From: Balneolaceae bacterium
GTDB taxonomy: Bacteria > Bacteroidota > Rhodothermia > Balneolales > Balneolaceae
NCBI GenBank assembly: GCA_020832285.1
Contig: JAFIFB010000085.1
Location: forward strand, 62,001-126,000
Length of the DNA: 64,000 nucleotides
Direction of reading: 5' to 3'
The notes below the pieces were generated by a model. It was not told the DNA's origin, did not search any database, and worked only from the letters and a program-made list of their open reading frames with translations. Made by a program: the position numbers and the translations under genes. How positions within the stretch are numbered: the first letter of the stretch is position 1; every line of letters starts with the position of its first letter. Below are positions 1 through 64,000 of this stretch, piece by piece.

Positions 1-764
1 GGAATGAAGGCGTAGAAGTGTTTGCTGATCAATACCCTTACCCTGCATCTCATACCAACCTTACAGCCGTTCTGATTCCGCCCTGGGCGCGTGAGGGCGG
101 ACGTGACGCGATGCTGGAGCGATTGGAAGAGCCGGAAAAGCTGATGCAGATCAAGCAGGAGATGGAAGCCAACATGGAGCGAAGGGGCGGTGCTCACCGC
201 CTTCAGATTGCATCCTACCCTGCTGATGAAAACCTGGAAGGTGAATTGCTTGATGTGATTGCCACCCGCTTTGGCATGAATGCCACAGATGCAGCCCTGG
301 AGCTGATAAAAGAACAGAGCCCGGGAGTTGTCTCTTTCAATATGCTGGAAGAGGATGTTAACCGTTTTATGAAACAGCCATGGACAATGACCAGTTCAGA
401 CGGGGGGCTGACGGAACCGGATGCTGGAGTAGTGCACCCGCGTAACTATGGTTCCTTTCCCAGAAAAATTGCAAAATATGTGCGCGATGAAGGTGTTATT
501 GACCTCCCGTTTGCTATCCGGAGTATGACCAGCCTTTCTGCAACGGTATTCAGGCTGCACAACCGAGGGATTGTAAGTGAGGGGATGGCTGCCGACCTTG
601 CAATTTTTGATCTCGAAACTCTGCAAGATAAAGCAACCTACCAGGAACCACACCAACTTTCCGAGGGGATGGTTCATGTATTGGTGAATGGACAGTTTTC
701 TATCAAAAACGGCGAGTTTACACCGGCACTGCACGGAAGGGTATTGAGATTGAATGGAGAATAA
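1..764 (+). CDS. N-acyl-D-amino-acid deacylase family amidohydrolase, C-terminal part (5' end outside window)
   Basis: The frame is open to the left edge, so the N-terminal half with the metal-binding HxH is missing. A GTG at 18 is an internal valine, not a start. What remains is the C-terminal part of a D-aminoacylase-type TIM-barrel hydrolase: an ADQYPY stretch, a TSSDGG segment that in the family carries the metal-binding Asp, a HPRNYGSF segment, and a final composite domain ending in a G-x-AADLAIFD motif. Members hydrolyse N-acyl-D-amino acids or related cyclic amides. The gene at 2179 on the same strand has the same domain order and equivalent motifs, so the two are paralogues. Substrate cannot be read from sequence. 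Confidence 0.85.
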   Translation, partial: NEGVEVFADQYPYPASHTNLTAVLIPPWAREGGRDAMLERLEEPEKLMQIKQEMEANMERRGGAHRLQIASYPADENLEGELLDVIATRFGMNATDAALELIKEQSPGVVSFNMLEEDVNRFMKQPWTMTSSDGGLTEPDAGVVHPRNYGSFPRKIAKYVRDEGVIDLPFAIRSMTSLSATVFRLHNRGIVSEGMAADLAIFDLETLQDKATYQEPHQLSEGMVHVLVNGQFSIKNGEFTPALHGRVLRLNGE

Positions 765-828
765 ACCGTTAACAAATCCACCAAAAAACGTTATATTCAC
801 TTCGTAAAACTGAAAAGAGAAAAGACGA

Positions 829-1179
829 ATGATTTACAAACAAAAATTTTACTATCTCACCAAAACACCGCTGAGTGCTGAAGGCCCTGAGCATGTTGAG
901 ATCATCAACCGGGCAGACAATAGTAACGAGTTCCCGGAACTGTTTCAGGAGTATGAAAAGTATCGCTCACACGCTTTTAATGAAGATAATCTCTACAGTG
1001 TGGTTCGTGCAGATGAGATTTACGACCTTGTGAGAACGGGTACGGAAAAAGAAGCCAAGGAGCTTGCATTCGAGAATGCAGAGCCGGAAATAGTCACCAA
1101 TCTGCAACATCGGGTTGTGCAAAACAAAGATAAAAACGCAGAAGCGATCCTAAAGGAAATACATCAGATTGAAGCCTGA
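829..1179 (+). CDS. Small charged hypothetical protein
   Basis: A 116-residue soluble protein with no signal peptide or membrane segment. It is rich in Glu, Asn and Lys and predicted largely helical in its second half (residues about 60-116). The start ATG follows an AAGAGAAAAGACGA stretch that can act as ribosome binding site, 65 bases after the amidohydrolase stop, so co-transcription is possible. I recognise no family and no catalytic motif. Codon use resembles its neighbours, and the protein reads as a genuine product. No function is proposed. Confidence 0.6.
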   Translation: MIYKQKFYYLTKTPLSAEGPEHVEIINRADNSNEFPELFQEYEKYRSHAFNEDNLYSVVRADEIYDLVRTGTEKEAKELAFENAEPEIVTNLQHRVVQNKDKNAEAILKEIHQIEA

Positions 1180-1195
1180 TCTTCAGCACGCCAGG

Positions 1196-1801
1196 TCAGC
1201 TTTCGCCCTCGAAAGATACTGAGAGCACGGTTATATCATCCGATTGCGGTGCTGTCCCTGCAAATTTCATCACTTCAAGAAATAGCCCTTTCACGCGGGA
1301 ATTTAGCTTTTTATTGACCGATTTTTTCAGATAGTCGATGTCGCGTTGCTCTTCGAAAAATTCATTTTTTCATTTTCTGCTTCGGTAATGCCGTCGGTAA
1401 GAGTCAAAATCATTTCCTTCTTCTAATTTAAACTCCCGGTAATTTTCCCACTTTGACCAGGATATTTCCAGGTCTACGTCGTCATCTTTTAGTTTTTTTG
1501 CCTGTTCCGGATCAAGCTCTTCCTGCAGTTTATATGCGTCTTTAACCATACGAAACGCATTGTCGTACCAGCCCTGGGAAATATGAATTCCTTTCTCCAC
1601 AATGCGATTATGAACTCCCCTGCCGGTAGCCGTTTTGCCCCCAAGCCGCCAGCCCATCTGGTAAACGGTAATATCATTATGATCTTCCCACCCGGGGTAA
1701 TCTGTCATTTCGTAAATTGCTGACAGAGAGCCGAGTCCACCACCGAGAACAGCTATTTTTTCTTTTTGGTTGATTTTGAGACTTCCATTCGTTGATTTAA
1801 T
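1196..1801 (-). pseudogene. Chimeric gene remnant: N-terminus of an FAD/NAD-binding oxidoreductase joined to the C-terminus of a SpoIIE/PP2C-type phosphatase
   Basis: Reading the minus strand from about 1801, the frame gives a Rossmann dinucleotide-binding start (IAVLGGGLGSLSAIYEM) followed by GWRLGGKTATGRG, as in flavin amine-oxidase-like proteins. It has no ATG, GTG or TTG start; ATT at 1801 is the only near-start after an upstream stop. Near 1430 the homology changes. Bases 1430-1196 encode a SpoIIE-like phosphatase tail with LTDGITEAEN (1395-1372) and a final PQSDDITVLS motif, ending at TGA 1198-1196. Two frame breaks interrupt this tail: one near 1412-1420, before the MILTLTDG segment, and one at the six-T run 1365-1370. 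The 112-codon open frame at 1370-1708 is therefore only a fragment of this remnant. Confidence 0.75.
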
Positions 1802-2178
1802 TTGTTAGTTAAATATTTTGGTATACAGATCCTGTATAATCAAGAGTTCTGTATTAATGCGAATGTTGTCCCGAAACCGCAAAAGCCTCTTGACCTGTGT
1901 GAATACTATTTATTAAACCGATGTACTTATTCTCAGGTTAAAAAACAATGATATCAGAGGAGTTACCCCATTTTTCAAAACATTTCCCTCACGAGTTTAA
2001 TTATTTCTACTCTCCCAATGTCGCCCATATCCTTGAGGGGCAGACTTGAAAAAAACAAACTTCTGCTTTTAGATGAATGGTTATTATCCTGTTGGCTGAT
2101 AGCTTTAATAGTTGACCTTTTTAAAAATTTCACATAATTGTACCAAGATAATATCCTTTAGAACAAAACCTGCTTTTG
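1802..2178. other. Intergenic stretch upstream of the second amidohydrolase
   Basis: No convincing gene. A 33-codon frame on the + strand (1948-2049, starting MISEELPHF) reads somewhat like protein but has no recognisable family and no clear ribosome site, so I do not call it. A possible promoter for the amidohydrolase is TTGACC at 2112-2117 with TAATTG 17 bases further on (2135-2140). The second box is a poor match, so this is only a candidate. Confidence 0.4.
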
Positions 2179-3729
2179 ATGAAAATTTCGTTTGTCCTGT
2201 CTTTTATATATCTGTTAATGTATTCCTGCTCAGCAGCGCCGGACCAGGAATATGATCTTCTAATTACCAATGCACAAATCCTTGATGGCACCGGAGCTGA
2301 AGCTTTCTCCGGCAGTGTATTGGTCCATGACGGACGTATTGTGAAATATGGCGATATTGAGTATTCAGGTATCCGCACCACGCAATCCATTGATGCCGGC
2401 AACAGAATCGTCTCTCCGGGATTTATCGACACACACTCCCACGGAGATCCCCTCGAAACACCCCGTTTTGATAACTTTCTTTCGATGGGTGTGACCACCA
2501 TCAGCCTGGGGCAAGATGGGCGCAGTCCAGGTGGTAACGATGTTGCAGGATGGATGGATGAGGTTGACCAATATGGAACCGGGCCAAATATTCTCCATTT
2601 CACCGGTCAGAATTCACTTCGCCAGCTGGTGAATGCTCCACGGGAAGTGGGACTTCATGAAAGTTATATCGGACAGATGCAGAAGATACTCAGAGAGAAT
2701 CTGGAAGCTGGTTCTTTCGGTTTAACGACTGGGCTGGAGTACGATCACGGTGCGTTTGCCGACCTGCCCGAACTCATTGCACTGGCTGAGCCGGTGGCGG
2801 AATCAGAAGGCCTGGTCATGAGTCACATCCGCAGCGAAGATGACGACCGGATTGAAGAGGCTGTAACCGAACTGCTGGACCAGGGGCGCGGATCCGGGGC
2901 GGCGGTGCATGTGTCACATATAAAAATTGTTTTCGGGGATGAACCAAGCCGTGCCGAAGATGTGCTGAACCTGCTGGATGATGCACGCGATGAAGGCTTG
3001 CAGGTCACCGCAGATGTTTATCCGTACGTAGCCAGCTTCACCGGCATTGCGATTGTGTTTCCCGAATGGGCACTTCCTCCCAACGATTTTGACGAAGTGG
3101 TGGAAACCCGCCGGGATGAGCTGGAAGTATATTTGCGAAATCGCATTCACCTCAGAAACGGACCTGAAGCCACCCTGTTCGGAACGGAACCGTGGGCCGG
3201 GAAGACACTCGCAGAAGTAGCTGAGTCAATCGGCAAATCGTTCGAAGACGTATTGATTGACGATATCGGTCCACAGGGTGCCAGTGCGGCTTATTTTGTG
3301 ATGGACGAGGATGTGATGCGCCGTTTTTTAAAAGATCCGTACGTGATGGTCAGCTCCGACGGCAGTCCCATGATGCGCCATCCCCGCGGCTATGGCAGCT
3401 TTGCAAAGATCATCCGCCAGTACGTTAATGAAGATGGTCTGCTTTCTCTTGAAGAGGCTGTTCATAAAATGACTGGCCTTCCTGCAGAAACCCTCGGCCT
3501 TTCAAATTCTGACGAAATGGGTGTTCCCCGTGGTTTGATCCGGGAAGGGTTCGCCGCTGATCTGTTGATTTTTGATCCCGCCGAAGTCAGAGACAATGCT
3601 AATTTTGAAGTACCCCATCTTTATGCTGATGGTTTCGACTGGGTGTTTGTAAACGGGACAGCTGTTATTTCTGATGGAGAAAAAAACGAAAACAGGCCCG
3701 GAGGTGTGTTGCGCAGAATAGCGGAGTGA
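2179..3729 (+). CDS. Lipoprotein N-acyl-D-amino-acid deacylase / D-aminoacylase-like amidohydrolase
   Basis: Amidohydrolase-superfamily enzyme with an N-terminal composite beta domain, a metal-binding GFIDTHSHGD motif (His86 and His88 from the ATG), a LEYDHG segment, and SSDGSPMMRHPRGYGSF near the C-terminus carrying the conserved metal Asp. Residues 1-17 form a lipoprotein signal with Cys17 (LLMYSC), so the enzyme should be tethered in the envelope, acting on acylated D-amino acids or peptidoglycan-derived amides outside the cytoplasm. I take the ATG at 2179; a TTG lies directly before it at 2176. It is a full-length paralogue (516 residues) of the truncated gene at the left edge. Substrate unknown. 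Confidence 0.88.
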   Translation: MKISFVLSFIYLLMYSCSAAPDQEYDLLITNAQILDGTGAEAFSGSVLVHDGRIVKYGDIEYSGIRTTQSIDAGNRIVSPGFIDTHSHGDPLETPRFDNFLSMGVTTISLGQDGRSPGGNDVAGWMDEVDQYGTGPNILHFTGQNSLRQLVNAPREVGLHESYIGQMQKILRENLEAGSFGLTTGLEYDHGAFADLPELIALAEPVAESEGLVMSHIRSEDDDRIEEAVTELLDQGRGSGAAVHVSHIKIVFGDEPSRAEDVLNLLDDARDEGLQVTADVYPYVASFTGIAIVFPEWALPPNDFDEVVETRRDELEVYLRNRIHLRNGPEATLFGTEPWAGKTLAEVAESIGKSFEDVLIDDIGPQGASAAYFVMDEDVMRRFLKDPYVMVSSDGSPMMRHPRGYGSFAKIIRQYVNEDGLLSLEEAVHKMTGLPAETLGLSNSDEMGVPRGLIREGFAADLLIFDPAEVRDNANFEVPHLYADGFDWVFVNGTAVISDGEKNENRPGGVLRRIAE

Positions 3730-3825
3730 GGGTTAAACCGGCAGTGAAAAGCAGTGTGCAAATTTAAATCATACGGCAACCTTCAATTTTCTGCCAAACG
3801 GGAAAAATGAATTGATTAAGGTTTT

Positions 3826-5193
3826 TTAATCAAAGTCGAAATCTCCCGCCTCTTTTCTTCTGAAATAATCCCTGCTTGCATCGACCACTCTCGGTGCAAG
3901 TAAAAGGGTCCCTATCATAGTGGGAATGGCCATCATTGCAAACATTCCGTCAACCAGGTTCACAACCATACCGATCGTGGTGATGGAGCCCAGGAAGATG
4001 GAAAACACGTAGAAATAGTTGTAGTAGTGCTTTCGGTGTGCGCCCCCCAGGTAGTTGAGGCATTTAGTGCCATAGTAAGAATAAGTGAACATTGTGGTGA
4101 TGCTGAAAATAAAAACGCAAAGAATCAGCAGATAAAGTCCCAGTCCCGGAATGCCGGTCTGAAATGCAACAGCCGTCATGGTGATTCCGTCAACTGTGGT
4201 GTCGGTCCATGCGCCGGTCATTAGCAGGGCCATAGCGGTCATAGTACAGATGAGCAGTGTATCGATGGCCGGTTCAAGCATCCCCACAAGGCCTTCGCGA
4301 ACCGGTTCGCGGGTTTTGGCAGCTCCGTGAGCCATCGCTTCAGTCCCGATGCCTGCCTCGTTCGAGAAGGCCCCTCGCCGGATACCATTCGAAATCACCA
4401 CGCCCAGAGCGCCACCTGCAGCTGCCTGACCTGTGAAGGCGTCGGTCACAATCAGCCAGAAATAGTAAGGCACATCAATAATGTTATTGATAATGATGTA
4501 AACCACTGTAAAAATATAGATCAGTACCATGAGCGGTACCAGCCGGGCTGCCACATGCCCAATCCGTTTGATACCTCCGAAAATCACAAGTGAAACCAGT
4601 GCCACCAAAATAAGACCCGTGAGAATGTCAGAAAGCCTGAAGCCGGTTTCCGTAATTATAGTGCCAGAGAGAATAAAAATATCATAGCCGAGTAGATTGT
4701 GTTCGGCAAAAACGGTATCACGCAGAATTTGTGTGAGCTGATTCGCCTGAAACAACGGCAGACAGCCAATGAGCCCGGCAAGGCAAAAAAACATGGCGAG
4801 CGGCTTCCACTTTTTGCCAAGGCCTTCGGTGATATAATACATCGGGCCACCCTGAATTTTGCCGCTGGTATCTTTGCCGCGATACATGATGGAAAGCGTA
4901 CAGGTAAAAAATTTAGTTGCCATTCCGACAATAGCGGTAATCCACATCCAGAATATCGCCCCGGGGCCGCCCACACCCAATGCGATAGCTACACCGCTGA
5001 TGTTTCCCATTCCCACAGTTGCGGCAAGTGTGCTGGAAAGAGCCTGGAAGTGGTTGATGTCGCCTGGTGCGTTGGGGTCTTCATATTTTCCAGAAAGAAC
5101 CTGCACTCCATGGCTAAAGTTGCGATAGGGTATAAAACGACTGTAAATAAGAAAAAAGATACCACCACCCACAAGCAAAACAAGCAGTGGCAT
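3826..5193 (-). CDS. Sodium/alanine (glycine) symporter, AGCS family
   Basis: Polytopic inner-membrane protein with about ten hydrophobic segments and the AGCS signature TVGMGNISGVAIALGVGGPG (residues about 59-78), plus NGIRRGAFSNEAGIG in the middle. Members co-import alanine or glycine with Na+. At 455 residues from the ATG it is close to family length, but the reading frame stays open for 15 codons upstream (back to ATT/CTG near 5238) and encodes a plausible amphipathic lead ending NFANHAWG, which resembles the usual family N-terminus. No ATG, GTG or TTG exists there. Its stop codon lies inside an 8-bp AT-rich inverted repeat (3812-3819 with 3826-3833). Confidence 0.9.
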   Translation of the reverse strand: MPLLVLLVGGGIFFLIYSRFIPYRNFSHGVQVLSGKYEDPNAPGDINHFQALSSTLAATVGMGNISGVAIALGVGGPGAIFWMWITAIVGMATKFFTCTLSIMYRGKDTSGKIQGGPMYYITEGLGKKWKPLAMFFCLAGLIGCLPLFQANQLTQILRDTVFAEHNLLGYDIFILSGTIITETGFRLSDILTGLILVALVSLVIFGGIKRIGHVAARLVPLMVLIYIFTVVYIIINNIIDVPYYFWLIVTDAFTGQAAAGGALGVVISNGIRRGAFSNEAGIGTEAMAHGAAKTREPVREGLVGMLEPAIDTLLICTMTAMALLMTGAWTDTTVDGITMTAVAFQTGIPGLGLYLLILCVFIFSITTMFTYSYYGTKCLNYLGGAHRKHYYNYFYVFSIFLGSITTIGMVVNLVDGMFAMMAIPTMIGTLLLAPRVVDASRDYFRRKEAGDFDFD

Positions 5194-5259
5194 GCCCCAT
5201 GCGTGATTGGCAAAGTTAACGAGAACCTGTTCTAACGTTTCCAGAATTCGGTAGTTTGG

Positions 5260-5751
5260 TTAGTTGAGATTTGTATTTGTAATCCCTGCACGAGAAAAAT
5301 GAATATAATCGATAGAAGGTGGCTTAATATCACAATTTCTCAGAAAAATAGAAATTTGTGCCCGATGATGCTGTCCGTGGATAATCAGGTGATTGCAAAT
5401 TTGCCATAACGAATTTGAATAATCCACCCCCTGAGAATTTTTATAGTAAATTTTGGTATTCAGGTCCACTTCATGATCTCCGATCAGGTCAATCCAGAGT
5501 TGTGTGGTTTCCTGAGCCTCCTGCTTCATTTCATCCAGGCTGTATTCGGTCCAGGTGTTAAGGTCATCGTCTGCAGGAAGTCGAATAACCCGGTTGAACC
5601 AGATTTTCTGAGCATTGATGATGTGAGAAAGAAACGCTTCACAAGCTTCCTGCTCTTTAAATGGGTGATATTGCTGAAATAGGTTTGCCAGCTTTCGTGA
5701 GCACCATAAATCAAAGTGAAACAGATGCTGTATTTTTTGTCGTTCATCCAT
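5260..5751 (-). CDS. DinB-like four-helix metal-binding protein
   Basis: A 163-residue soluble helical protein of the DinB/YfiT superfamily. The three metal-ligand histidines typical of the fold are visible: His43 in FLSHIINAQ, and His125 and His129 in LIIHGQHHRAQI. Members include bacillithiol-dependent S-transferases and stress proteins, but most have no assigned reaction. The gene is followed downstream by the symporter, and its start lies only 4 bases from the marC stop, so it may be co-transcribed with marC. Assignment to the fold is solid; the activity is unknown. Confidence 0.85.
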   Translation of the reverse strand: MDERQKIQHLFHFDLWCSRKLANLFQQYHPFKEQEACEAFLSHIINAQKIWFNRVIRLPADDDLNTWTEYSLDEMKQEAQETTQLWIDLIGDHEVDLNTKIYYKNSQGVDYSNSLWQICNHLIIHGQHHRAQISIFLRNCDIKPPSIDYIHFSRAGITNTNLN

Positions 5752-5755
5752 GTTT

Positions 5756-6469
5756 TTAAGATATACCTAATCCGTAATAACGGGAAATTCCGCTCAGTAT
5801 AAACTGAACACTGATCGCCAGGGCAATGAACCCCATCAAGCGAGTCATCACATTCAAACCGGTTGGCCCAATATAACGTGCCGATACAGGAGCAAGGCGT
5901 AAAACTCCGTATGTGATGGCACAAACCAACACAATTGAAACGCCATTAATCAGATAATCGGGTATGCCCTCGGCCTGTGTGGCAAATCCGATGACAACCG
6001 CAATGCTCCCCGGTCCGGATAACAGCGGAAGTGCCAGCGGACTGAAGGAAACATCCTCTTTTTCAAGTGCAGCGGCTTCATCTTCATCAGATAGTTTTTT
6101 GCCTCCCGTTTCCGGGTTGAGCATGGAATAAGCCGCCCTCATGATAATCAGGCCGCCGGCAATACGGATTCCCGCAAGGGAAATTCCGAAAAAATTTAAA
6201 ATATACGTACCAATCAGCAGAAACGTAATTAATACGCCAAACATATAAAAACTCGCTTTTTTTGCTGTTTGAATACGATCTTTTTCACTGAACCGATCGG
6301 TAAGTGACAAAAAAATTGGCATTGCGGCCAGCGGATTTACAACCGAAAACAGTGAAGAAAAGCTCGCAAAAAGAAGCCCGGCAAACCCAATAATGGTGAT
6401 GGTTTGCTCAGGCACAGTATCGTTCAGGAGTTCAAACATAGCCTCAAAGATAGAGAGGATTTCAGCCAT
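5756..6469 (-). CDS. MarC family integral membrane protein
   Basis: 237 residues with six predicted transmembrane segments in a three-plus-three arrangement separated by an acidic cytoplasmic loop (GGKKLSDEDEAAALEKED, about residues 116-133). The FSSLFSVVNPLAAMPIFLSL segment near residues 36-55 and ALPLLSGPGSI after the loop are family hallmarks. MarC proteins were once linked to multiple antibiotic resistance, but that role has not held up and the transported solute is unknown. It is divergent from the GAF-domain gene at 6565. Confidence 0.88.
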   Translation of the reverse strand: MAEILSIFEAMFELLNDTVPEQTITIIGFAGLLFASFSSLFSVVNPLAAMPIFLSLTDRFSEKDRIQTAKKASFYMFGVLITFLLIGTYILNFFGISLAGIRIAGGLIIMRAAYSMLNPETGGKKLSDEDEAAALEKEDVSFSPLALPLLSGPGSIAVVIGFATQAEGIPDYLINGVSIVLVCAITYGVLRLAPVSARYIGPTGLNVMTRLMGFIALAISVQFILSGISRYYGLGIS

Positions 6470-6564
6470 TTAGAACGATGATTTTAGAATAAAATACCCA
6501 CTGGAATTCTTCGTAAATTTAATTGCAGAAATGTACTCACAAGAATGATTGCCCAACTTTTTCC

Positions 6565-7020
6565 ATGAATACTGAAAAAATTTTAGAACAGATTGATACT
6601 ATCATCAGCGGAGATGGAACACGTGATGAAAAATTACTCAATATCTGTGAGCTTCTGGATCGTGAAGTGGATCAGTTCGACTGGACCGGTTTTTACCTCG
6701 CATCTGAACAAGAAGAGAAAATGTTGGAACTGGGCCCTTACGTGGGTGAACCGACGGATCACACACGAATACCTTACGGAACCGGAATTTGTGGACAGGC
6801 CGCCGAAACTCTCGATACATTTGTCGTACAGGATGTAAGCCAAGCCGCTAATTACCTGGCGTGCAGCGTGGATGTAAAGTCGGAAATAGTGGTGCCCATC
6901 ATGAAAGGCGATCGGTTCATCGGCGAGCTGGATATCGATTCACATACACTCAACGCCATGACTCCCGAAGTAAGAACCCTGTGTGAAAAGATCTGTAAGA
7001 AACTGGCAGTTCTTTTCTAA
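6565..7020 (+). CDS. GAF-domain protein, free methionine-R-sulfoxide reductase-like
   Basis: 151 residues forming a single GAF domain like yeast and E. coli fRMsr (YebR), which reduces free methionine-R-sulfoxide in the cytoplasm. YGTGICGQA contains Cys76 and YLACSVDVKSEIVVP contains Cys100. Their 24-residue spacing matches Cys94 and Cys118 of the E. coli enzyme. The third family cysteine, ten residues before Cys76, is replaced (the segment reads TDHTRIP). I chose the ATG at 6565 (MNTEKILEQ); a longer frame from 6523 adds 14 residues absent from the family. The missing cysteine leaves open whether it is an active reductase or only a ligand-binding GAF protein. Confidence 0.82.
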   Translation: MNTEKILEQIDTIISGDGTRDEKLLNICELLDREVDQFDWTGFYLASEQEEKMLELGPYVGEPTDHTRIPYGTGICGQAAETLDTFVVQDVSQAANYLACSVDVKSEIVVPIMKGDRFIGELDIDSHTLNAMTPEVRTLCEKICKKLAVLF

Positions 7021-7198
7021 CCTGTTATTTGTGAATAATGCAGGTTAATGCTTAATTGCTGAACAATCGGGCAAAAAAAACAGTTTCCACCTGATAATCA
7101 AGAGCGAAAGTTGAGATATTTAAGAGTTAAAAGACAATTTTATCTTACAAATGTTTTGAAAATAACTAAATTATAAAGACAGGTGTTGACTAAAAAAT

Positions 7199-7204
7199 CA
7201 GGAG
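7199..7204 (+). promoter_or_regulatory. Ribosome binding site deciding the fucosidase start
   Basis: CAGGAG lies 8 bases before the ATG at 7213. The alternative GTG start at 7183 would place this site inside the coding region and add ten non-hydrophobic residues in front of the signal peptide. Confidence 0.6.
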
Positions 7205-7212
7205 TGTACGTT

Positions 7213-8547
7213 ATGAAGAAAATTACAGCTATTCTTATTGTGATCATGACAGGTATAATTTTTCATCCAGACTCAGTCCGGTCTCAGGCCCAATATGAGC
7301 CTTCACCTGAAAACCTCGAAAACCGGGAGTGGTTCCAGGATAATAAATATGGGATGTTCATTCACTGGGGGATCTACTCTGTGATGGCCGGTGGCGGAGA
7401 ATATGGTGTGGCAGAATGGATTATGAACGAGAAAGAGATTCCCGTTGAAGCCTATGAAAACCTGGCGGAATTTTTTAATCCGGTTGAGTTTGATGCGGAT
7501 GAGTGGGTCTCTATAGCAAAAAAAGCGGGCATGAAGTACATCACCATTACCACGAAACACCATGACGGTTTCGCTATGTATCATTCCGATGTATCTGACT
7601 ATAATATCGTAGACCGAACACCTTTCGGCCGCGACATCATCCGTGAACTGAAAGAGGCGTGTGATGAAGCCGGAATCAAGCTCTTTTTTTACTATTCGCA
7701 GATAGACTGGCATCATCCCGATTATTACCCCAGGGGTCGAACCGGCCGTGATTACACCGGCAGGCCCAAATCAGGTGAATGGCGAAATTATATCGACTTT
7801 ATGAAAGTCCAGTTAACCGAACTGCTGACCAATTACGGTGAAATTGGCGGAATCTGGTTTGACGGTCAGTGGGACAAGTATGATGCCAACTGGTACCTCG
7901 ATGAAATTTACAGCCATATTCACAGTTTGCAGCCCGGGGCACTCATCGGAAGCAACCACCATCTCGATCCGCAGCCGGGAGAAGATTTCCAGATGTTTGA
8001 GAGAGATCTGCCAGGAGAAAACACGATGGGATACCGGCAGTCTGATGAGATCTCCGACCTTCCCCTTGAAATGTGCGAAACGATGAACGGATCTTGGGGT
8101 TATAACCTGAAAGACCGCCGCTTCAAAAGCTCGGATGAACTTCTCGAAACCCTCATTCGTGCTGCCGGCTATGGCTCCAACTTTCTGCTTAACACCGGCC
8201 CGATGCCGAACGGCCGTTTACAGCCTGAAAATGTGGATACACTCATGGTGATGGGTGAATGGCTTCAAAAATACGGAGAAACTATTTACGGTACGAGAAG
8301 AGGCCCCATCTCCCCTCAGCCCTGGGGTGTTACCACATCAAAAGAGAATATCGTTTACCTCCACCTACTCGAATTGGATGATGAAACCCTTCAAATACCA
8401 CAATTTGAAAGTGAATTAAAGTCCGTTCGGTTTTTCAGGGATGATAGTTTGGTTGAATTTTCTGCTGATGATGGGGAGATCATCCTCAACATTCCATTCG
8501 AAAAAAGAAAACCTCTGGAAACCATTCTTGTATTTGATTTGTATTGA
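7213..8547 (+). CDS. Alpha-L-fucosidase, glycoside hydrolase family 29, secreted
   Basis: Retaining exo-fucosidase of GH29, releasing terminal L-fucose from glycans. An N-terminal signal peptide (about residues 1-25, ending near VRSQA) sends it to the periplasm or surface. The catalytic barrel carries WFQDNKYGMFIHWGIYS, TTKHHDGFAMY, FGRDIIRELKEAC and GGIWFDGQW, where Asp217 is the expected nucleophile. NFLLNTGPMPNGRL closes the barrel and a short beta domain follows. At 444 residues it is a minimal GH29. No fucose permease or catabolic genes are nearby, so it may act as a stand-alone scavenging enzyme. It is followed by a strong inverted repeat at 8608-8639. Confidence 0.93.
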   Translation: MKKITAILIVIMTGIIFHPDSVRSQAQYEPSPENLENREWFQDNKYGMFIHWGIYSVMAGGGEYGVAEWIMNEKEIPVEAYENLAEFFNPVEFDADEWVSIAKKAGMKYITITTKHHDGFAMYHSDVSDYNIVDRTPFGRDIIRELKEACDEAGIKLFFYYSQIDWHHPDYYPRGRTGRDYTGRPKSGEWRNYIDFMKVQLTELLTNYGEIGGIWFDGQWDKYDANWYLDEIYSHIHSLQPGALIGSNHHLDPQPGEDFQMFERDLPGENTMGYRQSDEISDLPLEMCETMNGSWGYNLKDRRFKSSDELLETLIRAAGYGSNFLLNTGPMPNGRLQPENVDTLMVMGEWLQKYGETIYGTRRGPISPQPWGVTTSKENIVYLHLLELDDETLQIPQFESELKSVRFFRDDSLVEFSADDGEIILNIPFEKRKPLETILVFDLY

Positions 8548-8607
8548 TAGATATCAGCAAGCATAAAAAACAGAACGATACAATAAATTGTTGTATATCA
8601 TAATGAT

Positions 8608-8639
8608 AAGCTGTTTCATCTAAAAAATCGAAACAGCTT
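8608..8639. terminator. Hairpin downstream of the fucosidase gene
   Basis: A perfect 10-bp inverted repeat, AAGCTGTTTC (8608-8617) with GAAACAGCTT (8630-8639), separated by 12 AT-rich bases, lies 60 bases after the fucosidase stop. No uninterrupted T run follows directly; GTTTTT appears 12 bases later. It probably ends the fucosidase transcript, but it could also be a regulatory palindrome upstream of the RND operon. Confidence 0.5.
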
Positions 8640-8844
8640 GGAAAAAGTCCGTTTTTCATCAAACCTTAAAATAGTTCCTTCGTCTAATGGATTGTGATGG
8701 GCAGTCAGATTGTAATAAGTTTTAAAAAAGGCCAGGTCTTTTAAAAAAAGTGTTCCGGCCAGCTATGTGACTATGTTTGAACTGCTTACTTTTGCGTTAT
8801 CACATTTCTGATTTTTAGAAAAGCTTTCAACTAATATAAAATCA

Positions 8845-10167
8845 TTGAAAAATTCAGTTACCGTATTAATTCTTTTCTTTTCTCTGCTTCTATTCAGTTC
8901 CTGCGGAAATAACGACGACGATAATAGCCGTCAGTTTTCCGGAGGGGGAGGCGGTTTTGGCGGAGGGCAGGCTACCAGCGTTGAAGTGACCCCTGTTCAG
9001 TCCGGAACAATTTCTGATCAGGTAAGTGCTTATGGCACCATCAGAGCTCAGGATGTTGTATCAATTGCCCCTCAGGTCACCAACCGTGTAACCCGAATCC
9101 ACGCCGATCTTGGAGATGAGGTTACTCAGGGACAGCTTCTTGCCGAAATAAACAATGTTCCGTTTCGCGAAGCTATGGAGCAGGCCCAGTCCCAGTTAAG
9201 GCAGTCCCGGGCAACATTTGAGAGAGACAGTACCCAGCTAAACCGCCAGCGCGAGTTGTTTGAACGTGATTTGATCAGCCGCTCGGAATATGATGACGCC
9301 AGAACTACTTTTTTGAATAGTGAAGCTCAATACGAGTCGGCCCGATCATCCCTGGCTCAGGCTCAGGAAGACCTTGAAAATACCCGCATTAAATCTCCCG
9401 TAAACGGTGTTGTGTTAAACCGATTTATTGCTGAAGGAGACCTTGCCTCAAGCGGACAGATTGCATTTGAAGTGGCCAATCTTGTTGGTTTTGAAACCCG
9501 TGTATTTTTACCACTGCAGGACTGGGAAGCAGTACAGATAGGCCAGGATGTGTCGATGTCACTATCATCCCGTGGCAGCGAAGTAGCAGTGGGAGTTGTT
9601 TCGCGTAAAAGCCCTCAGTTAAATTCCACAACCGGACTGGGTGAGATTGTCATCAGTCTGATAGACGCCTCCTCCACCATTTACCAGGGGGCACTCGTTC
9701 AGTCACGCATCAACCTGGAAACACGTGAAAATGCTGTGATTGTTCCCCGCTCTGCGATGGTTGAAACAGTTGATACCTACATAGAACCAGAAACCGGAAC
9801 CATCGAGCTGGAAAGAAGCTATTCCGCTTTTATCTCCCAGGGAGATTCTATCGCTGTCCGCCGTCCGCTTACTCTTGGCATCCAGCAGGGAGACCGCATT
9901 GAAATACTTGATGGGCTTCAGCCGGGCGATGGATTGATAATTACAGGACACAGAAACCTCGAAGACGGCTCACGTATCCGGGTAGCCGGGAGTGAGCCAT
10001 CACCATTACAACAGATAAATTTGGAGAGTGCTGAAGGAAGGCCCAATCTGGAGAATATGTCACCCGAACAGCGGGAACAGATGCGCGAACGAATGAGAGA
10101 GCGCCGGGAAGGTGGTTCCGGTGGTGGAGCCAGGCCTAACGGTAATAATGATAACAACAAAGAGTGA
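8845..10167 (+). CDS. RND efflux periplasmic adaptor (membrane fusion protein), lipoprotein
   Basis: HlyD/AcrA-type adaptor that bridges an inner-membrane RND pump and an outer-membrane channel. Residues 1-20 are a lipoprotein signal ending LLLFSSC (Cys20), followed by a Gly-rich linker. Then come the first lipoyl half, a coiled-coil hairpin (about residues 110-180, with QSQLRQSRATFERD and an ARSSLAQAQEDL return helix), the second lipoyl half (IKSPVNGVVLNRFIAEGD), a beta-barrel and a membrane-proximal domain. The C-terminus is a low-complexity Arg/Glu/Gly/Asn tail. Translation appears to start at TTG 8845, the only start fitting the signal peptide. It is 15 bases upstream of the first permease. 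Confidence 0.92.
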   Translation: MKNSVTVLILFFSLLLFSSCGNNDDDNSRQFSGGGGGFGGGQATSVEVTPVQSGTISDQVSAYGTIRAQDVVSIAPQVTNRVTRIHADLGDEVTQGQLLAEINNVPFREAMEQAQSQLRQSRATFERDSTQLNRQRELFERDLISRSEYDDARTTFLNSEAQYESARSSLAQAQEDLENTRIKSPVNGVVLNRFIAEGDLASSGQIAFEVANLVGFETRVFLPLQDWEAVQIGQDVSMSLSSRGSEVAVGVVSRKSPQLNSTTGLGEIVISLIDASSTIYQGALVQSRINLETRENAVIVPRSAMVETVDTYIEPETGTIELERSYSAFISQGDSIAVRRPLTLGIQQGDRIEILDGLQPGDGLIITGHRNLEDGSRIRVAGSEPSPLQQINLESAEGRPNLENMSPEQREQMRERMRERREGGSGGGARPNGNNDNNKE

Positions 10168-10182
10168 TAAGGCGGCCACTTC

Positions 10183-13100
10183 ATGAAAAATCTTCCCAAA
10201 TTAGCAGTTAACCGGCCCATTACGTTTATGATGATCAGCCTGATCCTGATCGGTTTCGGGCTGTACGGGCTGAATAATCTGCGGTTGAATCTCTATCCCG
10301 ATGTTTCCTTCCCTACAATCACTGTATACAGTACTTATGATGGTGTGGCTCCTGAAGATATTGAAGCGCTCATCACCCGGCAGATTGAGGAACAGGTGGG
10401 CAGTATTTCCGGAGTGCGAAGAGTAAGGTCACTTTCCAGCCAGGGCGCTTCTGTGGTAAAACTGAATTTTAATTGGGGTACCGATCTTTTTGTAGCTGAA
10501 ACCGAAGTTCGCAAACGGCTCGATATGATCCGCCGCGGCCTCCCCGATGATGTGGATCAGCCCATCGTTTTTTCTTACGATCCCAATGATGAACCGGTCC
10601 TTGTTCTCGCCCTCACTTCCGATACCCGAAGTCCCCGTGAACTCAGAACCCTTGCCACCCGTCAAATTGAACAACGGATAGAACGAATTGAAGGGATTGC
10701 ATCAGCCGAAACTGCCGGGGGATATGACCGGCAGATTAATGTACGGCTCAGTAATGCCCAAATGAGGGCTTACAACGTGGATATCAGCGAAATTTCGAAC
10801 CGTCTTGGGCAAGAAAATGTGCAGGTTCCGGCCGGTGAGCTTACAGAGGGAGAAACCGTTTTTTCACTGCGTACGATTGGCGATTTTAGAAATATTGAGC
10901 AGATCCGCAACAGCATTGTTTCGGTAACGGAGGACGGAAATTCCGTGTACCTGAAAGATGTTGCATCAGTTGAGGATGGTATCGCTCAGCCAATTGGCAA
11001 CGTACGTGTGCAGGGCAGCGACGGGGTCATCATGAATATTTATAAACAGAGCGACAGTAACATTGTAAGTGCCGCATCAGGTGTGGTAAATGCTCTTGAT
11101 GATATCCGTACGGTACTTCCATCCGACGTTAGCCTGGAGGTGCTCACAAACCGGGCCGATTTCATCAGTATGTCGATCAAGAACCTGGTGATGACAGGTT
11201 TGCAAGCCGTTATTCTGGTCATCATCATGCTTCTGCTGTTCCTGCGTAGCGGCCGTTCAGCCCTGATTGTGGCGATCACCATTCCGATTTCCATTATTGC
11301 CACCTTCAGCATTATGGATTTTTCAAACGTAAGCCTGAACATTATCTCTTTGTCCGGCCTCACACTGGCTGTTGGGCTGGTAGTGGATAATGCAGTGGTG
11401 GTACTCGAAAACATTTTCCGTTTCCGTGAAGATGGTTACGACGGTAAAGATTCCGCAACTTCAGGTGCCCAGGAAGTGGCTACACCAGTGATTGTATCCA
11501 CACTTACTACATTGGTCGTGTTTTTACCGATATTATTTGTGCCAGGCATCGCAGGTCTGCTATTCCGTGATATGGCTCTCACCATTTCGTTTGCAATGAT
11601 CGTTTCTGTGCTTGTTGCCATCACACTGATTCCGGTTCTTAGTTCTCGGATTTTTGAAGCGGAAATGATTAAAGCCGACAAAAAAGATCCCGCCAAAAAT
11701 CTGCTCTACAAACTGCTGGTATGGCGGCGCCAAAACGTTTTTACCCGGCTGGCTTCCATTCCGCTGTTTTTGCTTTATGGTATCACTTGGCCATTTTTAA
11801 AGCTCTACACTTTGATTGCTTCAGCATCAAAATCATTTTTCTCAGACCGGGTGGGACCGTGGCTTGGGCGACAATTTGACCGGCTCGAAAACAGCTACAA
11901 ACGTCAACTGGACATAGCACTGAAAAAGAGTGGTTGGGTTATCGCTGGTGCATTTGGATTGCTGCTGGCTTCACTTCCGATTTTTAATATCCTTGGGGGT
12001 GAGTTTTTCCCGCAGGTCGACGAAAACTTCATCATCCTGGATGTACAGCGTGAACCGGGAGTTAGTCTGCTGGAACTCGAACGAACTATCATGCAGGTAG
12101 AAAGTACCGTACGGCAGAACATTCCGGAAGCGCGATTGGTTGTGTCGGATTATGGGGATAAAACCGGTATCGAAGGAGCCGACAACCCCGGCGGAAACCA
12201 GGGACGCGTGCGGATTGAACTGGTGCCTGTTTCCGAACGATCGCGCAGCCAAATGGCAATAACCGCATCTATCCTTGAGGAACTTGAGTGGGTTCCCGGT
12301 GCCAATATCCGCGAAGTGCGCGAAGATCCCCTCAGTCCAGATGGAGAAACCGGCCTGATTGTGCAAATTTACGGATTTGACCAGGATGTAAAACGAGGAC
12401 TTGCTGAAGGAGTTATGCAGCAGCTCCGCGGAATTGACGGCATTGTGAGTGTGTTCAGCTCAGCAGATCAGGGACGGCCCGAACTTCGAGTTGAGATGGA
12501 CCGCGAACGAATTGCACGTGCAGGGATGACCACGGCGCAGGTAGCTTCTGCTCTTAGCAATTCCGTCCAGGGATCGGTTGCTACTACGTTTGTAGATCAG
12601 GGAATTGAATTTCAGGTTCTGGTAGAAGTGGACCCGATTGACCGTTCCCAGTCAACGGCACTTCAAGATCTCCAGATACGAACGCCAGGCGGTGACTGGA
12701 TGCCATTGAAAAACCTGGCAAGCATCGAACGGTACACCGGCCCGTCAAATATTTTGCGGGTGAACCAGGAACGCATGGTTGAAGTTGAAGCCGATCTTGG
12801 CGACCTGGACCTTCGCAGTGCCACCACACTGGCTAATGAGCGGCTAAGTCAGGTGCAATGGCCCGAAGGCTATCGGTACGAACTGGGTGGCTCAGCGGAG
12901 GAACAGCGAGAATCATTCAATTTTCTGATGATCGCATTTTTGATTGCAGGTATTCTTACCTACATGGTGATGGCTTCGCAGTTCGAAAGCCTGATCGAAC
13001 CGTTGATTATAATCGTAACTATTCCGCTTGCGCTCACCGGTGTTCTGCTGATGCTTTTGTTTACATCCACACCGGTAAGTGTAACCGCAATGGTTGGGCT

Positions 13101-13455
13101 TGTGCTGCTGACCGGAATTGTAGTGAACAACGGAATTGTAATGATCGACTATATTAAAATTTTGCAGTCGCGGGGGCAGGATCGCCTCACTGCAATTGTG
13201 AACGGTGCCGGACGAAGGCTCCGCCCGATTTTAATGACTGCATTCACCACGATCCTTGCGATGGTTCCGCTTGCACTTCAGCTTGGTTCCGGCGCCGAAA
13301 CCTGGAGTCCGATGGCACGTTCGGTAATCGGCGGCCTGGCGATGAGTACTCTTCTGATGCTCTTTGCCGTACCCTGCATGTATTATGTCATCAATAGCCT
13401 GGTTGAAAAAGCCGGATTTGATGCTGTGCATAAGGAAGATCCCTTAAAAAATTAA
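10183..13455 (+). CDS. RND family efflux permease (first of a tandem pair)
   Basis: 1,090-residue inner-membrane pump of the AcrB/HAE class with twelve predicted helices: one at the N-terminus (PITFMMISLILIGFGLYGL), a block of five to six after the first porter domain, one near residue 590, and five at the C-terminus. The helix-4 proton-relay motif reads GLVVDNAVVVLEN: Asp402 is present but the position of AcrB's second Asp is Asn. A roughly 60-residue cytoplasmic insertion around residues 500-570 is longer than in AcrB. ETWSPMARSVIGGL marks the C-terminal helices. It probably pairs with the adaptor directly upstream; substrate unknown. Confidence 0.93.
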   Translation: MKNLPKLAVNRPITFMMISLILIGFGLYGLNNLRLNLYPDVSFPTITVYSTYDGVAPEDIEALITRQIEEQVGSISGVRRVRSLSSQGASVVKLNFNWGTDLFVAETEVRKRLDMIRRGLPDDVDQPIVFSYDPNDEPVLVLALTSDTRSPRELRTLATRQIEQRIERIEGIASAETAGGYDRQINVRLSNAQMRAYNVDISEISNRLGQENVQVPAGELTEGETVFSLRTIGDFRNIEQIRNSIVSVTEDGNSVYLKDVASVEDGIAQPIGNVRVQGSDGVIMNIYKQSDSNIVSAASGVVNALDDIRTVLPSDVSLEVLTNRADFISMSIKNLVMTGLQAVILVIIMLLLFLRSGRSALIVAITIPISIIATFSIMDFSNVSLNIISLSGLTLAVGLVVDNAVVVLENIFRFREDGYDGKDSATSGAQEVATPVIVSTLTTLVVFLPILFVPGIAGLLFRDMALTISFAMIVSVLVAITLIPVLSSRIFEAEMIKADKKDPAKNLLYKLLVWRRQNVFTRLASIPLFLLYGITWPFLKLYTLIASASKSFFSDRVGPWLGRQFDRLENSYKRQLDIALKKSGWVIAGAFGLLLASLPIFNILGGEFFPQVDENFIILDVQREPGVSLLELERTIMQVESTVRQNIPEARLVVSDYGDKTGIEGADNPGGNQGRVRIELVPVSERSRSQMAITASILEELEWVPGANIREVREDPLSPDGETGLIVQIYGFDQDVKRGLAEGVMQQLRGIDGIVSVFSSADQGRPELRVEMDRERIARAGMTTAQVASALSNSVQGSVATTFVDQGIEFQVLVEVDPIDRSQSTALQDLQIRTPGGDWMPLKNLASIERYTGPSNILRVNQERMVEVEADLGDLDLRSATTLANERLSQVQWPEGYRYELGGSAEEQRESFNFLMIAFLIAGILTYMVMASQFESLIEPLIIIVTIPLALTGVLLMLLFTSTPVSVTAMVGLVLLTGIVVNNGIVMIDYIKILQSRGQDRLTAIVNGAGRRLRPILMTAFTTILAMVPLALQLGSGAETWSPMARSVIGGLAMSTLLMLFAVPCMYYVINSLVEKAGFDAVHKEDPLKN

Positions 13456-13480
13456 TCGAAGAAATCTTTTGATATCAGAG

Positions 13481-13564
13481 CATAAAAAATTTTCAAAATT
13501 CAATGATCAAATTTCAAAAATTTTGATACAGAGTTTTTGATATTTCGAATTTGTGATTTTTATG
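13481..13564. repeat. AT-rich imperfect palindrome between the two RND permeases
   Basis: The 215-base gap between the permease genes contains an 84-base stretch that starts CATAAAAA and ends TTTTTATG, with further matching (TCAAA, AAATTC blocks) between its halves. It has no coding potential. A related AT-rich stretch with AAATTCCAAA blocks lies between ruvC and ruvA (25014-25114). It could form an mRNA hairpin separating expression of the two permeases. Confidence 0.4.
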
Positions 13565-13670
13565 TAAAACGTACAAAATTAGATTCAATGTAAAACAAAG
13601 TTCCTGCAGAGGCTCAAAATTCAAATAAGCTTAAACCTTGAACTTATGAGCCTTCAAACCTAAATAGATA

Positions 13671-16600
13671 ATGAAAAAAATATCCATAACTGAAAAAATT
13701 CTGAAGAGGCCGGTAACTGCGATCATGATGTCGCTGCTGGTGATCGGGTTTGGTATTTTCTCCCTCTCGAACCTAAAAGTAACCCTCTACCCGACCTTCA
13801 ATATCCCGGTAATGGGTATTTCGGTGAACTACTCCAATGTGGCTCCCGATGATATGCTCCGGCTTGTTGTTGAACCGATTGAAGCGGCCGTTATGGGCGT
13901 GGAAGGGGTGGAATCGCTCGATTCAAACGTTCGGCGGGGCGGAGCATTTATGATTTTGCGGCTTCAGCCCGGAACCAGCATCATGGTAACCGAACAGAAA
14001 GTACGGGAAGCGGTTGAGAGGATTCGCGGCCAGTTGCCATCCGAAGCCAATGAACCTTTCATTTTCCAGTTTGATCCCGATCGCGCACCGGTAATGCAGG
14101 TAAGTGTGGAGTCGGATGTTCTGGGCCTGGATGAACTGCGCACACTCTCCATCGAATTTATCGAACCCCGGTTTGAACGGATTCCGGGTGTGGCATCTGC
14201 TGAGACCCGTGGCGGGCTAACCCGAAATATCTATGTAGACCTGATGCCCGAAGCATTGGCACGTCATAATTTGCTGCCAAGCCAGGTGGTCAGTGCTATC
14301 AGCAGCAATAATGTGCAGCAGCCCATCGGAAGTTTGGTAGCCGGGCGTACAAGTTACAGTATCCGGGCACAGTCGATGTACCGTGAGGTAAATGAAATCG
14401 CACAAACCATAGTAGATGCAAATGACGGCACACCCATTCGCGTAAGAGATGTCGCAAATGTGCGGGATGACTACGAGGATATCACCAGTCTGGTTGAGAT
14501 AAACGGACGAAACAGTGTCACAGTTGAGGTTCAGAAACAATCGGACGCCAACACACTGGAGGTGACTCATGCTGTAATTCAGACCATGCAGGAGTTTCAG
14601 TCCAACCTCCCCTCCAGTGTTACGATGCAGGTACTCAGCAACGAAGGAGAATTTATTGAAGACTCCATTTCTAACCTGGCACAATCAGCTCTGATTGCAC
14701 TGGTTGTTGTGGTTATCATTCTGCTGATTTTTATGGGTGGATGGAGAATCGCCTTTGTGGTGGCGATGAGTATTCCGGTTTCTCTTACGGCCACATTTGC
14801 GGCTATGTATGCACTCGATATCACATTGAATATTGTCTCAATTACCGGCCTTGCACTGGCGATCGGCTTACTTGTGGATAATTCGATTGTGGTTTCCGAA
14901 AGCATTGCCTATCAGCTTGAAAAAGGAAAATCACGGTTTGATGCTGCCCTCGACGGAACCAACGAGGTAGGCGGGGCACTTCTCGGATCAACCCTTACGA
15001 CGATTGCCGTATTTATACCGATTCTTACACTTACCGGATTTGCCGGAACATTTGCGAAGGACCTTGCCCTTACGATCTCCATTTCCATCGCATTTTCATT
15101 TCTTGCATCCATTATTTTGATTCCGGTACTCGCTTCTTTGATGCTGAAACGCGAATCGTTTCATAAAGGCAACTTTGTACTCAACTGGATGAAATCCCTC
15201 GAAAGCAATTATATTACAGTCTTACAGTGGCTGCTGGCTCGAAAATATGTGGTTGCAATTGCGGTAGTCGGAATTGTTTTCGGGGCAAACTACCTGTTTG
15301 GTACGATAGAAAAAGTGTTTTTCCCAGAAACTGATGAGGGTACTTTCGACCTGAGAATTGAACTTCCCGCAGGTACTAAACTTTCAACAACCGCAACATT
15401 TTTACGGGATTATACCAGCCGGATTCTTGAAGAGCCTGAAGTTCAGACCGTTATCACTAATATTGGACGAAGCGGACGAAGTACACTTACAAACGCCGGC
15501 ACACTCAGTATAAGTCTGGTGGACAATCACCTGAGAGATGAACATACAGCAGAAGTGGCCACCCGCCTTCAGGATTTGATGGAGGAGGATGATGACATCA
15601 ATATCAATATTGCCAACCTTGGTGGCAGCGGGGGTATTCCAATGGGCCGGGGATGGACTGGCAGCGGTATCCGGGTCAGCCTGATTGGGCCTGATGTGGA
15701 AGTGCTCCAGGTTCTCACCTTGCAGATAGAGGAAGCGTTAAAAGACGATCCGAATGTGATGTCTGTCAGCAATCCACGCTCTCGCCCGGCACCTGAACTG
15801 GCATTTGAGCTGGACCGGAATCGCATCAGCCGCACAGGTATTGCCTCATCAAGTATTGCTTCGGAATTGGGGACACAGGCGAGGGGAACACGCGCAGGTT
15901 TTTTCCGTGAGGAAGGACGTGAAATCGCAATTCAGGTGAGAAATGTGCGAGAACAATTCCAGAACCGAGAGGACCTTTTCTCCCTTGAACTTGCACAATT
16001 TGAAGATCAACGCATTCCGGTGCTTGGTCTTGGTCAGTTTGACGTTGTGGAAGGGCTCAGCACTATTACCCGGCGAGACAGGGAAACTTTACTGGATGTG
16101 AGCGTGATGGTTCGCGGTGATATGGAAGAGTATCAGCAAAAACTTACAGACCTTCTGGACAACGAAATCGTAATGCCTGACGGATATCGATACGAATTTG
16201 CCGGATCGGTGTTTGCACAGCAGGAAAGCGGTTCAGAAATTCTTTTTGCCGTGTTTCTTGCGCTGCTGCTAACCTATATGGTGATGGCCTCTTTATTCGA
16301 AAACCTGCGCGATCCGTTTATTGTGATGTTTTCAGTTCCGCTTGCTTTTTTTGGTTCGCTTGTATTTCTGTTTGCAACCGGAACACCTCTAAGTGTTCCT
16401 GCATATATCGGGATTGTGATTTTAATTGGAATTGTGGTGAATAACGGTATTGTGCTGGTCGATTATATCCATCAGAACACACATGGACAGGTGAATAATC
16501 AGGAGTACCTGATAAAATTCCTGGAAGCCTGTAAACGACGGATGCGCCCTATTCTGCTCACAGCACTTACCACCATTTGTTCGATGATCCCTCTGGCCCT

Positions 16601-16760
16601 TGAAATCGGCGCTGGTTCCGAAACCTGGAGCCCGCTTGCCCGGTCTGTAATCGGCGGGCTTGCCTTTGCTACTATTCTGACTCTTTTCGTGGTACCGGCA
16701 ATTGTGATTGGGATTTCCAAAAAGCGAAGAAAATCAATCAAAAAGGCATTAGCAGAGTAA
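13671..16760 (+). CDS. RND family efflux permease (second of the tandem pair)
   Basis: 1,029-residue pump of the same superfamily as the gene before it, with the same twelve-helix, two-porter-domain layout but distant sequence. The relay motif is GLLVDNSIVVSES with Asp403 followed by Asn. The porter segment has FFPETDEGTFDLRIELPAGT, a CusA/MdtB-like entry after helix 7. The C-terminal helices contain VVNNGIVLVDYIHQN and ETWSPLARSVIGGLAFAT. With a single adaptor gene upstream, the two permeases may work as a heteromultimer, as MdtB/MdtC do, or as alternatives. No TolC-type channel is encoded in the window. Confidence 0.93.
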   Translation: MKKISITEKILKRPVTAIMMSLLVIGFGIFSLSNLKVTLYPTFNIPVMGISVNYSNVAPDDMLRLVVEPIEAAVMGVEGVESLDSNVRRGGAFMILRLQPGTSIMVTEQKVREAVERIRGQLPSEANEPFIFQFDPDRAPVMQVSVESDVLGLDELRTLSIEFIEPRFERIPGVASAETRGGLTRNIYVDLMPEALARHNLLPSQVVSAISSNNVQQPIGSLVAGRTSYSIRAQSMYREVNEIAQTIVDANDGTPIRVRDVANVRDDYEDITSLVEINGRNSVTVEVQKQSDANTLEVTHAVIQTMQEFQSNLPSSVTMQVLSNEGEFIEDSISNLAQSALIALVVVVIILLIFMGGWRIAFVVAMSIPVSLTATFAAMYALDITLNIVSITGLALAIGLLVDNSIVVSESIAYQLEKGKSRFDAALDGTNEVGGALLGSTLTTIAVFIPILTLTGFAGTFAKDLALTISISIAFSFLASIILIPVLASLMLKRESFHKGNFVLNWMKSLESNYITVLQWLLARKYVVAIAVVGIVFGANYLFGTIEKVFFPETDEGTFDLRIELPAGTKLSTTATFLRDYTSRILEEPEVQTVITNIGRSGRSTLTNAGTLSISLVDNHLRDEHTAEVATRLQDLMEEDDDININIANLGGSGGIPMGRGWTGSGIRVSLIGPDVEVLQVLTLQIEEALKDDPNVMSVSNPRSRPAPELAFELDRNRISRTGIASSSIASELGTQARGTRAGFFREEGREIAIQVRNVREQFQNREDLFSLELAQFEDQRIPVLGLGQFDVVEGLSTITRRDRETLLDVSVMVRGDMEEYQQKLTDLLDNEIVMPDGYRYEFAGSVFAQQESGSEILFAVFLALLLTYMVMASLFENLRDPFIVMFSVPLAFFGSLVFLFATGTPLSVPAYIGIVILIGIVVNNGIVLVDYIHQNTHGQVNNQEYLIKFLEACKRRMRPILLTALTTICSMIPLALEIGAGSETWSPLARSVIGGLAFATILTLFVVPAIVIGISKKRRKSIKKALAE

Positions 16761-16845
16761 AAAGCCTTAAAAAACAGCGTTGTTTTTCTGTAGAAACACA
16801 CTATTTTATTGATGATACAGAGCAATCCTCAACCGGTATAGAAAG

Positions 16846-17346
16846 ATGGACAGCGAAACCATTACCTGGATTTTCATTGCAGGCGGAATCATTTTAATGA
16901 TTTTGGAAATGATGCTTCCGGGTGGTGTGGCATTTTTCCTTGGAATCAGCGGGCTGGGTGTGGGTATTTTACGCTATCTCGGTTTGTTGTCTGATCCATT
17001 TGTTGCCATATTTGCATGGCTCTTTTCTTCAGTAGCACTCACCATTTTGATTCGCCCGTTTATCAAAAAGTACTTTAAAGGCGAACGCTCTTTTAAATTT
17101 GCTGATGAAGACTACGAAGCGATCGATAAAGTAGTTGATGTTGTGGAGACGGTGAAAGACGATAACAACAGCGGTCGGATCCGGTTTCAGGGGATTTCCT
17201 GGCAGGCACGAACCATAGACGGAGAGATAAAAGCCGGGTCAAAAGCACGGATCAGCTATCGGGAAAACACCACCTGGATTGTGGAAGCAGTTGATCCGGA
17301 ACCACTGGAAACCGGAGAAATGAGCAGAAATAAGCAGAGAGAATGA
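16846..17346 (+). CDS. NfeD-like membrane protein with OB-fold domain
   Basis: 166 residues. The N-terminal third is two to three hydrophobic helices (TITWIFIAGGIILMILEMMLPGG typical of the YbbK/short NfeD family, then a second pair around residues 35-70). The C-terminal part is a small beta-rich OB-fold domain (RIRFQGISWQARTIDGEIKAG). Short NfeD proteins usually pair with an SPFH/stomatin protein in membrane quality control. No SPFH gene is adjacent here, and it lies 85 bases after the RND permease on the same strand. Confidence 0.85.
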   Translation: MDSETITWIFIAGGIILMILEMMLPGGVAFFLGISGLGVGILRYLGLLSDPFVAIFAWLFSSVALTILIRPFIKKYFKGERSFKFADEDYEAIDKVVDVVETVKDDNNSGRIRFQGISWQARTIDGEIKAGSKARISYRENTTWIVEAVDPEPLETGEMSRNKQRE

Positions 17347-17469
17347 TTCGATAATACTTCGGGAAGCACCGGTATGTGTGGCACGTCAACCTGAAAGGAA
17401 AATCAGCAGACCGCAGATGCTTCGCGTTAATCCTTTTATAATTTCCTGCAAGGTTACAGATCTGCCCGG

Positions 17470-18369
17470 CTATGTTTGTTGGTCATTTTTAACTTCACCG
17501 GTTCTTACAGGCAATTCTATACTTGACCTTACATGAAGATCCCGCTGAGGAAATGGTATTTCAATGTCATACTTCTTGAATTTTCGAACAATAGACTGAT
17601 TTATATCATTTCGAATAATAAGGCGGTCTTTTACCTCGGGAATCCAAACACGCAGTTCCATATCCCACGAAGAATCTCCAAATTGTGTGAGATGAACCTG
17701 GTGTTTTGGTTTTTTCATTACCTTCGGATGTTCTTCCGCCACTTCGTTCAATGCTTTCAAAACATCATCCAGGTTTGAAGAATAGGATACCCCAACATAT
17801 ACGTGCAGGCGGAATGTTGGATCCCCATGGGAAAAGTTAATCACATTATTTTCTACAAATTGTGTGTTAGGTACAATGATGGATGTATTATTCATTGTGA
17901 GAATTTTTGTGGATCGGATACTGATTTCCATCACATCGCCCTCAATCCCGGAAACCTCTACACGGTCTCCCACAGTTATCGGGCGTTCAAACATGATGAT
18001 AAGCCCGGAGATAAAATTTGCAGTGATGTTTTGAAGTCCAAAACCGATACCTACTGAAAGTAATCCGAAAATTACGGCAAGGCTGGTGAGGTCGATTGCC
18101 ACGAATTGAAATGAGATCAACACCCCGATAATTACAATAATATATTGGGCCACACGAGATAATGCATATTTAAGGCCGGGGTCAATCTCAAACTGATCGA
18201 GAAAACGGCTTTGTAAAAAACGGCGTGTAAATGAACCAAGAAAGAGTACAATGGTCAGCGAAAAGAAAAAGATAAACAGCGACAAGATCGTTACCGGATC
18301 ATCCTGAAGCGTGAAAAGCTTAAATTCCAGAAAATCGCGAATAGTTGTTATGATTTCTTGTAATTCCAT
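17470..18369 (-). CDS. Small-conductance mechanosensitive channel, MscS family
   Basis: 299-residue MscS-type channel that releases solutes on hypo-osmotic shock. Three transmembrane helices occupy about residues 20-115. The pore-lining helix reads LLSVGIGFGLQNITANFISGLI, with the small-residue pattern of TM3. The beta domain follows (RPITVGDRVEVSGIEGDVMEISIRST, IIVPNTQFVENNVINFS), then the alpha/beta C-terminal domain ending IEIPFPQRDLHVRS. Length is close to E. coli MscS. It is transcribed away from the metalloprotease-like gene at 18517. Confidence 0.93.
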   Translation of the reverse strand: MELQEIITTIRDFLEFKLFTLQDDPVTILSLFIFFFSLTIVLFLGSFTRRFLQSRFLDQFEIDPGLKYALSRVAQYIIVIIGVLISFQFVAIDLTSLAVIFGLLSVGIGFGLQNITANFISGLIIMFERPITVGDRVEVSGIEGDVMEISIRSTKILTMNNTSIIVPNTQFVENNVINFSHGDPTFRLHVYVGVSYSSNLDDVLKALNEVAEEHPKVMKKPKHQVHLTQFGDSSWDMELRVWIPEVKDRLIIRNDINQSIVRKFKKYDIEIPFPQRDLHVRSSIELPVRTGEVKNDQQT

Positions 18370-18516
18370 GAAATCTCTTTAAAATAGAGTGTTCCAGATT
18401 ATGCAACCGGGGTAAATCAGAATATCTGCAGTATATAAGGCCTGATTTTATAGATACAAACTCAGATATTAAAAAGGCAGGGAGTTTCAGAACAGTCCCC
18501 CACCCTGTCTCGACTA

Positions 18517-19197
18517 ATGATCAGAACCAATATACTAAATGTTTGTATGGATAAAGTAATACCAGAGAATGAAATAAATTCCCCTGATGCACCGGTTTTG
18601 GACGGTTATTTATTAAAGGACTCCCTTGAACATCAAAACATTACCGGATTTATAACACCCTGGCTCAATAAGAAAAACCCGTTTACCTTGTTTTATAAAG
18701 GCAGTCTGTTTGTTGGTTTTATGATTATAGGCGGACTGGCCGGATATTTCCTGACAAGTGAAGTCATGTCGATTTCTACTATATTATTTCATTTTTTCGG
18801 TGGCGTATTTCTCTCTTTTTTTCTGATTCCACTGCATGAATGGCTACATGGAATTGGATACCGAATTGCTGGTGCGAAGAATATCGAATACAAAGCTGTT
18901 TGGAAACAGTTTGTGTTTTATGCTTTAGCCGATAAATTTGTAACGGATTATAAATCATTCAGATTGGTGGCTATGATGCCTTTCGTATGTATCACTACAC
19001 TATTTATTTTTCTGATATTTATTCTGCCGGGGCAATGGATAATTTTGCTCTCCTCTGTACTGGTTTCACATGCAGGTTTTTGCGTGGGAGATTTTGTACT
19101 ACTTGGTTATATGTATGAACACCGCGATGAAGGTATTCTCACCCTGGATGTTCTTGAGCATGAAAAGAGCTATTTTTATGTGAAAAACAAAAATTAA
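18517..19197 (+). CDS. Membrane protein with zinc-metalloprotease motif, DUF3267-like
   Basis: 226 residues with four predicted membrane segments (about 62-80, 86-105, 145-172, 176-198). The second ends in the metalloprotease motif HEWLH (His107, Glu108, His111) followed by GIGYRIAGAKNIEYK, the pattern of DUF3267 putative zinc metallopeptidases related to site-2 proteases. The third metal ligand is not obvious. Start is uncertain: ATG 18517, or MDKVIPENE at 18547. It precedes the ATP-grasp/Anbu cluster by 158 bases on the same strand, so a link with that cluster is possible but unproven. Confidence 0.72.
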   Translation: MIRTNILNVCMDKVIPENEINSPDAPVLDGYLLKDSLEHQNITGFITPWLNKKNPFTLFYKGSLFVGFMIIGGLAGYFLTSEVMSISTILFHFFGGVFLSFFLIPLHEWLHGIGYRIAGAKNIEYKAVWKQFVFYALADKFVTDYKSFRLVAMMPFVCITTLFIFLIFILPGQWIILLSSVLVSHAGFCVGDFVLLGYMYEHRDEGILTLDVLEHEKSYFYVKNKN

Positions 19198-19329
19198 ATG
19201 AAGGAGATCATCTGAATTGTATTCAGCTTTTTAAAATGAATTCAATAATGTGGTTATAATTTTTTTCTGACTATACCTAAATAATTTTATTGATCAGTTG
19301 ATTTAAATTCAATTAAGTGGTATATCATC

Positions 19330-19337
19330 TACGTTTG
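19330..19337 (+). promoter_or_regulatory. Possible Bacteroidetes-type -7 box before the ATP-grasp cluster
   Basis: TACGTTTG fits the Bacteroidota TAnnTTTG promoter element and lies 18 bases before the start at 19356. The expected upstream TTTG-like box is not clear, so this is a weak candidate. Confidence 0.25.
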
Positions 19338-19355
19338 ATTAATTAGCTTCGAATT

Positions 19356-20783
19356 ATGTTTGTTTCTTCTTACGATTCAAAAAGCCATTACGATGAGATG
19401 TTTGAAGCGGATGGCTCTTGCAGGCCGCATTATGTACAGCTGCTTGAAATGCTCACAAGCTTATCTGTTGAAAAATTGGAGCAACTTCAGTTCACAACTG
19501 ATAAGGCCCAAATGGCGATGGGTATGACATTTAATGTATACCACGATAAACAGGGTATCGAAAAAATACTTCACCTGGACATCGTCCCCCGGATTATCAA
19601 TGCTGCTGAGTGGAAAAAAATTGAAGCCGGGCTGAAACAGAGAATATATGCCCTCAATCTTTTTTTGCAGGATGTATATAATGAGCAAAAAATATTAAAG
19701 GATAAAATTCTGCCAAAAGAGCTGGTTTTTTCCTGTCCGGGTTACCTTAAACCTTGCGAAGGCCTTACACCACCTAAGGGCATCTGGTGCCATATTACCG
19801 GTACGGATTTGGTCAGGGACAAAGATGGTGAATTTTATATACTCGAAGATAATTTAAGGTGCCCCTCCGGTGTATCTTACCAGCTCGAAAGCCGTGAGAT
19901 CATAAAAAGGGTTTTTCCAAATATGCTGAGTAAACTTGGAGTAGCCCCTGTTTCGAACTATCCAAACCGTTTGCTAAATATTCTGGAGTATTTGTCGGAC
20001 AAAGAAAAACCGGTAGTAGGAGTGCTCACACCCGGAATTTATAATTCTGCCTACTTCGAACATTCCTATCTTGCTCACTCAATGGGTGTAGAACTGGTGA
20101 TGGGCCAGGATATGGTTGAGGTAAAAAACAAGGTATATATGCTAACAACCAATGGCCTTAAGCAGATTGATGTTCTTTACAGGCGAATCGATGATACTTT
20201 TCTTGATCCTAATGTTTTCAATCCCGAATCGCTGATTGGTGTACCCGGAATTTTTAAAGCCTTTAAATCCGGAAATATTTCTTTGGCGAATGCACCCGGC
20301 TCAGGTGTTGCTGATGATAAAGCTATTTATGCATACGTACCCAAAATCATAAAATACTATTTGGATGAGGAGCCCATTTTGTCCAATGTGCCAACCTACT
20401 TATGCAGCGATGAAAAAGATCGGGCATATGTGCTTGATCATCTTCAGGACCTGGTTGTGAAAGAGACCAATGCAGCCGGTGGTTATGGAATGATGATTGG
20501 CCCGAGAGCATCTGGCAAAGAGCTAAAAACATTTACACGCCTGATCAAGGAAAATCCGAGAAATTATATTGCACAACCAACCCTTTCCCTTTCAACGGTT
20601 CCAACACTTGTTGATTCACAACTGGAACCGAGGCATGTTGATCTGCGTCCTTACATATTGTATGGAGAAGAGATTGAAGTAATTCCGGGGGCATTTACAC
20701 GTGTGGCACTTAAGCGGGGTTCGCTCATCGTAAATTCTTCTCAGGGTGGTGGCAGCAAGGATACATGGGTTCTGCAACACTAA
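19356..20783 (+). CDS. Circularly permuted ATP-grasp type 2 protein
   Basis: 475-residue cytoplasmic protein of the circularly permuted ATP-grasp family (formerly DUF404/DUF407), predicted to ligate a carboxylate to an amine at the cost of ATP. Visible family segments are GIWCHITGTDLVRDKDGEFYILEDNLRCPSGVSY (about 143-176), DVLYRRIDDTFLDP, LANAPGSGVADDKAIYAYVPKII, VVKETNAAGGYGMMIGP (ATP-binding) and the C-terminal SSQGGGSKDTWVL. It is the first gene of a tight four-gene cluster with alpha-E, Anbu and transglutaminase-like genes, a conserved arrangement proposed to make or remove a peptide tag. Natural substrate unknown. Confidence 0.92.
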   Translation: MFVSSYDSKSHYDEMFEADGSCRPHYVQLLEMLTSLSVEKLEQLQFTTDKAQMAMGMTFNVYHDKQGIEKILHLDIVPRIINAAEWKKIEAGLKQRIYALNLFLQDVYNEQKILKDKILPKELVFSCPGYLKPCEGLTPPKGIWCHITGTDLVRDKDGEFYILEDNLRCPSGVSYQLESREIIKRVFPNMLSKLGVAPVSNYPNRLLNILEYLSDKEKPVVGVLTPGIYNSAYFEHSYLAHSMGVELVMGQDMVEVKNKVYMLTTNGLKQIDVLYRRIDDTFLDPNVFNPESLIGVPGIFKAFKSGNISLANAPGSGVADDKAIYAYVPKIIKYYLDEEPILSNVPTYLCSDEKDRAYVLDHLQDLVVKETNAAGGYGMMIGPRASGKELKTFTRLIKENPRNYIAQPTLSLSTVPTLVDSQLEPRHVDLRPYILYGEEIEVIPGAFTRVALKRGSLIVNSSQGGGSKDTWVLQH

Positions 20784-20796
20784 TAAAATATGATCT

Positions 20797-21777
20797 ATGT
20801 TAAGTAGAGTGGCAAATTCTGTTTACTGGCTCGGGCGTTACCTGGAAAGGTCTGAGAATTATTCACGATTTATTGATGTAAATTTTAACCTGATGCTCGA
20901 TCTGCCGCCCAATGTAAAAGAGCAATGGGAACCGCTGATAAGAGCAACAGGTGATTATGATCTGTATACCAGCCATTATGAAAGTTTTGATCGCGAAACA
21001 GCTATCTACTTCCTCGCTTTTGACAAACATAACCCGAACTCTTTGATATCCTCTGTTACAAATGCGAGAGAGAACGCCCGAATGGTGAGGGAAATACTGA
21101 CAAAAGAGACCTGGGAAAAACTAAATGAACTCTATCTTTTCGTAAAAGATGGTGCTGATAAAGAGACTTGGAAAAGTGAAGGTGCTGTCCGGTTTTTTAC
21201 CGATGTGAAATATGGAATTCAGCTGCTTTACGGAATTGCAGATAACAGTGTGGCACGAACTGAGGGTTGGTATTTCAGCCACTTGGGGCAATATCTCGAA
21301 CGTGCTGATAAAACATCAAGGATATTGGATGTAAAATATCATATTCTGCTGCCTTCGGCCGATGAAGTAGGCTCTCCGCTCGATTTTCTGCACTGGACAG
21401 CATTGTTAAAGTCGGTATCCGGTTTTAATATTTATCGCAGGTTTTATGGTAAAATAGATCCGGTTCATATTGTTGAGCTTCTGGTTTTGAATAAATACTT
21501 CCCGCGTTCGGTATTTTTCTGTCTTACCAATGCAGAGATCTGCCTGAGAACTATTTCAGGTACTTCAGGTAAAGGTTATAGCAATTCATCAGAAAAAAGA
21601 CTTGGAGCATTGCAATCACAACTTGAATACCAGGATGTGAACGATGTAATCAGCAGCGGGCTGCATGAATATCTTGACGGGCTTCAAATAAAAATCAATA
21701 AAATATCAGATACTATTCATGATAATTTCTTTAAATTGAATTCTACATTCACCAATCAGAAGAACATACAGGAATGA
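20797..21777 (+). CDS. Alpha-E domain protein
   Basis: 326-residue all-helical protein of the alpha-E family (formerly DUF403). It begins with the conserved MLSRVANSVYWLGRYLERSENYSRFIDV and repeats the pattern in SHLGQYLERADKTSRILDVKYH around residues 165-186. Alpha-E proteins occur almost always next to, or fused with, circularly permuted ATP-grasp proteins and are thought to partner them; no catalytic residues are established. It begins 13 bases after the ATP-grasp stop, and its TGA overlaps the next ATG (ATGA at 21774-21777), suggesting coupled translation. Confidence 0.92.
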   Translation: MLSRVANSVYWLGRYLERSENYSRFIDVNFNLMLDLPPNVKEQWEPLIRATGDYDLYTSHYESFDRETAIYFLAFDKHNPNSLISSVTNARENARMVREILTKETWEKLNELYLFVKDGADKETWKSEGAVRFFTDVKYGIQLLYGIADNSVARTEGWYFSHLGQYLERADKTSRILDVKYHILLPSADEVGSPLDFLHWTALLKSVSGFNIYRRFYGKIDPVHIVELLVLNKYFPRSVFFCLTNAEICLRTISGTSGKGYSNSSEKRLGALQSQLEYQDVNDVISSGLHEYLDGLQIKINKISDTIHDNFFKLNSTFTNQKNIQE

Positions 21778-22532
21778 CATATTGCCTTGGGTTAAAGACT
21801 AAAGAAGGACTCATTGGGTTAGCCGATACACGCATTACATCGGGTGCAGAAACAACAACTGCCAAAAAAATATTTACAGTCGAAGAAGACCGGCACTGCT
21901 ATTTTATTATGACTTCCGGGTTGAGATCGGTCAGAGATAAGGCAATTACCTATTTTGAAGAAGTGATTGAAGAAGAAAAAAGCCATCACTTTAACAAGCT
22001 TTACAAAGCTGTTAATAAGTTTTCTGAACAGATAAAGCGTGTTGCCAAAGAAGACAAAAAAGCGATAGAAGAGGCTGGCCTCTCGTTTAATTTATACGCG
22101 ATAATTGGCGGGCAGCTCGAAGATGATAAAGATCCGTGTATGTTTTTGGTATATCCCCAGGGCAACTGGATTGAAATTAAATCCGGTACTCCCTACACCA
22201 TCATTGGTAATTCAGGGTTTGGAACACCTGTACTGCGCAGATCACTTACCTATAATGAAAGCATGGAATTTGCCCTGAAATGTGCATTTCTCTCGTTCGA
22301 TGCGACAAGGCTGTCTGTTAACGATGTAGACTACCCGATAGATACTGTAGTTATGCAGCGTGACAGCTTTCGAATAACCGAGCACAGATTTTCGCAGAAA
22401 GAGTTAGAGCCGATATCCCTTTTTTGGCACGCCAGGCTCAGAGATGCGATCAATGAGCTGCCTTCGGATGTACTGCAAAAAGCGTTTTTGGATGAATTTC
22501 CAATATCAGACTATTTAATACCTGATGAATGA
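21774..22532 (+). CDS. Anbu (proteasome-homologue) Ntn hydrolase
   Basis: 252 residues resembling the proteasome beta-subunit fold of the Anbu family. It starts MTYCLGLKTKEGLIGLADTRITSG, so removal of Met1 would expose Thr2 as the N-terminal nucleophile without a propeptide, as in other Anbu proteins. The AKKIF segment gives a Lys in the Lys33 region of proteasome subunits, and MTSGLRSVRDKA and YTIIGNSGFGTPVLRRSL are further family segments. Anbu assembles into rings or open helical rings; convincing substrates are lacking. Both ends overlap its neighbours by ATGA, tying it to alpha-E and the transglutaminase-like gene. Confidence 0.93.
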   Translation: MTYCLGLKTKEGLIGLADTRITSGAETTTAKKIFTVEEDRHCYFIMTSGLRSVRDKAITYFEEVIEEEKSHHFNKLYKAVNKFSEQIKRVAKEDKKAIEEAGLSFNLYAIIGGQLEDDKDPCMFLVYPQGNWIEIKSGTPYTIIGNSGFGTPVLRRSLTYNESMEFALKCAFLSFDATRLSVNDVDYPIDTVVMQRDSFRITEHRFSQKELEPISLFWHARLRDAINELPSDVLQKAFLDEFPISDYLIPDE

Positions 22533-23377
22533 GGTTGAAAATCAGGCATCTTACCCGATATAAATATCCGAAGAAAATATTTCTTGAGCCTCATTATTTA
22601 CATTTTAAACCTCTCACAAGGCCATACTACCATCTTGAAGATTTTGTTTTAAAAGTTCATCCGCATTATTCCGGAATTTCAGAACGAATTGGATTGGAGG
22701 ATAATCATATATTTCAGGCCTGGTTTAATGAGCTTACCGATCAACTTGATATTGATGTAACCATTGTTGTAACCATAGATAGTGAAGCTTATAAACCACT
22801 TGGGTTTATCATGGATCCTCATCAAATACTTGGAAATCAAAACTTTTCTTACAATGATGATACCAGGCATTACTTGACACCTTTTCTTGCCTGTAATGAA
22901 TCGGATCTTATAAGGCCATTTTTCAGTCAGATCATAAAAGAAAATGACGGAGAAGTGATCCCATGCCTTTCCGGACTTGTAGAAAAAATTTATAAACTGT
23001 GGGAACACAAAATTGTTGAAGATGAAAATATGCCAGAACCTGAATCCTGCTTTGCAGACCGCAAAGGTTCGTGCAGAGATCTCGCATGGATGATGATTGC
23101 CATGCTCAGAATGGCAGGGCTGGCAAGCAGATATGTTAGTGGTTATTCCTATAATGAAGAATTGGAGACAGGCCATGAACTACATGCATGGGTTGAAACG
23201 TTTCTCCCCGGTGCAGGCTGGGTAGGTCTTGATCCGTCATCAGGCCTGTTTACTCACCACCTCTATATTCCTGTTGCAACAAGCTATCACCCGTCAAATA
23301 CTATGCCGGTAATCGGCAATTATCGTGGCAATGTAAAAAGCAAAATGGAAACCTCGGTCACCATTGAACAAATTTGA
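22529..23377 (+). CDS. Transglutaminase-like cysteine protease family protein
   Basis: 282 residues. The N-terminal bacterial transglutaminase-like beta domain (MRLKIRHLTRYKYPKKIFLEPHYLHFKP) is followed by a transglutaminase core. The triad is visible as Cys182 (DRKGSCRDLAW), His219 (ELHAWVETFLP) and Asp235 (WVGLDPSSG). Such proteins may cleave peptide or isopeptide bonds, or transfer acyl groups. No signal peptide, so it should be cytoplasmic with the three preceding products. It closes the cluster and is followed by a hairpin at 23391-23414. Confidence 0.93.
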   Translation: MRLKIRHLTRYKYPKKIFLEPHYLHFKPLTRPYYHLEDFVLKVHPHYSGISERIGLEDNHIFQAWFNELTDQLDIDVTIVVTIDSEAYKPLGFIMDPHQILGNQNFSYNDDTRHYLTPFLACNESDLIRPFFSQIIKENDGEVIPCLSGLVEKIYKLWEHKIVEDENMPEPESCFADRKGSCRDLAWMMIAMLRMAGLASRYVSGYSYNEELETGHELHAWVETFLPGAGWVGLDPSSGLFTHHLYIPVATSYHPSNTMPVIGNYRGNVKSKMETSVTIEQI

Positions 23378-23390
23378 CAATGGCTTGCTC

Positions 23391-23414
23391 AACGTCCGAT
23401 AGCCGCCGGACGTT
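23391..23414 (+). terminator. Terminator-like hairpin after the Anbu cluster
   Basis: AACGTCCG (23391-23398) pairs perfectly with CGGACGTT (23407-23414) across an 8-base loop, 14 bases after the transglutaminase stop. A pyrimidine-rich stretch (TCCTCCATTATTTTCTCTC) follows instead of a clean T run. Confidence 0.5.
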
Positions 23415-23564
23415 TCCTCCATTATTTTCTCTCGACCGCCGTCGGGATTGCCCGCAACCAAATATCTTGGTGAGAATTGCTGGCTAATTTTTGCCTTTTT
23501 ACTTGACCGGCGAAGGTGTTATTTTCTCAGGGAATAAACCAAATAACACAAAATGCTTTGATGT

Positions 23565-24401
23565 ATGCCTGAAGAAAAAGGATATGGATTACTAAAGGGG
23601 AAAAAAGGAATCATTTTTGGTGCGCTCGATGAAAGAAGTATCGCCTGGAGAATTGCACTGGCCTGTAAACGTGAAGGAGCCGATTTTGTGCTCTCCAATG
23701 CACCGATTGCTCTCCGTCTCGGAACCCTGGATGCATTATCAGAAGAAACCAATGCCCCCGTTTTTCCCTGCGATGTGAGCAAAGAGGAAGAAGTGGAAGA
23801 ACTGATGAATAAAACAAAGGAAGAGCTCGGCGGGGTGGATTTTATCCTGCATGCCATAGGAATGTCTCCAAATATCCGGAAGAAAAAAGAATACAACGAC
23901 CTGAACTATCACTGGCTGAACCAAACTCTCGATATTTCGGCAATTTCGCTTCACAAGATTTTAAATTATGCCGAAAAGACTGATCTGATTAATGACGGTG
24001 CCAGCGTAGTGGCCCTTTCCTATATCGGGGCGCAGCGGATTTTTTCCAAATACTCCGACATGAACGATGCCAAAGCTCTGCTTGAGAGCATTGCCCGTAA
24101 TTATGGCAGCCGGCTTGCACACCGTGGTATTCGCGTGAATACCGTATCTCAGGCACCGACCAAAACCTCTGCTGGTACCGGCATTAAAGGATTTGATGGC
24201 ATGTACACATTTGCAGATAAAATTGCCCCACTTGGCAATCCAAGTGCAGACGAGTGCGCCGATTACTGCGTCACACTTTTCTCTGATCTGACCCGGAAAG
24301 TAACGATGCAAAACCTCTACCACGATGGCGGATTTGTAACCTCGGGTATCTCAGAAGAGATGATCGAAGGCCTTTTGAAACTTTACGCGGATGAAGAGTA
24401 A
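23565..24401 (+). CDS. fabI: Enoyl-[acyl-carrier-protein] reductase (NADH)
   Basis: 278-residue short-chain dehydrogenase that reduces trans-2-enoyl-ACP in the last step of fatty-acid elongation. The FabI-type nucleotide motif is GIIFGALDERSIAW (16-29). Tyr153, Tyr163 and Lys170 have the same spacing as the catalytic Tyr146, Tyr156 and Lys163 of E. coli FabI. HAIGMSPN and SQAPTKTSAGTGI (substrate loop) are also present. Full family length. A monocistronic context is likely, since ruvC follows 33 bases later but is functionally unrelated. Confidence 0.95.
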   Translation: MPEEKGYGLLKGKKGIIFGALDERSIAWRIALACKREGADFVLSNAPIALRLGTLDALSEETNAPVFPCDVSKEEEVEELMNKTKEELGGVDFILHAIGMSPNIRKKKEYNDLNYHWLNQTLDISAISLHKILNYAEKTDLINDGASVVALSYIGAQRIFSKYSDMNDAKALLESIARNYGSRLAHRGIRVNTVSQAPTKTSAGTGIKGFDGMYTFADKIAPLGNPSADECADYCVTLFSDLTRKVTMQNLYHDGGFVTSGISEEMIEGLLKLYADEE

Positions 24402-24434
24402 AGTTTAATATTACGAATGAAACCTCCCTGACCC

Positions 24435-25013
24435 ATGGGAAAGAAAATATTAGGTATCGATCCCGGCTCGCGAACAACCGGTTATGCGGTTTTGGCAGAG
24501 GAGAACAGCTCGTACTCGGCAGTGGTTTGTGATGTGCTTCGTATGGAAAAAATAGAGGACCATACTGAACGCCTCCAGTTCATTTTTGAGGAAGTAACCA
24601 AGCTGGTTAAAACTTATAAACCGGATGAATGTGCCGTTGAGACACCCGTTTACGGTGTGGATCCGCTTGCGATGCTGAAGCTGGGCAGGGCGCAGGCTGC
24701 GGCCATACTTGCGATAACCAACCAGGGAGTGAAAGTAGCGGAATACTATCCCAAGATGGTGAAAAAGTCGATCACCGGAAATGGAAATGCGGGAAAAAAG
24801 CAGGTTGCCTTTATGCTTCAAAAGCTGATTAATATTTCTATTGACGGCCTCTCTGAAGATGCGACCGATGCACTGGCCGTGGCCTGGTGTCACAGCGCAC
24901 ATTCAGGTGTTCAGACAGGCAGGGACGGAGTTAAAAAAATGCATCAGAATAACCGTAAATCGAGCTGGGCACAATTTGTGGAAGACAATCCGGAACGAGT
25001 GAAAAAATCCTGA
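24435..25013 (+). CDS. ruvC: Holliday junction endodeoxyribonuclease RuvC
   Basis: 192-residue Holliday junction resolvase of the RNase H fold. The four acidic catalytic residues are visible: Asp9 (ILGIDPGSRTTGYA), Glu69 (CAVETPVYG), and Asp142 and Asp145 (SEDATDALAVAWCH), matching Asp7, Glu66, Asp138 and Asp141 of E. coli. A basic, Asn-rich C-terminal tail of about 35 residues extends beyond the core. It sits 101 bases upstream of ruvA. ruvB is not in the window. Confidence 0.95.
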   Translation: MGKKILGIDPGSRTTGYAVLAEENSSYSAVVCDVLRMEKIEDHTERLQFIFEEVTKLVKTYKPDECAVETPVYGVDPLAMLKLGRAQAAAILAITNQGVKVAEYYPKMVKKSITGNGNAGKKQVAFMLQKLINISIDGLSEDATDALAVAWCHSAHSGVQTGRDGVKKMHQNNRKSSWAQFVEDNPERVKKS

Positions 25014-25114
25014 ATCAAAATTCCAAATCACAATACTCAAATTCCAAAATCACGCAAAATGATTCAGAATGGAGTTTTCAAATTTGGATTTATAATTTGT
25101 GGTATTAACCAACT
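25014..25114. repeat. AT-rich intergenic repeat between ruvC and ruvA
   Basis: The gap holds two copies of AAATTCCAAA (around 25018 and 25038) and a loosely complementary right half (ATTTGGATTT, ATAATTTGTGGTATT), so it could fold on itself. It resembles the AT-rich palindrome at 13481-13564. No coding potential. Confidence 0.35.
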
Positions 25115-25705
25115 ATGATTGCATATCTGAATGGTCAAATTGCTTCCAAACGGGAAAATGAATGTATCCTGGATGTACATGGAGTGGGTTATCTTGTGGA
25201 AATTTCAAGCCAGACGCTGGAGACACTGCCTGCAAACGGAGAGAACGCAAAGTTACTGATTTATCATCACATAACCGACAGCGACCAGCGCCTGTTCGGG
25301 TTTACAACACAGAAAGAGAAAAATCTGTTCGAACGGCTGATCACGGTGAAAGGTATCGGTCCCAAGCTGGGACTCACCATTTTATCCGGTATGGAAGCTG
25401 CCACTCTGATGGAAGCGATTGTAACCCAGAATACGAGTGCTCTTTCCGGAATTTCGGGTATTGGCAAAAAAACAGCGGAGAGGATGGTCCTGGAATTGAA
25501 AGACAAACTTTTTGATGAATCTCAGCCATCGGTGGTTTCGGGGGACACGCAAGCACGAAGCCGGCTTGAGGAAGCAATCTCGGCACTCGAAGCACTTGGA
25601 TTCAACAAGAGGCAGGCATCTCAGGCCGTGAACGGTATAGCCGGAAAAATGCCAAAAGCAACCGTATCTGACATTGTAAAGCAGGCACTCGCTCAGCTTA
25701 AATGA
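25115..25705 (+). CDS. ruvA: Holliday junction branch migration protein RuvA
   Basis: 196 residues with the three RuvA domains. The N-terminal OB fold begins MIAYLNGQIASKRENECILDVHGVGYLVEIS. The helix-hairpin-helix pair reads LITVKGIGPKLGLTILSGM and LSGISGIGKKTAERMVLELKDK (about residues 72-90 and 108-129). A flexible linker is followed by the C-terminal RuvB-binding helical domain (EEAISALEALGFNKRQASQAV). RuvA tetramers bind the four-way junction and load RuvB. Length matches the family. Confidence 0.96.
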   Translation: MIAYLNGQIASKRENECILDVHGVGYLVEISSQTLETLPANGENAKLLIYHHITDSDQRLFGFTTQKEKNLFERLITVKGIGPKLGLTILSGMEAATLMEAIVTQNTSALSGISGIGKKTAERMVLELKDKLFDESQPSVVSGDTQARSRLEEAISALEALGFNKRQASQAVNGIAGKMPKATVSDIVKQALAQLK

Positions 25706-25808
25706 TAATATTGGCTTAATGTTTGATGGTTATTTTTCCTCTCCATGAATTTAAAACCTGACAGGTTTGCTTAAGACCGTTATTTAAATCACAACTAATT
25801 CTATTAAT

Positions 25809-26486
25809 TTGTCTAAACAAACGATACTTGTTGTAGATGACGAGCAGGACCTTCTGGATTTGATTGAATACAATCTGAGACATGAAGGTTTTGACGTACT
25901 GAAAGCAGAAAACGGGCAAGACGGAATCCGCATAGCGCGTGAACACCGGCCTGCACTCGTGCTCCTCGATATTATGATGCCGCAAATGGACGGAATTGAA
26001 GTTTGCGATAAAATGAGAGAAGATCCCGAGCTAAAATCGATTCCCATCATTTTTCTTACCGCACGAAGTGATGAAAAAACCGAGATCGAAGGACTGAATA
26101 AAGGTGCGGATGATTTTATCACCAAACCTATCAGTACTTCAAAGCTGATTTCCCGCATAAAAGCCGTACTTCGGAGATTTGATGAAACCGAAGTAAAAGT
26201 GCAAAAACTGAACGTTCACGATCTTGTAATCGATAAAGACCGCTACATCGTTACCCAGGGTGGAGATGAATTTCAACTTCCAAGGAAAGAGTTCGAGTTG
26301 CTTTACTACCTGGCCAGCAAACGCGGTAAAGTTAGGGACCGGCAAACTCTCCTCAACAAAGTGTGGGGAGATAATATTTATGTAGTGGACCGCACTGTGG
26401 ATGTTCACGTCAGAAAAATCAGAGAAAAACTGGGAGATCATTATATTGAAACTGTAAAAGGTGTAGGATACAGATTCAAAGAATGA
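25809..26486 (+). CDS. OmpR/PhoB-family response regulator
   Basis: 225 residues. The receiver domain has the acidic pair VVDDE (Asp10, Asp11), phospho-acceptor Asp54 (LVLLDIMMP), Thr84 and Lys106. A winged-helix DNA-binding domain follows (about 130-225, with FELLYYLASKRGKVRDRQTLLNKVWGD and RTVDVHVRKIREKLG). The start is TTG at 25809; no ATG fits the receiver's first strand. Its stop overlaps the kinase start (ATGA at 26483), so the pair is translated together. It most resembles PhoB, but no pst or pho genes adjoin it. Confidence 0.93.
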   Translation: MSKQTILVVDDEQDLLDLIEYNLRHEGFDVLKAENGQDGIRIAREHRPALVLLDIMMPQMDGIEVCDKMREDPELKSIPIIFLTARSDEKTEIEGLNKGADDFITKPISTSKLISRIKAVLRRFDETEVKVQKLNVHDLVIDKDRYIVTQGGDEFQLPRKEFELLYYLASKRGKVRDRQTLLNKVWGDNIYVVDRTVDVHVRKIREKLGDHYIETVKGVGYRFKE

Positions 26487-27562
26487 GTAAAACCGGGTTC
26501 AGCAAAAGGAAGTTTTCAACCATTTCACTGAGAACTGCCCTGCCTTCAGCCCTCGTTGTTTCACTTGCGGGTGCGGGCCTTCTCTATGGCATCGGTCTGC
26601 TTGAGCCCCTGCAAACTGCAATATATGGAGCATTACTGCTCGTGGTTACCTTTACTGTGGTTTATATAATTTCGGCCCGCTTGCATAATGAAAGGCTGGA
26701 TCATCTTTACGATGTTGTAAAAAATATCTCCAGAAAAAAGTTTGAACATTATGATGATCTGAACGGAAAGAAAGATGAGCTCGATCTGATTGTAAACCGT
26801 TCTATCAAAGCCAGCGACACCGTAAGCCAAGAGCTGGCACGTCTCAACAAAATTGAGAATTACCGGAAAGAGTTTATCGGTGATATTTCACACGAACTGA
26901 AAACCCCTATTTTTGCTATTCAGGGATTTATCGAAACATTGCTGAATGGCGCCATTCACGACAAAAATGTAAACGAACTGTTCCTTAAAAAAGCGATGCG
27001 CAATGTGAATCGCCTGATCTATCTTACCAATGATCTGATGGAAATTTCCCGTCTCGAAACCGGTGAGCTAAAGTCGAGCATTCATGATATATATCTGCGG
27101 GATGTGGTACTGGATGTGGTGGAAAGTCTGCAGTACAAAGCCCAGAAAGAGGATATTGAAATTCGTGTTAAAGATTTCGATAAAAACCTCCAGGTGAAAG
27201 CCGACCGAAACCAGGTTAAACAGGTTCTGGTTAATCTGATCGAAAATGGCATGAAGTACAACAAGCCGGGCGGGTATGTGGAAATCGGCATCACTCAATA
27301 CAAAAAATCGAAAGAGAAAATTCTCCTCTACGTAAAAGACAGCGGTATTGGCATCGATAAAAAAGATCTTAAAAGGGTAACCGAACGTTTTTTCAGAGTG
27401 GATAAATCGCGCTCAAGAGATAAGGGGGGCACAGGACTTGGTCTTGCCATCGTTAAGCACATTGTAGAAGCACACGGTGAAAAACTGCTGATAGAAAGCA
27501 CACCAGAGATCGGTTCAACCTTCAGCATTACGCTGACCCGCACGACACCCGTTTTAGTTTGA
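26483..27562 (+). CDS. Sensor histidine kinase (PhoR-like)
   Basis: 359 residues. Two N-terminal membrane helices (about 20-40 and 44-64) with almost no periplasmic loop between them are followed by a HAMP-like linker, a dimerisation domain with phospho-acceptor His137 in FIGDISHELKTPIFAIQGFIETL, and an HATPase domain with the N box (NQVKQVLVNLIENGMKYN), G1 (VKDSGIGI) and G2 (KGGTGLGLAIVKHIVEAHGE). With almost no external domain, it probably senses a membrane or cytoplasmic cue. It partners the preceding regulator. Confidence 0.94.
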   Translation: MSKTGFSKRKFSTISLRTALPSALVVSLAGAGLLYGIGLLEPLQTAIYGALLLVVTFTVVYIISARLHNERLDHLYDVVKNISRKKFEHYDDLNGKKDELDLIVNRSIKASDTVSQELARLNKIENYRKEFIGDISHELKTPIFAIQGFIETLLNGAIHDKNVNELFLKKAMRNVNRLIYLTNDLMEISRLETGELKSSIHDIYLRDVVLDVVESLQYKAQKEDIEIRVKDFDKNLQVKADRNQVKQVLVNLIENGMKYNKPGGYVEIGITQYKKSKEKILLYVKDSGIGIDKKDLKRVTERFFRVDKSRSRDKGGTGLGLAIVKHIVEAHGEKLLIESTPEIGSTFSITLTRTTPVLV

Positions 27563-27629
27563 TGCCTTTTTCCCTACCTTACAGGTTCTACAAAAAAAGT
27601 CAGACCATTCAATAAACAGGACTTTTCTA

Positions 27630-28706
27630 ATGATTTATGCTGTCATCATGGCTGGAGGCGCCGGTACCCGGTTTTGGCCGAAAAGCAGAATGCAGAAACC
27701 GAAACAATTTCTGAACCTTTTTGGAGGGCGGTCGATGCTTCAGCAGACGGCCGATCGTCTTGATGGCTTCATCGCCAAAGATAAGATCATGGTTATCACT
27801 AATCAGAGCTACCGTCCATTAGTACAGGAACAGTTGCCGGGGCTGATTGATTCTTTTCTAATCGGTGAACCGGTTGCGCGAAATACGGCGCCCTGTATCG
27901 CTTCGGCTGCTTCACTTTTGTACAAAGAAAATCCTCAAGCGGTGATGGTGGTACTGCCTGCCGACCACCGGATCGGAAACCCGGAAGCCTTCAAAAAAGT
28001 GCTGGCTTCTGCTGTGGAGACTGCCCGGAGTGAGGAAACATTGGTTACCATTGGTATTGAACCGAACCGCCCTGAAACAGGCTACGGATACATCCGCCGA
28101 GAAGTTAAACCGGATGCAAAGAGGGGCGAAAATTCCGTGTATAAAGTGAAAAATTTCACTGAAAAACCGGATCTTCCCACCGCCGAACAGTTTCTCAAAT
28201 CCGGTGATTATCTTTGGAACAGCGGTATGTTTATCTGGAAAGTAAGTACCATTGTGGATGTATTTAAACACCATTTGCCCGGAATTTATGAACAGATGGA
28301 GCGTCTGATTGTATCGGACAAATCTGCAAAAGATATTGATCTATTTTACGAAAAGTGCCCTTCCGTTTCGATCGATTACGGAATTATGGAAAAAGCTGAA
28401 AGTGTGCACGTAGTGCCAGGCAGTTTTGACTGGAATGATGTAGGAAGCTGGAAAGCCGTTCATGAACTATCAAAAAAAGATCCTGCAGGAAACGCAGCCG
28501 GTAAGAGTAAGGCACTTTTTCATAAGTCCGGTACAAACCTGGTGCACACCGACAGCGGTAAGCTGGTTACATTTGTAGGGGTTGATGAGGTGGCCCTGGT
28601 GGAAACCGATGATGCGATTCTTGTTGTAAATCTCAGCGAAACACAGGAAGTAAAAAAGCTTGTGGACATCCTTGGGGAAGACCCGGATCTTGAACATTAC
28701 ATATAA
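27630..28706 (+). CDS. Mannose-1-phosphate guanylyltransferase
   Basis: 358-residue GDP-mannose pyrophosphorylase, converting mannose-1-phosphate and GTP to GDP-mannose for glycan synthesis. The N-terminal nucleotidyltransferase signature AVIMAGGAGTRFWPKSR (4-20) is intact. Other family motifs are PVARNTAPCI, VLPADHRI, ETGYGYIRR, VKNFTEKPD and LWNSGMFIWK, with SFDWNDVGSW near the end. It lacks the C-terminal cupin isomerase domain found in bifunctional ManC/AlgA enzymes, so mannose-6-phosphate must be supplied by another enzyme. Convergent with recJ, with 18 bases between the stops. Confidence 0.94.
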   Translation: MIYAVIMAGGAGTRFWPKSRMQKPKQFLNLFGGRSMLQQTADRLDGFIAKDKIMVITNQSYRPLVQEQLPGLIDSFLIGEPVARNTAPCIASAASLLYKENPQAVMVVLPADHRIGNPEAFKKVLASAVETARSEETLVTIGIEPNRPETGYGYIRREVKPDAKRGENSVYKVKNFTEKPDLPTAEQFLKSGDYLWNSGMFIWKVSTIVDVFKHHLPGIYEQMERLIVSDKSAKDIDLFYEKCPSVSIDYGIMEKAESVHVVPGSFDWNDVGSWKAVHELSKKDPAGNAAGKSKALFHKSGTNLVHTDSGKLVTFVGVDEVALVETDDAILVVNLSETQEVKKLVDILGEDPDLEHYI

Positions 28707-28724
28707 AATGAAAATGAGGTTGGT

Positions 28725-30443
28725 TCAGATCCGCTGATTGATATGAATATCTTTCAGGCGTACCTGAATCGTTCTCTTGCCGTTCCAGTGGTTTTCTTCC
28801 AGCACATAGGCAATGTCGATCTTGTCGCTGTTACAATTTCTCAGTTTAGGTTCATAATCATGCATGTTGAACCCGATGGCATCAAAAACAGGTGAATTTT
28901 CCTGCCTCACTTTCATTTTCAGGTGTCCGCTGCCTACTATGGTGGGTACTCCTTCGATACATACATTCTTTGATACAAAAATAGGACGCATATTTCCCGG
29001 TCCAAAAGGCTCAAACTGAGTCAGAAGTTTCCAGAATTTCATGCTGACATTACGAAGGTCCAGATTGCAAGAAATTTCAAGCTCAGGCTGGAAGTCGTTG
29101 TCGGTCAGATCAGAAAAAGCGATATGGTTCATCCGTTTTCTGAATTCGTCTAGGTTTTCCCGGTCCATTGTTAAACCTGCGGCAAATTCGTGACCGCCAA
29201 ACTGTTCAAGCAGATCTTCGCACTTTTTCAGTGCGTCGTATATGTTAAACCCTTTGATCGAACGTGCTGAACCCTTCACTTTTCCTTCAACTGTACTGAG
29301 CATGATGGCCGGACGATAGTGTACATCCACCAGTCGTGATGCCACAATTCCAATTACTCCGAGATGCCAGTCGGGATGATGCAAAACCATTGCCGACAGA
29401 TCATCGATATTATACTGATTTTCGATCATGTCGAGGGCCTGATTCATGGTTTCCGAATCGGTACTTTTCCGCATATTGTTGATGGAATCGAGCTCTGCCG
29501 CATAGCGATCAGCCGTTGCGGGATCATTGGTAATCATCAGCTCAACGGCTGCAGTGGCATCGCCCATGCGTCCAGCTGCATTAATTCTGGGGCCGATGGA
29601 AAATACGATAGTTGATGTTGTGATCGATCCGGGCGGAATTTTAATTCGATTCAGGAGTGCTTTAATTCCCGTTCGCGGTTCTGTATTGATCAAATCGAGG
29701 CCGCGGCGCATCAGAACCCGGTTTTCATCAATAATGGGCACAATGTCGGATGCGATGGAAATAGCTACAAGATCAAGATATTTCCATGCAATTTTATCAG
29801 GTAAACCCAGCTTTTTAGTGGTAGCCTGAAGCAGCTTGAACCCCACACCTGCACCGGAAAGCCCGTCGAACGGATAACTGCAATCAGGGCGTTTGGGATC
29901 AAGTACAGCGAGCGCGTCAGGCAGTTTGTCACCTACCGTATGATGGTCGCATATAATCAGATCAATTCCTTGTTCTTTGGCGTAGCGGGCTTCCTCAATG
30001 GCTGTTATACCGCAATCGACCGAGACAATCAGGCTGGCTTTTTTTTCAATGGAGAATTTAATTCCATCCGGGTTGATGCCGTACCCTTCTTTAAAACGGT
30101 GAGGAATATAGTATTCTACATCCAGGCCAAAACTTTTTAAAAAAGTATAAAGAATGCTCACGGCCGTGGTCCCGTCCACATCGTAGTCACCGTAAATAAC
30201 CACTTTTTCCCGATTACGAATTGCGGAAGAAAGACGACAGGCGCCTTTCTCCATATCCTTCATCAGGAACGGATCGTACAAATCCTTTTTTTGGGGCCGG
30301 AAAAATGTTTTGGCAGCATCAAATGAGTTTATATCTCGAATTGCAAGTAAATGTGCAATCTCCGCGGGGATATTGAGCTGCTGCTTTAACCCGTTGACAG
30401 AGCTCCCCCGCGATGGTTCGGTGTATATCCATCGGTAAGACAT
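28725..30443 (-). CDS. recJ: Single-stranded-DNA-specific exonuclease RecJ
   Basis: 572-residue 5'-3' exonuclease of the DHH family acting in recombination and mismatch repair. The phosphoesterase motifs are GDYDVDGTTA (85-94), SVDCGITA (141-148) and CDHH (165-168). The DHHA1 domain includes GPRINAAGRMGDA and VIGIVASRLVDVHYRP, and LEQFGGHEFAAGLTM marks the Gly-rich motif. The C-terminal OB-fold domain is present (EPFGPGNMRPIFVSKN). Length fits E. coli RecJ. The start is MSYRWIY. Confidence 0.95.
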   Translation of the reverse strand: MSYRWIYTEPSRGSSVNGLKQQLNIPAEIAHLLAIRDINSFDAAKTFFRPQKKDLYDPFLMKDMEKGACRLSSAIRNREKVVIYGDYDVDGTTAVSILYTFLKSFGLDVEYYIPHRFKEGYGINPDGIKFSIEKKASLIVSVDCGITAIEEARYAKEQGIDLIICDHHTVGDKLPDALAVLDPKRPDCSYPFDGLSGAGVGFKLLQATTKKLGLPDKIAWKYLDLVAISIASDIVPIIDENRVLMRRGLDLINTEPRTGIKALLNRIKIPPGSITTSTIVFSIGPRINAAGRMGDATAAVELMITNDPATADRYAAELDSINNMRKSTDSETMNQALDMIENQYNIDDLSAMVLHHPDWHLGVIGIVASRLVDVHYRPAIMLSTVEGKVKGSARSIKGFNIYDALKKCEDLLEQFGGHEFAAGLTMDRENLDEFRKRMNHIAFSDLTDNDFQPELEISCNLDLRNVSMKFWKLLTQFEPFGPGNMRPIFVSKNVCIEGVPTIVGSGHLKMKVRQENSPVFDAIGFNMHDYEPKLRNCNSDKIDIAYVLEENHWNGKRTIQVRLKDIHINQRI

Positions 30444-30706
30444 GATTTATGTTTGGTTTTGTTATCATTAAACAGGTATGAGAGTATCACCTCTTCCACA
30501 CCAAAGCGAAACAGCCGTTTCGTTACGAAAACCGTTATTCTTTGTATACAATAAACAGCGCTCTCTGCACTCTATTATAAAAAACAGTCGAGACAAAGTA
30601 TAGATGCGTTTAAAATAAACGGTTTTCTATTGAACTGTCCAGTCTGTTTGATTTGAATGAGACTTTCTCTTATTCTTTTGCAAATTTCAGAGTAAAGATC
30701 AAAAAA

Positions 30707-31621
30707 ATGGCTTCATCAAAGCCCGATCGCAGGCATATTTTGATTACAGGCCCCCACCGCTCAGGCACAACCTGGGTGGGAAGAACTATTTCACAAAATG
30801 AAAATGTTGAGCTGGTGTACGAACCCTTTAATCCAGACTTTATACGGTATAATTTTACCTACAAATTTGATTACTGGTTTGAGCATACACCTACATCCGC
30901 CAGAAAGAAAAAAATTGAAAAAATGTTCGACCAGTATATTCCGAAAAATTTTGTGGAATATCCGGTTAAAATTTGTCGGGAATCGGGCTTTAGCTTTAAA
31001 ACTCCACTAATTTTTTTGAAATACCTGTTTTTGAGCCATAAAATGCCAAGATATTTATTGAAAGACCCGATAGCACTGTTATCGGCCGGATGGCTGTACG
31101 AGCGATACGATTTACAGGTGGTTTGTATGATCCGAAAACCTCTCTCCTTTGCCGGAAGCCTCAAGGTACTGAACTGGGATTTTGATTTTTCAAATTTCCT
31201 TGAACAGGAAAAGCTGATGGAATCCCAATTGGAACCGTTCAAAGAAGAGATGGTGCAGGTGTATCACAACGGAGATTTCATAGACCGGATTGCCCTGTTG
31301 TGGAATGTGCTGAATTCTGTAATACTACAATACAGGCAAGTTTATCCAGAGTGGCTGTTTGTGAGGCAGGAAGATGTGGCCATGAAACCGACCGAGCAAT
31401 TTCGGAAAATATTTCAATACCTGAACCTGCCTTTCGATGAATCCATTAAACAATATATCCGAAAGTTCACTTCACGAAAAAATCCGGTAGAGGCAGATTC
31501 GAGCAGTTACCAGCCAAGAGATTCAAAAAAAACACTCGAAACCTGGAGAGAACGCCTGACTATTGAGGAGGCTGAACGAATATCTGCGGCCACTGAAAAA
31601 ATTTATAATCAGCTATATTAA
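30707..31621 (+). CDS. Sulfotransferase family protein
   Basis: PAPS-dependent sulfotransferase fold. The 5'-phosphosulfate loop ILITGPHRSGTTWVGR is at the N-terminus (residues 11-26 from this ATG), and the 3'-phosphate-binding segment is CMIRKPLSFAGSLKVL. The end has RDSKKTLETWRERLT, a pattern of carbohydrate sulfotransferases. No signal or membrane segment, so it is probably cytoplasmic and may modify a glycan precursor or a small metabolite. A TTG at 30653 would add 18 residues; I prefer ATG 30707, which brings the nucleotide loop close to the terminus as in relatives. Acceptor unknown. Confidence 0.82.
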   Translation: MASSKPDRRHILITGPHRSGTTWVGRTISQNENVELVYEPFNPDFIRYNFTYKFDYWFEHTPTSARKKKIEKMFDQYIPKNFVEYPVKICRESGFSFKTPLIFLKYLFLSHKMPRYLLKDPIALLSAGWLYERYDLQVVCMIRKPLSFAGSLKVLNWDFDFSNFLEQEKLMESQLEPFKEEMVQVYHNGDFIDRIALLWNVLNSVILQYRQVYPEWLFVRQEDVAMKPTEQFRKIFQYLNLPFDESIKQYIRKFTSRKNPVEADSSSYQPRDSKKTLETWRERLTIEEAERISAATEKIYNQLY

Positions 31622-31647
31622 TTATTGAGAAAATTGCATCTTTCCCA

Positions 31648-32787
31648 TTATTGCTTGGAAAGCAAGCCTACTATCAGAAGATCGGCAATTCGAAGCCCTT
31701 CCCGGGTCAGTTTCAACAGCCCGTTTTTATAATTAACCATTTTTTGTTCAGTTTGATAGTGAAGCCAATCTTTTTGTTGGGAGTTGAAATGATAATTGTA
31801 ATTGTTCTGAAGCTCATCTTCACTCACCCCCCACTTGGTTCGCAGGCCGAGCATCAGACGCTCTTCGGCTAAATCGGCTGGACTGAGCTGTTCTTTTTCT
31901 TCAATAATGGCTTCTGGTCCTTTTTGAATATAGGATTTTAAATCGGGCCTGTTCCGCCATCGAACGGCTCCATTTTGATTCCTCCAAAACGAATGGGCAG
32001 ACGGTCCCAGCCCAAGATAATTATGATGACTCCAGTAATTGCTGTTATGCAGGGCTTCGGCACCCGGCCTGGAAAAATTGCTCACTTCATATTGTTCAAG
32101 CCCTGCTTCTTCGAGATATGATTGCACGATTGTAAAATGTCTGGCTACCACTTCGTCATCGGGTGGATTGATGCGTCCTAATGCAACCTGTTTGCCAAGG
32201 CGTGTTTTTGGTTCAACCGTCAGCGAATATGCCGAAACATGAGGTGGTTCAAATTTCAGCAGTTGTTTCAGATCTTCCCGGAGCATGGAGGGGTTCTGCC
32301 CGGGATTGCCGTAGATGAGGTCTGCCGTAAATGTGGGAAAGCCGGTTTTTTTCAGAGCTTCAAGTGCACGTATTGCCTCTCCGGGATTGTGGGCACGGTG
32401 CATGAATTTAAGTGTTTCGGGACTGAAGGACTGGACACCCATGCTCGCGCGATTTACTCCTAAACGGAGGAGCATTTCGAGATAGTCCGGGGTTACATCA
32501 TCGGGATTAAGCTCGATTGTACATTCTTTCAGATCAAGCTTAAAGGTATTTTTTACTGCTCCGAAAAGTTGAGTAAGCTGTTGATTATTCAGAAGAGAAG
32601 GTGTGCCGCCGCCAATGTAGATGGTTTGGAAAGTTTCTTTGCAGGCAGAAGTGTTTTCGAAATGACGGATTTCACTTTCAAGAGCATCCACAAATGGCTG
32701 GAGAAGCTGCTGTCGGGTACTGAAATAGAAATCGCAGTAACTGCATGCTTGTTTGCAAAACGGAATATGGATATAAAGGCCGGCCAT
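31648..32787 (-). CDS. hemW: HemW-like radical SAM heme chaperone (coproporphyrinogen oxidase-like)
   Basis: 379 residues. The radical-SAM cluster motif with HemW spacing is CKQACSYCDF (Cys11, Cys15, Cys18). TIYIGGGTPSLL and IELNPDDVTPDYLEML follow, then NRASMGVQSF and ADLIYGNPGQ. The end carries the HemN C-terminal domain (GLRTKWGVSEDEL). The extra Cys two residues after the third cluster Cys, found in true HemN (CxxxCxxCxC), is absent, favouring HemW, which binds heme rather than oxidising coproporphyrinogen III. Confidence 0.9.
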   Translation of the reverse strand: MAGLYIHIPFCKQACSYCDFYFSTRQQLLQPFVDALESEIRHFENTSACKETFQTIYIGGGTPSLLNNQQLTQLFGAVKNTFKLDLKECTIELNPDDVTPDYLEMLLRLGVNRASMGVQSFSPETLKFMHRAHNPGEAIRALEALKKTGFPTFTADLIYGNPGQNPSMLREDLKQLLKFEPPHVSAYSLTVEPKTRLGKQVALGRINPPDDEVVARHFTIVQSYLEEAGLEQYEVSNFSRPGAEALHNSNYWSHHNYLGLGPSAHSFWRNQNGAVRWRNRPDLKSYIQKGPEAIIEEKEQLSPADLAEERLMLGLRTKWGVSEDELQNNYNYHFNSQQKDWLHYQTEQKMVNYKNGLLKLTREGLRIADLLIVGLLSKQ

Positions 32788-32847
32788 TAGAATGGATTAT
32801 CAATTTCTCCCCTTGATTCTGATTCCGAAAAATATCAGAAATATTGG

Positions 32848-33396
32848 CTATTTTTTAGCCAAATAGAAAGGGTTCTCATCATATTGATCCACCTGCCGGT
32901 ACGCACGCTGATAATTAACATAATTAGCGGCATTTATTTTAATGGATTCAATCTCTTCAACGGATAGTTTCCGAACCTGTTTTACCGGGGTTCCCATGTA
33001 GAGATAACCCGACTCCAGTGTTTTTCCGGGGGAAACCAGACTTCCGGCAGCTACAATCACATCAGATTCGATCACGACGTTGTCAAGAACAGTGGCCTGA
33101 ATTCCAACAAGAACCCGGTCATTAATGGTACATCCATGAATGGTTGCATTATGGCCAATGGTTACATAATTGCCAATTTTGGTGGGGTTGGTTTGATTGG
33201 TTACATGAACGCAGGAATTGTCCTGAATGTTGCTGCGGTCTCCAATCTCAATCCAGTTAACATCGCCGCGAATGGTAACATTAAACCAGACCGAACTCTC
33301 TTTACCAATGGTTACATCACCGATTACATCAGCGCTGGGAGCTACAAATACAGACTCATCGAACTGAGGAGATTTATTGAGAAATTCGTAGATCAT
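32848..33396 (-). CDS. Gamma-carbonic anhydrase family protein
   Basis: 182-residue left-handed beta-helix made of hexapeptide repeats (ADVIGDVTIGKESSVW, IGNYVTIGHNATIHG). The three zinc histidines of the gamma class are present as His64, His82 and His87, with RGD (43-45) and a Gln near 58. Members hydrate CO2 or act as acetyltransferase-like scaffolds (YrdA, PaaY types). The C-terminal helix (VEEIESIKINAANYVNYQRAYRQ) is typical. Activity cannot be settled from sequence. Confidence 0.9.
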   Translation of the reverse strand: MIYEFLNKSPQFDESVFVAPSADVIGDVTIGKESSVWFNVTIRGDVNWIEIGDRSNIQDNSCVHVTNQTNPTKIGNYVTIGHNATIHGCTINDRVLVGIQATVLDNVVIESDVIVAAGSLVSPGKTLESGYLYMGTPVKQVRKLSVEEIESIKINAANYVNYQRAYRQVDQYDENPFYLAKK

Positions 33397-33485
33397 AAAT
33401 TAAAAGGAACAGGTGAGAAAAACCGCCAGGTCACTGAGAAATCGCTTCGGTTACTGATAAACAGCCCGGCGGCACTGAAAAATAG

Positions 33486-34112
33486 TTAATTAGACCTATA
33501 CATATAGAGTTCAACAATTGATTTGAGCTGTTCGTACGACTGCGGATTTTGCTGAAGTCTGTGCCCGTTGATAAAGAAGGATGGGGTGGAGTTAACCATA
33601 CGGCGTATACCTTCCTGACGATGGTTTTCTACACGCTCCTGAACAGATTGCGAATTGAGATCGGCAAGAAACTGATCCATGTCCAGGTCAATTTCTTCAG
33701 CGAAGCGAGTGAAATATTCCATTGCATCAACGTCAGCCGGCGACCATTCCGACTGATATTCAAAAATCAGGTCGTGCATTTCTCGGAATCTGTCCTGGTT
33801 ACGGGCAGCTTCGGTTGCATGAGCGGCAACCCTGCTGTGGCGGAAACCGTCTAGCGGAAAATGACGGTATTCAATCGTGACTTTGTCGCCAAATTCGCTT
33901 TTCAGCTGATCCTGCATGGGTATAAAATATTTACAGGCCGGGCAGGAGTAATCACTGTATTTCAGGATTTGAACATCCTGAGCTACTCTTTCGGTATTGG
34001 CGGACGAGTTGCCTTCGGACGAGTTACCAAATACTCCGCCATAATAGAGTGCAGCTGCAGCGATTGCAACGAATGCAGCAACTGCAACAATTTGTAGCGT
34101 TAATTTTTTCAT
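33486..34112 (-). CDS. Membrane-anchored DsbA-family thioredoxin-fold oxidoreductase
   Basis: 208 residues: an N-terminal hydrophobic anchor (about 5-25), a Ser/Asn-rich linker, then a thioredoxin-4/DsbA domain with active site CPAC (Cys57, Cys60) in KYSDYSCPACKYFIPM. The helical insertion and the cis-Pro segment NSTPSFFINGHRL complete the domain. It is expected to make or isomerise disulfides in the periplasm, or support cytochrome and envelope-protein folding. No DsbB or VKOR partner is adjacent. Family call secure; exact role open. Confidence 0.9.
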   Translation of the reverse strand: MKKLTLQIVAVAAFVAIAAAALYYGGVFGNSSEGNSSANTERVAQDVQILKYSDYSCPACKYFIPMQDQLKSEFGDKVTIEYRHFPLDGFRHSRVAAHATEAARNQDRFREMHDLIFEYQSEWSPADVDAMEYFTRFAEEIDLDMDQFLADLNSQSVQERVENHRQEGIRRMVNSTPSFFINGHRLQQNPQSYEQLKSIVELYMYRSN

Positions 34113-34162
34113 ATTTATTCTTGTTTGATAGTGTTATAATCTTTTTAAACCAAAATCCGGAT

Positions 34163-34597
34163 CTATTCTACAGCCTGCCCTTGCTTGCTTTTATATGCCA
34201 GGGCATAAATTTTCATCTGTTTAACCATTGAAGCAAGTCCATTTGAGCGGGTAGGTGAGAGATGTTCCTGCATTCCAATTTTTTTGATAAAATGAGGATC
34301 AGTATGCAGGATGGTATCTGGCGTCTCACCGGAGTAGAAATTTACCATCAGAGCCACCAGGCCTTTTGTAATAGCGGCATCGCTGTCTGCTTTGAAAGTA
34401 ATGATTTCGCCGTCAAATTCTGTAATCAGCCATACTTGGGACTGGCAGCCTCTCACAAGGTTTTCCTCAATTTTATGCTCCTCATTAAGGGACTCAAGCT
34501 TTTGACCAAGTTTGATAATGTATTTATATCTTTCAGGCCAGTCTCCGAGCAGTTCGAATTGCCGGATAATCCTGTTTTGTTTTTCATCAATTGTCAT
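34163..34597 (-). CDS. sufE: Cysteine desulfuration protein SufE
   Basis: 144-residue sulfur-acceptor protein that takes persulfide from SufS during Fe-S cluster assembly. The acceptor cysteine is Cys51 in NLVRGCQSQVWL, the same number as in E. coli SufE. WPERYKYIIKLGQKL at the front and GLVALMVNFYSGETP in the middle are conserved. Other suf genes are not in the window, so it is encoded apart from the cluster. Confidence 0.94.
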   Translation of the reverse strand: MTIDEKQNRIIRQFELLGDWPERYKYIIKLGQKLESLNEEHKIEENLVRGCQSQVWLITEFDGEIITFKADSDAAITKGLVALMVNFYSGETPDTILHTDPHFIKKIGMQEHLSPTRSNGLASMVKQMKIYALAYKSKQGQAVE

Positions 34598-34648
34598 ATA
34601 ATAAACATACGGATTCTTCTGACACGTTTCGACTGTTAATAACGAAAA

Positions 34649-35917
34649 TCATTCCGGTTTCGTCACTGCCTTTTCTGAAGAAATTTCTGTTGAAATCGAA
34701 CCTTTAATTTCGGAAACAGCAGATTTGTCTTTATTCCAAACAGGTTTGGCATAGTCGATAATGGAGATATAGTGACCATTTTTGTGTTTAAACCTGTATT
34801 GCAGGGTAGTGGGTTTTCCGGAAAGTACATCATTAAGGTGAGCCAGAACTTTCTCTAAGTCATCATCATGAACAATCTCATTGAGCGTCAGGGAAACGGC
34901 TTCTTCGACAGTAAAACCGGTAATATTGTAGAAATTATCCGAGACATATTTAAACCGGTACTTATCATTTTCGACTGGCATCAGTTTATATCTGAAATCG
35001 CGCAGGCTGTCGAACATTTTTTCAAAGTTGGCATTTCGCTGTTTCAGCATCTGCATAATTCGTTTTTGGAGCGATTTGTTTTCGAAAGCAGCCCTTACAA
35101 CCGTCTGGTTGTCTACTTTCAACAATCTTGTCCGGACTTTTACCTCTACCTGAGTTCCTTTGCTGTTTTTTAGAACCATTTCATAATTAACACCATCAAA
35201 GTCACTTGGCTTAAATTTTTCGAACTTGTGCTTAAAGTGTTCATGCTGTTTGTCATCAAGAAGGTCCCAAAGCTTCGTTTTTTTCAATTCTTCATCATCA
35301 TAGCCAACAAGATCACGAAATGCTTTATTGGAAGTGATAATGTTACCCTGTTCATCAATATCTATGAGTGTCTTTTTCGACTCTTCGGTTAAATGATCGA
35401 ATTCTAATTGCGAATCAATCACTTTCTTTTCAGATCGCTTCCGCTCAGTAATATCGTGCTGATAGGAAACCCAGTGGGTAATTTCACCATCTTGATTGGT
35501 TAGGGGGTGAATATCCCATTGGTTAATGAATTCTGAGCCGTCTTTTCGGTAATTTACGGTGTGCCCGAAGAAAGAGAGTCCTTCTTTTAGACGTTTTTTC
35601 AGCGTATCAAGAACGTCCCGGTCGGTTTTGGGTCCTTGTAATATTCGTGGTGTTTTGCCAATCACCTCTTCTCGGGTATAACCGGTCATACGGGTAAAGC
35701 CATCGTTTACATATACAATTTTCGGGCCCGGTTTTTCCAGTTCAAGAGTGGTGATCAGAATAGAATCATAATCACTTCGTATGGCGGCCTCTAATAGCTG
35801 AAGGTGGTTTCTGGCTTCTTCCCTCTCCTGAACTATCTCTTCTACTAATTTTATAAGATTTTTGTAGGATTCGTCGTCCTTACTGTTTTGTTTTAAAAAT
35901 TCCTGAAAATTTTTCAT
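34649..35917 (-). CDS. Triple PAS-domain protein without an output domain
   Basis: 422 residues. A short coiled-coil lead (about 15-45) is followed by three PAS domains (about 46-155, 170-285 and 300-410). The first resembles LOV domains, with VYVNDGFTRMTGYTREEVIGKTPRILQG, but the photo-adduct cysteine of the LOV motif (NCRFLQG) is absent (TPRILQG). It ends in a PAC segment followed by DITERKRSEKK. There is no kinase, GGDEF or phosphatase domain and no receiver, so the protein must signal through a partner. Low-complexity Glu/Lys C-terminus. Confidence 0.85.
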   Translation of the reverse strand: MKNFQEFLKQNSKDDESYKNLIKLVEEIVQEREEARNHLQLLEAAIRSDYDSILITTLELEKPGPKIVYVNDGFTRMTGYTREEVIGKTPRILQGPKTDRDVLDTLKKRLKEGLSFFGHTVNYRKDGSEFINQWDIHPLTNQDGEITHWVSYQHDITERKRSEKKVIDSQLEFDHLTEESKKTLIDIDEQGNIITSNKAFRDLVGYDDEELKKTKLWDLLDDKQHEHFKHKFEKFKPSDFDGVNYEMVLKNSKGTQVEVKVRTRLLKVDNQTVVRAAFENKSLQKRIMQMLKQRNANFEKMFDSLRDFRYKLMPVENDKYRFKYVSDNFYNITGFTVEEAVSLTLNEIVHDDDLEKVLAHLNDVLSGKPTTLQYRFKHKNGHYISIIDYAKPVWNKDKSAVSEIKGSISTEISSEKAVTKPE

Positions 35918-36304
35918 GATATTGGTTATTCCCTGAGAGTGTTTTAATTAAATAAAAACCCACTCTAAACTGTATAATTCGCGGTTTTGATATAATATTT
36001 GGGTTCAAATATGGTAAAAACACCTTTTCGAATGCAAATCATTCCCGTTTTTTGTTTTAAGTTAAAATTTGTTTTATACGGATGTAAAATGATCACTGTG
36101 GAAGTTTTTTTTGGCACAGTTTACGACTTCCCTGAAGGAGTGGGGCCAGGCTGATTGGGTTCATTTCCATTCGGACTTCCACCGTGATCAAGATGACTGG
36201 AGTGATTTTAGAACCAAATAAAAAAATCAGTGTTGTATTGAGAATTTGCCGGGATTCAACCAACCGGTCAAATCAGGTTCAACCACAATTATTAACTTAA
36301 ATAA
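35918..36304. other. Intergenic stretch with an imperfect inverted repeat and a possible 36-codon gene
   Basis: A 15-base inverted repeat with one mismatch (GATCACTGTGGAAGT at 36091-36105, ACTTCCACCGTGATC at 36175-36189) brackets 69 bases. Overlapping it, a frame from TTG 36111 to TAA 36221 encodes 36 residues with aromatic and acidic content (WGQADWVHFHSDFHRDQDDW). No ribosome site or known family was seen. It may be a gene remnant or a small protein gene; I do not call it as a gene. Confidence 0.35.
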
Positions 36305-37471
36305 TCAATTTTTCAGAATTATTTTGGCAATCGTTTGAAGCTGCATATTAGATGTACCCTCGTAGATTTTACCAATCTTTGAATCACGGTAATATTTTTC
36401 CACGGGATACTCTTTTACATAACCGTATCCTCCAAAGAGGTCGATAGCCATTGAGCTCAGTTTTTCGGCTACTTCTGCACTATAATATTTAGCCATTGCC
36501 GCTTCTTTGAGAAAGGGCTGTCCTGCCTCTTTAATTCTGGCGGCATTGTAAACGAGTAAACGCGCCATTTCCAGTTTGGTGGCCATTTCTGCAAGCTGAA
36601 ACTGCACTGCCTGAAATTCAGAAATAGCTTTGCCGAACTGTTTGCGCTCTTGTGTGTAAGAAAGTGTGGCATCATAAGCTGCCTGAGCAATGCCAATCAT
36701 CTGTGCACCGATACCAATTCGCCCTTCATTCAGCGTTTCGATAGCTACTTTGTATCCATTTCCGGCTTTTCCCAGAATATTTTCTTTAGGCACGCGCACA
36801 TCCTCAAGCAGTATCTCGCATGTAGAGCTTGCACGAATTCCAAGTTTGTTCTCTTTTTTTGAAACAGAAAAACCATCCATTCCACGTTCCACCACAAAGC
36901 AGGTAATTCCTCTGTAACCGGCTTCAGGATTGATGTTGGCAAATACAAGAAAAATATCGGCCTCGGCCGCGTTAGTAATCCAGAGTTTAACTCCATTGAG
37001 AATATAGGCATTTCCGTCTTCTTTGGCAGAACACTTTAGTGAAAAAGCATCACTGCCTGAGCCCGCTTCGGAAAGGCAGTAGGCTCCCACTTTTTCGGTG
37101 GCCAGTTGCGGCAGAAAGCGTTCATTTACTTCCTCAGATCCCCAGTTCAGAAAAGCGTTGTTCACCAGGGTATTCTGTACATCCATAAATACACCCACCG
37201 AGGCATCCACACGTGAAATCTGTTCAATAGCTACAATGCCCATGAAAAATGTACCCCCTGCACCTTCGTACTTTTCAGGGATTTCAATTCCCATGAAACC
37301 CATCTCAAAAAACATCCTGATTAGTTCCGGGTCCAGTTTAGCAGCTTCTTCCATTTCGTGCACTTTCGGTTTGATGACAGTATCGGCAAATTCGGCAGCT
37401 GCATCTTTAAGCATTTGTTCATCATCCGTCAGTTTAGTAAGCGGTGCAAATTGTTGATTTGATCCTGTCAT
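36305..37471 (-). CDS. Acyl-CoA dehydrogenase
   Basis: 388-residue FAD enzyme that introduces the alpha-beta double bond in acyl-CoA. The N-terminal helical domain is followed by the beta domain (YCLSEAGSGSDAFSLKCSA, WITNAAEADIFLVFA) and the C-terminal helical domain. KIYEGTSNMQLQTIAK near the end carries the expected catalytic base Glu. Length and motifs match short- or branched-chain acyl-CoA dehydrogenases. No electron-transfer flavoprotein or other beta-oxidation genes lie beside it. Confidence 0.93.
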   Translation of the reverse strand: MTGSNQQFAPLTKLTDDEQMLKDAAAEFADTVIKPKVHEMEEAAKLDPELIRMFFEMGFMGIEIPEKYEGAGGTFFMGIVAIEQISRVDASVGVFMDVQNTLVNNAFLNWGSEEVNERFLPQLATEKVGAYCLSEAGSGSDAFSLKCSAKEDGNAYILNGVKLWITNAAEADIFLVFANINPEAGYRGITCFVVERGMDGFSVSKKENKLGIRASSTCEILLEDVRVPKENILGKAGNGYKVAIETLNEGRIGIGAQMIGIAQAAYDATLSYTQERKQFGKAISEFQAVQFQLAEMATKLEMARLLVYNAARIKEAGQPFLKEAAMAKYYSAEVAEKLSSMAIDLFGGYGYVKEYPVEKYYRDSKIGKIYEGTSNMQLQTIAKIILKN

Positions 37472-37617
37472 TATCTTCCGGTTTATATTCTGGTCAGCTT
37501 CAATTAGTTATCACAAAAATAACAAGATTGTTGTTCCCTGAATGTTTGCAGATTTTACAGTTGCGATGAATAATATATACAAATCAATGTCCTTCTCTCA
37601 ATACTGAAAACCTGAAT

Positions 37618-38994
37618 TTATTTATTGACACTGGTGTCTGTATGGTGCTTCATCATCTCGCTATTTCTCTTTTTGTCATATCTCAGAAAAAGAATTGTGA
37701 TCAGGGCTGCGCCGACGTCAGCTATAGGAAACGAAAACCAAATTCCGTTGATTCCAAATGCAAGAGGCAGCAAAAAAATCAGTGGGATAAGTAAAAAACC
37801 CTGTTTGGAGAGAGAAAGAACGAGGGCTGGTTGCGCTCTGCCTATGGCCTGAAAATAAGCACTTCCAAGCAAATTAATAGCAATAAGCGGTGTTGCCAAA
37901 AAAGCCATCCGAAGGGCAGGGGTGGTTTCACGTATAAGTTCCTCTTCGTTGGTGAAAATTGAAACAATCTGTGGGGTAAAAATCATAATTAAAGAGAAAA
38001 TCCCAAGAGCGATAAGTGTGGCAGATATCATGGAGAGCCGAATCAGTTTGCTGACCCTATCCATAAGCCGGGCTCCGTAATTATAACCCAGAATGGGAAC
38101 AAATCCCTGTGTAATCCCCAAAACAGGGAAATTGGCGAACATCATCAGCCTTCCGATAATCCCGTAGATTGACAAACCAAGCTCTCCCCCGTAATAGAAA
38201 AGTGAGTTATTCAACACAATAGAAAGCACGCTGATAGTGCCCTGTCTTGCAAAAGTTACCGAACCGAGTGCAGTTGTTTCCCTGATGATTGCGATATCCG
38301 GTTTAATATACCGGCGGGAAAGTGTCATTTGTGAATCACCTCTCATGAAAAACCAGGTGGCAAATGCAGCACTTGAGATGTAAGAAATGGTGGTTGCCCA
38401 TGCCGCACCGGCCAGGCCCATGTCGAGCCACACAATGAAAATGGGATCGAGAGCGATGTTCACGACGGCAGGGATCATGATCGTGTACATCGCAATTCGG
38501 GGGAAACCTTCGGCACGAATCACGTTGTTACTCATCATTGCCCAGGCAAGAAATGGAACACCGAGCAAAATAATACTGAAATATTCACGGGCTGGTTCCT
38601 GGACGTTACCCCGCCCCCCAAAAAGGGCGAGGATCTGGTCGATGAATAAAAAGCCAATCAATACAAATAATATACCGAGACACAGTGTGAGCCCTACCTG
38701 GTTACCAAAGGTTCGAAATGCTTTTTCGTCCTCTCCTTTTCCAAATGCACGCGAAATGATTGAAGCGCCCCCCACACCGATGGCCATTCCGATACTGGCA
38801 ATCAGGAAAGTAATAGGCAGAACAACTGTAATCGCAGCAATACCGAGAGAACCAACCCAAAGTCCTACGAAGATCGTATCCACAATTCCGTAAATCGACA
38901 TCACGAGGATGCCAGCGGATGCCGGGATAGCTTGTTGACGCAGCAGTTTGCCAAGGGACTCAGTGCCAAATGCGTCACGTTTTTTATTATTCAA
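37618..38994 (-). CDS. MATE family efflux transporter
   Basis: 458-residue inner-membrane exporter with twelve predicted helices in two six-helix halves. It starts with a short cytoplasmic segment (GTESLGKLLRQQAIPASAGILVMSIYGIVDTIFVG), where AIP and VDTIFVG are MATE hallmarks. The second half begins near residue 230. MATE proteins expel cationic drugs or other organic solutes using Na+ or H+. Monocistronic; substrate unknown. Confidence 0.92.
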   Translation of the reverse strand: MNNKKRDAFGTESLGKLLRQQAIPASAGILVMSIYGIVDTIFVGLWVGSLGIAAITVVLPITFLIASIGMAIGVGGASIISRAFGKGEDEKAFRTFGNQVGLTLCLGILFVLIGFLFIDQILALFGGRGNVQEPAREYFSIILLGVPFLAWAMMSNNVIRAEGFPRIAMYTIMIPAVVNIALDPIFIVWLDMGLAGAAWATTISYISSAAFATWFFMRGDSQMTLSRRYIKPDIAIIRETTALGSVTFARQGTISVLSIVLNNSLFYYGGELGLSIYGIIGRLMMFANFPVLGITQGFVPILGYNYGARLMDRVSKLIRLSMISATLIALGIFSLIMIFTPQIVSIFTNEEELIRETTPALRMAFLATPLIAINLLGSAYFQAIGRAQPALVLSLSKQGFLLIPLIFLLPLAFGINGIWFSFPIADVGAALITILFLRYDKKRNSEMMKHHTDTSVNK

Positions 38995-39434
38995 AGGAGT
39001 TTTGTTTCAGGATTAAGGAAAGTGTTTCTGTGTTCTCGCAGATACAAAGATCAATCCCTTTTTATTTCAAAAATATGGCGAAAAAACAGCCCTATTCCCA
39101 ATGATTTGAATGTCGAGAAAATTGATTTAAGAAGAAATGCAATTCAGTTGATGAAATTTTTAAAATAAGGCAGAACCGTTCATCTATTGAAAAACAGTTT
39201 CGTCCCGCATTAATAAAAAATTTAAGTAGAATCTGTCGGAAAAGTTGCGGGTTAACAGATGATGCTGTTTGTTCAGCGTCCAAGGCAAGTGTGGCCGTTG
39301 TTTTACCGGGCACCTCTCCCGTGCCGTGGGATCGCTATGCGGCAAGAGTCGCGATGGACTGCTCTTATTTTTGAAAAAATACTGCTCATTCAAATCACAG
39401 TTCTGGCAGTCCCAACAGGTTTGTAAGGATGCCG
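38995..39434. other. Gene-free stretch between the MATE gene and radC
   Basis: No supported gene on either strand. It contains the first copy of a hairpin-forming repeat at 39311-39348. The remainder is unremarkable AT-rich sequence. Confidence 0.5.
39311..39348. repeat. Intergenic hairpin repeat, copy 1
   Basis: Starts CACCTCTCCCGTGCCGTG and contains TGCCG opposed by CGGCA, flanked by CTCT and AGAG, so it can fold with a small bulge. It shares CACCTCT, GTGCCGTG and GCGGCA in the same order with copy 2 at 40565-40606. Confidence 0.45.
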
Positions 39435-40148
39435 TTAAACCAATCCTCTTTGCCTTAAACTTATATATCCATCACCAGCTATGATGATATGATCGTCTAT
39501 CTCAATTTTTAACAGTTCACCTGCATCTTTGAGCCTTCTTGTAAGACTGATATCTGCCCTGGATTCTTTGAGATATCCGGAAGGATGATTATGTGCCAGG
39601 ATAATACTGTTGGCCTGATTTAAAATAGCTTGCCGCATTACCTCTGCCGGCTCAACAATTGTAGAGTTGCTGCCACCGGAACTAATTTTTTTGTAACCAG
39701 TCATCACTCTGGAATTATTCAGGAAAGCTACATAGAAATGTTCCTGGGGGAGATCGCGCAGTTTGGGAAAGAAAAACGCGGCTGCCAGTTCCGGGTTGTC
39801 CATTCTGATTTCATCGCCCAGGGAAGCAATCTGAATTCTCCGAGAGAGCTCAAAAACCGCTTCGAGAGTAAGTGCTTTAACTTTGGCGATACCGGGTATT
39901 ACTTTCAATGATTGCCAGTTCTGGCGGGAAAGGTTGCGGATTCCATTAAAATGTTCGAGGAGTGCTCGGGAGGTGTCCACCACATTCAGCCCTTTAGTAC
40001 CCGTCCGCAACAAAATGGCCAATAGTTCTGCTTCAGATAAACTCTCGGCTCCGTATTTTACCAGTTTTTCACGAGGCTGCTCATCGGGCTGCATTTCCCT
40101 TACACTTCGCCCCGAAAACCTGTTTGCATCAAACGATTCTGCTTCCAT
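39435..40148 (-). CDS. radC: RadC family JAB-domain protein
   Basis: 237 residues. An N-terminal helix-hairpin-helix-like part (LLAILLRTGTKGLNVVDTSRALLEHF, IPGIAKVKALTLEAVFELSRRI) is followed by a JAB/MPN metalloprotease-fold domain with the metal motif HNHPSGYLKESRADISLT and an upstream Glu. RadC was named for DNA repair, but its biochemical role is unproven. I start at ATG 40148; a TTG two codons earlier (40154) is also possible. Confidence 0.92.
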   Translation of the reverse strand: MEAESFDANRFSGRSVREMQPDEQPREKLVKYGAESLSEAELLAILLRTGTKGLNVVDTSRALLEHFNGIRNLSRQNWQSLKVIPGIAKVKALTLEAVFELSRRIQIASLGDEIRMDNPELAAAFFFPKLRDLPQEHFYVAFLNNSRVMTGYKKISSGGSNSTIVEPAEVMRQAILNQANSIILAHNHPSGYLKESRADISLTRRLKDAGELLKIEIDDHIIIAGDGYISLRQRGLV

Positions 40149-40354
40149 ATTCAATATCTTTTTTATACATATGAACCGGAAACAGGGAATTCCTTACAGA
40201 AAAATATTCAAAATTGAAGAACTCAGTGTCGTGGCAAGTAAATAATTTTACCCAATAATCGGGCTACACTATTTCAGAATTGACAGAAATCCACTTTTAT
40301 ATGGAGAGTTATAATTTTGATCATTGTGGACCCTCCCTAAATCCCTCCCTATTC

Positions 40355-40400
40355 CACTAGAAAACCCGATCCTTCGGGTGAGGGACTTTTTAATCTAGTG
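40355..40400. repeat. Nested hairpin next to a short open frame
   Basis: CACTAGA (40355-40361) pairs with TCTAGTG (40394-40400), enclosing CCCGA (40365-40369) paired with TCGGG (40374-40378). A GGGACTTTTTAA stretch follows the inner stem, so it could be a terminator in the + direction. A further CACTAG occurs at 40531-40536. Confidence 0.45.
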
Positions 40401-40564
40401 TTATGTCAAAGATAAAACGTTGGGTTAAGTCATCTGACGAGTTTTTCAAAAAATATACCAATGTAGATGATTGGGATGATCCCGGAACGACTCGTCTGAT
40501 GACTCTCTCACACTTTTACAGTTGACACGACACTAGTAAATGATCCATAAACCTTGCAAAACGT

Positions 40565-40606
40565 CACCTCTTCCTTGTGCCGTGCATTTGCGGCATAGGG
40601 AAGGGG
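40565..40606. repeat. Intergenic hairpin repeat, copy 2
   Basis: TTCCTTGTGCCG (40571-40582) pairs with CGGCATAGGGAA (40591-40602), allowing two G-U pairs, giving a 12-bp stem. The sequence order CACCTCT, GTGCCGTG, GCGGCA is shared with copy 1 at 39311-39348. Confidence 0.5.
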
Positions 40607-40809
40607 CCGGGGGATGGGTCCGAGTGGATAGGGCTAAAACAATCTGTCACCAGTAGCCCCTCATCTTGCCCAAATAAACCTGTCTTTCTTCGCTACCATC
40701 TTTGATCAAACTTTGAAGTCCAGGAAAGTTACGGAAGGCAAGCTATTGTTGGTGAGAATTCATATAGAACCAGAATGAGGTGATGTCAGTTGGTTTCAGC
40801 ACCCTGCAA

Positions 40810-42489
40810 TCAGCGATTGTAGGTGTCTGGCAGGTCATTTTCGTAGAGAACCACATCACCGTCGCGGGAATACTCTTTCAGGAAATCGTTAGCCTCGAAT
40901 AGTGAGTTCACCACTTTTACCTCCATACCTTTTCCGTTGTCAGTGGATCGGATTCCTTCCAGAATGGGACGTGATTGCTCTTCGCCAACCAAAATAGCAA
41001 GATTAATAGCTGCATTGCCGATATGCCTTCCGAATCGCCGGTTTTCTTCCTCTTCGAGTTCACCCAGTTCAATCATACCGGGGGTTATAATGATTTTACG
41101 TCCGCCTGAAAAACTTTCCAAAACATGTACTGCATTTTTTGCACCCACGGGATTGGAATTAAAGGCATCATCAATCACCACAAGACCGTCCCTGCTCTTT
41201 AGTTCAAGCCTGTGCTCCACCGGTTTCATTTTTGATGCGGCCACAGCCACTGTTTTCAGCCGAATACCAAACTCACGAGCCACAGCCGCACCAAGAAGAA
41301 GATTCTGGATATTATGCGAGCCGAGCAATTTTGTTTTGATCTTTTCTTCCTCTGGCTGTCCGGTCTCCTCATTAGTCCACTTCATCAAAAAGCTTGTTCC
41401 TTCAGCACCCGTTACAACCTGATAGGCCTGAACCTGACCATCCATTCCAGTGAATATGGTTTTTACATCATTTCTGAGCCCGGCCATCTGGCGCACCTGT
41501 GGGTCATCTCCGTTAAGAATAAGTGTGCCACCCGGTTTTAGTTCGCTTGAGAGGGTAGATTTTTCCCTGGCAATTGCCTCTTTTGATCCGAAAGTTTCCA
41601 GATGAGAGATACCCACATTTGTTATCACAGAAATATCCGGTTTTGCAATCTCACAAAGTTCTTTGATGTTTCCTTCATAGCGGGCTCCCATCTCCAAAAT
41701 CAGGACCTCATGCTGAGCTTCCAGGTCGTTGTTGATTACTTTGCAGATACCCATCGGCGTATTGTAACTCCCCGGGGTTACACACACATTGATTCGTTCT
41801 TTCAAAAAAGCGTCAATCAAGAATTTGGTACTGGTTTTGCCGTAACTTCCGGTAATGGCAACTATCTTCAAATGGGGAAGTGATGCCAGCTTCTCTCGTG
41901 CTTTCTTTTTGAATCCATTTTGAATGAGTATCTCCAAAGGTTTTACCAGATATGCTCCCAAAAACAGAAAAAACGGGATGAGCATGTCGATCAGAATTAG
42001 TCCAAAACTGATGAAGTATGGATCGGTTCGCACAAACGGAGCGGCAAAGTCGCGCATGGGCAGCATATTATAGCTAAAGTCAATCAGAAAAAACCAAAGA
42101 GCACCCAAAATTGCCAGAATGGTTATACCAAGGCGTTTCATTCGCGGAGTATATACCAAAGGCTTTTTCTCTTTTTCTTCCTTGTAACGCGATGTGCCCG
42201 TAAACCAGAACAGCGTAAACGTTCCCATAATAATGGCACCAGCGGTAAGAGTGATGCGATCGGCCAGGTAGTAGGCCATCAGCAAAATAATCGTGTTATA
42301 AAGAAGATGTTCCGAAGTAATTGCCTTCGCAAACAGGTTCTGTGAGAGCCAGGCGCGCATTTCGTTGGTTTTATAACCAACCTGCTGAAACATATGCATA
42401 AAAAAGCGAAGCCGGTACAAGGAATGGCGGATAAAAACTGCGATAAGCAGTAGTATAAAACCGTTGGTTACAAATGTGTAAAGTTCCAA
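40810..42489 (-). CDS. Membrane-anchored MurF-like Mur ligase
   Basis: 559 residues. The first 190 or so are a membrane region with about five hydrophobic segments (residues 8-20, 62-76, 82-97, 119-137, 160-183), which ordinary MurF lacks. The Mur ligase part follows: P-loop AITGSYGKTSTK (211-222), VLILEMGARYEGNI, VITNVGISHLETFGS, ILNGDDPQ, LLGSHNIQNLLLGAAVA, and MKPVEHRLELK with IDDAFNSNPVGAKNAVHVL. These match MurF, which adds D-Ala-D-Ala to the UDP-MurNAc peptide, though the N-terminal UDP-binding domain of MurF is replaced by the membrane part. It may act on a lipid-linked or other envelope precursor. Confidence 0.85.
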   Translation of the reverse strand: MELYTFVTNGFILLLIAVFIRHSLYRLRFFMHMFQQVGYKTNEMRAWLSQNLFAKAITSEHLLYNTIILLMAYYLADRITLTAGAIIMGTFTLFWFTGTSRYKEEKEKKPLVYTPRMKRLGITILAILGALWFFLIDFSYNMLPMRDFAAPFVRTDPYFISFGLILIDMLIPFFLFLGAYLVKPLEILIQNGFKKKAREKLASLPHLKIVAITGSYGKTSTKFLIDAFLKERINVCVTPGSYNTPMGICKVINNDLEAQHEVLILEMGARYEGNIKELCEIAKPDISVITNVGISHLETFGSKEAIAREKSTLSSELKPGGTLILNGDDPQVRQMAGLRNDVKTIFTGMDGQVQAYQVVTGAEGTSFLMKWTNEETGQPEEEKIKTKLLGSHNIQNLLLGAAVAREFGIRLKTVAVAASKMKPVEHRLELKSRDGLVVIDDAFNSNPVGAKNAVHVLESFSGGRKIIITPGMIELGELEEEENRRFGRHIGNAAINLAILVGEEQSRPILEGIRSTDNGKGMEVKVVNSLFEANDFLKEYSRDGDVVLYENDLPDTYNR

Positions 42490-42706
42490 ATTGATGGTTG
42501 TGGATTTATAAAATCAGTTTTGAGCAGGTCGACTATGAATGCCCAATCCGTTATATTGGTGATAAAATTTTACTTTATTCAGAATACGGACATAAGATAA
42601 AAAACATCCCGTTAAAAGGTGTTTCTTGTCAGACATAAGGTAACGCTTATATGGCTGAGAGCATTCTTCCTAAAAAACTTTAACATCATCAAAGGCATTT
42701 ATAAAT

Positions 42707-43702
42707 ATGAAACTGATTATTCCAATGGCCGGACGGGGCACACGAGTACGGCCCCATTCGCACACCACCCCCAAGCCGTTGCTCCCGGTTGCAGGCACCA
42801 TGATTATCGAGAGAATTATCGAAACGTTTGCACGTACACTTGATCGCACAATCACCGAAGTTGTATATATTCTCGGACCAGATTTTGGTAAAGAAATCAA
42901 ACAGGCACTGCAGGAAATGAGCGACCGCCACAATGCCAAAGCCATATTTCGAGTACAGGAAACGGCAATGGGTACCGCACATGCTGTCTCATGTGCGGGT
43001 GAAGACCTTAAAGGTGAAGTCATCATCGTTTTTGCCGATACACTTTTCGACTCCAAAGAAAGAGTATCGGTTGATGATGCCGACAGCGTGATATGGCTGA
43101 AAGAGGTGGATGACCCATCACGATTCGGCGTGGCCGTTCATGAGGGAGATACCATCACCGATTTTGTGGAAAAACCGAGTAAACCGATTTCCAAGCTTGC
43201 GATTATTGGGGTCTATTACTTCAAGAAAGGTGAAGACCTGAACAAGGAGATTCAGTACCTGCTTGATAACAATGTGACCGGCCACGGTGGTGAATATCAG
43301 CTTACCGATGCATTGGACCGTCTTTTGAAAGGTGGTAAAACCTTCAAAAAAGCCACTGTGGATGAATGGCTCGACTGCGGTACGCTTCCCGCCTGGCTGA
43401 ATACCACTGGTGAAATTCTGGCCAAAGAGAAGCACACGTTCGGCAGCTTCGAAGGCACAACCATCCACCCACCCGTTTTTATTGGTGAGAATGTTGAAAT
43501 CACAGGGAGTGAAATCGGGCCAAATGTAAGTATTGAGGCGGGAACCGAAATCAAAAACAGCAAGATAAAACATTCCATCATTCAGAAAAATGCAAGATTA
43601 GAAGGAAGTACTTTGAGCCATTCCACTATAGGCAACCAGGCTGAGTCGGTAAATGTGAACGGTGAAATTCACATAGGCGATCATTCTGTTGTAAAACAGT
43701 AA
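42707..43702 (+). CDS. Sugar-1-phosphate nucleotidyltransferase with C-terminal left-handed beta-helix
   Basis: 331 residues. The nucleotidyltransferase core has the signature IIPMAGRGTRVRPHSHTTPKPLLPVAG (4-30), IIVFADTLF, FVEKPSKP and VDEWLDCGT. From about residue 245 hexapeptide repeats (IHPPVFIGENVEITGSEIGPNVSIEAGTEI) form a short beta-helix, as in RmlA-long, GlmU-like and archaeal-type thymidylyltransferases. It activates a hexose-1-phosphate for surface glycan synthesis; the nucleotide and sugar are not decided. Divergent from the MurF-like gene, convergent with the lipoprotein gene. Confidence 0.9.
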   Translation: MKLIIPMAGRGTRVRPHSHTTPKPLLPVAGTMIIERIIETFARTLDRTITEVVYILGPDFGKEIKQALQEMSDRHNAKAIFRVQETAMGTAHAVSCAGEDLKGEVIIVFADTLFDSKERVSVDDADSVIWLKEVDDPSRFGVAVHEGDTITDFVEKPSKPISKLAIIGVYYFKKGEDLNKEIQYLLDNNVTGHGGEYQLTDALDRLLKGGKTFKKATVDEWLDCGTLPAWLNTTGEILAKEKHTFGSFEGTTIHPPVFIGENVEITGSEIGPNVSIEAGTEIKNSKIKHSIIQKNARLEGSTLSHSTIGNQAESVNVNGEIHIGDHSVVKQ

Positions 43703-43715
43703 ACTACCGGTTTGT

Positions 43716-44471
43716 TCATGGTTCATAGGCTTTTTGCCTGTAGTTAAACGTGTGAGTCTCCCCGGCAATCTGAATGATCAGATCGAGCATGCCGGCATTC
43801 TTGGTAACGGGAATACTGATTTCACCGGCTGCGGATTTCCCCGGCATCAGGTCAGAGATGCGCAGCATTTCGGTTTCCCAGTAGTTTCTCTTTTCGTTAA
43901 GGCCAGAGACATATTGATAATAATTTTCCCGTCGCTCTGCACGCTGCTGCCGCCGTTCTTGTCGTGCTCTCTGTTTTGAATATGATGAACTTGTACCTTC
44001 CGAGATTTCCGCTGCTGCTGCCAGTCCGGAAACCACTGCTTCCAGCAGAACATTAGTTCGGTTTCTTGCCTCCGCCCGCGATGTTTCTTTGTCGATATTC
44101 AAAAGCACGAATTCCGGATCGTGCGCATTCCCATTTTCAATAACTATTTTATTACCTTGATGGGTTTTGGGGTCATTATCTTGTGTTTCAGGTGCCCAAT
44201 AGGCTTTGTATTCAATGGAAGAGGGGTCGAACCGTACGGGTTCCTCCGAGTCGTTGAACACTTCAAGGTCAAAAATCACCCGGTCTTCGATATGGCGGTA
44301 GTAGGCAAGAATCACCATAGAATGCTCATCTTCACTCATCAGGTATTCCATTCCCTGGTACACCATAACTCTCTCCTCTTTGGATTGATCGCTTTGCAAT
44401 CTTAATACCGGTTCAGGCGAACAGGCAATGACAATGATGAAGAGAATAAAAAATGATGCAGTTAGCTTCAT
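43716..44471 (-). CDS. Lipoprotein of unknown function
   Basis: 251 residues from ATG 44471. A lipoprotein signal (MKLTASFFILFIIVIAC, Cys17) is followed by a beta-rich domain (MVILAYYRHIEDRVIFDLEVFNDSEEPVRFDPSSIEYKA), a small helical linker with AAAA, a very basic coiled stretch (QRARQERRQQRAERRE, about residues 175-190) and a final beta domain. The frame stays open for 91 codons upstream, but those residues do not look like protein and the signal peptide fixes the start. No family recognised; likely envelope-attached. Confidence 0.75.
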   Translation of the reverse strand: MKLTASFFILFIIVIACSPEPVLRLQSDQSKEERVMVYQGMEYLMSEDEHSMVILAYYRHIEDRVIFDLEVFNDSEEPVRFDPSSIEYKAYWAPETQDNDPKTHQGNKIVIENGNAHDPEFVLLNIDKETSRAEARNRTNVLLEAVVSGLAAAAEISEGTSSSYSKQRARQERRQQRAERRENYYQYVSGLNEKRNYWETEMLRISDLMPGKSAAGEISIPVTKNAGMLDLIIQIAGETHTFNYRQKAYEP

Positions 44472-44655
44472 GATTTTTAATGTTTTATTGGCAATACTTA
44501 TTATATAATAATCGGAAGTTGATGAAAATTCGATCACATATTCATGTGATTTTGCCTCTCTTCGTGGAACAATCAGCATTTCTGAGGGTTCAGAGCTCAA
44601 AAGGAATCCGCTTGCAAAACAGGGCGGATGGTAATCGATAATAAATGTAATCGCC

Positions 44656-45324
44656 ATGGAATCAGGAATTAAAGTACTTGCTATTTCAACATTAATCATC
44701 GGCTTGTTTATTGCCGGATGCTCCAGTTGGGGCAGAACAACCACAGGGGCTGTTATCGGGGCAGGTGCAGGTACTGCTGCGGGTGCTGTTGTTGGGAAAA
44801 CACTTGGAAATACGGCTGCAGGTGCAATTGCAGGAGCAGCCGTCGGTGGTACAGTAGGTGCTATTATCGGCCGTCAAATGGATAGAAAAGCCGAAGAACT
44901 GGCACAGGAACTGGAAGGTGTTGAGATTCAAAGAGTGGAGGAAGGTATTGCCATCAGTTTCGACAGCGGGATCCTGTTTGATTTTGATTCCTCCACACTC
45001 CGGCCGGAAGCAAGAGAAAATCTGAGGAAACTTGCCGATATTATGGGTCAGGACAACAACAGCAACCTGCTTGTTGTAGGGCATACCGACTGGATAGGAG
45101 ATGAAAATTATAACCTCCGGTTAAGTGAACGCAGAGCCCGGTCTGCTGCAGACTATCTTGTCAGCCAGGGTATTCAGCGCCAGCGGATAGATATCGAAGG
45201 AAAGGGCGAATATGAACCGATTGCCGATAATGAAACGGAACAAGGGCGCCAACAAAACCGCCGGGTTGAAGTGGCTATTTTTGCAAGTGATGAGTACGTT
45301 GAACAACTCAAGGCGGAAAACTGA
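44656..45324 (+). CDS. OmpA-family lipoprotein with glycine-zipper segment
   Basis: 222 residues. The lipoprotein signal ends at Cys22 (GLFIAGC). A long Gly/Ala zipper (about 28-71, AGAGTAAGAVVGKTLGNTAAG type) with GxxxG spacing suggests membrane insertion or self-association. The C-terminal OmpA domain binds peptidoglycan: ILFDFDSSTLRPEAR, VVGHTDWIGDENYNLRLSERRARS and RRVEVAIF. This is the YiaD architecture. Divergent from the preceding lipoprotein gene, with a 184-base intergenic region. Confidence 0.93.
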   Translation: MESGIKVLAISTLIIGLFIAGCSSWGRTTTGAVIGAGAGTAAGAVVGKTLGNTAAGAIAGAAVGGTVGAIIGRQMDRKAEELAQELEGVEIQRVEEGIAISFDSGILFDFDSSTLRPEARENLRKLADIMGQDNNSNLLVVGHTDWIGDENYNLRLSERRARSAADYLVSQGIQRQRIDIEGKGEYEPIADNETEQGRQQNRRVEVAIFASDEYVEQLKAEN

Positions 45325-45331
45325 TAGAAAT

Positions 45332-46348
45332 TTATAGCTGCGCGGGTTCTTTTGTGGAGCTTCTGATCATCAATTCCGGGTCCATAATCACCTGAACGGT
45401 TTCGCGGCCCGGATCATCAACCCGCTGGAAGAAGAGCTCGGCAGCCCTGCGCCCCATTTCGTAGGCGGGCTGCCGTATGACAGTAAGTGGCGGGCTGATC
45501 GCTTTGGCCCAAGGCATATCATCAAAACCTACAATGGAAATATCATCGGGAATTTTTAGCCCGAATTCGTTAATCGCTTCAAGGGCGCCGAGGGTCATCA
45601 GGTTGTTCGTTGCGAAAATTGCTGTGGGCCTGGGGTTTTGGTTCAGGAGTTCAAACGTAAGCTCTTTTGCATGCTCAGCGCTTTTGGTGTCCCCTTCCTT
45701 AATAAAATTTGAATTAACCGGAATTTGATGTTGGCTGAGTGCCATTTCGTATCCCTTTTGGCGATCTTCAAAAGAAGAAAAATGTGGGGCACTGGTCAGA
45801 ATAGCGATATGCTTATGCCCGAGACCAATCAGATGCGAAACCGCAATGTGCCCTCCCTTTACATTATCAACCACTACCGTATCAATCGATTCCCTTGTTA
45901 GTTTCCTGTCTACACAAACAATGGGTATACCAGACTCAATTAATCCTTCAATCACTTTTCCGTATTGGTGTATGGGCGGCAGGATCACTCCGTCAACAGA
46001 TTCGGAACGCAATACATCAAGGTAAAATTTCTCTTTGGCCGGATTTTCATCTGAGTTGCAGAGAATTACAGCATAGTTTTTTTGATAGGATACATCTTCG
46101 ATTCCTCTGACGATATTTGAGTAGAATTGATTTTTTATATCGGGAATAATAAGGCCCAGCAGCTTGGACTGACCTTTACTGGTTCGCAGGCGCTGAGCAA
46201 CCCTGTTCGGCTGGTACCCAAGTATTTTCATTGCCTGTTCTACCCTTTGGCGGGTTTGTGGATTCACTTTTTCCACATCATTCATAACCCGTGAAACGGT
46301 TGTAATAGAAACTTCAGCTTGTTTGGCGACTTCTTTTAAAGTTGGCAT
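45332..46348 (-). CDS. LacI-family transcriptional regulator, probable regulator of the inositol locus
   Basis: 338 residues. The N-terminal LacI helix-turn-helix and hinge are [33 protein letters not shown] followed by [15 protein letters not shown] periplasmic-binding-protein-like effector domain follows ([45 protein letters not shown]). It is divergent from iolE across a 219-base region holding two palindromic sites, one 18 bases from its own start, so it probably represses itself, iolE and the importer operon. The expected inducer is an inositol intermediate, by position only. Confidence 0.92.
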
Positions 46349-46366
46349 GTGTCAGATACAAATCAG

Positions 46367-46380
46367 TGAAAACGTTTTCT
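46367..46380. promoter_or_regulatory. LacI-type operator O1, before the regulator gene
   Basis: TGAAAACGTTTTCT, with the perfect core GAAAACGTTTTC at 46368-46379, ends 18 bases upstream of the regulator's start. It shares the core with the sites at 46488 and, with one change, 57255. A central CG in an A/T-rich half-site pattern is typical of LacI/CcpA-type operators. Confidence 0.75.
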
Positions 46381-46487
46381 GCAAAGGGTATGGCCAGAGA
46401 AGTTAAGCTGCATCTCCGGTATTTCAATTGCCTTTTGAAAAATTTGGAAAGAATATAATAAAAAACGAGATCAGTTGATCTTGAATA

Positions 46488-46505
46488 TATGAAAACGTTT
46501 TCATA
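46488..46505. promoter_or_regulatory. LacI-type operator O2, before iolE
   Basis: A perfect 18-bp palindrome, TATGAAAACGTTTTCATA, 62 bases upstream of the iolE ATG. A weaker inverted repeat, AGATCA-GT-TGATCT, lies just before it at 46468-46481. Confidence 0.8.
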
Positions 46506-46567
46506 GTTTCTTTTATTTACCGCATTTTGGTTTAAATTTTTTTTTAATCTAACGGTTTTCTTTCGTT

Positions 46568-47464
46568 ATGAAGATTGCAAACGCTCCCTGCTCCTGGGGA
46601 ATTCTTGAGTTCGGCCTGGATGGCAAAACAGACAGTTATGATAAAGTAATGGATGAGATGCTGGCCACCGGATATGATGGAACCGAATTGGGTGATTGGG
46701 GTTTTTTTCCCACAAATTCCGATGAACTTAAAGCCGAACTCAGTCACAGAAACCTCAACCTGGTGGGGGCATTTGTACCTGTAAATTTTGTTAATAAAAA
46801 CGATCATCAGGCTGGAGAAGAGCTTGCATTAAAAACGGCCCGGCTGATGCAAAATGCAGACCCCGAAAATGCGCGGATCGTTCTGTCGGATGATAATGGA
46901 AAAAACCCTATCCGAACAAAAAATACTGGCAGGATCAAACCTGAACATCAATTATCAGACTCTCAATGGTCTGTCTATGCTGCTGGAGCAGAAACAGTGG
47001 CTCGTCGTGTGTATGATGAAACCGGACTGAAATCGGTTTTTCATCACCATTGCGCCGGTTACGTAGAAACACCGGATGAAATTGAAGAACTCCTGAAGCG
47101 CACCGACCCCGAACTTCTTAGCCTATGCTTTGATACAGGCCACTACGCATTTGGCGGAGGCAATCCGGTTGACGGCTTGAAAAAATTTTACAACCGGATT
47201 GATCATGTCCATTTTAAGGACTGGGATCAAAATATTTTTTCAAGCGTCAAAGAAAACAGTTGGGACTATTTCGAAGCTGTTGGAAATGGAATTTTCTGTG
47301 AGCTTGGAAAAGGCTCCATCGACTTTCAGGCAGTGCTGAATGAACTGAGAAACCGGAACTACACCGGCTGGATAGTGGTGGAACAGGATATTCTGCCGGG
47401 GATGGGTTCTCCTAAAGAGAGCGCATTACGCAACAGAAACTACCTGAAATCACTTGGAGTCTGA
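46568..47464 (+). CDS. IolE-like inosose dehydratase / sugar phosphate isomerase-epimerase family
   Basis: 298-residue xylose-isomerase-like TIM barrel. NAPCSWGILEF near the start, GYDGTELGDWGFFP, FHHHCAGYVETPDE, LCFDTGHYAFGGGNP and DHVHFKDWD give the metal and substrate pattern of IolE, which dehydrates scyllo-inosose to 3D-trihydroxycyclohexane-1,2-dione. The pathway role rests on context: convergent with iolD, divergent from the LacI regulator, next to a full iol set. No signal peptide. The enzyme could instead be an inosose isomerase (IolI-like), but no other dehydratase candidate is present. Confidence 0.85.
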   Translation: MKIANAPCSWGILEFGLDGKTDSYDKVMDEMLATGYDGTELGDWGFFPTNSDELKAELSHRNLNLVGAFVPVNFVNKNDHQAGEELALKTARLMQNADPENARIVLSDDNGKNPIRTKNTGRIKPEHQLSDSQWSVYAAGAETVARRVYDETGLKSVFHHHCAGYVETPDEIEELLKRTDPELLSLCFDTGHYAFGGGNPVDGLKKFYNRIDHVHFKDWDQNIFSSVKENSWDYFEAVGNGIFCELGKGSIDFQAVLNELRNRNYTGWIVVEQDILPGMGSPKESALRNRNYLKSLGV

Positions 47465-47494
47465 ACACAGCAGTTTCAACCGGCCGCTGGTGGT

Positions 47495-49357
47495 TCAGAA
47501 ATAATTTCGCTGCTTTTTTCGGGCCTTTTCATACTCTTCTCTTGCCTTATTCACAGAATCAAGCTTTGAAACCTCGGCCACCGGAACATCCCACCAAGAG
47601 TTGTATCCCGGCACTTTCTGAGTTTTGTCCACAGATACCACAATAACCTGGGTTTGATCGGCCTTAATGGCTTTATCCAGTGATTCCCTCAGTTCATCGT
47701 ACGATTTGGCTTCATGCACTACCACACCATAACTCCTTGCATTCATTACAAAATCTGTCGGGAGATGGCTTCCCTCAAGCTGACCCGATCCGGATTTTCT
47801 GTAGCGGTAGTTAGTCCCGAAACCTTCCGAACCAACCGATTCAGAAAGTGATCCGATGCTCCCGAAACCGTGGTTATTTAACAGCACAATTGTGATTTTT
47901 ATACCTTCCTGAAGAGCTGTGGTTATTTCGGAAGATAGCATCAGGTAAGAACCGTCTCCCACCATCACAACGACTTCTTTTTCCGGCTTGGCCATTTTTA
48001 CGCCGATACCTCCCGCTATTTCATAGCCCATACATGAATAGCCATACTCAAGATGGTAACCTCCCGGCTCATAAGCTTTCCAGAGTTTGTGAAGGTCACC
48101 AGGCAGACTGCCGGCAGCACAAACCACAACCGACTCTTTTCCGGCAGCTTCATTAACTGTACGAAGTACATTGGGTTGCTGTAATTTATCGATCGACGGA
48201 ATGCTGGTCACACGGTCAATTTCCTCATCCCACCGCTCTTTTCTTTCCCCGATAACTTCGTCATATTTCTCATCGACATGAAAATCTCCCAGTGCACCTG
48301 ATAATAGCTGTAGAGTTACTTTAGCGTCACCTAAAAGCGGCAGTGAAGAAAGTTTATGAGCATCGAGCGAGCAGACATTAATATGGATAAATTTCACACG
48401 AGGATTTTGGAACTGGCTCTTGGATGAGGTGGTAAAATCGCTGAGCCTGGTTCCAATCAACAGAATTACATCAGCCTCTTCAGCGGTTTCATTCGCAGCG
48501 AGTCCACCCGTGGCACCGATAGAGCCAAGATTCTGCGGGTGATCGTGAGGAAGAGCACTTTTGCCCGCCTGTGTTTCCGCCACAGGAATTCCGGTCGATT
48601 CAACAAATTTTTTAAGTTCTTCCGTGGCCTCGCTGTAGTGAACACCTCCGCCGGCAATAATAAGTGGTTTTTCAGACTGTTTGATAACATCAGCGGCTTC
48701 TGAAAGTAGTGTCTCATCCGGGCGGTTACGGGGAATATCCCAGATTCTTTTCTCAAAAAGTTCCAAAGAGTAATCGTGTGCTTCGGTTTGTACATCCTGA
48801 GGCATACAGAGCGTTGCCGTTCCCGTTTCGGCCGGATTGGTGAGAACACGCATCGCTTCCAGCATAGACCAGGGAAGCTGGTCAGGCCGGTTGATCCGGT
48901 CCCAATATTTCGAAACGGGTTTAAAAGCATCATTCACCGATACATCCTGGCTGAGCGGGAATTCAAGCTGCTGGAGTACGGGCCCCACATTCCGGCGTGC
49001 AAAAATATCACTGGGAAGCAGTAAAAGCGGAATCCTGTTGATGGTTGCTGTGGCCGCCCCGGTAATCATGTTGGTTGAACCCGGTCCCACCGATGCAGTA
49101 CAGGCAAAGATTTGCAGCCTGTTTTTTGCTTTTGCGAAAGCTGTGGCGGTGTGTGTCATCGCCTGTTCGTTCCGGCATAAATAGTAGGGCATTTCGGGAT
49201 CTTCGTGAAGAGCCTGAGAAATTCCCGCCACATTGCCATGCCCGAATATTCCCCAGACGCCTTTAATAAACGGCTGTTCAATTCCATCACGCCGAACATA
49301 TTGATTTTTAAGAAAACGGATCAGTGCCTGAGCGGTTGTTAATTTTTTTGTATTCAT
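47495..49357 (-). CDS. iolD: 3D-(3,5/4)-trihydroxycyclohexane-1,2-dione hydrolase (IolD)
   Basis: 620-residue thiamin-diphosphate enzyme of the acetolactate-synthase fold that opens the inositol ring to 5-deoxyglucuronate. The N-terminal Pyr domain has the activating Glu in YLCRNEQAMTHTATAFAKA. A central Rossmann-like domain has ADVILLIGTRLSDF. The C-terminal PP domain has VMVGDGSYLMLSSEITTALQEGIKITIVLLNN, the GDG-to-NN ThDP-Mg motif. FGTNYRYRKSGSGQLEG is characteristic of IolD. It is separated from the rest of the iol operon by 435 bases with a small frame and a palindrome. Confidence 0.94.
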   Translation of the reverse strand: MNTKKLTTAQALIRFLKNQYVRRDGIEQPFIKGVWGIFGHGNVAGISQALHEDPEMPYYLCRNEQAMTHTATAFAKAKNRLQIFACTASVGPGSTNMITGAATATINRIPLLLLPSDIFARRNVGPVLQQLEFPLSQDVSVNDAFKPVSKYWDRINRPDQLPWSMLEAMRVLTNPAETGTATLCMPQDVQTEAHDYSLELFEKRIWDIPRNRPDETLLSEAADVIKQSEKPLIIAGGGVHYSEATEELKKFVESTGIPVAETQAGKSALPHDHPQNLGSIGATGGLAANETAEEADVILLIGTRLSDFTTSSKSQFQNPRVKFIHINVCSLDAHKLSSLPLLGDAKVTLQLLSGALGDFHVDEKYDEVIGERKERWDEEIDRVTSIPSIDKLQQPNVLRTVNEAAGKESVVVCAAGSLPGDLHKLWKAYEPGGYHLEYGYSCMGYEIAGGIGVKMAKPEKEVVVMVGDGSYLMLSSEITTALQEGIKITIVLLNNHGFGSIGSLSESVGSEGFGTNYRYRKSGSGQLEGSHLPTDFVMNARSYGVVVHEAKSYDELRESLDKAIKADQTQVIVVSVDKTQKVPGYNSWWDVPVAEVSKLDSVNKAREEYEKARKKQRNYF

Positions 49358-49459
49358 GATGCGGGCTGTTTTGATTAAAGATGTAGTTTAGTGCCTGATT
49401 ATTTACAGTGTGTTTTACATCTGAATTATTCAGAAATTATTATAGGTAGACATTTAAGG

Positions 49460-49485
49460 TTATAATTAACAATTGTTAATTATAA
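49460..49485. promoter_or_regulatory. 26-bp perfect palindrome upstream of iolD
   Basis: Centred on AACAATTGTT, every base from 49460 to 49485 pairs with its partner; the sequence is entirely A/T except for one C and one G at the centre. It lies 103 bases upstream of the iolD start, in the gap that separates iolD from the upstream iol genes. It differs from the LacI sites, so a second regulator is possible. A cruciform or mRNA hairpin is the alternative. Confidence 0.6.
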
Positions 49486-49564
49486 AATATGATCGAAATT
49501 TAATTTCAAGTGTGCTTTGCTGCGTAATTTTTACGTGGGCTTCGTTAAAGTTTAAAATTCCTCA

Positions 49565-49792
49565 TTACGACGTATTATGATACGTCTCATTCACAATTTG
49601 ACCTTCGCCTTGCCCACAAAAAAATTCCTTGATGAACAATTCAGGTAAAGTCTCATTTTGTTCGAAATCAAAAGCGACATACATATTACCAGTTATCAGC
49701 AGGCAATCGGCAATAATTCTCGTTTCACATGCTAAATGTTTCAATTCTTTTAGTTGAATAAAATCAATTAACTCCTTTAAAAAAGATTTCAC
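49565..49792 (-). CDS. Possible small protein downstream of the aldolase
   Basis: A 75-codon frame begins with GTG 49792, immediately after the TAA of the aldolase gene, so translation could be coupled. The product is mixed hydrophobic and acidic with three cysteines (HLACETRIIADCLLITG, FFCGQGEGQ). I recognise no family. A remnant of a longer gene or a chance frame is as likely as a real gene. Confidence 0.3.
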   Translation of the reverse strand: MKSFLKELIDFIQLKELKHLACETRIIADCLLITGNMYVAFDFEQNETLPELFIKEFFCGQGEGQIVNETYHNTS

Positions 49793-49793
49793 A

Positions 49794-50732
49794 TTACTTT
49801 TTATGTATCAACTTTCCGATCGATTCGGCTACACTTCTGGGATCCTTCTGATTTGGATAAAGTACATTCCTTCCGAACATCGCACCTCTTACCTGGTGCC
49901 CGGAAGCGAGAGCCAATTCCAAATTGTTAAGCACATCCTTCAGCGGACTGTTTCTGTCACCGCCAAGAATAACAATGGGCAAAGTGGTAGAAGCTGCAAC
50001 AGTATGAAACTGCTCTGTATATGGAATTTTCAGCCATATATTCCGGCTGCTGTTACCAAGAGCGGACGTAACCGAAATAAGTTTGATCAGTGGCTCTGGC
50101 TCTTTCAACACAGCATAACCGTTCGTTGTTTTTTTCACCGGCAGCGGTTCGAGAAATATCGGCAAATGATACTGATTCATCTCTCTCACACCCTGTGCGC
50201 AGTATTCAATGGTTTTGAGTGAATCGTACTCAGCCAGATCAACTCTTAGCAGCATTTTGGCAGCATCGATTCCAAATTCCTTGCAGGTCCTCGCATCGGT
50301 TCCGGTAATAGGATCGTTCAGTTCCCACGCAGCTCCCGGTAGTCCGCCTCTGTTCAGGCTTGTAATCAGCAGTTTATCATCCAGGAACCCATCGTCTGAC
50401 TCATTCATTAATCCGTGTAAAATCAGAAGCTCTTCAAGGATGTCCATACTTCCGAGCACTCCGTCTACCCAGGGAGATTTGAGTGTACTGATTAGTCTTG
50501 CAAGCAAATCGTGACGGTTGGCCATAGCAAAAGGTTCATTCCCGACAGAAACACTGCCGCGCGCGGGATGGTCGGCCGCTACGATATTCAATTTGCCATC
50601 GGGCACAAATGTTTGCCGGCGTTTCCGTATTTGGGATGAATTCAGAGCAAAGTTTGGCTGTTCAACTCTTACTGTGGTAATTTGCTGAAAAAGTGTATGG
50701 GGAATTATATTTTCTTTATTAAATGAGTTCAT
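49794..50732 (-). CDS. Cgl0159-type (beta/alpha)8 aldolase-like protein of inositol catabolism
   Basis: 312 residues from ATG 50732, which follows a GGGAAAG ribosome site and lies 13 bases after the iolC stop; an upstream ATG at 50771 would overlap iolC. It has the DeoC/LacD-like barrel look: LNIVAADHPARGSV (catalytic-barrel strand), VDGVLGSMDILEELL, LLITSLNRGGLPG, IFLEPLPVK, IWLKIPYTEQF and PIVILGGDRNSP. Such Cgl0159-type proteins replace IolJ in several inositol clusters and probably cleave 2-deoxy-5-keto-gluconate-6-phosphate to DHAP and malonate semialdehyde. The reaction is inferred from position. Confidence 0.8.
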   Translation of the reverse strand: MNSFNKENIIPHTLFQQITTVRVEQPNFALNSSQIRKRRQTFVPDGKLNIVAADHPARGSVSVGNEPFAMANRHDLLARLISTLKSPWVDGVLGSMDILEELLILHGLMNESDDGFLDDKLLITSLNRGGLPGAAWELNDPITGTDARTCKEFGIDAAKMLLRVDLAEYDSLKTIEYCAQGVREMNQYHLPIFLEPLPVKKTTNGYAVLKEPEPLIKLISVTSALGNSSRNIWLKIPYTEQFHTVAASTTLPIVILGGDRNSPLKDVLNNLELALASGHQVRGAMFGRNVLYPNQKDPRSVAESIGKLIHKK

Positions 50733-50745
50733 ATTCTTTCCCTTT

Positions 50746-51762
50746 TCACAGGCCGCCTCTTTCATCCACAAATTCTTCTACTTCATCAAGTGTGGGCATA
50801 AAATTGGCGCAGCCGTGCCGGGTTACCACAATCGCACCGCAGGCATTCCCGAGGCGTGCTGATTTCTGCCACTTCCATCCCTGAAGGTGTCCGTAAATCA
50901 ATCCGCTCGCAAACGCATCCCCTGCACCCAATGTGTTTACAATATCCACAGGAAAACCGGGGGCGTGTTGTGGTTCTGTACCATCTGCAAAGTGAACGTA
51001 ACAACCTTCTGTGCCTGACTTTAAAAGCAGAACCTCAGCTCCTCTTGAAAAGAGCCGCCGGATACTTTCATCCAGATCAGCTTTCACTTCCGATTCGTTC
51101 ACTTGGGAATGGCTCACAACGGCTTCACCCTCGCCCATAAATGCACCCGCTTTTACCTCTTCAGATGTACCAATAATCACATCAACATATGGCAGAACCG
51201 AGCGGATCACAGTTCCGAACGTCTGAACATCGGGCCACTGATCAGCCCTGAAATCGATATCCAAAAACACCGTAATATTATTTTCCCGGGCAAGTTCAGC
51301 GGCCAAAATGGTTGCTGAACGGGAAGGTTCCAGGCTTAGGCCGGTCCCGCTGATCAAAACTGCCTTAAACGTATCAATGGGTATGTTTTGAACATCCCGG
51401 ATATCAATCGCGATATCTGCACAATTATCTCTGTAATAGACGAGAGGGAATTTATCGGGAGGCTCAATGCCAAGAATCACTGCACTGCTTCGCCGCCCCA
51501 TTTTTTTGGCTACGTAAGTCGTGTCCACGCCTTCTTTATTGAGGAAATGGAGGATAAAATCTCCGACCGGGTCAAACCCAACACCAGTCAGAAGGGATGA
51601 ATTGAGTCCTAGACGTCTTGTTCCCACACTGATATTAGTAGGGCAGCCTCCCACAAATGCAGAAAAGCTCCCGATTTCTACAAAAGGTTTGCCAATGTCG
51701 TTCGAATAGAGGTCAATGGAACTCCGCCCGATGCATAAAATGTCGTTTTGAGAGTGTGACAT
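50746..51762 (-). CDS. iolC: 5-dehydro-2-deoxygluconokinase (IolC)
   Basis: 338-residue PfkB/ribokinase-fold kinase that phosphorylates 5-keto-2-deoxygluconate. The N-terminal substrate part ILCIGRSSIDLYSNDIGKPF, GGCPTNISVGTRRLG and LTGVGFDPVGDF are typical of IolC. The C-terminal PfkB signature VDIVNTLGAGDAFASGLIYGHLQ carries the catalytic Asp. No fused DUF2090/aldolase domain, as in many proteobacterial IolC proteins; a separate aldolase gene follows. Start ATG 51762, 145 bases after iolB, with a hairpin in the gap. Confidence 0.94.
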   Translation of the reverse strand: MSHSQNDILCIGRSSIDLYSNDIGKPFVEIGSFSAFVGGCPTNISVGTRRLGLNSSLLTGVGFDPVGDFILHFLNKEGVDTTYVAKKMGRRSSAVILGIEPPDKFPLVYYRDNCADIAIDIRDVQNIPIDTFKAVLISGTGLSLEPSRSATILAAELARENNITVFLDIDFRADQWPDVQTFGTVIRSVLPYVDVIIGTSEEVKAGAFMGEGEAVVSHSQVNESEVKADLDESIRRLFSRGAEVLLLKSGTEGCYVHFADGTEPQHAPGFPVDIVNTLGAGDAFASGLIYGHLQGWKWQKSARLGNACGAIVVTRHGCANFMPTLDEVEEFVDERGGL

Positions 51763-51794
51763 AATGTGGTTTTATGATTTAATAAATCTGTAAC

Positions 51795-51811
51795 CCGGGT
51801 TGCCAACCCGG
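51795..51811. promoter_or_regulatory. GC-rich hairpin between iolB and iolC
   Basis: CCGGGTT (51795-51801) pairs perfectly with AACCCGG (51805-51811) across a 3-base loop. It is inside the minus-strand operon, 33 bases before iolC. In the direction of transcription no T run follows, so it more likely slows or protects the mRNA than terminates it. Confidence 0.4.
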
Positions 51812-51907
51812 AAATTGAATTTTTTTTCGTGTTGATTCATAAAGTGTTGTATTAATTGTTACAATGATCAGCAATAAAAGCCGATAATATGGGTCATCAG
51901 ATCCGGT

Positions 51908-52678
51908 TTACTGAAATTCGGGCTGGGTGTTTACATCTCCCCAAGAGCGTTCCATTGAGGGATCAAGCGTGGCCATAATCCAGACAAAATTGATCGGATG
52001 GCCCGGAATTGCCACGTTGGGATGATATCCACGTTTAATCACTACCGCATCATTTTCATAGACAGGACCAAGATATTCTGGATCTTCGAGGTCATCATAT
52101 ACAAGCTGAATTCCAAATGATGGCGGCGGCATCTCGAAGTAGAGATAAATTTCCTCTTTGGTGGCCGCGTGTTCATGCGGTGCCCAGCTTGTCCAGTTGC
52201 CATCTTTACTGAAGATGAGTCCGCCGAGCAGCCGGCTGGCGGGCACGTTTTCATCAATTAACCTGTGAATTTTACGGTGGCAGCCGTCGAAGCCCAGATC
52301 CTGCGTGAGTTCAGGGTCTTCATTCAGCACTTTAAATGGCACGAAAACCGGATCGCCTTCTTTGTCAGAAGGAGCGGTGCATTCAACAATATCGAGTGAG
52401 CTTTCGGTACGAATGGTTCCGCTCTGCCCGGGAGGAAGAAACAAGGTGTCGTATGGTTTCAGCGAAAAACTTTCACCGTTCAATTCAACAGTTCCTTCTC
52501 CTTTCATGCAGATCAGTCCGGCTTCGAATTTTGGATTTTGGTACTCCACTTCCGAAAGTTCGTTATCAAGAATTGTTCTGATATAACCCAATGCCTCCAG
52601 CTCTGAGTTTTCGGGTGTGATGATCCAGTTACGGCCTTTTTTGCTGCCTGTATTTTTAAAAATTACATTTTTTTTCAT
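51908..52678 (-). CDS. iolB: 5-deoxy-glucuronate isomerase (IolB)
   Basis: 256-residue double-cupin protein that isomerises 5-deoxyglucuronate to 5-keto-2-deoxygluconate. Family segments are EGTVELNGESFSLKPYDTLFLPPG in the first cupin and TSWAPHEHAATKEEIYLYFEMPPPSFGIQLVYDD in the second, where the HEH and Glu bind metal. VIKRGYHPNVAIPGHPINFVWIMA is also diagnostic. It starts 4 bases after the iolG stop in a tight operon. Confidence 0.94.
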   Translation of the reverse strand: MKKNVIFKNTGSKKGRNWIITPENSELEALGYIRTILDNELSEVEYQNPKFEAGLICMKGEGTVELNGESFSLKPYDTLFLPPGQSGTIRTESSLDIVECTAPSDKEGDPVFVPFKVLNEDPELTQDLGFDGCHRKIHRLIDENVPASRLLGGLIFSKDGNWTSWAPHEHAATKEEIYLYFEMPPPSFGIQLVYDDLEDPEYLGPVYENDAVVIKRGYHPNVAIPGHPINFVWIMATLDPSMERSWGDVNTQPEFQ

Positions 52679-52682
52679 CGGT

Positions 52683-53747
52683 TCAGCCTGCTGTTTTTTC
52701 TTTTAGGATTTCAGTTTTCAGCGCATATTCCATCGCCTTGTTATTGATGGTTACCGGTAGTTTCTGGTGAAGTGAAAAGGTTGCGGCATGTCCCACAAGC
52801 AGTGCTCTCTCGCCATCTTCGATGGTGACGGAAGGCGGCTGCTGGGTGTGTGCTTTCTCAACAAAATCTTTGAGTTGTGTTACATACGATTGTTCAAACC
52901 GTTCCATAAAAAAGGGAACAGTATCGTGAGTTACGCCCTCCTTTTTGAGTATGGTAATGGGTGTTTCCCGCAGATAACCGATCTGTATGGTTCCTTCGGT
53001 TCCGAGAATTTCCGTCTTGATGTCGTAACCGTAAATTCCGCTTCGGGTCATATCGGCTGATCCGATGGTTCCTGATTCGAATTCCAGGGAAACCACCGCA
53101 TTATCTATGTCGTTGATCGTTTTCATCTCCGGATATGCAAGGACATTGCCCACGGTATATACTTCGGCCACATCACCCATGAACCATCGCGCGAGATCAA
53201 AATCGTGAATTCCCATGTCCAGAAGCAGGCCGCCGCTCATTTTCGGGTCGGCATACTCCAGGCTGGGCCGGTACGGATCTCTGGAAGTGGCTTTAAAAAC
53301 AATCGGTTTGCCGATCTCACCGGCCTTTATTCGTTCCATGGCCGCTGCATATCCGCGGTCGAACCGCCTCATAAAGCCCATGTGAAAAAACAGGCCCGCA
53401 TTTGCGACTGCCTCTTTCATCTGTACGGCTTCATCAAGTGAGAGTGAGAGCGGTTTTTCACAAAAAATCATTTTCCCTTTTGCGGCCGAGTCAATCACAA
53501 TATCCCGGTGAGTGCTGGTTGGACTTACAATGACCACGGCATCAAGTTCTTTCAGTTCAAGCATATCCCGGTAATCAGCAAATCTGTGCATGATGCCAAA
53601 CCTTTCCCCGATTTCTTCGGTTTTTACCATATCGGCATCAGCAATGGCTGCAACATCAGCATCAGGAATCTGATATTGCAAATACTCAACATATAAACTA
53701 CCCAGGCGGCCGAGGCCTACCACACCGGTTTTCAATTTACTTTTCAT
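52683..53747 (-). CDS. iolG: Inositol 2-dehydrogenase (IolG)
   Basis: 354-residue Gfo/Idh/MocA-fold dehydrogenase oxidising myo-inositol to scyllo-inosose with NAD+. The N-terminal Rossmann motif is VVGLGRLGSLYVEYL, and FCEKPLSLSLDEA carries the catalytic EKP Lys. The C-terminal sheet domain has MGIHDFDLARWFMGDVAEVYTVG with a conserved His-Asp. The family also contains other sugar dehydrogenases; the position between the sugar-binding protein and iolB supports IolG. It starts 14 bases after the binding-protein stop. Confidence 0.88.
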   Translation of the reverse strand: MKSKLKTGVVGLGRLGSLYVEYLQYQIPDADVAAIADADMVKTEEIGERFGIMHRFADYRDMLELKELDAVVIVSPTSTHRDIVIDSAAKGKMIFCEKPLSLSLDEAVQMKEAVANAGLFFHMGFMRRFDRGYAAAMERIKAGEIGKPIVFKATSRDPYRPSLEYADPKMSGGLLLDMGIHDFDLARWFMGDVAEVYTVGNVLAYPEMKTINDIDNAVVSLEFESGTIGSADMTRSGIYGYDIKTEILGTEGTIQIGYLRETPITILKKEGVTHDTVPFFMERFEQSYVTQLKDFVEKAHTQQPPSVTIEDGERALLVGHAATFSLHQKLPVTINNKAMEYALKTEILKEKTAG

Positions 53748-53761
53748 GTAGTCTCCGTACG

Positions 53762-54721
53762 TTAGTCTTCTATGGTTTCTTTTGTGATCAGTTTAATTTC
53801 AATAGTAATATCTTGGGGGATTTCTTCACCGTTTAATAATTTATATGCATATTCCACACCGGCACGGCCTATCTCGTACGGGTTTTGTGCAATTGTTGCA
53901 TTCATGGTTCCCCTCCGGACAGCTTCAACCGCTTCACTGTGAGCATCGAACCCTACTACAATGATATCATCATAACTTCTGCCGCTTGATGAAATCGCCT
54001 CTACAGCTCCGAGAGCCATCAGGTCATTGGCGGCAAAAACTGCCTGCACATCCGAATAAGACTGCAGAATATTTTCGAATACGTTATAGCCCAGGCTTCT
54101 TTCCCAGTTGGCTGTTTGCGAGGTTACTATCTCGATTCCCTCAAATTCAGATAGGGCATCTCTGAAACCGCTTTGGCGTGAATCTGCCGTTTCATGACCG
54201 GGAATGCCCTCCAGAATGGCTACTTTGCCAGAACCGTTCAGCTGTTCCGCCACATACCGGCCGGCGAGATATCCGCCTTCGTAATTATCTGAACCGATAA
54301 ATGTGGCCACCTCTGCATTGTCTCTTGCAAGCAAGTCCGGATCCACTCGTGTATCAAGATTGATAATCGGGATCCCCACACGGTTTGCCCTGGAAATGAC
54401 GGGTACTACTTCGCGCGAGCCACTGGGTGTTAGGAGAATGGCATCTACTCTGCGCTGGATCAGGTTTTCCACGATCTGAACCTGCTGTTCCACATCCACT
54501 TCACGTTCGGCGGCCTGAACAATGAGGTTGATTTCAAGTTCGCGGGCCATATCTTCCGCTCCTTCCTGCATATCATTAAAGAATGGATTGTTCAGTGTTT
54601 TCACCACAAGTGCTACTGTAGGCCTGCCGGGGAATTCTTCACTGTAGCAACCCCACATGGGCAAAATGAGACCCAGAATGATCACAAATGCTGTAATTTG
54701 ATAGATGTTTTTTGATTTCAT
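53762..54721 (-). CDS. Sugar (inositol) ABC transporter substrate-binding lipoprotein
   Basis: 319-residue RbsB-type binding protein with two Rossmann-like lobes (PTVALVVKTLNNPFFNDMQEGAEDMA, ILLTPSGSREVVPVISRANRVGIPIINLDTRV, GFDAHSEAVEAVRRGTMNATIAQNPYEIG). The signal ends at Cys25 (LPMWGC), so it is a lipoprotein rather than a free periplasmic protein. Ribose and inositol binding proteins share this fold; its place before iolG makes myo-inositol the likely ligand. It begins 6 bases after the permease stop. Confidence 0.9.
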   Translation of the reverse strand: MKSKNIYQITAFVIILGLILPMWGCYSEEFPGRPTVALVVKTLNNPFFNDMQEGAEDMARELEINLIVQAAEREVDVEQQVQIVENLIQRRVDAILLTPSGSREVVPVISRANRVGIPIINLDTRVDPDLLARDNAEVATFIGSDNYEGGYLAGRYVAEQLNGSGKVAILEGIPGHETADSRQSGFRDALSEFEGIEIVTSQTANWERSLGYNVFENILQSYSDVQAVFAANDLMALGAVEAISSSGRSYDDIIVVGFDAHSEAVEAVRRGTMNATIAQNPYEIGRAGVEYAYKLLNGEEIPQDITIEIKLITKETIED

Positions 54722-54727
54722 AATAAT

Positions 54728-55681
54728 TTATGCTTTCGATTTTTTAAGATTTGTATCAAGCAGAATAGCCCCGATTATTACCGAGCCAATCACAATCTGC
54801 TGTATAAATGAAGAAACTCCAAGTAAGTTCAGGCCGTTGCGCAGCACCCCGATAATCAACGCACCAATGAGCGTGCCTACCACCGTTCCCTTGCCGCCGA
54901 AAAGACTGGTGCCGCCGATTACTGTAGCGGCAATAGCGTCCAGTTCGTACATAATTCCGGCAATGGGCTGAGCCGAATTGAGCCTGGCGGTAAGCATTAC
55001 TGCGCCGAGGGCACTGAGCAGCCCTGCAATTCCGTAAATGATATTCAGGTAAAGTTTGATATTGATACCCGACAATTTGGCCGCCTCTACATTGCCTCCA
55101 ATCGCATATGTGTAACGCCCCATCTTGGTTCGAGTGAGCACAAAATGGGCGATGGCATACACTACAACCATAATGATGACCGGCACAGGAATGTGAAATA
55201 TTTCACCATTGGCCAGAAACCGGAAACTGTCGTCAAACCCCGAAATCGGGCGGCCATCGGTGTACCATAAACCGGCTCCGCGGGCAATGCTCATCATACC
55301 GAGAGTTGCAATAAAAGGGGGTATGTTACCATATGTAACCAACAGGCCGTTTACCAGGCCGCAGGAAAACCCAACGGCAAAGCCCACAAGAATTCCCACC
55401 GGAATGGGTAAACCTGCATGAAGCACACTGGCCATCACCACTCCCGAAAATGCCAGAACCGAACCGACGGATAGGTCAATGCCTGCGGTAATGATCACAA
55501 AGGTCATACCCACTGAAATCACAGCAATAATGGCCGACTGCTGTGCCACATTCAACAGGTTTGAAGTGGATAGAAAATGCGGAGACAGGATCGTAAAAAG
55601 CACACAGAGGGCAATCAGCCCAAAGAGTGTTCCAAACTGCCTCATTTGCATAAAATCGAGATCTTTAAACAGAGATTTCAT
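54728..55681 (-). CDS. ABC transporter permease, ribose/inositol type
   Basis: 317-residue RbsC-like permease with eight to ten membrane segments. VISVGMTFVIITAGIDLSVGSVLAFSGV (about 52-79) and IAATVIGGTSLFGGKGTVVGTLIGALIIGVLRNGLNLLG near the C-terminus are diagnostic of carbohydrate-uptake transporter family 2. It overlaps the ATPase gene upstream by 17 bases, so the two are translated together. It forms the inner-membrane channel of the putative inositol importer. Confidence 0.93.
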   Translation of the reverse strand: MKSLFKDLDFMQMRQFGTLFGLIALCVLFTILSPHFLSTSNLLNVAQQSAIIAVISVGMTFVIITAGIDLSVGSVLAFSGVVMASVLHAGLPIPVGILVGFAVGFSCGLVNGLLVTYGNIPPFIATLGMMSIARGAGLWYTDGRPISGFDDSFRFLANGEIFHIPVPVIIMVVVYAIAHFVLTRTKMGRYTYAIGGNVEAAKLSGINIKLYLNIIYGIAGLLSALGAVMLTARLNSAQPIAGIMYELDAIAATVIGGTSLFGGKGTVVGTLIGALIIGVLRNGLNLLGVSSFIQQIVIGSVIIGAILLDTNLKKSKA

Positions 55682-57176
55682 ACGGCTCCCCCAACGCGTA
55701 TTTCATGATTTGCTCCTGTGTTGCTTTTTCACCCGGAATTTCGGCTTCAATTCTGCCGTCTCGCATCACCAGTATCCGGTCACTCATACCGAGGATTTCC
55801 GGCATCTCCGAAGAGATCATAATGATGGCGATTCCATTTGCAGTTAATTCATTCATAAGATGGTAGATTTCCGTTTTAGCCCCTACATCAATCCCGCGGG
55901 TTGGTTCATCGAAAATGAATATTTTTGCATCAGAACAGAGCCATTTACTGAGCACCACTTTTTGCTGGTTTCCTCCACTAAGGTTCACACAAAGCTTGTT
56001 TCTTGTAGGAGTTTTAATTTTCAGTTTGTCGATATATTCATCAACCACTGCATTTTCTTTTTTAAAGTTGATAACACCTCTCCGGAGAAACTTCCTGATG
56101 TTTGGCATAGAAATGTTTTGTTTAACCGGTAAATCCAGTACAAGCCCTTCATGTTTTCGATCTTCCGTCACCAACCCGATTCCGGCATTTATCGCATCCC
56201 GGGGTGATTTTAGTTCCAGTTTTTTACCATTAATTAAAATGGTACCGCTTTTTATAGTTTCCGCTCCAAAAAGTGTTTTGGCAAGTCTCGTACGTCCGGC
56301 TCCCATCAGGCCGGCGATACCCAGTACTTCCCCTGTTCTTAATTCGAAGGAGATATCTTTCAGCCGCTGTTCCACATTCAGGTTTTCAACCTTCAGAACT
56401 ACATCACCGACTTTTGCTTTCTGTTTGGGGATGTGATCATCCAGCGATCGGTTCACCATCATCTTAACCATATCGTTACGTGTTATTTCTGATGCAGGCT
56501 TCGTGCCGATGTATTGTCCGTCACGAAGAACAGTCACTCTGTCTCCGATTTCGAAAATTTCCTGGAGACGGTGAGAAATGTAAATAATGGCTACACCCTG
56601 CTTTTTCAAGTCAAGAATGGTCTGAAAAAGCGATTCAATTTCGTTGTTTGAGAGAGAAGCGGTGGGTTCATCCATGATTAAGATCCGGGCATCCAGCGAA
56701 AGAGCCTTGGCCACCTCAACCATCTGCTGCATGGCTACACCCAGCGATTCCACTTTCTGTTTTGCACTGATCTTTACGTTGAGCCCGTCGAGAATCGCCT
56801 GTGCATCCCTGTAAAGCCTGGGCCAGTTGATAACTCCCGGAAGGATGGCCGGTTCGCGACCCATAAAAATATTTTCTGCAACCGACATGTATGGATTCAG
56901 GTTAAACTCCTGATAGATGATACCGATGCCCAGCCCCTGTGCATTTGCCGGGGTGCCAATCTCAGTTTTTTTCCCGTTGATGTAAATATCTCCGCTGTCT
57001 TTGGAATAGGCGCCGCTCAGAATTTTCATCAGGGTGGATTTTCCCGCACCGTTTTCTCCGAGAAGAACATGAACTTCCCCCGGTTTCAGATCGAAATCTA
57101 CATCATCCAGAGCCAGCACACCCGGAAACTGCTTCCGGATTTTTTTCATCTCCAAAATATAATCTGAATCGGGCAT
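55665..57176 (-). CDS. ABC transporter ATP-binding protein with two nucleotide-binding domains, ribose/inositol type
   Basis: 503 residues with two ABC domains. The first has Walker A GENGAGKSTLMKILSG, a signature region GVAMQQMVEVAKAL and Walker B RILIMDEPTASL. The second (about 256-500) has a degenerate Walker A (GLMGAGRTRLAKTLFG), signature LSGGNQQKVVLSKWL and Walker B KIFIFDEPTRGID. This RbsA-like asymmetry is normal for the family. It is the first gene of the minus-strand importer-iol operon and has a LacI-type operator 79 bases upstream of its start. Confidence 0.94.
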   Translation of the reverse strand: MPDSDYILEMKKIRKQFPGVLALDDVDFDLKPGEVHVLLGENGAGKSTLMKILSGAYSKDSGDIYINGKKTEIGTPANAQGLGIGIIYQEFNLNPYMSVAENIFMGREPAILPGVINWPRLYRDAQAILDGLNVKISAKQKVESLGVAMQQMVEVAKALSLDARILIMDEPTASLSNNEIESLFQTILDLKKQGVAIIYISHRLQEIFEIGDRVTVLRDGQYIGTKPASEITRNDMVKMMVNRSLDDHIPKQKAKVGDVVLKVENLNVEQRLKDISFELRTGEVLGIAGLMGAGRTRLAKTLFGAETIKSGTILINGKKLELKSPRDAINAGIGLVTEDRKHEGLVLDLPVKQNISMPNIRKFLRRGVINFKKENAVVDEYIDKLKIKTPTRNKLCVNLSGGNQQKVVLSKWLCSDAKIFIFDEPTRGIDVGAKTEIYHLMNELTANGIAIIMISSEMPEILGMSDRILVMRDGRIEAEIPGEKATQEQIMKYALGEPYEISV

Positions 57177-57254
57177 AGCTCTTTAGTGATCAAATAAAAG
57201 GTAGTATCGATTGTTAGCCTTGAAGCAATTGTCTTGCAGGCAGTCTGCGCATTA

Positions 57255-57270
57255 ATGGAAACGTTTTCAT
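57255..57270. promoter_or_regulatory. LacI-type operator O3, before the importer-iol operon
   Basis: ATGGAAACGTTTTCAT is a 16-base palindrome with a single mismatch and matches the iolE operator in 15 of 16 positions. It lies 79 bases upstream of the ABC ATPase start and 134 bases from the 3' end of the phospholipase gene. Confidence 0.75.
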
Positions 57271-57403
57271 GAAACTATAATTAACTCATTCGCCATTGTC
57301 AAGCCTGTTTCGTTTAAGTTGTTACATCTTTCCGTAAAACAGGTTTTGAATCAGAAATTGGAGAAATAATCGGTTTCAGGCAAGATGCGGCGTCTTTTTG
57401 GTT

Positions 57404-58582
57404 CTATTCCGTAATCAAATGGTTTTCACAGCCCGGTGGTGCGCTTACCGGATTACATCGTGCAGGGCCTTCTGCCCCTGGCAACGCTACAATATAACCT
57501 GTCCCAAACGGGCTGGGCTCCGGGTAATCGGTACTGATATACTGAGCACCGCTATTAAGGGCGTTTTCACGGCGGGTGGTATCACCCGATATGGCTTCCT
57601 GCGCGGGAATGTCGGACCGGGTGCGGATCAGGTAACCTGCCTGAACCCGTTCATGAATCAATTCATACCCTTCGAGAGCGTTGTTCATTTTGATAAATCC
57701 TGCCGAGGGCTCGCCCGGTTCCGAGCTGGTAAACATCACCCTGTTTTCGAGAATTTCAGAACGCGAGAGATAGGCATCCCTGTGAGAGCCTTCATTATCG
57801 AGCATAAATAGAATACGGCCTCGGCTTTCGGCAAGTGTAGGCCATCCATCTGCGAGAATAGCTTCTTCAAGGGTTGTGTGGTTACCACGCACATCGTCGG
57901 GGGTGATCACGTGTCCCGGCTCAAAAACACTCCATATTTCATCATCAATGTCAAAAATGTTCCATTCATCCACACGAACAGCTTCCTGAAAAGTAAAATC
58001 TCCACGATCGTCGGGCGTGTTGTCTTTCACTTCGATTAAAATTGCGAGAGGAAGGTGGTCAGGATTGTTTAAAGACCATTGTCTGACTTCAAGGAGGCAG
58101 CTTTGCAGGGTCAGGCAGGTAGATCGATAATCGGTATCCTGCACATGCAATACTTTGTAACCGGGCTGATACATTTCATTGGGACGAATAAAGCGCTGGT
58201 CATCACTCTTAATCGCTCCCAGCGGTTCTGCAAATAGACCGCCATCTGGATCGGCAAAAATATCAAGTTCGATCTGACGGATCTGGAGTTCTGAAAACTG
58301 TTCGATCAATGGCCTGTGTTCATATAGAATACCGATCGCCCTACCCGGTGATTCTGCATTCATCAGCTTTGCAAGTTTTTCAGTGGGGGCCAGTTTATAG
58401 CTGTTATGTGTACCCAATACCTGAATTTGGTTCAGCCGGATGCAGTCATCAACGTTCTCTTCCGTAATTTCATCACAATCGTTTGCAGTTTTCTCAGATG
58501 AGGTAGTGTGAACATTCAGCCACAGTATGAAAAACGACATACAAAAACTGATCAGCAAATCTCTTTTTATGTGTATAAACAT
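57404..58582 (-). CDS. Secreted Ca2+-dependent phosphoinositide-specific phospholipase C (PI-PLC-C1-like)
   Basis: 392 residues. A signal peptide (about 1-28) exports it. The barrel shows the catalytic set of Ca2+-dependent (eukaryote-type and Streptomyces) PI-PLC: His59-Asn60 in VLGTHNSYK, Glu105 and Asp107 in RQIELDIFADPDGG, His146 in KVLHVQDTD, and Glu184 in LAILIEVKDN. These correspond in order to His311/Asn312, Glu341/Asp343, His356 and Glu390 of mammalian PLC-delta1, the acid-base pair and Ca2+ ligands. It should split phosphatidylinositol into diacylglycerol and inositol phosphate. Its location between a SusCD/lyase block and the inositol importer supports a nutritional role. Confidence 0.88.
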   Translation of the reverse strand: MFIHIKRDLLISFCMSFFILWLNVHTTSSEKTANDCDEITEENVDDCIRLNQIQVLGTHNSYKLAPTEKLAKLMNAESPGRAIGILYEHRPLIEQFSELQIRQIELDIFADPDGGLFAEPLGAIKSDDQRFIRPNEMYQPGYKVLHVQDTDYRSTCLTLQSCLLEVRQWSLNNPDHLPLAILIEVKDNTPDDRGDFTFQEAVRVDEWNIFDIDDEIWSVFEPGHVITPDDVRGNHTTLEEAILADGWPTLAESRGRILFMLDNEGSHRDAYLSRSEILENRVMFTSSEPGEPSAGFIKMNNALEGYELIHERVQAGYLIRTRSDIPAQEAISGDTTRRENALNSGAQYISTDYPEPSPFGTGYIVALPGAEGPARCNPVSAPPGCENHLITE

Positions 58583-58710
58583 GTAGAGTTTATTTTATGG
58601 TTTTAAAGAATCGTCAGGCTGTTCGAAACCTGTCGGGTTTTTCAGATTAAAGACTACTGAAAAAAAAATAACAATAAAAAGGTTGACAGATTTTTGAAGG
58701 CACTCTATGA

Positions 58711-60474
58711 TTACCCGATTTTTAATTGATGATGAAATGGGGTAAAACCGGTAAGATACACCCTGTATCCATCGGGCTGTATGCCACCGTTGTGAACGGT
58801 GTATTGTTCATTCGGCTGAGGCGGCCTTGTATGCTCTTTCAGGCCGGGGCCAAAATGGATGATATCGTTCCCAACCTGATATGACCCGTATCCATCCTTC
58901 AAAAAATAGGCATCCGGATCATTTTCTCCCGGAATAACACCAGTTAGTTCACCGCCTTTTCTGAAACATAATTCTACGGTTACAGGTACATTCTCAGTTT
59001 GATCCACAAGAAATTCCAGGTCAAAAGCTCCGTTTTCATCAATCTCTTTTATGACAACTTGCATTCGCAATACCATGTAATCTTTCGGGCGTTTTTCAAA
59101 TTCCATTTTACTGAAGAACCGTCCGTCGGGTGAAAGTTTGTATCTGCCGTCACGGTTTCTGTATTTGCCGGTAAGCGGCTGGTGATAGGCAACTTTACGT
59201 TCCTGTTTCAGGTGAAATGAATTATCAATAACTGTTAAACCATTACTTCTGAAATATCCTGTGGAAAAAAAAGCTGGTGACATCCGAACCGATTCAAGTA
59301 TGGCATCGCCTTTTCGAAATTTGAAAAATGTGGGATTGGTTGAAAGACCCGACCATGCACCATAGCCCAGATGCCAATCGGTCCCGCCAAAAACAGATGC
59401 TGTGGTTTCTTTTCTTCGTATTCGAATCAGGTCAGATCCCTTTAAATAATTGGAGTATCTATCAGGAAGCTTTTCAGGTTCAGGCAGAGGCTGGTTCAGT
59501 TCTTCATGCAGCAATAAATCGGGTAGTGCATCACTCAAATTAGAAATAAAATTCTCTTCGATATGTTTTGCAACTTCTGCAAAGTGCGGATTTTGGTCTA
59601 AGATTGCCATAAACCTGTAAGGGATGTAATAGCGGTGAATCATCACGTTACGGCCCGGGTCCTGATCTTGACGCCGCGATGCAACGGTTTCAACCTCACC
59701 ATTTCTTTCAATCAGATATAGAGTCATTTCCAGGTTTTTACGGATGTAATGAAGCAACTCCTCCCGTTTTAAAAGAATGGCTACATCTAAAAGCCCTTGA
59801 TTGTTTACAGCAGCATCATAATTCGGGCTTCGTTCGGGATGTTGTCCATCGGCATCCTGCCCGATTCCCTCGCCAAGCCAATCGTTTATTCTTTCGGGAT
59901 AGGCGGGATCGGGATAGAGTGTATGAACACCGGCAAGGGCTGCGCAAATTGCCCAGCGATGATTAGGCGTATGCACACCACCTTTAACCAGTGCATCAGA
60001 TGTATTAATAATAATGGTTTGCAGTAACTTTTGGAGGCTGTAGGTATGATCGGAGTTGTCATTTATCAGAAGTGCCTGTGCCCGCCATAACTGTTCTATC
60101 ATGAATGCGGAATCGGGCGGGGACTGAAGGTTGCCCGAATCGAACGTGCCATTTGGATATTGGTTTCGCAGCAGTACGGCGGCGATCTCTTCAAGGGGGC
60201 TAATCAGATTTTTATTCCTGAAATTATCCGACTCATTTGCGGAATGAGCAGCCGATAGAGCCAGTATAAAACCACTGAAAGAGCGGTTATGATTTCTTGC
60301 TTTAAGCTGTTCAAAATTATTCAACAGCTCCTGCACTCTCTGGTCGTTTACACGTGTAATAGAAGTGATGAGGTTTTGACTTTTTTGAGGCTTATGACCC
60401 ACAGAAGACTTGCCAAAGACCAGAACTCCCAAAGATGCACCGACTCCGCTTTTTAAAAATTCACTTCGTTTCAT
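58711..60474 (-). CDS. Secreted protein of unknown function resembling alpha/alpha-toroid polysaccharide lyases
   Basis: 587 residues. The N-terminus (MKRSEFLKSGVGASLGVLVFG) looks like an export signal of the Tat-like 'twin-basic' type, though it has KR instead of RR. About residues 45-320 are helical and have the segment HTPNHRWAICAALAGVHTLYPDP (Asn171-His172) and DADGQHPERSPNYDAAVNNQGLL (Asp209, Tyr219), an arrangement like catalytic Asn/His and Tyr residues of heparinase II/III- and alginate-lyase-like toroids. Residues about 340-587 are beta-rich, as in the sandwich domain of such lyases. No named family is certain. It lies between SusD and the phospholipase gene on the same strand. Confidence 0.65.
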   Translation of the reverse strand: MKRSEFLKSGVGASLGVLVFGKSSVGHKPQKSQNLITSITRVNDQRVQELLNNFEQLKARNHNRSFSGFILALSAAHSANESDNFRNKNLISPLEEIAAVLLRNQYPNGTFDSGNLQSPPDSAFMIEQLWRAQALLINDNSDHTYSLQKLLQTIIINTSDALVKGGVHTPNHRWAICAALAGVHTLYPDPAYPERINDWLGEGIGQDADGQHPERSPNYDAAVNNQGLLDVAILLKREELLHYIRKNLEMTLYLIERNGEVETVASRRQDQDPGRNVMIHRYYIPYRFMAILDQNPHFAEVAKHIEENFISNLSDALPDLLLHEELNQPLPEPEKLPDRYSNYLKGSDLIRIRRKETTASVFGGTDWHLGYGAWSGLSTNPTFFKFRKGDAILESVRMSPAFFSTGYFRSNGLTVIDNSFHLKQERKVAYHQPLTGKYRNRDGRYKLSPDGRFFSKMEFEKRPKDYMVLRMQVVIKEIDENGAFDLEFLVDQTENVPVTVELCFRKGGELTGVIPGENDPDAYFLKDGYGSYQVGNDIIHFGPGLKEHTRPPQPNEQYTVHNGGIQPDGYRVYLTGFTPFHHQLKIG

Positions 60475-60622
60475 GGAGATTCATGTTTATAAGCGTTTTT
60501 GTAATACAATATTCATGAAAATCTTTGAGTGTTACCTGCCTCTTTTTTTAAATTTATAAATCAGATAATCTGCTCATTTATCTAACCCGCATTTTTCAGA
60601 CAAATCATCAATCATGTGTATT

Positions 60623-60656
60623 AAAAAAGTCTCATCCCGAAAAGTCAGGGTGAGAC
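60623..60656 (-). terminator. Rho-independent terminator of the SusC/SusD transcript
   Basis: On the minus strand a stem (GTCTCACCC with GGGATGAGAC, one bulged base) is followed directly by TTTTTTAA, 83 bases after the SusD stop. A classic intrinsic terminator, so the downstream lyase-like gene may have its own promoter. Confidence 0.75.
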
Positions 60657-60678
60657 ATATAATCTGTAATGAGAGAAA

Positions 60679-60713
60679 CTGCCCCGGTCAAAGCCTTAAC
60701 TCGACCAGGGCAG
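60679..60713. repeat. Second hairpin downstream of SusD
   Basis: CTGCCCCGGTC (60679-60689) pairs with GACCAGGGCAG (60703-60713) with one mismatch, 26 bases after the SusD stop. It is followed on the minus strand by a T/C-rich stretch; together with the terminator at 60623 it forms a double stop. Confidence 0.5.
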
Positions 60714-60738
60714 CAGGTCTTATATTTTCAAAATTGAT

Positions 60739-62403
60739 TTAGTAACCAGGGTTTTGCTCAAGATAACCGGGCTCACCCTGAGCTGCATCAATAGCATTTT
60801 GCGGAATCGGGAAAACACGCTTTTGAACATCACTCACGGGTTTGTCTCTCCAGGTCCCTTCAGTATAGGTACCGAAACGGACCTGAATTGTTCGGGTCTG
60901 GTGTTCCTGATACATCTCAAAAATCCATTCACGCTGCAAGTCGCTCATTGTGCTCAATTCATTTGCAGATAACTGTCTGGAGCCACGTGCTGCCCGCACA
61001 GTGTTAATGTCATTCAGTGCCTCTCCCCAGTTACCAAGACGGGCATGGGCTTCGGCCCGAGACAGATACATTTCTCCAAGGCGGAACACAGGGATATTGA
61101 TAGAAGATTCACTTCCCTGGCGATATTTGTCATTATCCCATTTGATGGAACGGGCGCCAGCCAGGTGGCCACGGTCTGTTTCAAGACCCACTTCACGAGT
61201 ATAGATCATGGTTTGTCCGCTACGTGCGTTATCCACAAGTGGAAGAATCAACAAATTTCCATCTTCATCTTGCTGGTACACATTCGGCCCGCCGGTGTCC
61301 GGAACAATACCGTATTGCTGGCCAATCTGTACGCCACGATTCCAGCGGAATTCTTCAGCAGTAACAGAGCCTTCGTCCGGTATAAACCGATGGTAATAAC
61401 GCGGATCATCCCGTTCTCCTTCCCACATATCGTAAAATTCCTGGGTTAGTGCACCACCATCGGTACCTGTTTTACTGGTATGCCAGGGATTCCCATGCCG
61501 GTTTCTTGAGGAGTGAAAGTAAGACAAGCGGTGCCCGCCGCCTGTTTCGGGCTGCTGATTAAAGGCGAAGATAATCTCCGGATTTCCCTCATTCTCCTTC
61601 CCGAACAGGTAGAAATAGTTTTCATTTTCGAGCTGAAAATACCCGTCATTTATAAGCTGTGTAGCATTACTGATTACAGCCTGCAGAGTGGAAGGGTCGT
61701 GAGAAGGACTGGATGCGTACCGGTTATCATAGATGGCCCTGTTTAGCAGCAATCTTACTCTAAGTGCGATGGCGGCATCCCTGTTGAATCGTGTTTCATT
61801 CGCACTCGCTCGCGACAATTGTTCCTGAACGGCATCAAGTTCACCGAGAATGTAATCTACGGCTTCAGAATTTCTGTAAACAGTAGAAAGTGCAGGTGTA
61901 CCAATATCTTCCGGTCTTTTATCAAATACAACATTGTAAAGATCAAGTAACCAGTAGTTGTAGAGTGCTTTTAATGCCCTTGCTTCGGTAACGAGCCTCT
62001 GGTCGCCGCCAAGATTGGCAATAGTTTGTTCAGCAATAGCACCCCGGCCAACTCCCTGGGTTAAATTTTGCCACACACTGATAACGGTGGTATGCGTGGG
62101 TCCCCAGGAGTGCTGATGCATTTCTATGAACCGTCCGCCGTCGAACCAGTCGGTTCCTCCCCGGAAGGGTACAATCTGTTCTATGGATGAGACACCCTGA
62201 AGATTGTTGAACCAGTTATGTCTTTCCAGAGGTTCCAGCATTCGTTCATAAACAGGAGCCAGAATCTGTTCCGGAGCGTTTGGAGAATTCAGTGCTTCCT
62301 GTTGCAGGGCCGTATCTCGTACGGTTTCTCCAAGATCAGTACATGAGTACAGCAGAACTGCCATTAGGAGTAAACTTACTTTATTAAATAATAATTTTTT
62401 CAT
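60739..62403 (-). CDS. SusD/RagB-family outer-membrane nutrient-binding lipoprotein
   Basis: 554 residues. The lipoprotein signal ends at Cys21 (MAVLLYSC). SusD-like TPR helices and the conserved C-terminal RagB segment are visible: VPVFRLGEMYLSRAEAHARLGNWGEALNDINTVRAARG (written here as IPVFRLGEMYLSRAEAHARL), then LQREWIFEMYQEHQT, and ending in VFPIPQNAIDA. SusD covers its SusC partner and captures the oligosaccharide or other ligand at the cell surface. It starts 25 bases after the SusC stop. Confidence 0.94.
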   Translation of the reverse strand: MKKLLFNKVSLLLMAVLLYSCTDLGETVRDTALQQEALNSPNAPEQILAPVYERMLEPLERHNWFNNLQGVSSIEQIVPFRGGTDWFDGGRFIEMHQHSWGPTHTTVISVWQNLTQGVGRGAIAEQTIANLGGDQRLVTEARALKALYNYWLLDLYNVVFDKRPEDIGTPALSTVYRNSEAVDYILGELDAVQEQLSRASANETRFNRDAAIALRVRLLLNRAIYDNRYASSPSHDPSTLQAVISNATQLINDGYFQLENENYFYLFGKENEGNPEIIFAFNQQPETGGGHRLSYFHSSRNRHGNPWHTSKTGTDGGALTQEFYDMWEGERDDPRYYHRFIPDEGSVTAEEFRWNRGVQIGQQYGIVPDTGGPNVYQQDEDGNLLILPLVDNARSGQTMIYTREVGLETDRGHLAGARSIKWDNDKYRQGSESSINIPVFRLGEMYLSRAEAHARLGNWGEALNDINTVRAARGSRQLSANELSTMSDLQREWIFEMYQEHQTRTIQVRFGTYTEGTWRDKPVSDVQKRVFPIPQNAIDAAQGEPGYLEQNPGY

Positions 62404-62427
62404 GATTTCAACCTGAATTTAGGATGG

Positions 62428-64000
62428 TTAGAGTGTCAAATTGATTGAAAAGCTGACGGACCGGGCAGATGGATATCTCGAGCTGTCAATTCCCATCGAA
62501 CGGAAACCACCAACCGATCTCGGCCTGTCAACTTCAGGATCAAATCCGGGATAATCTGTGATTGTGAAAAGGTTGCGTCCGGTAACGGATAGTATCAAAC
62601 CGTTCACAGGAAGATTTATCGTGTTGAATGAATAACTCAGCGTTGCATTATTCAGCCGGAAATAACTACCGTCGTACACAAATCGTGAGGAAGCTGTGGC
62701 TGGATTGGTGGAGCCTTCATTTGGGTCGAAACCCACTCTTGCGATATTGTTACCAGCATAGAGCTGCGGCATATTGAAAAGGGCGTTATGGTCGTTCCAG
62801 TAAATCTTATTTCCGGATACGCCATTAAAATTCAGGCCAAGGTCCCAGTTTCTGTAACCCAGTCTGGCGGAGATTCCATACTCAAAGTCGGGGAGTGCGC
62901 TTCCTGGTGATACCCGGTCTGCATCCGTAATACTTCCGTCTCCATCTACATCTCTGAAGATGTTCTCACCATTTTCATCGAGCCCCTGGAATTCAAATAC
63001 CCAAAATGATCCAAATGGCAGTCCGTTTCTGAACACCTGAACGGTTTCACCTGAAAGGCCGCGGCCAGTGATGGAGCCTGTTCGGATCTGATCCACCGGC
63101 ATATTTCTGATTTCGTTGTCCAGGAAAGAGATGTTGCCTCCTATATCAAAACTGATGTCTGTTCCAAACTGCTGTCGGTATCTCAGATCCAGTTCAATCC
63201 CCTTGTTTACAACCTCCATATCATAATTGCTCCAGAATGAGCTGGTTGCTGCAATGGGATCTACACCGGTCGTGGTTTCGATGAGGATATCGCTTGTTAC
63301 TTTACGAAATACATCCATCGTACCGTAGAGTGCATCATTAAAGAAGGAGAAGTCCAGGCCGATATTGGACTGTGTGGACACCTCCCACCGGATGTTTTCG
63401 TTTTGTGTACGCACAAACGTGATACCTGGAGTGATGGAACCGGGGTTTAGCTGATAACCTGCCCGGGTGGCTACATTAATTCGCTGCTGGGTAATTCCAT
63501 CCGGAATATCCTGGTTTCCGGTTTGACCCCATCCGGCTCTCAGTCTCAGGTTCGAAAAGGTACTGCCCGACATGAAACTCTCATCAGTGATTTGCCATGC
63601 GGCTGAAAATGAAGGGAAGAATCCATAACGGTGATCATCACCAAATCGTGAAGATCCGTCGGCCCGCAATGTGGCGGTAAAAAAGTACCGCTGCAAATAG
63701 TTGTAATTCGCCCTGCCGAAGAAAGATTGCAGCTCGTTCTTGGCAGAAAAACCAGTGGGCAGATCGGCTGTCGTTACGTTTGACCCAATACCCGGGTTGT
63801 GGTAGGCATTGATCTCGGTTGTGGTAAAATCGCGTACGGCAAAGCTTCTTCCTTCACGCACAAACTGCTGATATGAGAATCCGGCCAGCAAGTCGATATT
63901 GTGATTCTCTAAAGAAGTAATGTAGTTAAGCGTGCTTTCTGTCTGAAACATGCTGTTTTCACGGTTGCCAAAATGGAAAGCTCCCTGGGGTGCAGCAATT
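62428..64000 (-). CDS. SusC/RagA-family TonB-dependent outer-membrane transporter, C-terminal part (5' end outside window)
   Basis: The frame is open to the right edge, so the signal, carboxypeptidase-like domain and plug lie outside. What remains is the second half of the barrel, with repeated amphipathic strands: SFSAAWQITDESFMSG, LRLRAGWGQTGNQDIPDG, LDFSFFNDALYGTMDVFRK, ISFLDNEIRNMPV, and the SusC-typical DVDGDGSITDADRVSPGSALPDFEYGIS. It ends in an aromatic/hydrophobic strand (SVSFSINLTL). It imports the ligand held by SusD using the proton-motive force passed by TonB. Confidence 0.93.
   Translation of the reverse strand, partial: IAAPQGAFHFGNRENSMFQTESTLNYITSLENHNIDLLAGFSYQQFVREGRSFAVRDFTTTEINAYHNPGIGSNVTTADLPTGFSAKNELQSFFGRANYNYLQRYFFTATLRADGSSRFGDDHRYGFFPSFSAAWQITDESFMSGSTFSNLRLRAGWGQTGNQDIPDGITQQRINVATRAGYQLNPGSITPGITFVRTQNENIRWEVSTQSNIGLDFSFFNDALYGTMDVFRKVTSDILIETTTGVDPIAATSSFWSNYDMEVVNKGIELDLRYRQQFGTDISFDIGGNISFLDNEIRNMPVDQIRTGSITGRGLSGETVQVFRNGLPFGSFWVFEFQGLDENGENIFRDVDGDGSITDADRVSPGSALPDFEYGISARLGYRNWDLGLNFNGVSGNKIYWNDHNALFNMPQLYAGNNIARVGFDPNEGSTNPATASSRFVYDGSYFRLNNATLSYSFNTINLPVNGLILSVTGRNLFTITDYPGFDPEVDRPRSVGGFRSMGIDSSRYPSARSVSFSINLTL

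Follow-up and report, generated by a model that had tools for sequence, protein, structure and literature searches.

A SusCD and phospholipase C module that shares LacI-type operators with an inositol catabolic operon in a Balneolaceae bacterium

Introduction

Why should a SusC/SusD pair and a predicted exported phosphatidylinositol-specific phospholipase C (PI-PLC) stand directly before a set of genes for inositol catabolism, and are the two parts regulated together? The question is raised by one end of a 64,000-nucleotide stretch of DNA from a Balneolaceae bacterium, here called the window (contig C7:62001-126000 in a 5.33-Mb genome). A preliminary description of this sequence saw in it a complete route from the outer membrane to the cytoplasm, and regarded a SusCD system coupled to phosphoinositide cleavage and inositol catabolism as undescribed.

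One half of that coupling has in fact been published. In Flavobacterium johnsoniae, depletion of phosphate induces a locus, PUSI, that comprises PusCD1, a Ca2+-dependent PI-PLC (PF16670) and a phosphodiesterase of family PF00149, according to the available part of PMC8115612 (in whose Table 1 PF16670 and PF00149 stand against each other's names). Inositol catabolic clusters have also been surveyed and were reported in 3% of 2,227 Bacteroidetes species; the accessible portion of that survey (PMC9430895) does not mention SusCD or PI-PLC. At the level of titles and abstract openings, we found no literature on SusCD, PI-PLC and iol genes in one locus; among the papers whose text was searched, none mentions both SusD and "inositol catabolism".

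Gene content of the locus

The genes named in the preliminary description were all recovered from the open reading frames and profile scans, with the ABC permease and ATPase identified from their sequences:

45332-46348, minus strand: LacI-family regulator of the locus (PF00356, PF13377)
46568-47464, plus strand: IolE-like inosose dehydratase (TIGR04379, 210 bits, below the cut-off of 290)
47495-49357, minus strand: IolD (TIGR04377, 908 bits, above the cut-off of 715)
49794-50771, minus strand: Cgl0159-like aldolase (PF22649, 1.6e-74)
50746-51762, minus strand: IolC (TIGR04382, 378 bits, above the cut-off of 300)
51908-52678, minus strand: divergent IolB-like isomerase (PF04962; TIGR04378, 85 bits, below the cut-off of 205)
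52683-53747, minus strand: IolG inositol dehydrogenase (TIGR04380, 351 bits, cut-off 355)
53762-54721, minus strand: ribose-type substrate-binding protein (PF13407)
54728-55681, minus strand: ABC permease (named from sequence)
55665-57176, minus strand: ABC ATPase, first gene of the ABC/iol operon (named from sequence)
57404-58582, minus strand: Ca2+-dependent PI-PLC, predicted to be exported (PF16670, 384 bits, cut-off 29.9)
58711-60474, minus strand: p587, a 587-residue, probably exported protein (no Pfam or NCBIfam match)
60739-62403, minus strand: SusD-family protein (PF07980)
62428-65442 (L001:4428-7442), minus strand: SusC (plug and CarbopepD_reg_2 domains)

On the minus strand, susC, susD, p587 and the PI-PLC gene are followed, after a gap of 227 bases, by the genes for the ATPase, the permease and the binding protein, and then by iolG, iolB, iolC, the aldolase gene and iolD, while iolE (plus) and lacI (minus) diverge around 46349-46567. 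The susC gene extends past the window, its first 1,442 bases lying beyond the end at 64000. SusC and SusD are encoded side by side, as in SusCD systems and polysaccharide utilisation loci (PULs). A PUS is defined by SusCD beside a phosphomonoesterase or phosphodiesterase, and here the PI-PLC is the only gene that answers to this definition.

IolD and IolC exceed their equivalog cut-offs and IolB, IolE and IolG fall short of theirs, yet the best equivalog was the iol one each time. The Cgl0159-like aldolase is probably a stand-in for IolJ, judging from the position of its gene. The permease is 88-92% identical to those in the iol clusters of four relatives, in which the gene order around the ATPase is also kept. 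IolA is encoded on another contig (C97:98334-99764; TIGR01722, 570 bits, cut-off 448.5), and neither a phosphatase, phosphomonoesterases included, nor a further phosphodiesterase was seen in the locus among the ORFs and profile scans; "complete" is therefore too strong a word for the route.

The arrangement recurs in a sister genome, G405, where a 5-kb contig (L033, which contains L067 and L078) repeats susD, p587, PI-PLC and ATPase genes at 88-97% identity, and L101 repeats lacI, iolE, iolD and the aldolase gene. As G405 shows the same order, the junction between the SusCD/PI-PLC and iol genes is not an error of a single assembly.

Compared with known systems, the locus shares with PUSI a SusC/SusD-type pair and a PF16670 Ca2+-dependent PI-PLC, but PUSI, as presented in the available text, has a PF00149 phosphodiesterase, whereas here no PF00149 was seen and LacI-type operators and iol genes are present. 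With the surveyed inositol clusters it shares iolB, C, D, E and G, an aldolase and an importer, and it differs from them in its Cgl0159-like aldolase, its divergent IolB and IolE and the location of iolA on another contig. Similarly, SusCD, exported enzymes and a regulator recall a classical PUL, except that a phospholipase is the only exported enzyme recognised and the LacI-type regulator is common to cytoplasmic catabolism.

Operators

The "matching operators" of the preliminary description proved to be real. When the intergenic regions were scanned for palindromes, copies of TGAAAACGTTTTCA turned up at four places, one of them past the window:

46367-46380: operator copy, one mismatch to TGAAAACGTTTTCA
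46490-46503: operator, perfect 14-bp palindrome (18 bp including flanks), between lacI and iolE
57256-57269: operator, one mismatch, upstream of the ATPase gene
65975-65988 (L001:7975-7988): operator, perfect, upstream of susC, beyond the window

In the 5.33-Mb genome only two perfect matches exist, and both are in the locus (in the lacI/iolE gap and upstream of susC). When one mismatch is allowed, there are seven places, against one for the reversed control pattern; four are the intergenic copies in the locus, and the remaining three lie inside ORFs, which from their sequences encode a sulfatase-like, a 220-aa and a Gfo/Idh/MocA-like protein. The operator lies near the general LacI/CcpA-type consensus, and thus another LacI protein could bind it.

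Upstream of susC, the operator begins three bases after a promoter-like site (TTGACA-17-TATAAT), and upstream of the ATPase gene it follows a similar site (TTGACA-17-TATAGT; 57302-57274, minus strand) by four bases. Promoter-like sites were no more numerous in the scans of these two regions than in shuffles, so the weight rests on the promoter-operator layout common to both genes. The susC site of this genome lies about 532-546 bases before the start codon, with none within 300 bases, and the promoter-like site would imply a leader of about 530 bases. The 532 bases from operator to susC start (L001:7443-7974) contain no ORF longer than 61 aa and, like L001 as a whole, no Rfam match at gathering thresholds.

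Operator-like sites also precede susC in relatives. Within 600 bases of the gene, they were found in four of eight genomes, the one studied here included, at up to two mismatches and in six of eight at up to three (controls, 0/108 and 3/108); within 300 bases, the counts were 3/8 and 5/8 (controls, 0/129 and 2/129). The control regions came from window positions 1-44000, from 26 rpoB loci and, outside the genus, from four more loci. In G364, G332 and G119 (two mismatches each) and in G406 (three), the site precedes susC by 81-89 bases, those of G332, G119 and G406 not being independent, as these genomes are close kin; in G199 a site with three mismatches lies 198 bases before the gene. No operator-like site was found before susC in G108 or G408, of which G408 has the LacI orthologue and G108 does not.

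Co-occurrence of PI-PLC and IolD

PF16670 has matches in 28 of 394 genomes of the phylum (weak and partial ones in two of them) and in 13 of 98 relatives. For IolD, the figures were 18/394 and 11/98, counting only matches above the curated cut-off because at E <= 0.001 the profile matched all 14 control genomes.

Within the genus (28 genomes), PI-PLC is present in ten, all of which have IolD; 17 genomes have neither, and only G401, which is 62% complete, has IolD without PI-PLC (Fisher 8.4e-7, uncorrected for kinship). Other parts of the system follow the same pattern: IolA (E <= 1e-100) was found in nine of the ten PI-PLC genomes and in G401, and the LacI orthologue (E <= 1e-90) in nine of the 28 genomes, namely eight of the ten and G401. 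G364 has no LacI orthologue match; its iol contig stops beside iolA, at the position that lacI occupies in G401. By contrast, a control gene, xylose isomerase, does not track PI-PLC (8/10 vs 11/18, p 0.42).

Of the 28 genomes, 24 were placed on an rpoB tree, which omits G401 and G411 (no match) and G402 and G410 (short fragments). PI-PLC and IolD agree in 24/24 rows of this tree, with at least five changes needed, the discordant G401 being among the genomes omitted. The ten PI-PLC genomes do not form one clade (p-AU 1.9e-5), and the independent pairs on well-supported branches number only two, which is not significant.

The preliminary description had held that its idea would fail if relatives regularly carried SusCD and PI-PLC without the inositol genes. 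With regard to adjacency this was the case: in eight of the ten genomes the SusCD/PI-PLC genes were not seen beside the iol genes. Outside the genus, the phylum sample holds 22 PI-PLC genomes and 12 IolD genomes with an overlap of 0.

Neighbourhoods in relatives

SusD is encoded beside PI-PLC in nine of the ten genus genomes, with p587 between them in five; in the tenth, G397, a fragment of SusD remains at this place. The iol cluster adjoins SusCD/PI-PLC only in the genome studied here and in its sister G405, and such adjacency is the exception in the genus. PI-PLC and iol genes share a 41-kb contig in G397, and a single contig of G108 carries them at a distance of 126 kb; in the remaining PI-PLC genomes they are on different contigs, neither within the stretch examined around the other.

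G397 offers a further view of the connection. Its SusD fragment is separated from a divergent gene by a region with two one-mismatch sites, and a SusC gene inside its iol cluster has a perfect site upstream. In a SusC tree, the product of this gene falls with the PI-PLC-linked SusC of G194, and a starred set unites it with all 15 of the PI-PLC-linked SusCs entered. This is suggestive of its belonging with them, in a tree from a quick search that had only three long outgroup rows, of which two were partial. The closest counterparts of the window SusC are those of G364 and G408, a placement that differs from the rpoB tree and suggests transfer within the genus. In G108, the iol cluster adjoins a different SusD/SusC pair (about 30% identical; L103:16015-19999) that has no operator sites.

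Altogether, the tie between the PI-PLC/SusCD operon and the iol operon is supported by the operators, by the co-occurrence in the genus and by the susC sites of relatives, and to this extent the coupling proposed in the preliminary description stands.

Phosphatases and phosphate scavenging

A PI-PLC should yield inositol phosphate, and consequently a phosphatase would be needed. The genome has seven PF00245 matches in six places. Among relatives, G408 has an alkaline phosphatase gene directly before iolG, and G397 has two Exo_endo_phos proteins, a GDPD and a phosphodiesterase-like protein between PI-PLC and iol. PF00149 proteins are encoded near PI-PLC in G397, in G199 and in the distant loci L047, L048, L053 and L056, while ten PI-PLC neighbours scanned in G278, G282, G219, G325 and a Rhodoferax MAG included no phosphoesterase (PF00149 among them), SusCD or inositol gene, and one neighbour scanned in L055 was not PF00149 either. 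In the Rhodoferax MAG, one neighbour is an outer-membrane barrel protein with a CarboxypepD_reg domain.

These genes bear on the possibility that SusCD and PI-PLC gain phosphorus, as in PUSI, and lie beside iol by chance. PUSI, which the available part of PMC8115612 describes as PusCD1, a PF16670 PI-PLC and PF00149 under phosphate-depletion induction, is a precedent, and L048, from the distant genome G174 of the phylum, carries SusD, SusC, FecR, sigma, PI-PLC and PF00149 genes in that order; PI-PLC also occurs without IolD in the phylum sample outside the genus. Nevertheless, phosphate scavenging seems to us an unlikely purpose for the locus of the window, whose operators are common with the iol operon and recur elsewhere (at up to one mismatch) only inside ORFs, whose PI-PLC co-occurs with IolD in the genus, and in which no phosphatase or other phosphodiesterase was seen.

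The phospholipase and p587

The PI-PLC matches PF16670 across the entire profile (1-329 of 329), and its closest named relatives, on Balneolaceae MAG contigs, are 93% and 63% identical; a search for related loci returned four. The family profile matches the phosphatidylinositol-specific phospholipase C1 of PDB 3h4w (7.1e-12) and the Ca2+-dependent PI-PLC of 5fyo (2.8e-12) over about residues 156-285, but the N-terminal part, with a conserved histidine, has no significant alignment to either. In an alignment of 18 sequences, H59, N60, D107 and H146 are invariant and E105 is nearly so; by comparison with other PLCs, these are candidate catalytic residues. The PF00388 profile gave no matches, and none in the controls either, and hence is uninformative; the family here is PF16670.

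The family also shows variation that deserves mention. A lipobox-like cysteine starts the PI-PLCs of several relatives and is absent from the window copy (57404-58582; alignment A3), so its location in the cell may differ from theirs. Proteins of PF16670 type, 55-56% identical to that of the window, are encoded on MAG contigs titled Gammaproteobacteria and Rhodoferax (L035, L036), either through cross-phylum transfer or through misbinning. Weak partial matches in L029 and L030 (39-40 bits, model positions 112-236) possibly represent another family. Additionally, G332, G119 and G406 have extra PI-PLC copies (L040:2037-11663, L042, L110, L112), which in G332 stand after consecutive genes for Gfo/Idh/MocA oxidoreductases, a pair of DUF6807 proteins and an ApbE (the ORFs of L042 have the same sizes, sizes being all that was compared), and which perhaps serve another substrate.

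Regarding p587, the preliminary description called it toroid-like, and this could not be confirmed. Nothing convincing was found in Pfam, NCBIfam or PDB sequences, and an AlphaFold model built from two sequences, with its first part drawn as helices and its last as strands, is unusable (mean pLDDT 32). Among ten aligned homologues, several have RRxF-like N-termini and two match a TAT-signal model weakly. p587 was found in nine of 98 relatives; the five that belong to the genus all have PI-PLC, and the other four lack it. In a distant locus (L053:3399-16347), a single run encodes GH92, a p587 homologue, DUF4861, PI-PLC and a PF00149 metallophosphoesterase, after which comes a hybrid sensor regulator, an arrangement that hints at mannosylated inositol lipids.

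Such sugar-related neighbours raise the possibility that SusCD imports glycosyl-inositols or other free cyclitols and that the PI-PLC homologue cuts some other phosphodiester or has a minor part. p587 itself, the Gfo/Idh/MocA, DUF6807, 3-keto-disaccharide hydrolase or GH92 genes near PI-PLC in some relatives, and the fact that SusCD systems mostly handle glycans all suggest sugars. However, of the enzyme genes only that for PI-PLC adjoins SusCD in every one of the nine loci of the genus that have SusD, and p587 has no match in five of the ten PI-PLC genomes of the genus, which makes this alternative improbable.

Discussion

We consider it probable that a PUSI-like SusCD/PI-PLC module has been recruited into an inositol regulon, that the headgroups of inositol phospholipids serve as carbon, and that one LacI represses both operons. 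A mere coincidence, in which the number of catabolic loci rises with genome size in the genus and operator-like sites arise from a widespread LacI consensus, is very improbable, since xylose isomerase does not track PI-PLC and the control regions gave only 0/108 and 3/108 sites at two and three mismatches, even though genomes with both PI-PLC and IolD tend to be larger and the consensus is LacI-like.

Under recruitment into the inositol regulon, the two operons and the lacI/iolE region would form a single regulon. SusC, SusD, p587 and PI-PLC would act at the cell surface and in the periplasm, where SusCD may bind or import inositol-containing lipid or glycolipid headgroups and PI-PLC would split them into inositol (cyclic) phosphate and diacylglycerol. 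Inositol would then be freed by a phosphatase encoded elsewhere, brought in by the ribose-type ABC importer and degraded for carbon by IolG, IolE, IolD, IolB and IolC together with the Cgl0159-like aldolase and the distant IolA. LacI would repress both operons through the TGAAAACGTTTTCA operators, and inositol or an intermediate of the pathway would probably release it. The eukaryotic algal or protist lipids named as the source in the preliminary description are a guess; actinobacterial or archaeal inositol lipids would also fit.

A bolder version may be put forward tentatively, although we find it doubtful: the system would be dedicated to inositol glycolipids, p587 would be a new family of exported enzymes that trims sugars (mannosides, GPI-like glycans) before PI-PLC acts, and the module would have spread horizontally in the genus, persisting only with the iol regulon.

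Each module is ordinary; the finding is their union, apparently under one regulator, in one genus. If the proposed recruitment is correct, a SusCD system would serve a phospholipid headgroup as a carbon source, beyond glycans or phosphate, and one repressor would coordinate outer-membrane capture with the cytoplasmic breakdown of inositol. It would also offer a testable reason for the presence of Ca2+-dependent PI-PLCs in free-living bacteria.

Follow-up and report, generated by a model that had tools for sequence, protein, structure and literature searches.

A predicted LacI-type regulon ties a SusCD-linked, Ca2+-type PI-PLC to inositol catabolism in a Balneolaceae bacterium

We analyzed a 64,000-nucleotide stretch of a Balneolaceae genome, referred to as the window, which carries a PI-PLC gene (PLC) amid genes for nutrient uptake and inositol catabolism (iol). 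Reading against the plus strand, the gene order is SusC, SusD, a protein designated ALY and PLC, followed by an ABC importer and the iol genes. The features are as follows, all in window coordinates.

66020-65992, outside the window: predicted SusC promoter, TTGACA-17-TATAAT, 12 of 12 positions
65975-65988, outside the window: predicted SusC operator TGAAAACGTTTTCA, palindrome scan
62428-64000, continuing to 65442 on the same contig, minus strand: SusC/RagA TonB-linked outer-membrane transporter (TIGR04056)
60739-62403, minus strand: SusD-like lipoprotein of the PLC-linked subtype (PF07980)
58711-60474, minus strand: ALY, 587-aa Tat-signal-like protein without a Pfam or PDB relative
57404-58582, minus strand: Ca2+-type PI-PLC (PF16670), 392 aa, signal-like N-terminus, with H59, N60, E105, D107, H146, E184 and also K186
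57274-57302, minus strand: predicted promoter into the ABC-iol operon, TTGACA-17-TATAGT, from sequence
57256-57269, no strand: predicted operator TGGAAACGTTTTCA just behind the −10 element, palindrome scan
55665-57176, minus strand: sugar ABC ATPase of a predicted inositol importer, profile search
54728-55681, minus strand: ABC permease (PF02653)
53762-54721, minus strand: ABC periplasmic binding protein (PF13407)
52683-53747, minus strand: IolG-like inositol 2-dehydrogenase (TIGR04380, 351 bits, narrowly under the cut-off of 355)
51908-52678, minus strand: IolB-like isomerase (PF04962; TIGR04378 well under cut-off)
50746-51762, minus strand: IolC, 5-dehydro-2-deoxygluconokinase (TIGR04382, over cut-off)
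49794-50771, minus strand: putative IolJ-type aldolase, from weak class-I aldolase matches and its place in the operon
47495-49357, minus strand: IolD (TIGR04377, 908.6 bits, cut-off 715)
46568-47464, plus strand: IolE-like inosose dehydratase (TIGR04379, 210 bits, below the cut-off of 290)
46490-46503, no strand: predicted operator TGAAAACGTTTTCA in the LacI/IolE gap, palindrome scan
46367-46380, no strand: second operator TGAAAACGTTTTCT, one mismatch, 19 bp ahead of the LacI start, palindrome scan
45332-46348, minus strand: LacI-family repressor predicted to act at all three sites, profile match

The PLC open reading frame matched a single Pfam family, PF16670 (PI-PLC-C1), across 329 of 329 positions (E = 6.7e-115; 384.1 bits against a curated cut-off of 29.9), and this full-length match bears out the family named in an earlier sequence-only reading, which had called the product a secreted PI-PLC. 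That reading had also claimed a complete eukaryote-type catalytic set, and His59-Asn60, Glu105-x-Asp107, His146 and Glu184 were all found where it had placed them. Across 22 aligned homologues drawn from several phyla, His59, Asn60, Glu105, Asp107 and His146 were invariant, together with Lys186, whereas position 184 was Glu in 17 homologues and Asn in five. Five invariant residues point to a catalytic set that is more than chance, with a relaxed sixth position, so the claim holds for this protein and loosens at Glu184 among its relatives. A separate alignment of PLC copies from the window's own phylum contained one member with Lys at position 105. Its bearer is the second, tandem PLC of the congener G332 (L056:8682-9941), in which Lys replaces the Ca2+-ligand Glu105, and this copy may be altered or inactive. 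PLC copies of several congeners have lipobox-like N-termini, and secretion of PLC is predicted. From these sequence features, we infer an exported PI-PLC that would be active and would require Ca2+.

We modeled PLC using AlphaFold2 on the 22-row alignment (pLDDT 92, pTM 0.87). The top four structural matches were all solved Ca2+-dependent PI-PLCs (Z 22.8–24.4), among them 5FYP from Pseudomonas sp. (Z 24.4) and 3H4W from Streptomyces antibioticus (Z 22.8); mammalian PLCs came next (Z about 16–18), followed by the metal-independent enzymes of Listeria, Staphylococcus and Bacillus (Z 15–16). Sequence profiles recovered the same two bacterial enzymes. In the comparison that the earlier reading had proposed, with PLC-delta1 and the Streptomyces enzyme, mammalian PLCs scored about 17 beside the 22.8 of 3H4W. 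Its remark that the Ca2+-dependent type is known from Streptomyces agrees with that match but was too narrow, as a Gram-negative enzyme has been solved (5FYO/5FYP/5FYR) and PF16670 is widespread. The high-confidence model and the fold match, rather than measured distances, suggest that the six named residues meet in space.

Among the known enzymes, 5FYP aligned over 251 residues (rmsd 3.0), and in 5FYO an HN motif stands opposite His59-Asn60 and the helix-strand core also aligns; the Pseudomonas sp. enzyme differs in its 19% identity and in being about 90 residues shorter, and no link between it and an inositol regulon was found in the literature examined. In S. antibioticus PI-PLC1, His37-Asn38 aligns with His59-Asn60, a Glu stands opposite Glu184 and residues 60–62 make up an ELD motif, whereas identity is 21%, the organism is Gram-positive and SusCD is lacking. 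Mammalian PLC-delta1, -beta and -gamma have the TIM-barrel type and catalytic set in common with PLC, but their PH, EF-hand, X/Y-split and C2 architecture is absent from the 392-aa protein, in which PF16670 alone was matched. As an enzyme, PLC is a further member of a known family that is common in Gram-negative bacteria, and PF16670 was found in 578 stretches of the genome collection. Its closest relatives beyond Balneolaceae are gammaproteobacterial (Pseudohongiella and others, 52–56% identity, L082-L086), which suggests horizontal transfer of PLC.

Adjoining SusC and SusD genes beside ALY and PLC form a SusCD-type utilization locus. We predict that SusC, SusD, ALY and PLC constitute one operon ending in PLC; the limits of the transcription units are tentative, given the gaps of 228 bp between PLC and the ABC genes and of 128 bp, with a weak hairpin, between ALY and PLC. 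The SusC leader is about 530 nt long from predicted promoter to start codon (L031 5443-5990, outside the window); an Rfam search for a riboswitch in it returned no match, and no convincing small ORF was found there. Searches of Pfam, NCBIfam and PDB sequences found no relative of ALY, which occurs in 13 of the 394 genomes of the phylum sample. Its low-confidence model (pLDDT 44) has a helical N-half and a beta C-half. Assignment to a known lyase was rejected, with no profile, PDB-sequence or usable structural support and a model too poor to search. The neighbors of ALY or its relatives elsewhere include GH88, PL9-like protein, GH28, DUF4861, GH92 and metallophosphoesterase genes, and these neighbors and the two-half model hint at a putative polysaccharide lyase. 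The neighbors of ALY (window 58711-60474, L065-L071) suggest a new lyase family.

On the other side of PLC, IolG, IolE, IolD, IolB and IolC occur together as an inositol-catabolic operon; the IolG, IolE and IolB matches fall below their cut-offs but are placed in the operon. A probable IolA, 63% identical to that of a congener, is encoded on a different contig. The genome has five LacI-type matches, of which the cluster's own scores best and is the sole one nearby.

A palindrome behind the ABC-iol promoter prompted us to scan the genome for TGRAAACGTTTYCA. Across 5.33 Mb it occurs in exactly three places, in the LacI/IolE gap, ahead of ABC-iol and ahead of SusC, compared with a dinucleotide expectation of 0.29. 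The ABC-iol and SusC sites follow near-perfect σ70-type promoters at spacings of 4 and 3 bases, respectively. One palindrome is thus common to the regulator and its target operons, as in a LacI regulon, with binding predicted. Allowing up to two mismatches, we found 21 sites among 6.8 kb upstream of the congeners' operons versus 8 in 165 kb elsewhere, while resampled upstream regions held a mean of 0.2 sites and a maximum of 2; as the congener regions were picked after some sites had been seen, the effect size carries more weight than the P value. Exact or near sites precede both the PLC-SusCD and the iol operons in four of five PLC-positive congeners; in the congener G108 the operator was not found, although both gene sets are present. 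SusC in our genome has CCA-adding-enzyme-like, IspE-like and glycogen-phosphorylase-like genes on its flank, and these genes border the iol operon in G332 and G119; the PLC cassette of our genome is thus placed between iol and this border. In those two congeners the cassette lies on another contig, yet it bears the operator. These sites predict a conserved LacI-type regulon that ties the SusCD-PLC locus to inositol catabolism. In a further congener, the iol region (L159, G199:C85, 428-11510) includes a SusCD pair of its own as well as a 502-aa PHP-like protein that matched no Pfam family, and exact operators stand at positions 2215 and 10308.

Across the 394-genome phylum sample, PF16670 was present in 28 genomes and true IolD in 18. 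Within the genus, PLC and IolD were both present in six of ten genomes and both absent in four; congeners are of common ancestry, and this concordance does not represent ten independent events. Outside the genus, none of the 22 PLC-positive genomes of the sample had IolD over cut-off. Inositol use is therefore not a general PLC role, and we rejected a general PLC-iol association beyond the genus. The SusCD pairing is broader: of 30 loci, 20 had SusC and SusD close to PLC and 11 had a 650-aa metallophosphoesterase there. The genome-wide best match to this SusD was a PLC neighbor in 16 of 25 other PLC-positive genomes, which suggests that a PLC-specific SusCD type exists.

We consider it likely that the locus serves the utilization of inositol phospholipids, with PLC as the entry enzyme, co-regulated with inositol catabolism. 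By the established mechanism of the fold, His59 would activate the inositol 2-OH for attack on the phosphodiester, assisted by His146 and by a Ca2+ with Asn60, Glu105, Asp107 and Glu184 as its ligands. Cleavage would release (cyclic) inositol 1-phosphate from the lipid portion, which would be diacylglycerol or another lipid. With the substrate trimmed by PLC, and perhaps also by the lyase-like ALY, the head-group product would cross the outer membrane via SusC/SusD, a putative phosphatase would free inositol, and the ABC importer would take it in for degradation by IolG, E, D, B, C and J. At both operons, and likewise at the LacI gene, TGAAAACGTTTTCA is the predicted binding site of the LacI-family repressor. 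Such binding would let inositol, or a product of its breakdown, induce lipid attack together with sugar catabolism.

Bacterial PI-PLCs have mostly been discussed as virulence or phosphate-scavenging enzymes. Were the second role to apply here, SusCD-PLC would win phosphate from lipid head groups under phosphate control, and the proximity of iol would be incidental. Precedent comes from the phosphate-starvation locus PUSI of Flavobacterium johnsoniae, in which a SusCD-like pair (PusCD1) adjoins a PF16670 PLC, as here, and which is induced by Pi depletion (PMC8115612); flavobacterial loci in our analysis share this layout and include FecI/FecR-type genes. PUSI also includes a metallophosphoesterase, whereas no such phosphoesterase was found in our genome and the operon instead bears the operator of the iol cluster. 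Sister loci in the genus bear phosphoesterases of several kinds, with the PUSI-type metallophosphoesterase in four of five PLC-positive congeners, and their metallophosphoesterase (MPE) and PHP genes are both missing here. The operator, seen in this genome and in four congeners, goes beyond mere proximity, and the co-occurrence of PLC and IolD within the genus also speaks against phosphate scavenging, which we regard as unlikely. The locus is best read as what may be a carbon-side variant of PUSI.

A second proposal refines inositol-phospholipid utilization rather than opposing it. The substrate might be a glycosylated inositol phospholipid, such as plant or algal GIPC or mannosyl-PI, whose glycan would be trimmed by ALY, as a new uronate-lyase family, or elsewhere by GH92 mannosidases, before PLC cut off the lipid; SusCD would import the glyco-inositol phosphate, and one LacI would couple these steps to inositol catabolism. 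The neighbors of ALY and its relatives listed above fit this proposal, as does the GH92 that accompanies PLC in Rhodanobacter, Granulicella and Caulobacter RHG1. Set against them are an ALY with no detectable relative of known function, the poor confidence of its model, its restriction to so few genomes, and the absence of both GH92 and GH88 from this locus. We hold the refinement tentatively, as an improbable one.

A reading of PLC as a virulence or membrane-attack factor, modeled on the virulence role of metal-independent PI-PLCs in Listeria and Bacillus, is very improbable indeed: the gene context gives it no support, a nutrient operon in a predicted inositol regulon opposes it, and the relatives are environmental (names point to sediment MAGs) in a family widespread among free-living bacteria. 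The sequence-only reading had likewise preferred nutrition to virulence, having merely hinted at the wiring to inositol catabolism.

For inositol-phospholipid utilization, the conserved operator that places a PI-PLC in a predicted inositol-catabolic regulon makes a role in carbon nutrition testable, and it could serve as a DNA signature in searches for similar loci. The locus also suggests lipid head groups as the cargo of some SusCD pairs. The enzyme family is already known; the locus is new as a SusCD-PI-PLC variant tied to inositol catabolism, and a search of the literature open without subscription found no paper joining PI-PLC with iol catabolism. Two further loci link PLC with inositol genes separately. 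In Rhodanobacter sp. OK091 (L140), PLC is surrounded by iol genes, together with two GH92 enzymes, a TonB receptor and a PHP-like protein; the PLC of the Granulicella tundricola plasmid NC_015057.1 (L176) has inositol oxygenase, GH92, a LacI regulator and a putative TonB-type receptor as neighbors. The occurrence of such linkages in both Gammaproteobacteria and Acidobacteriota suggests repeated origins of the strategy. In Hymenobacter, the arrangement is SusCD-PLC-CehA/McbA with phosphatases.
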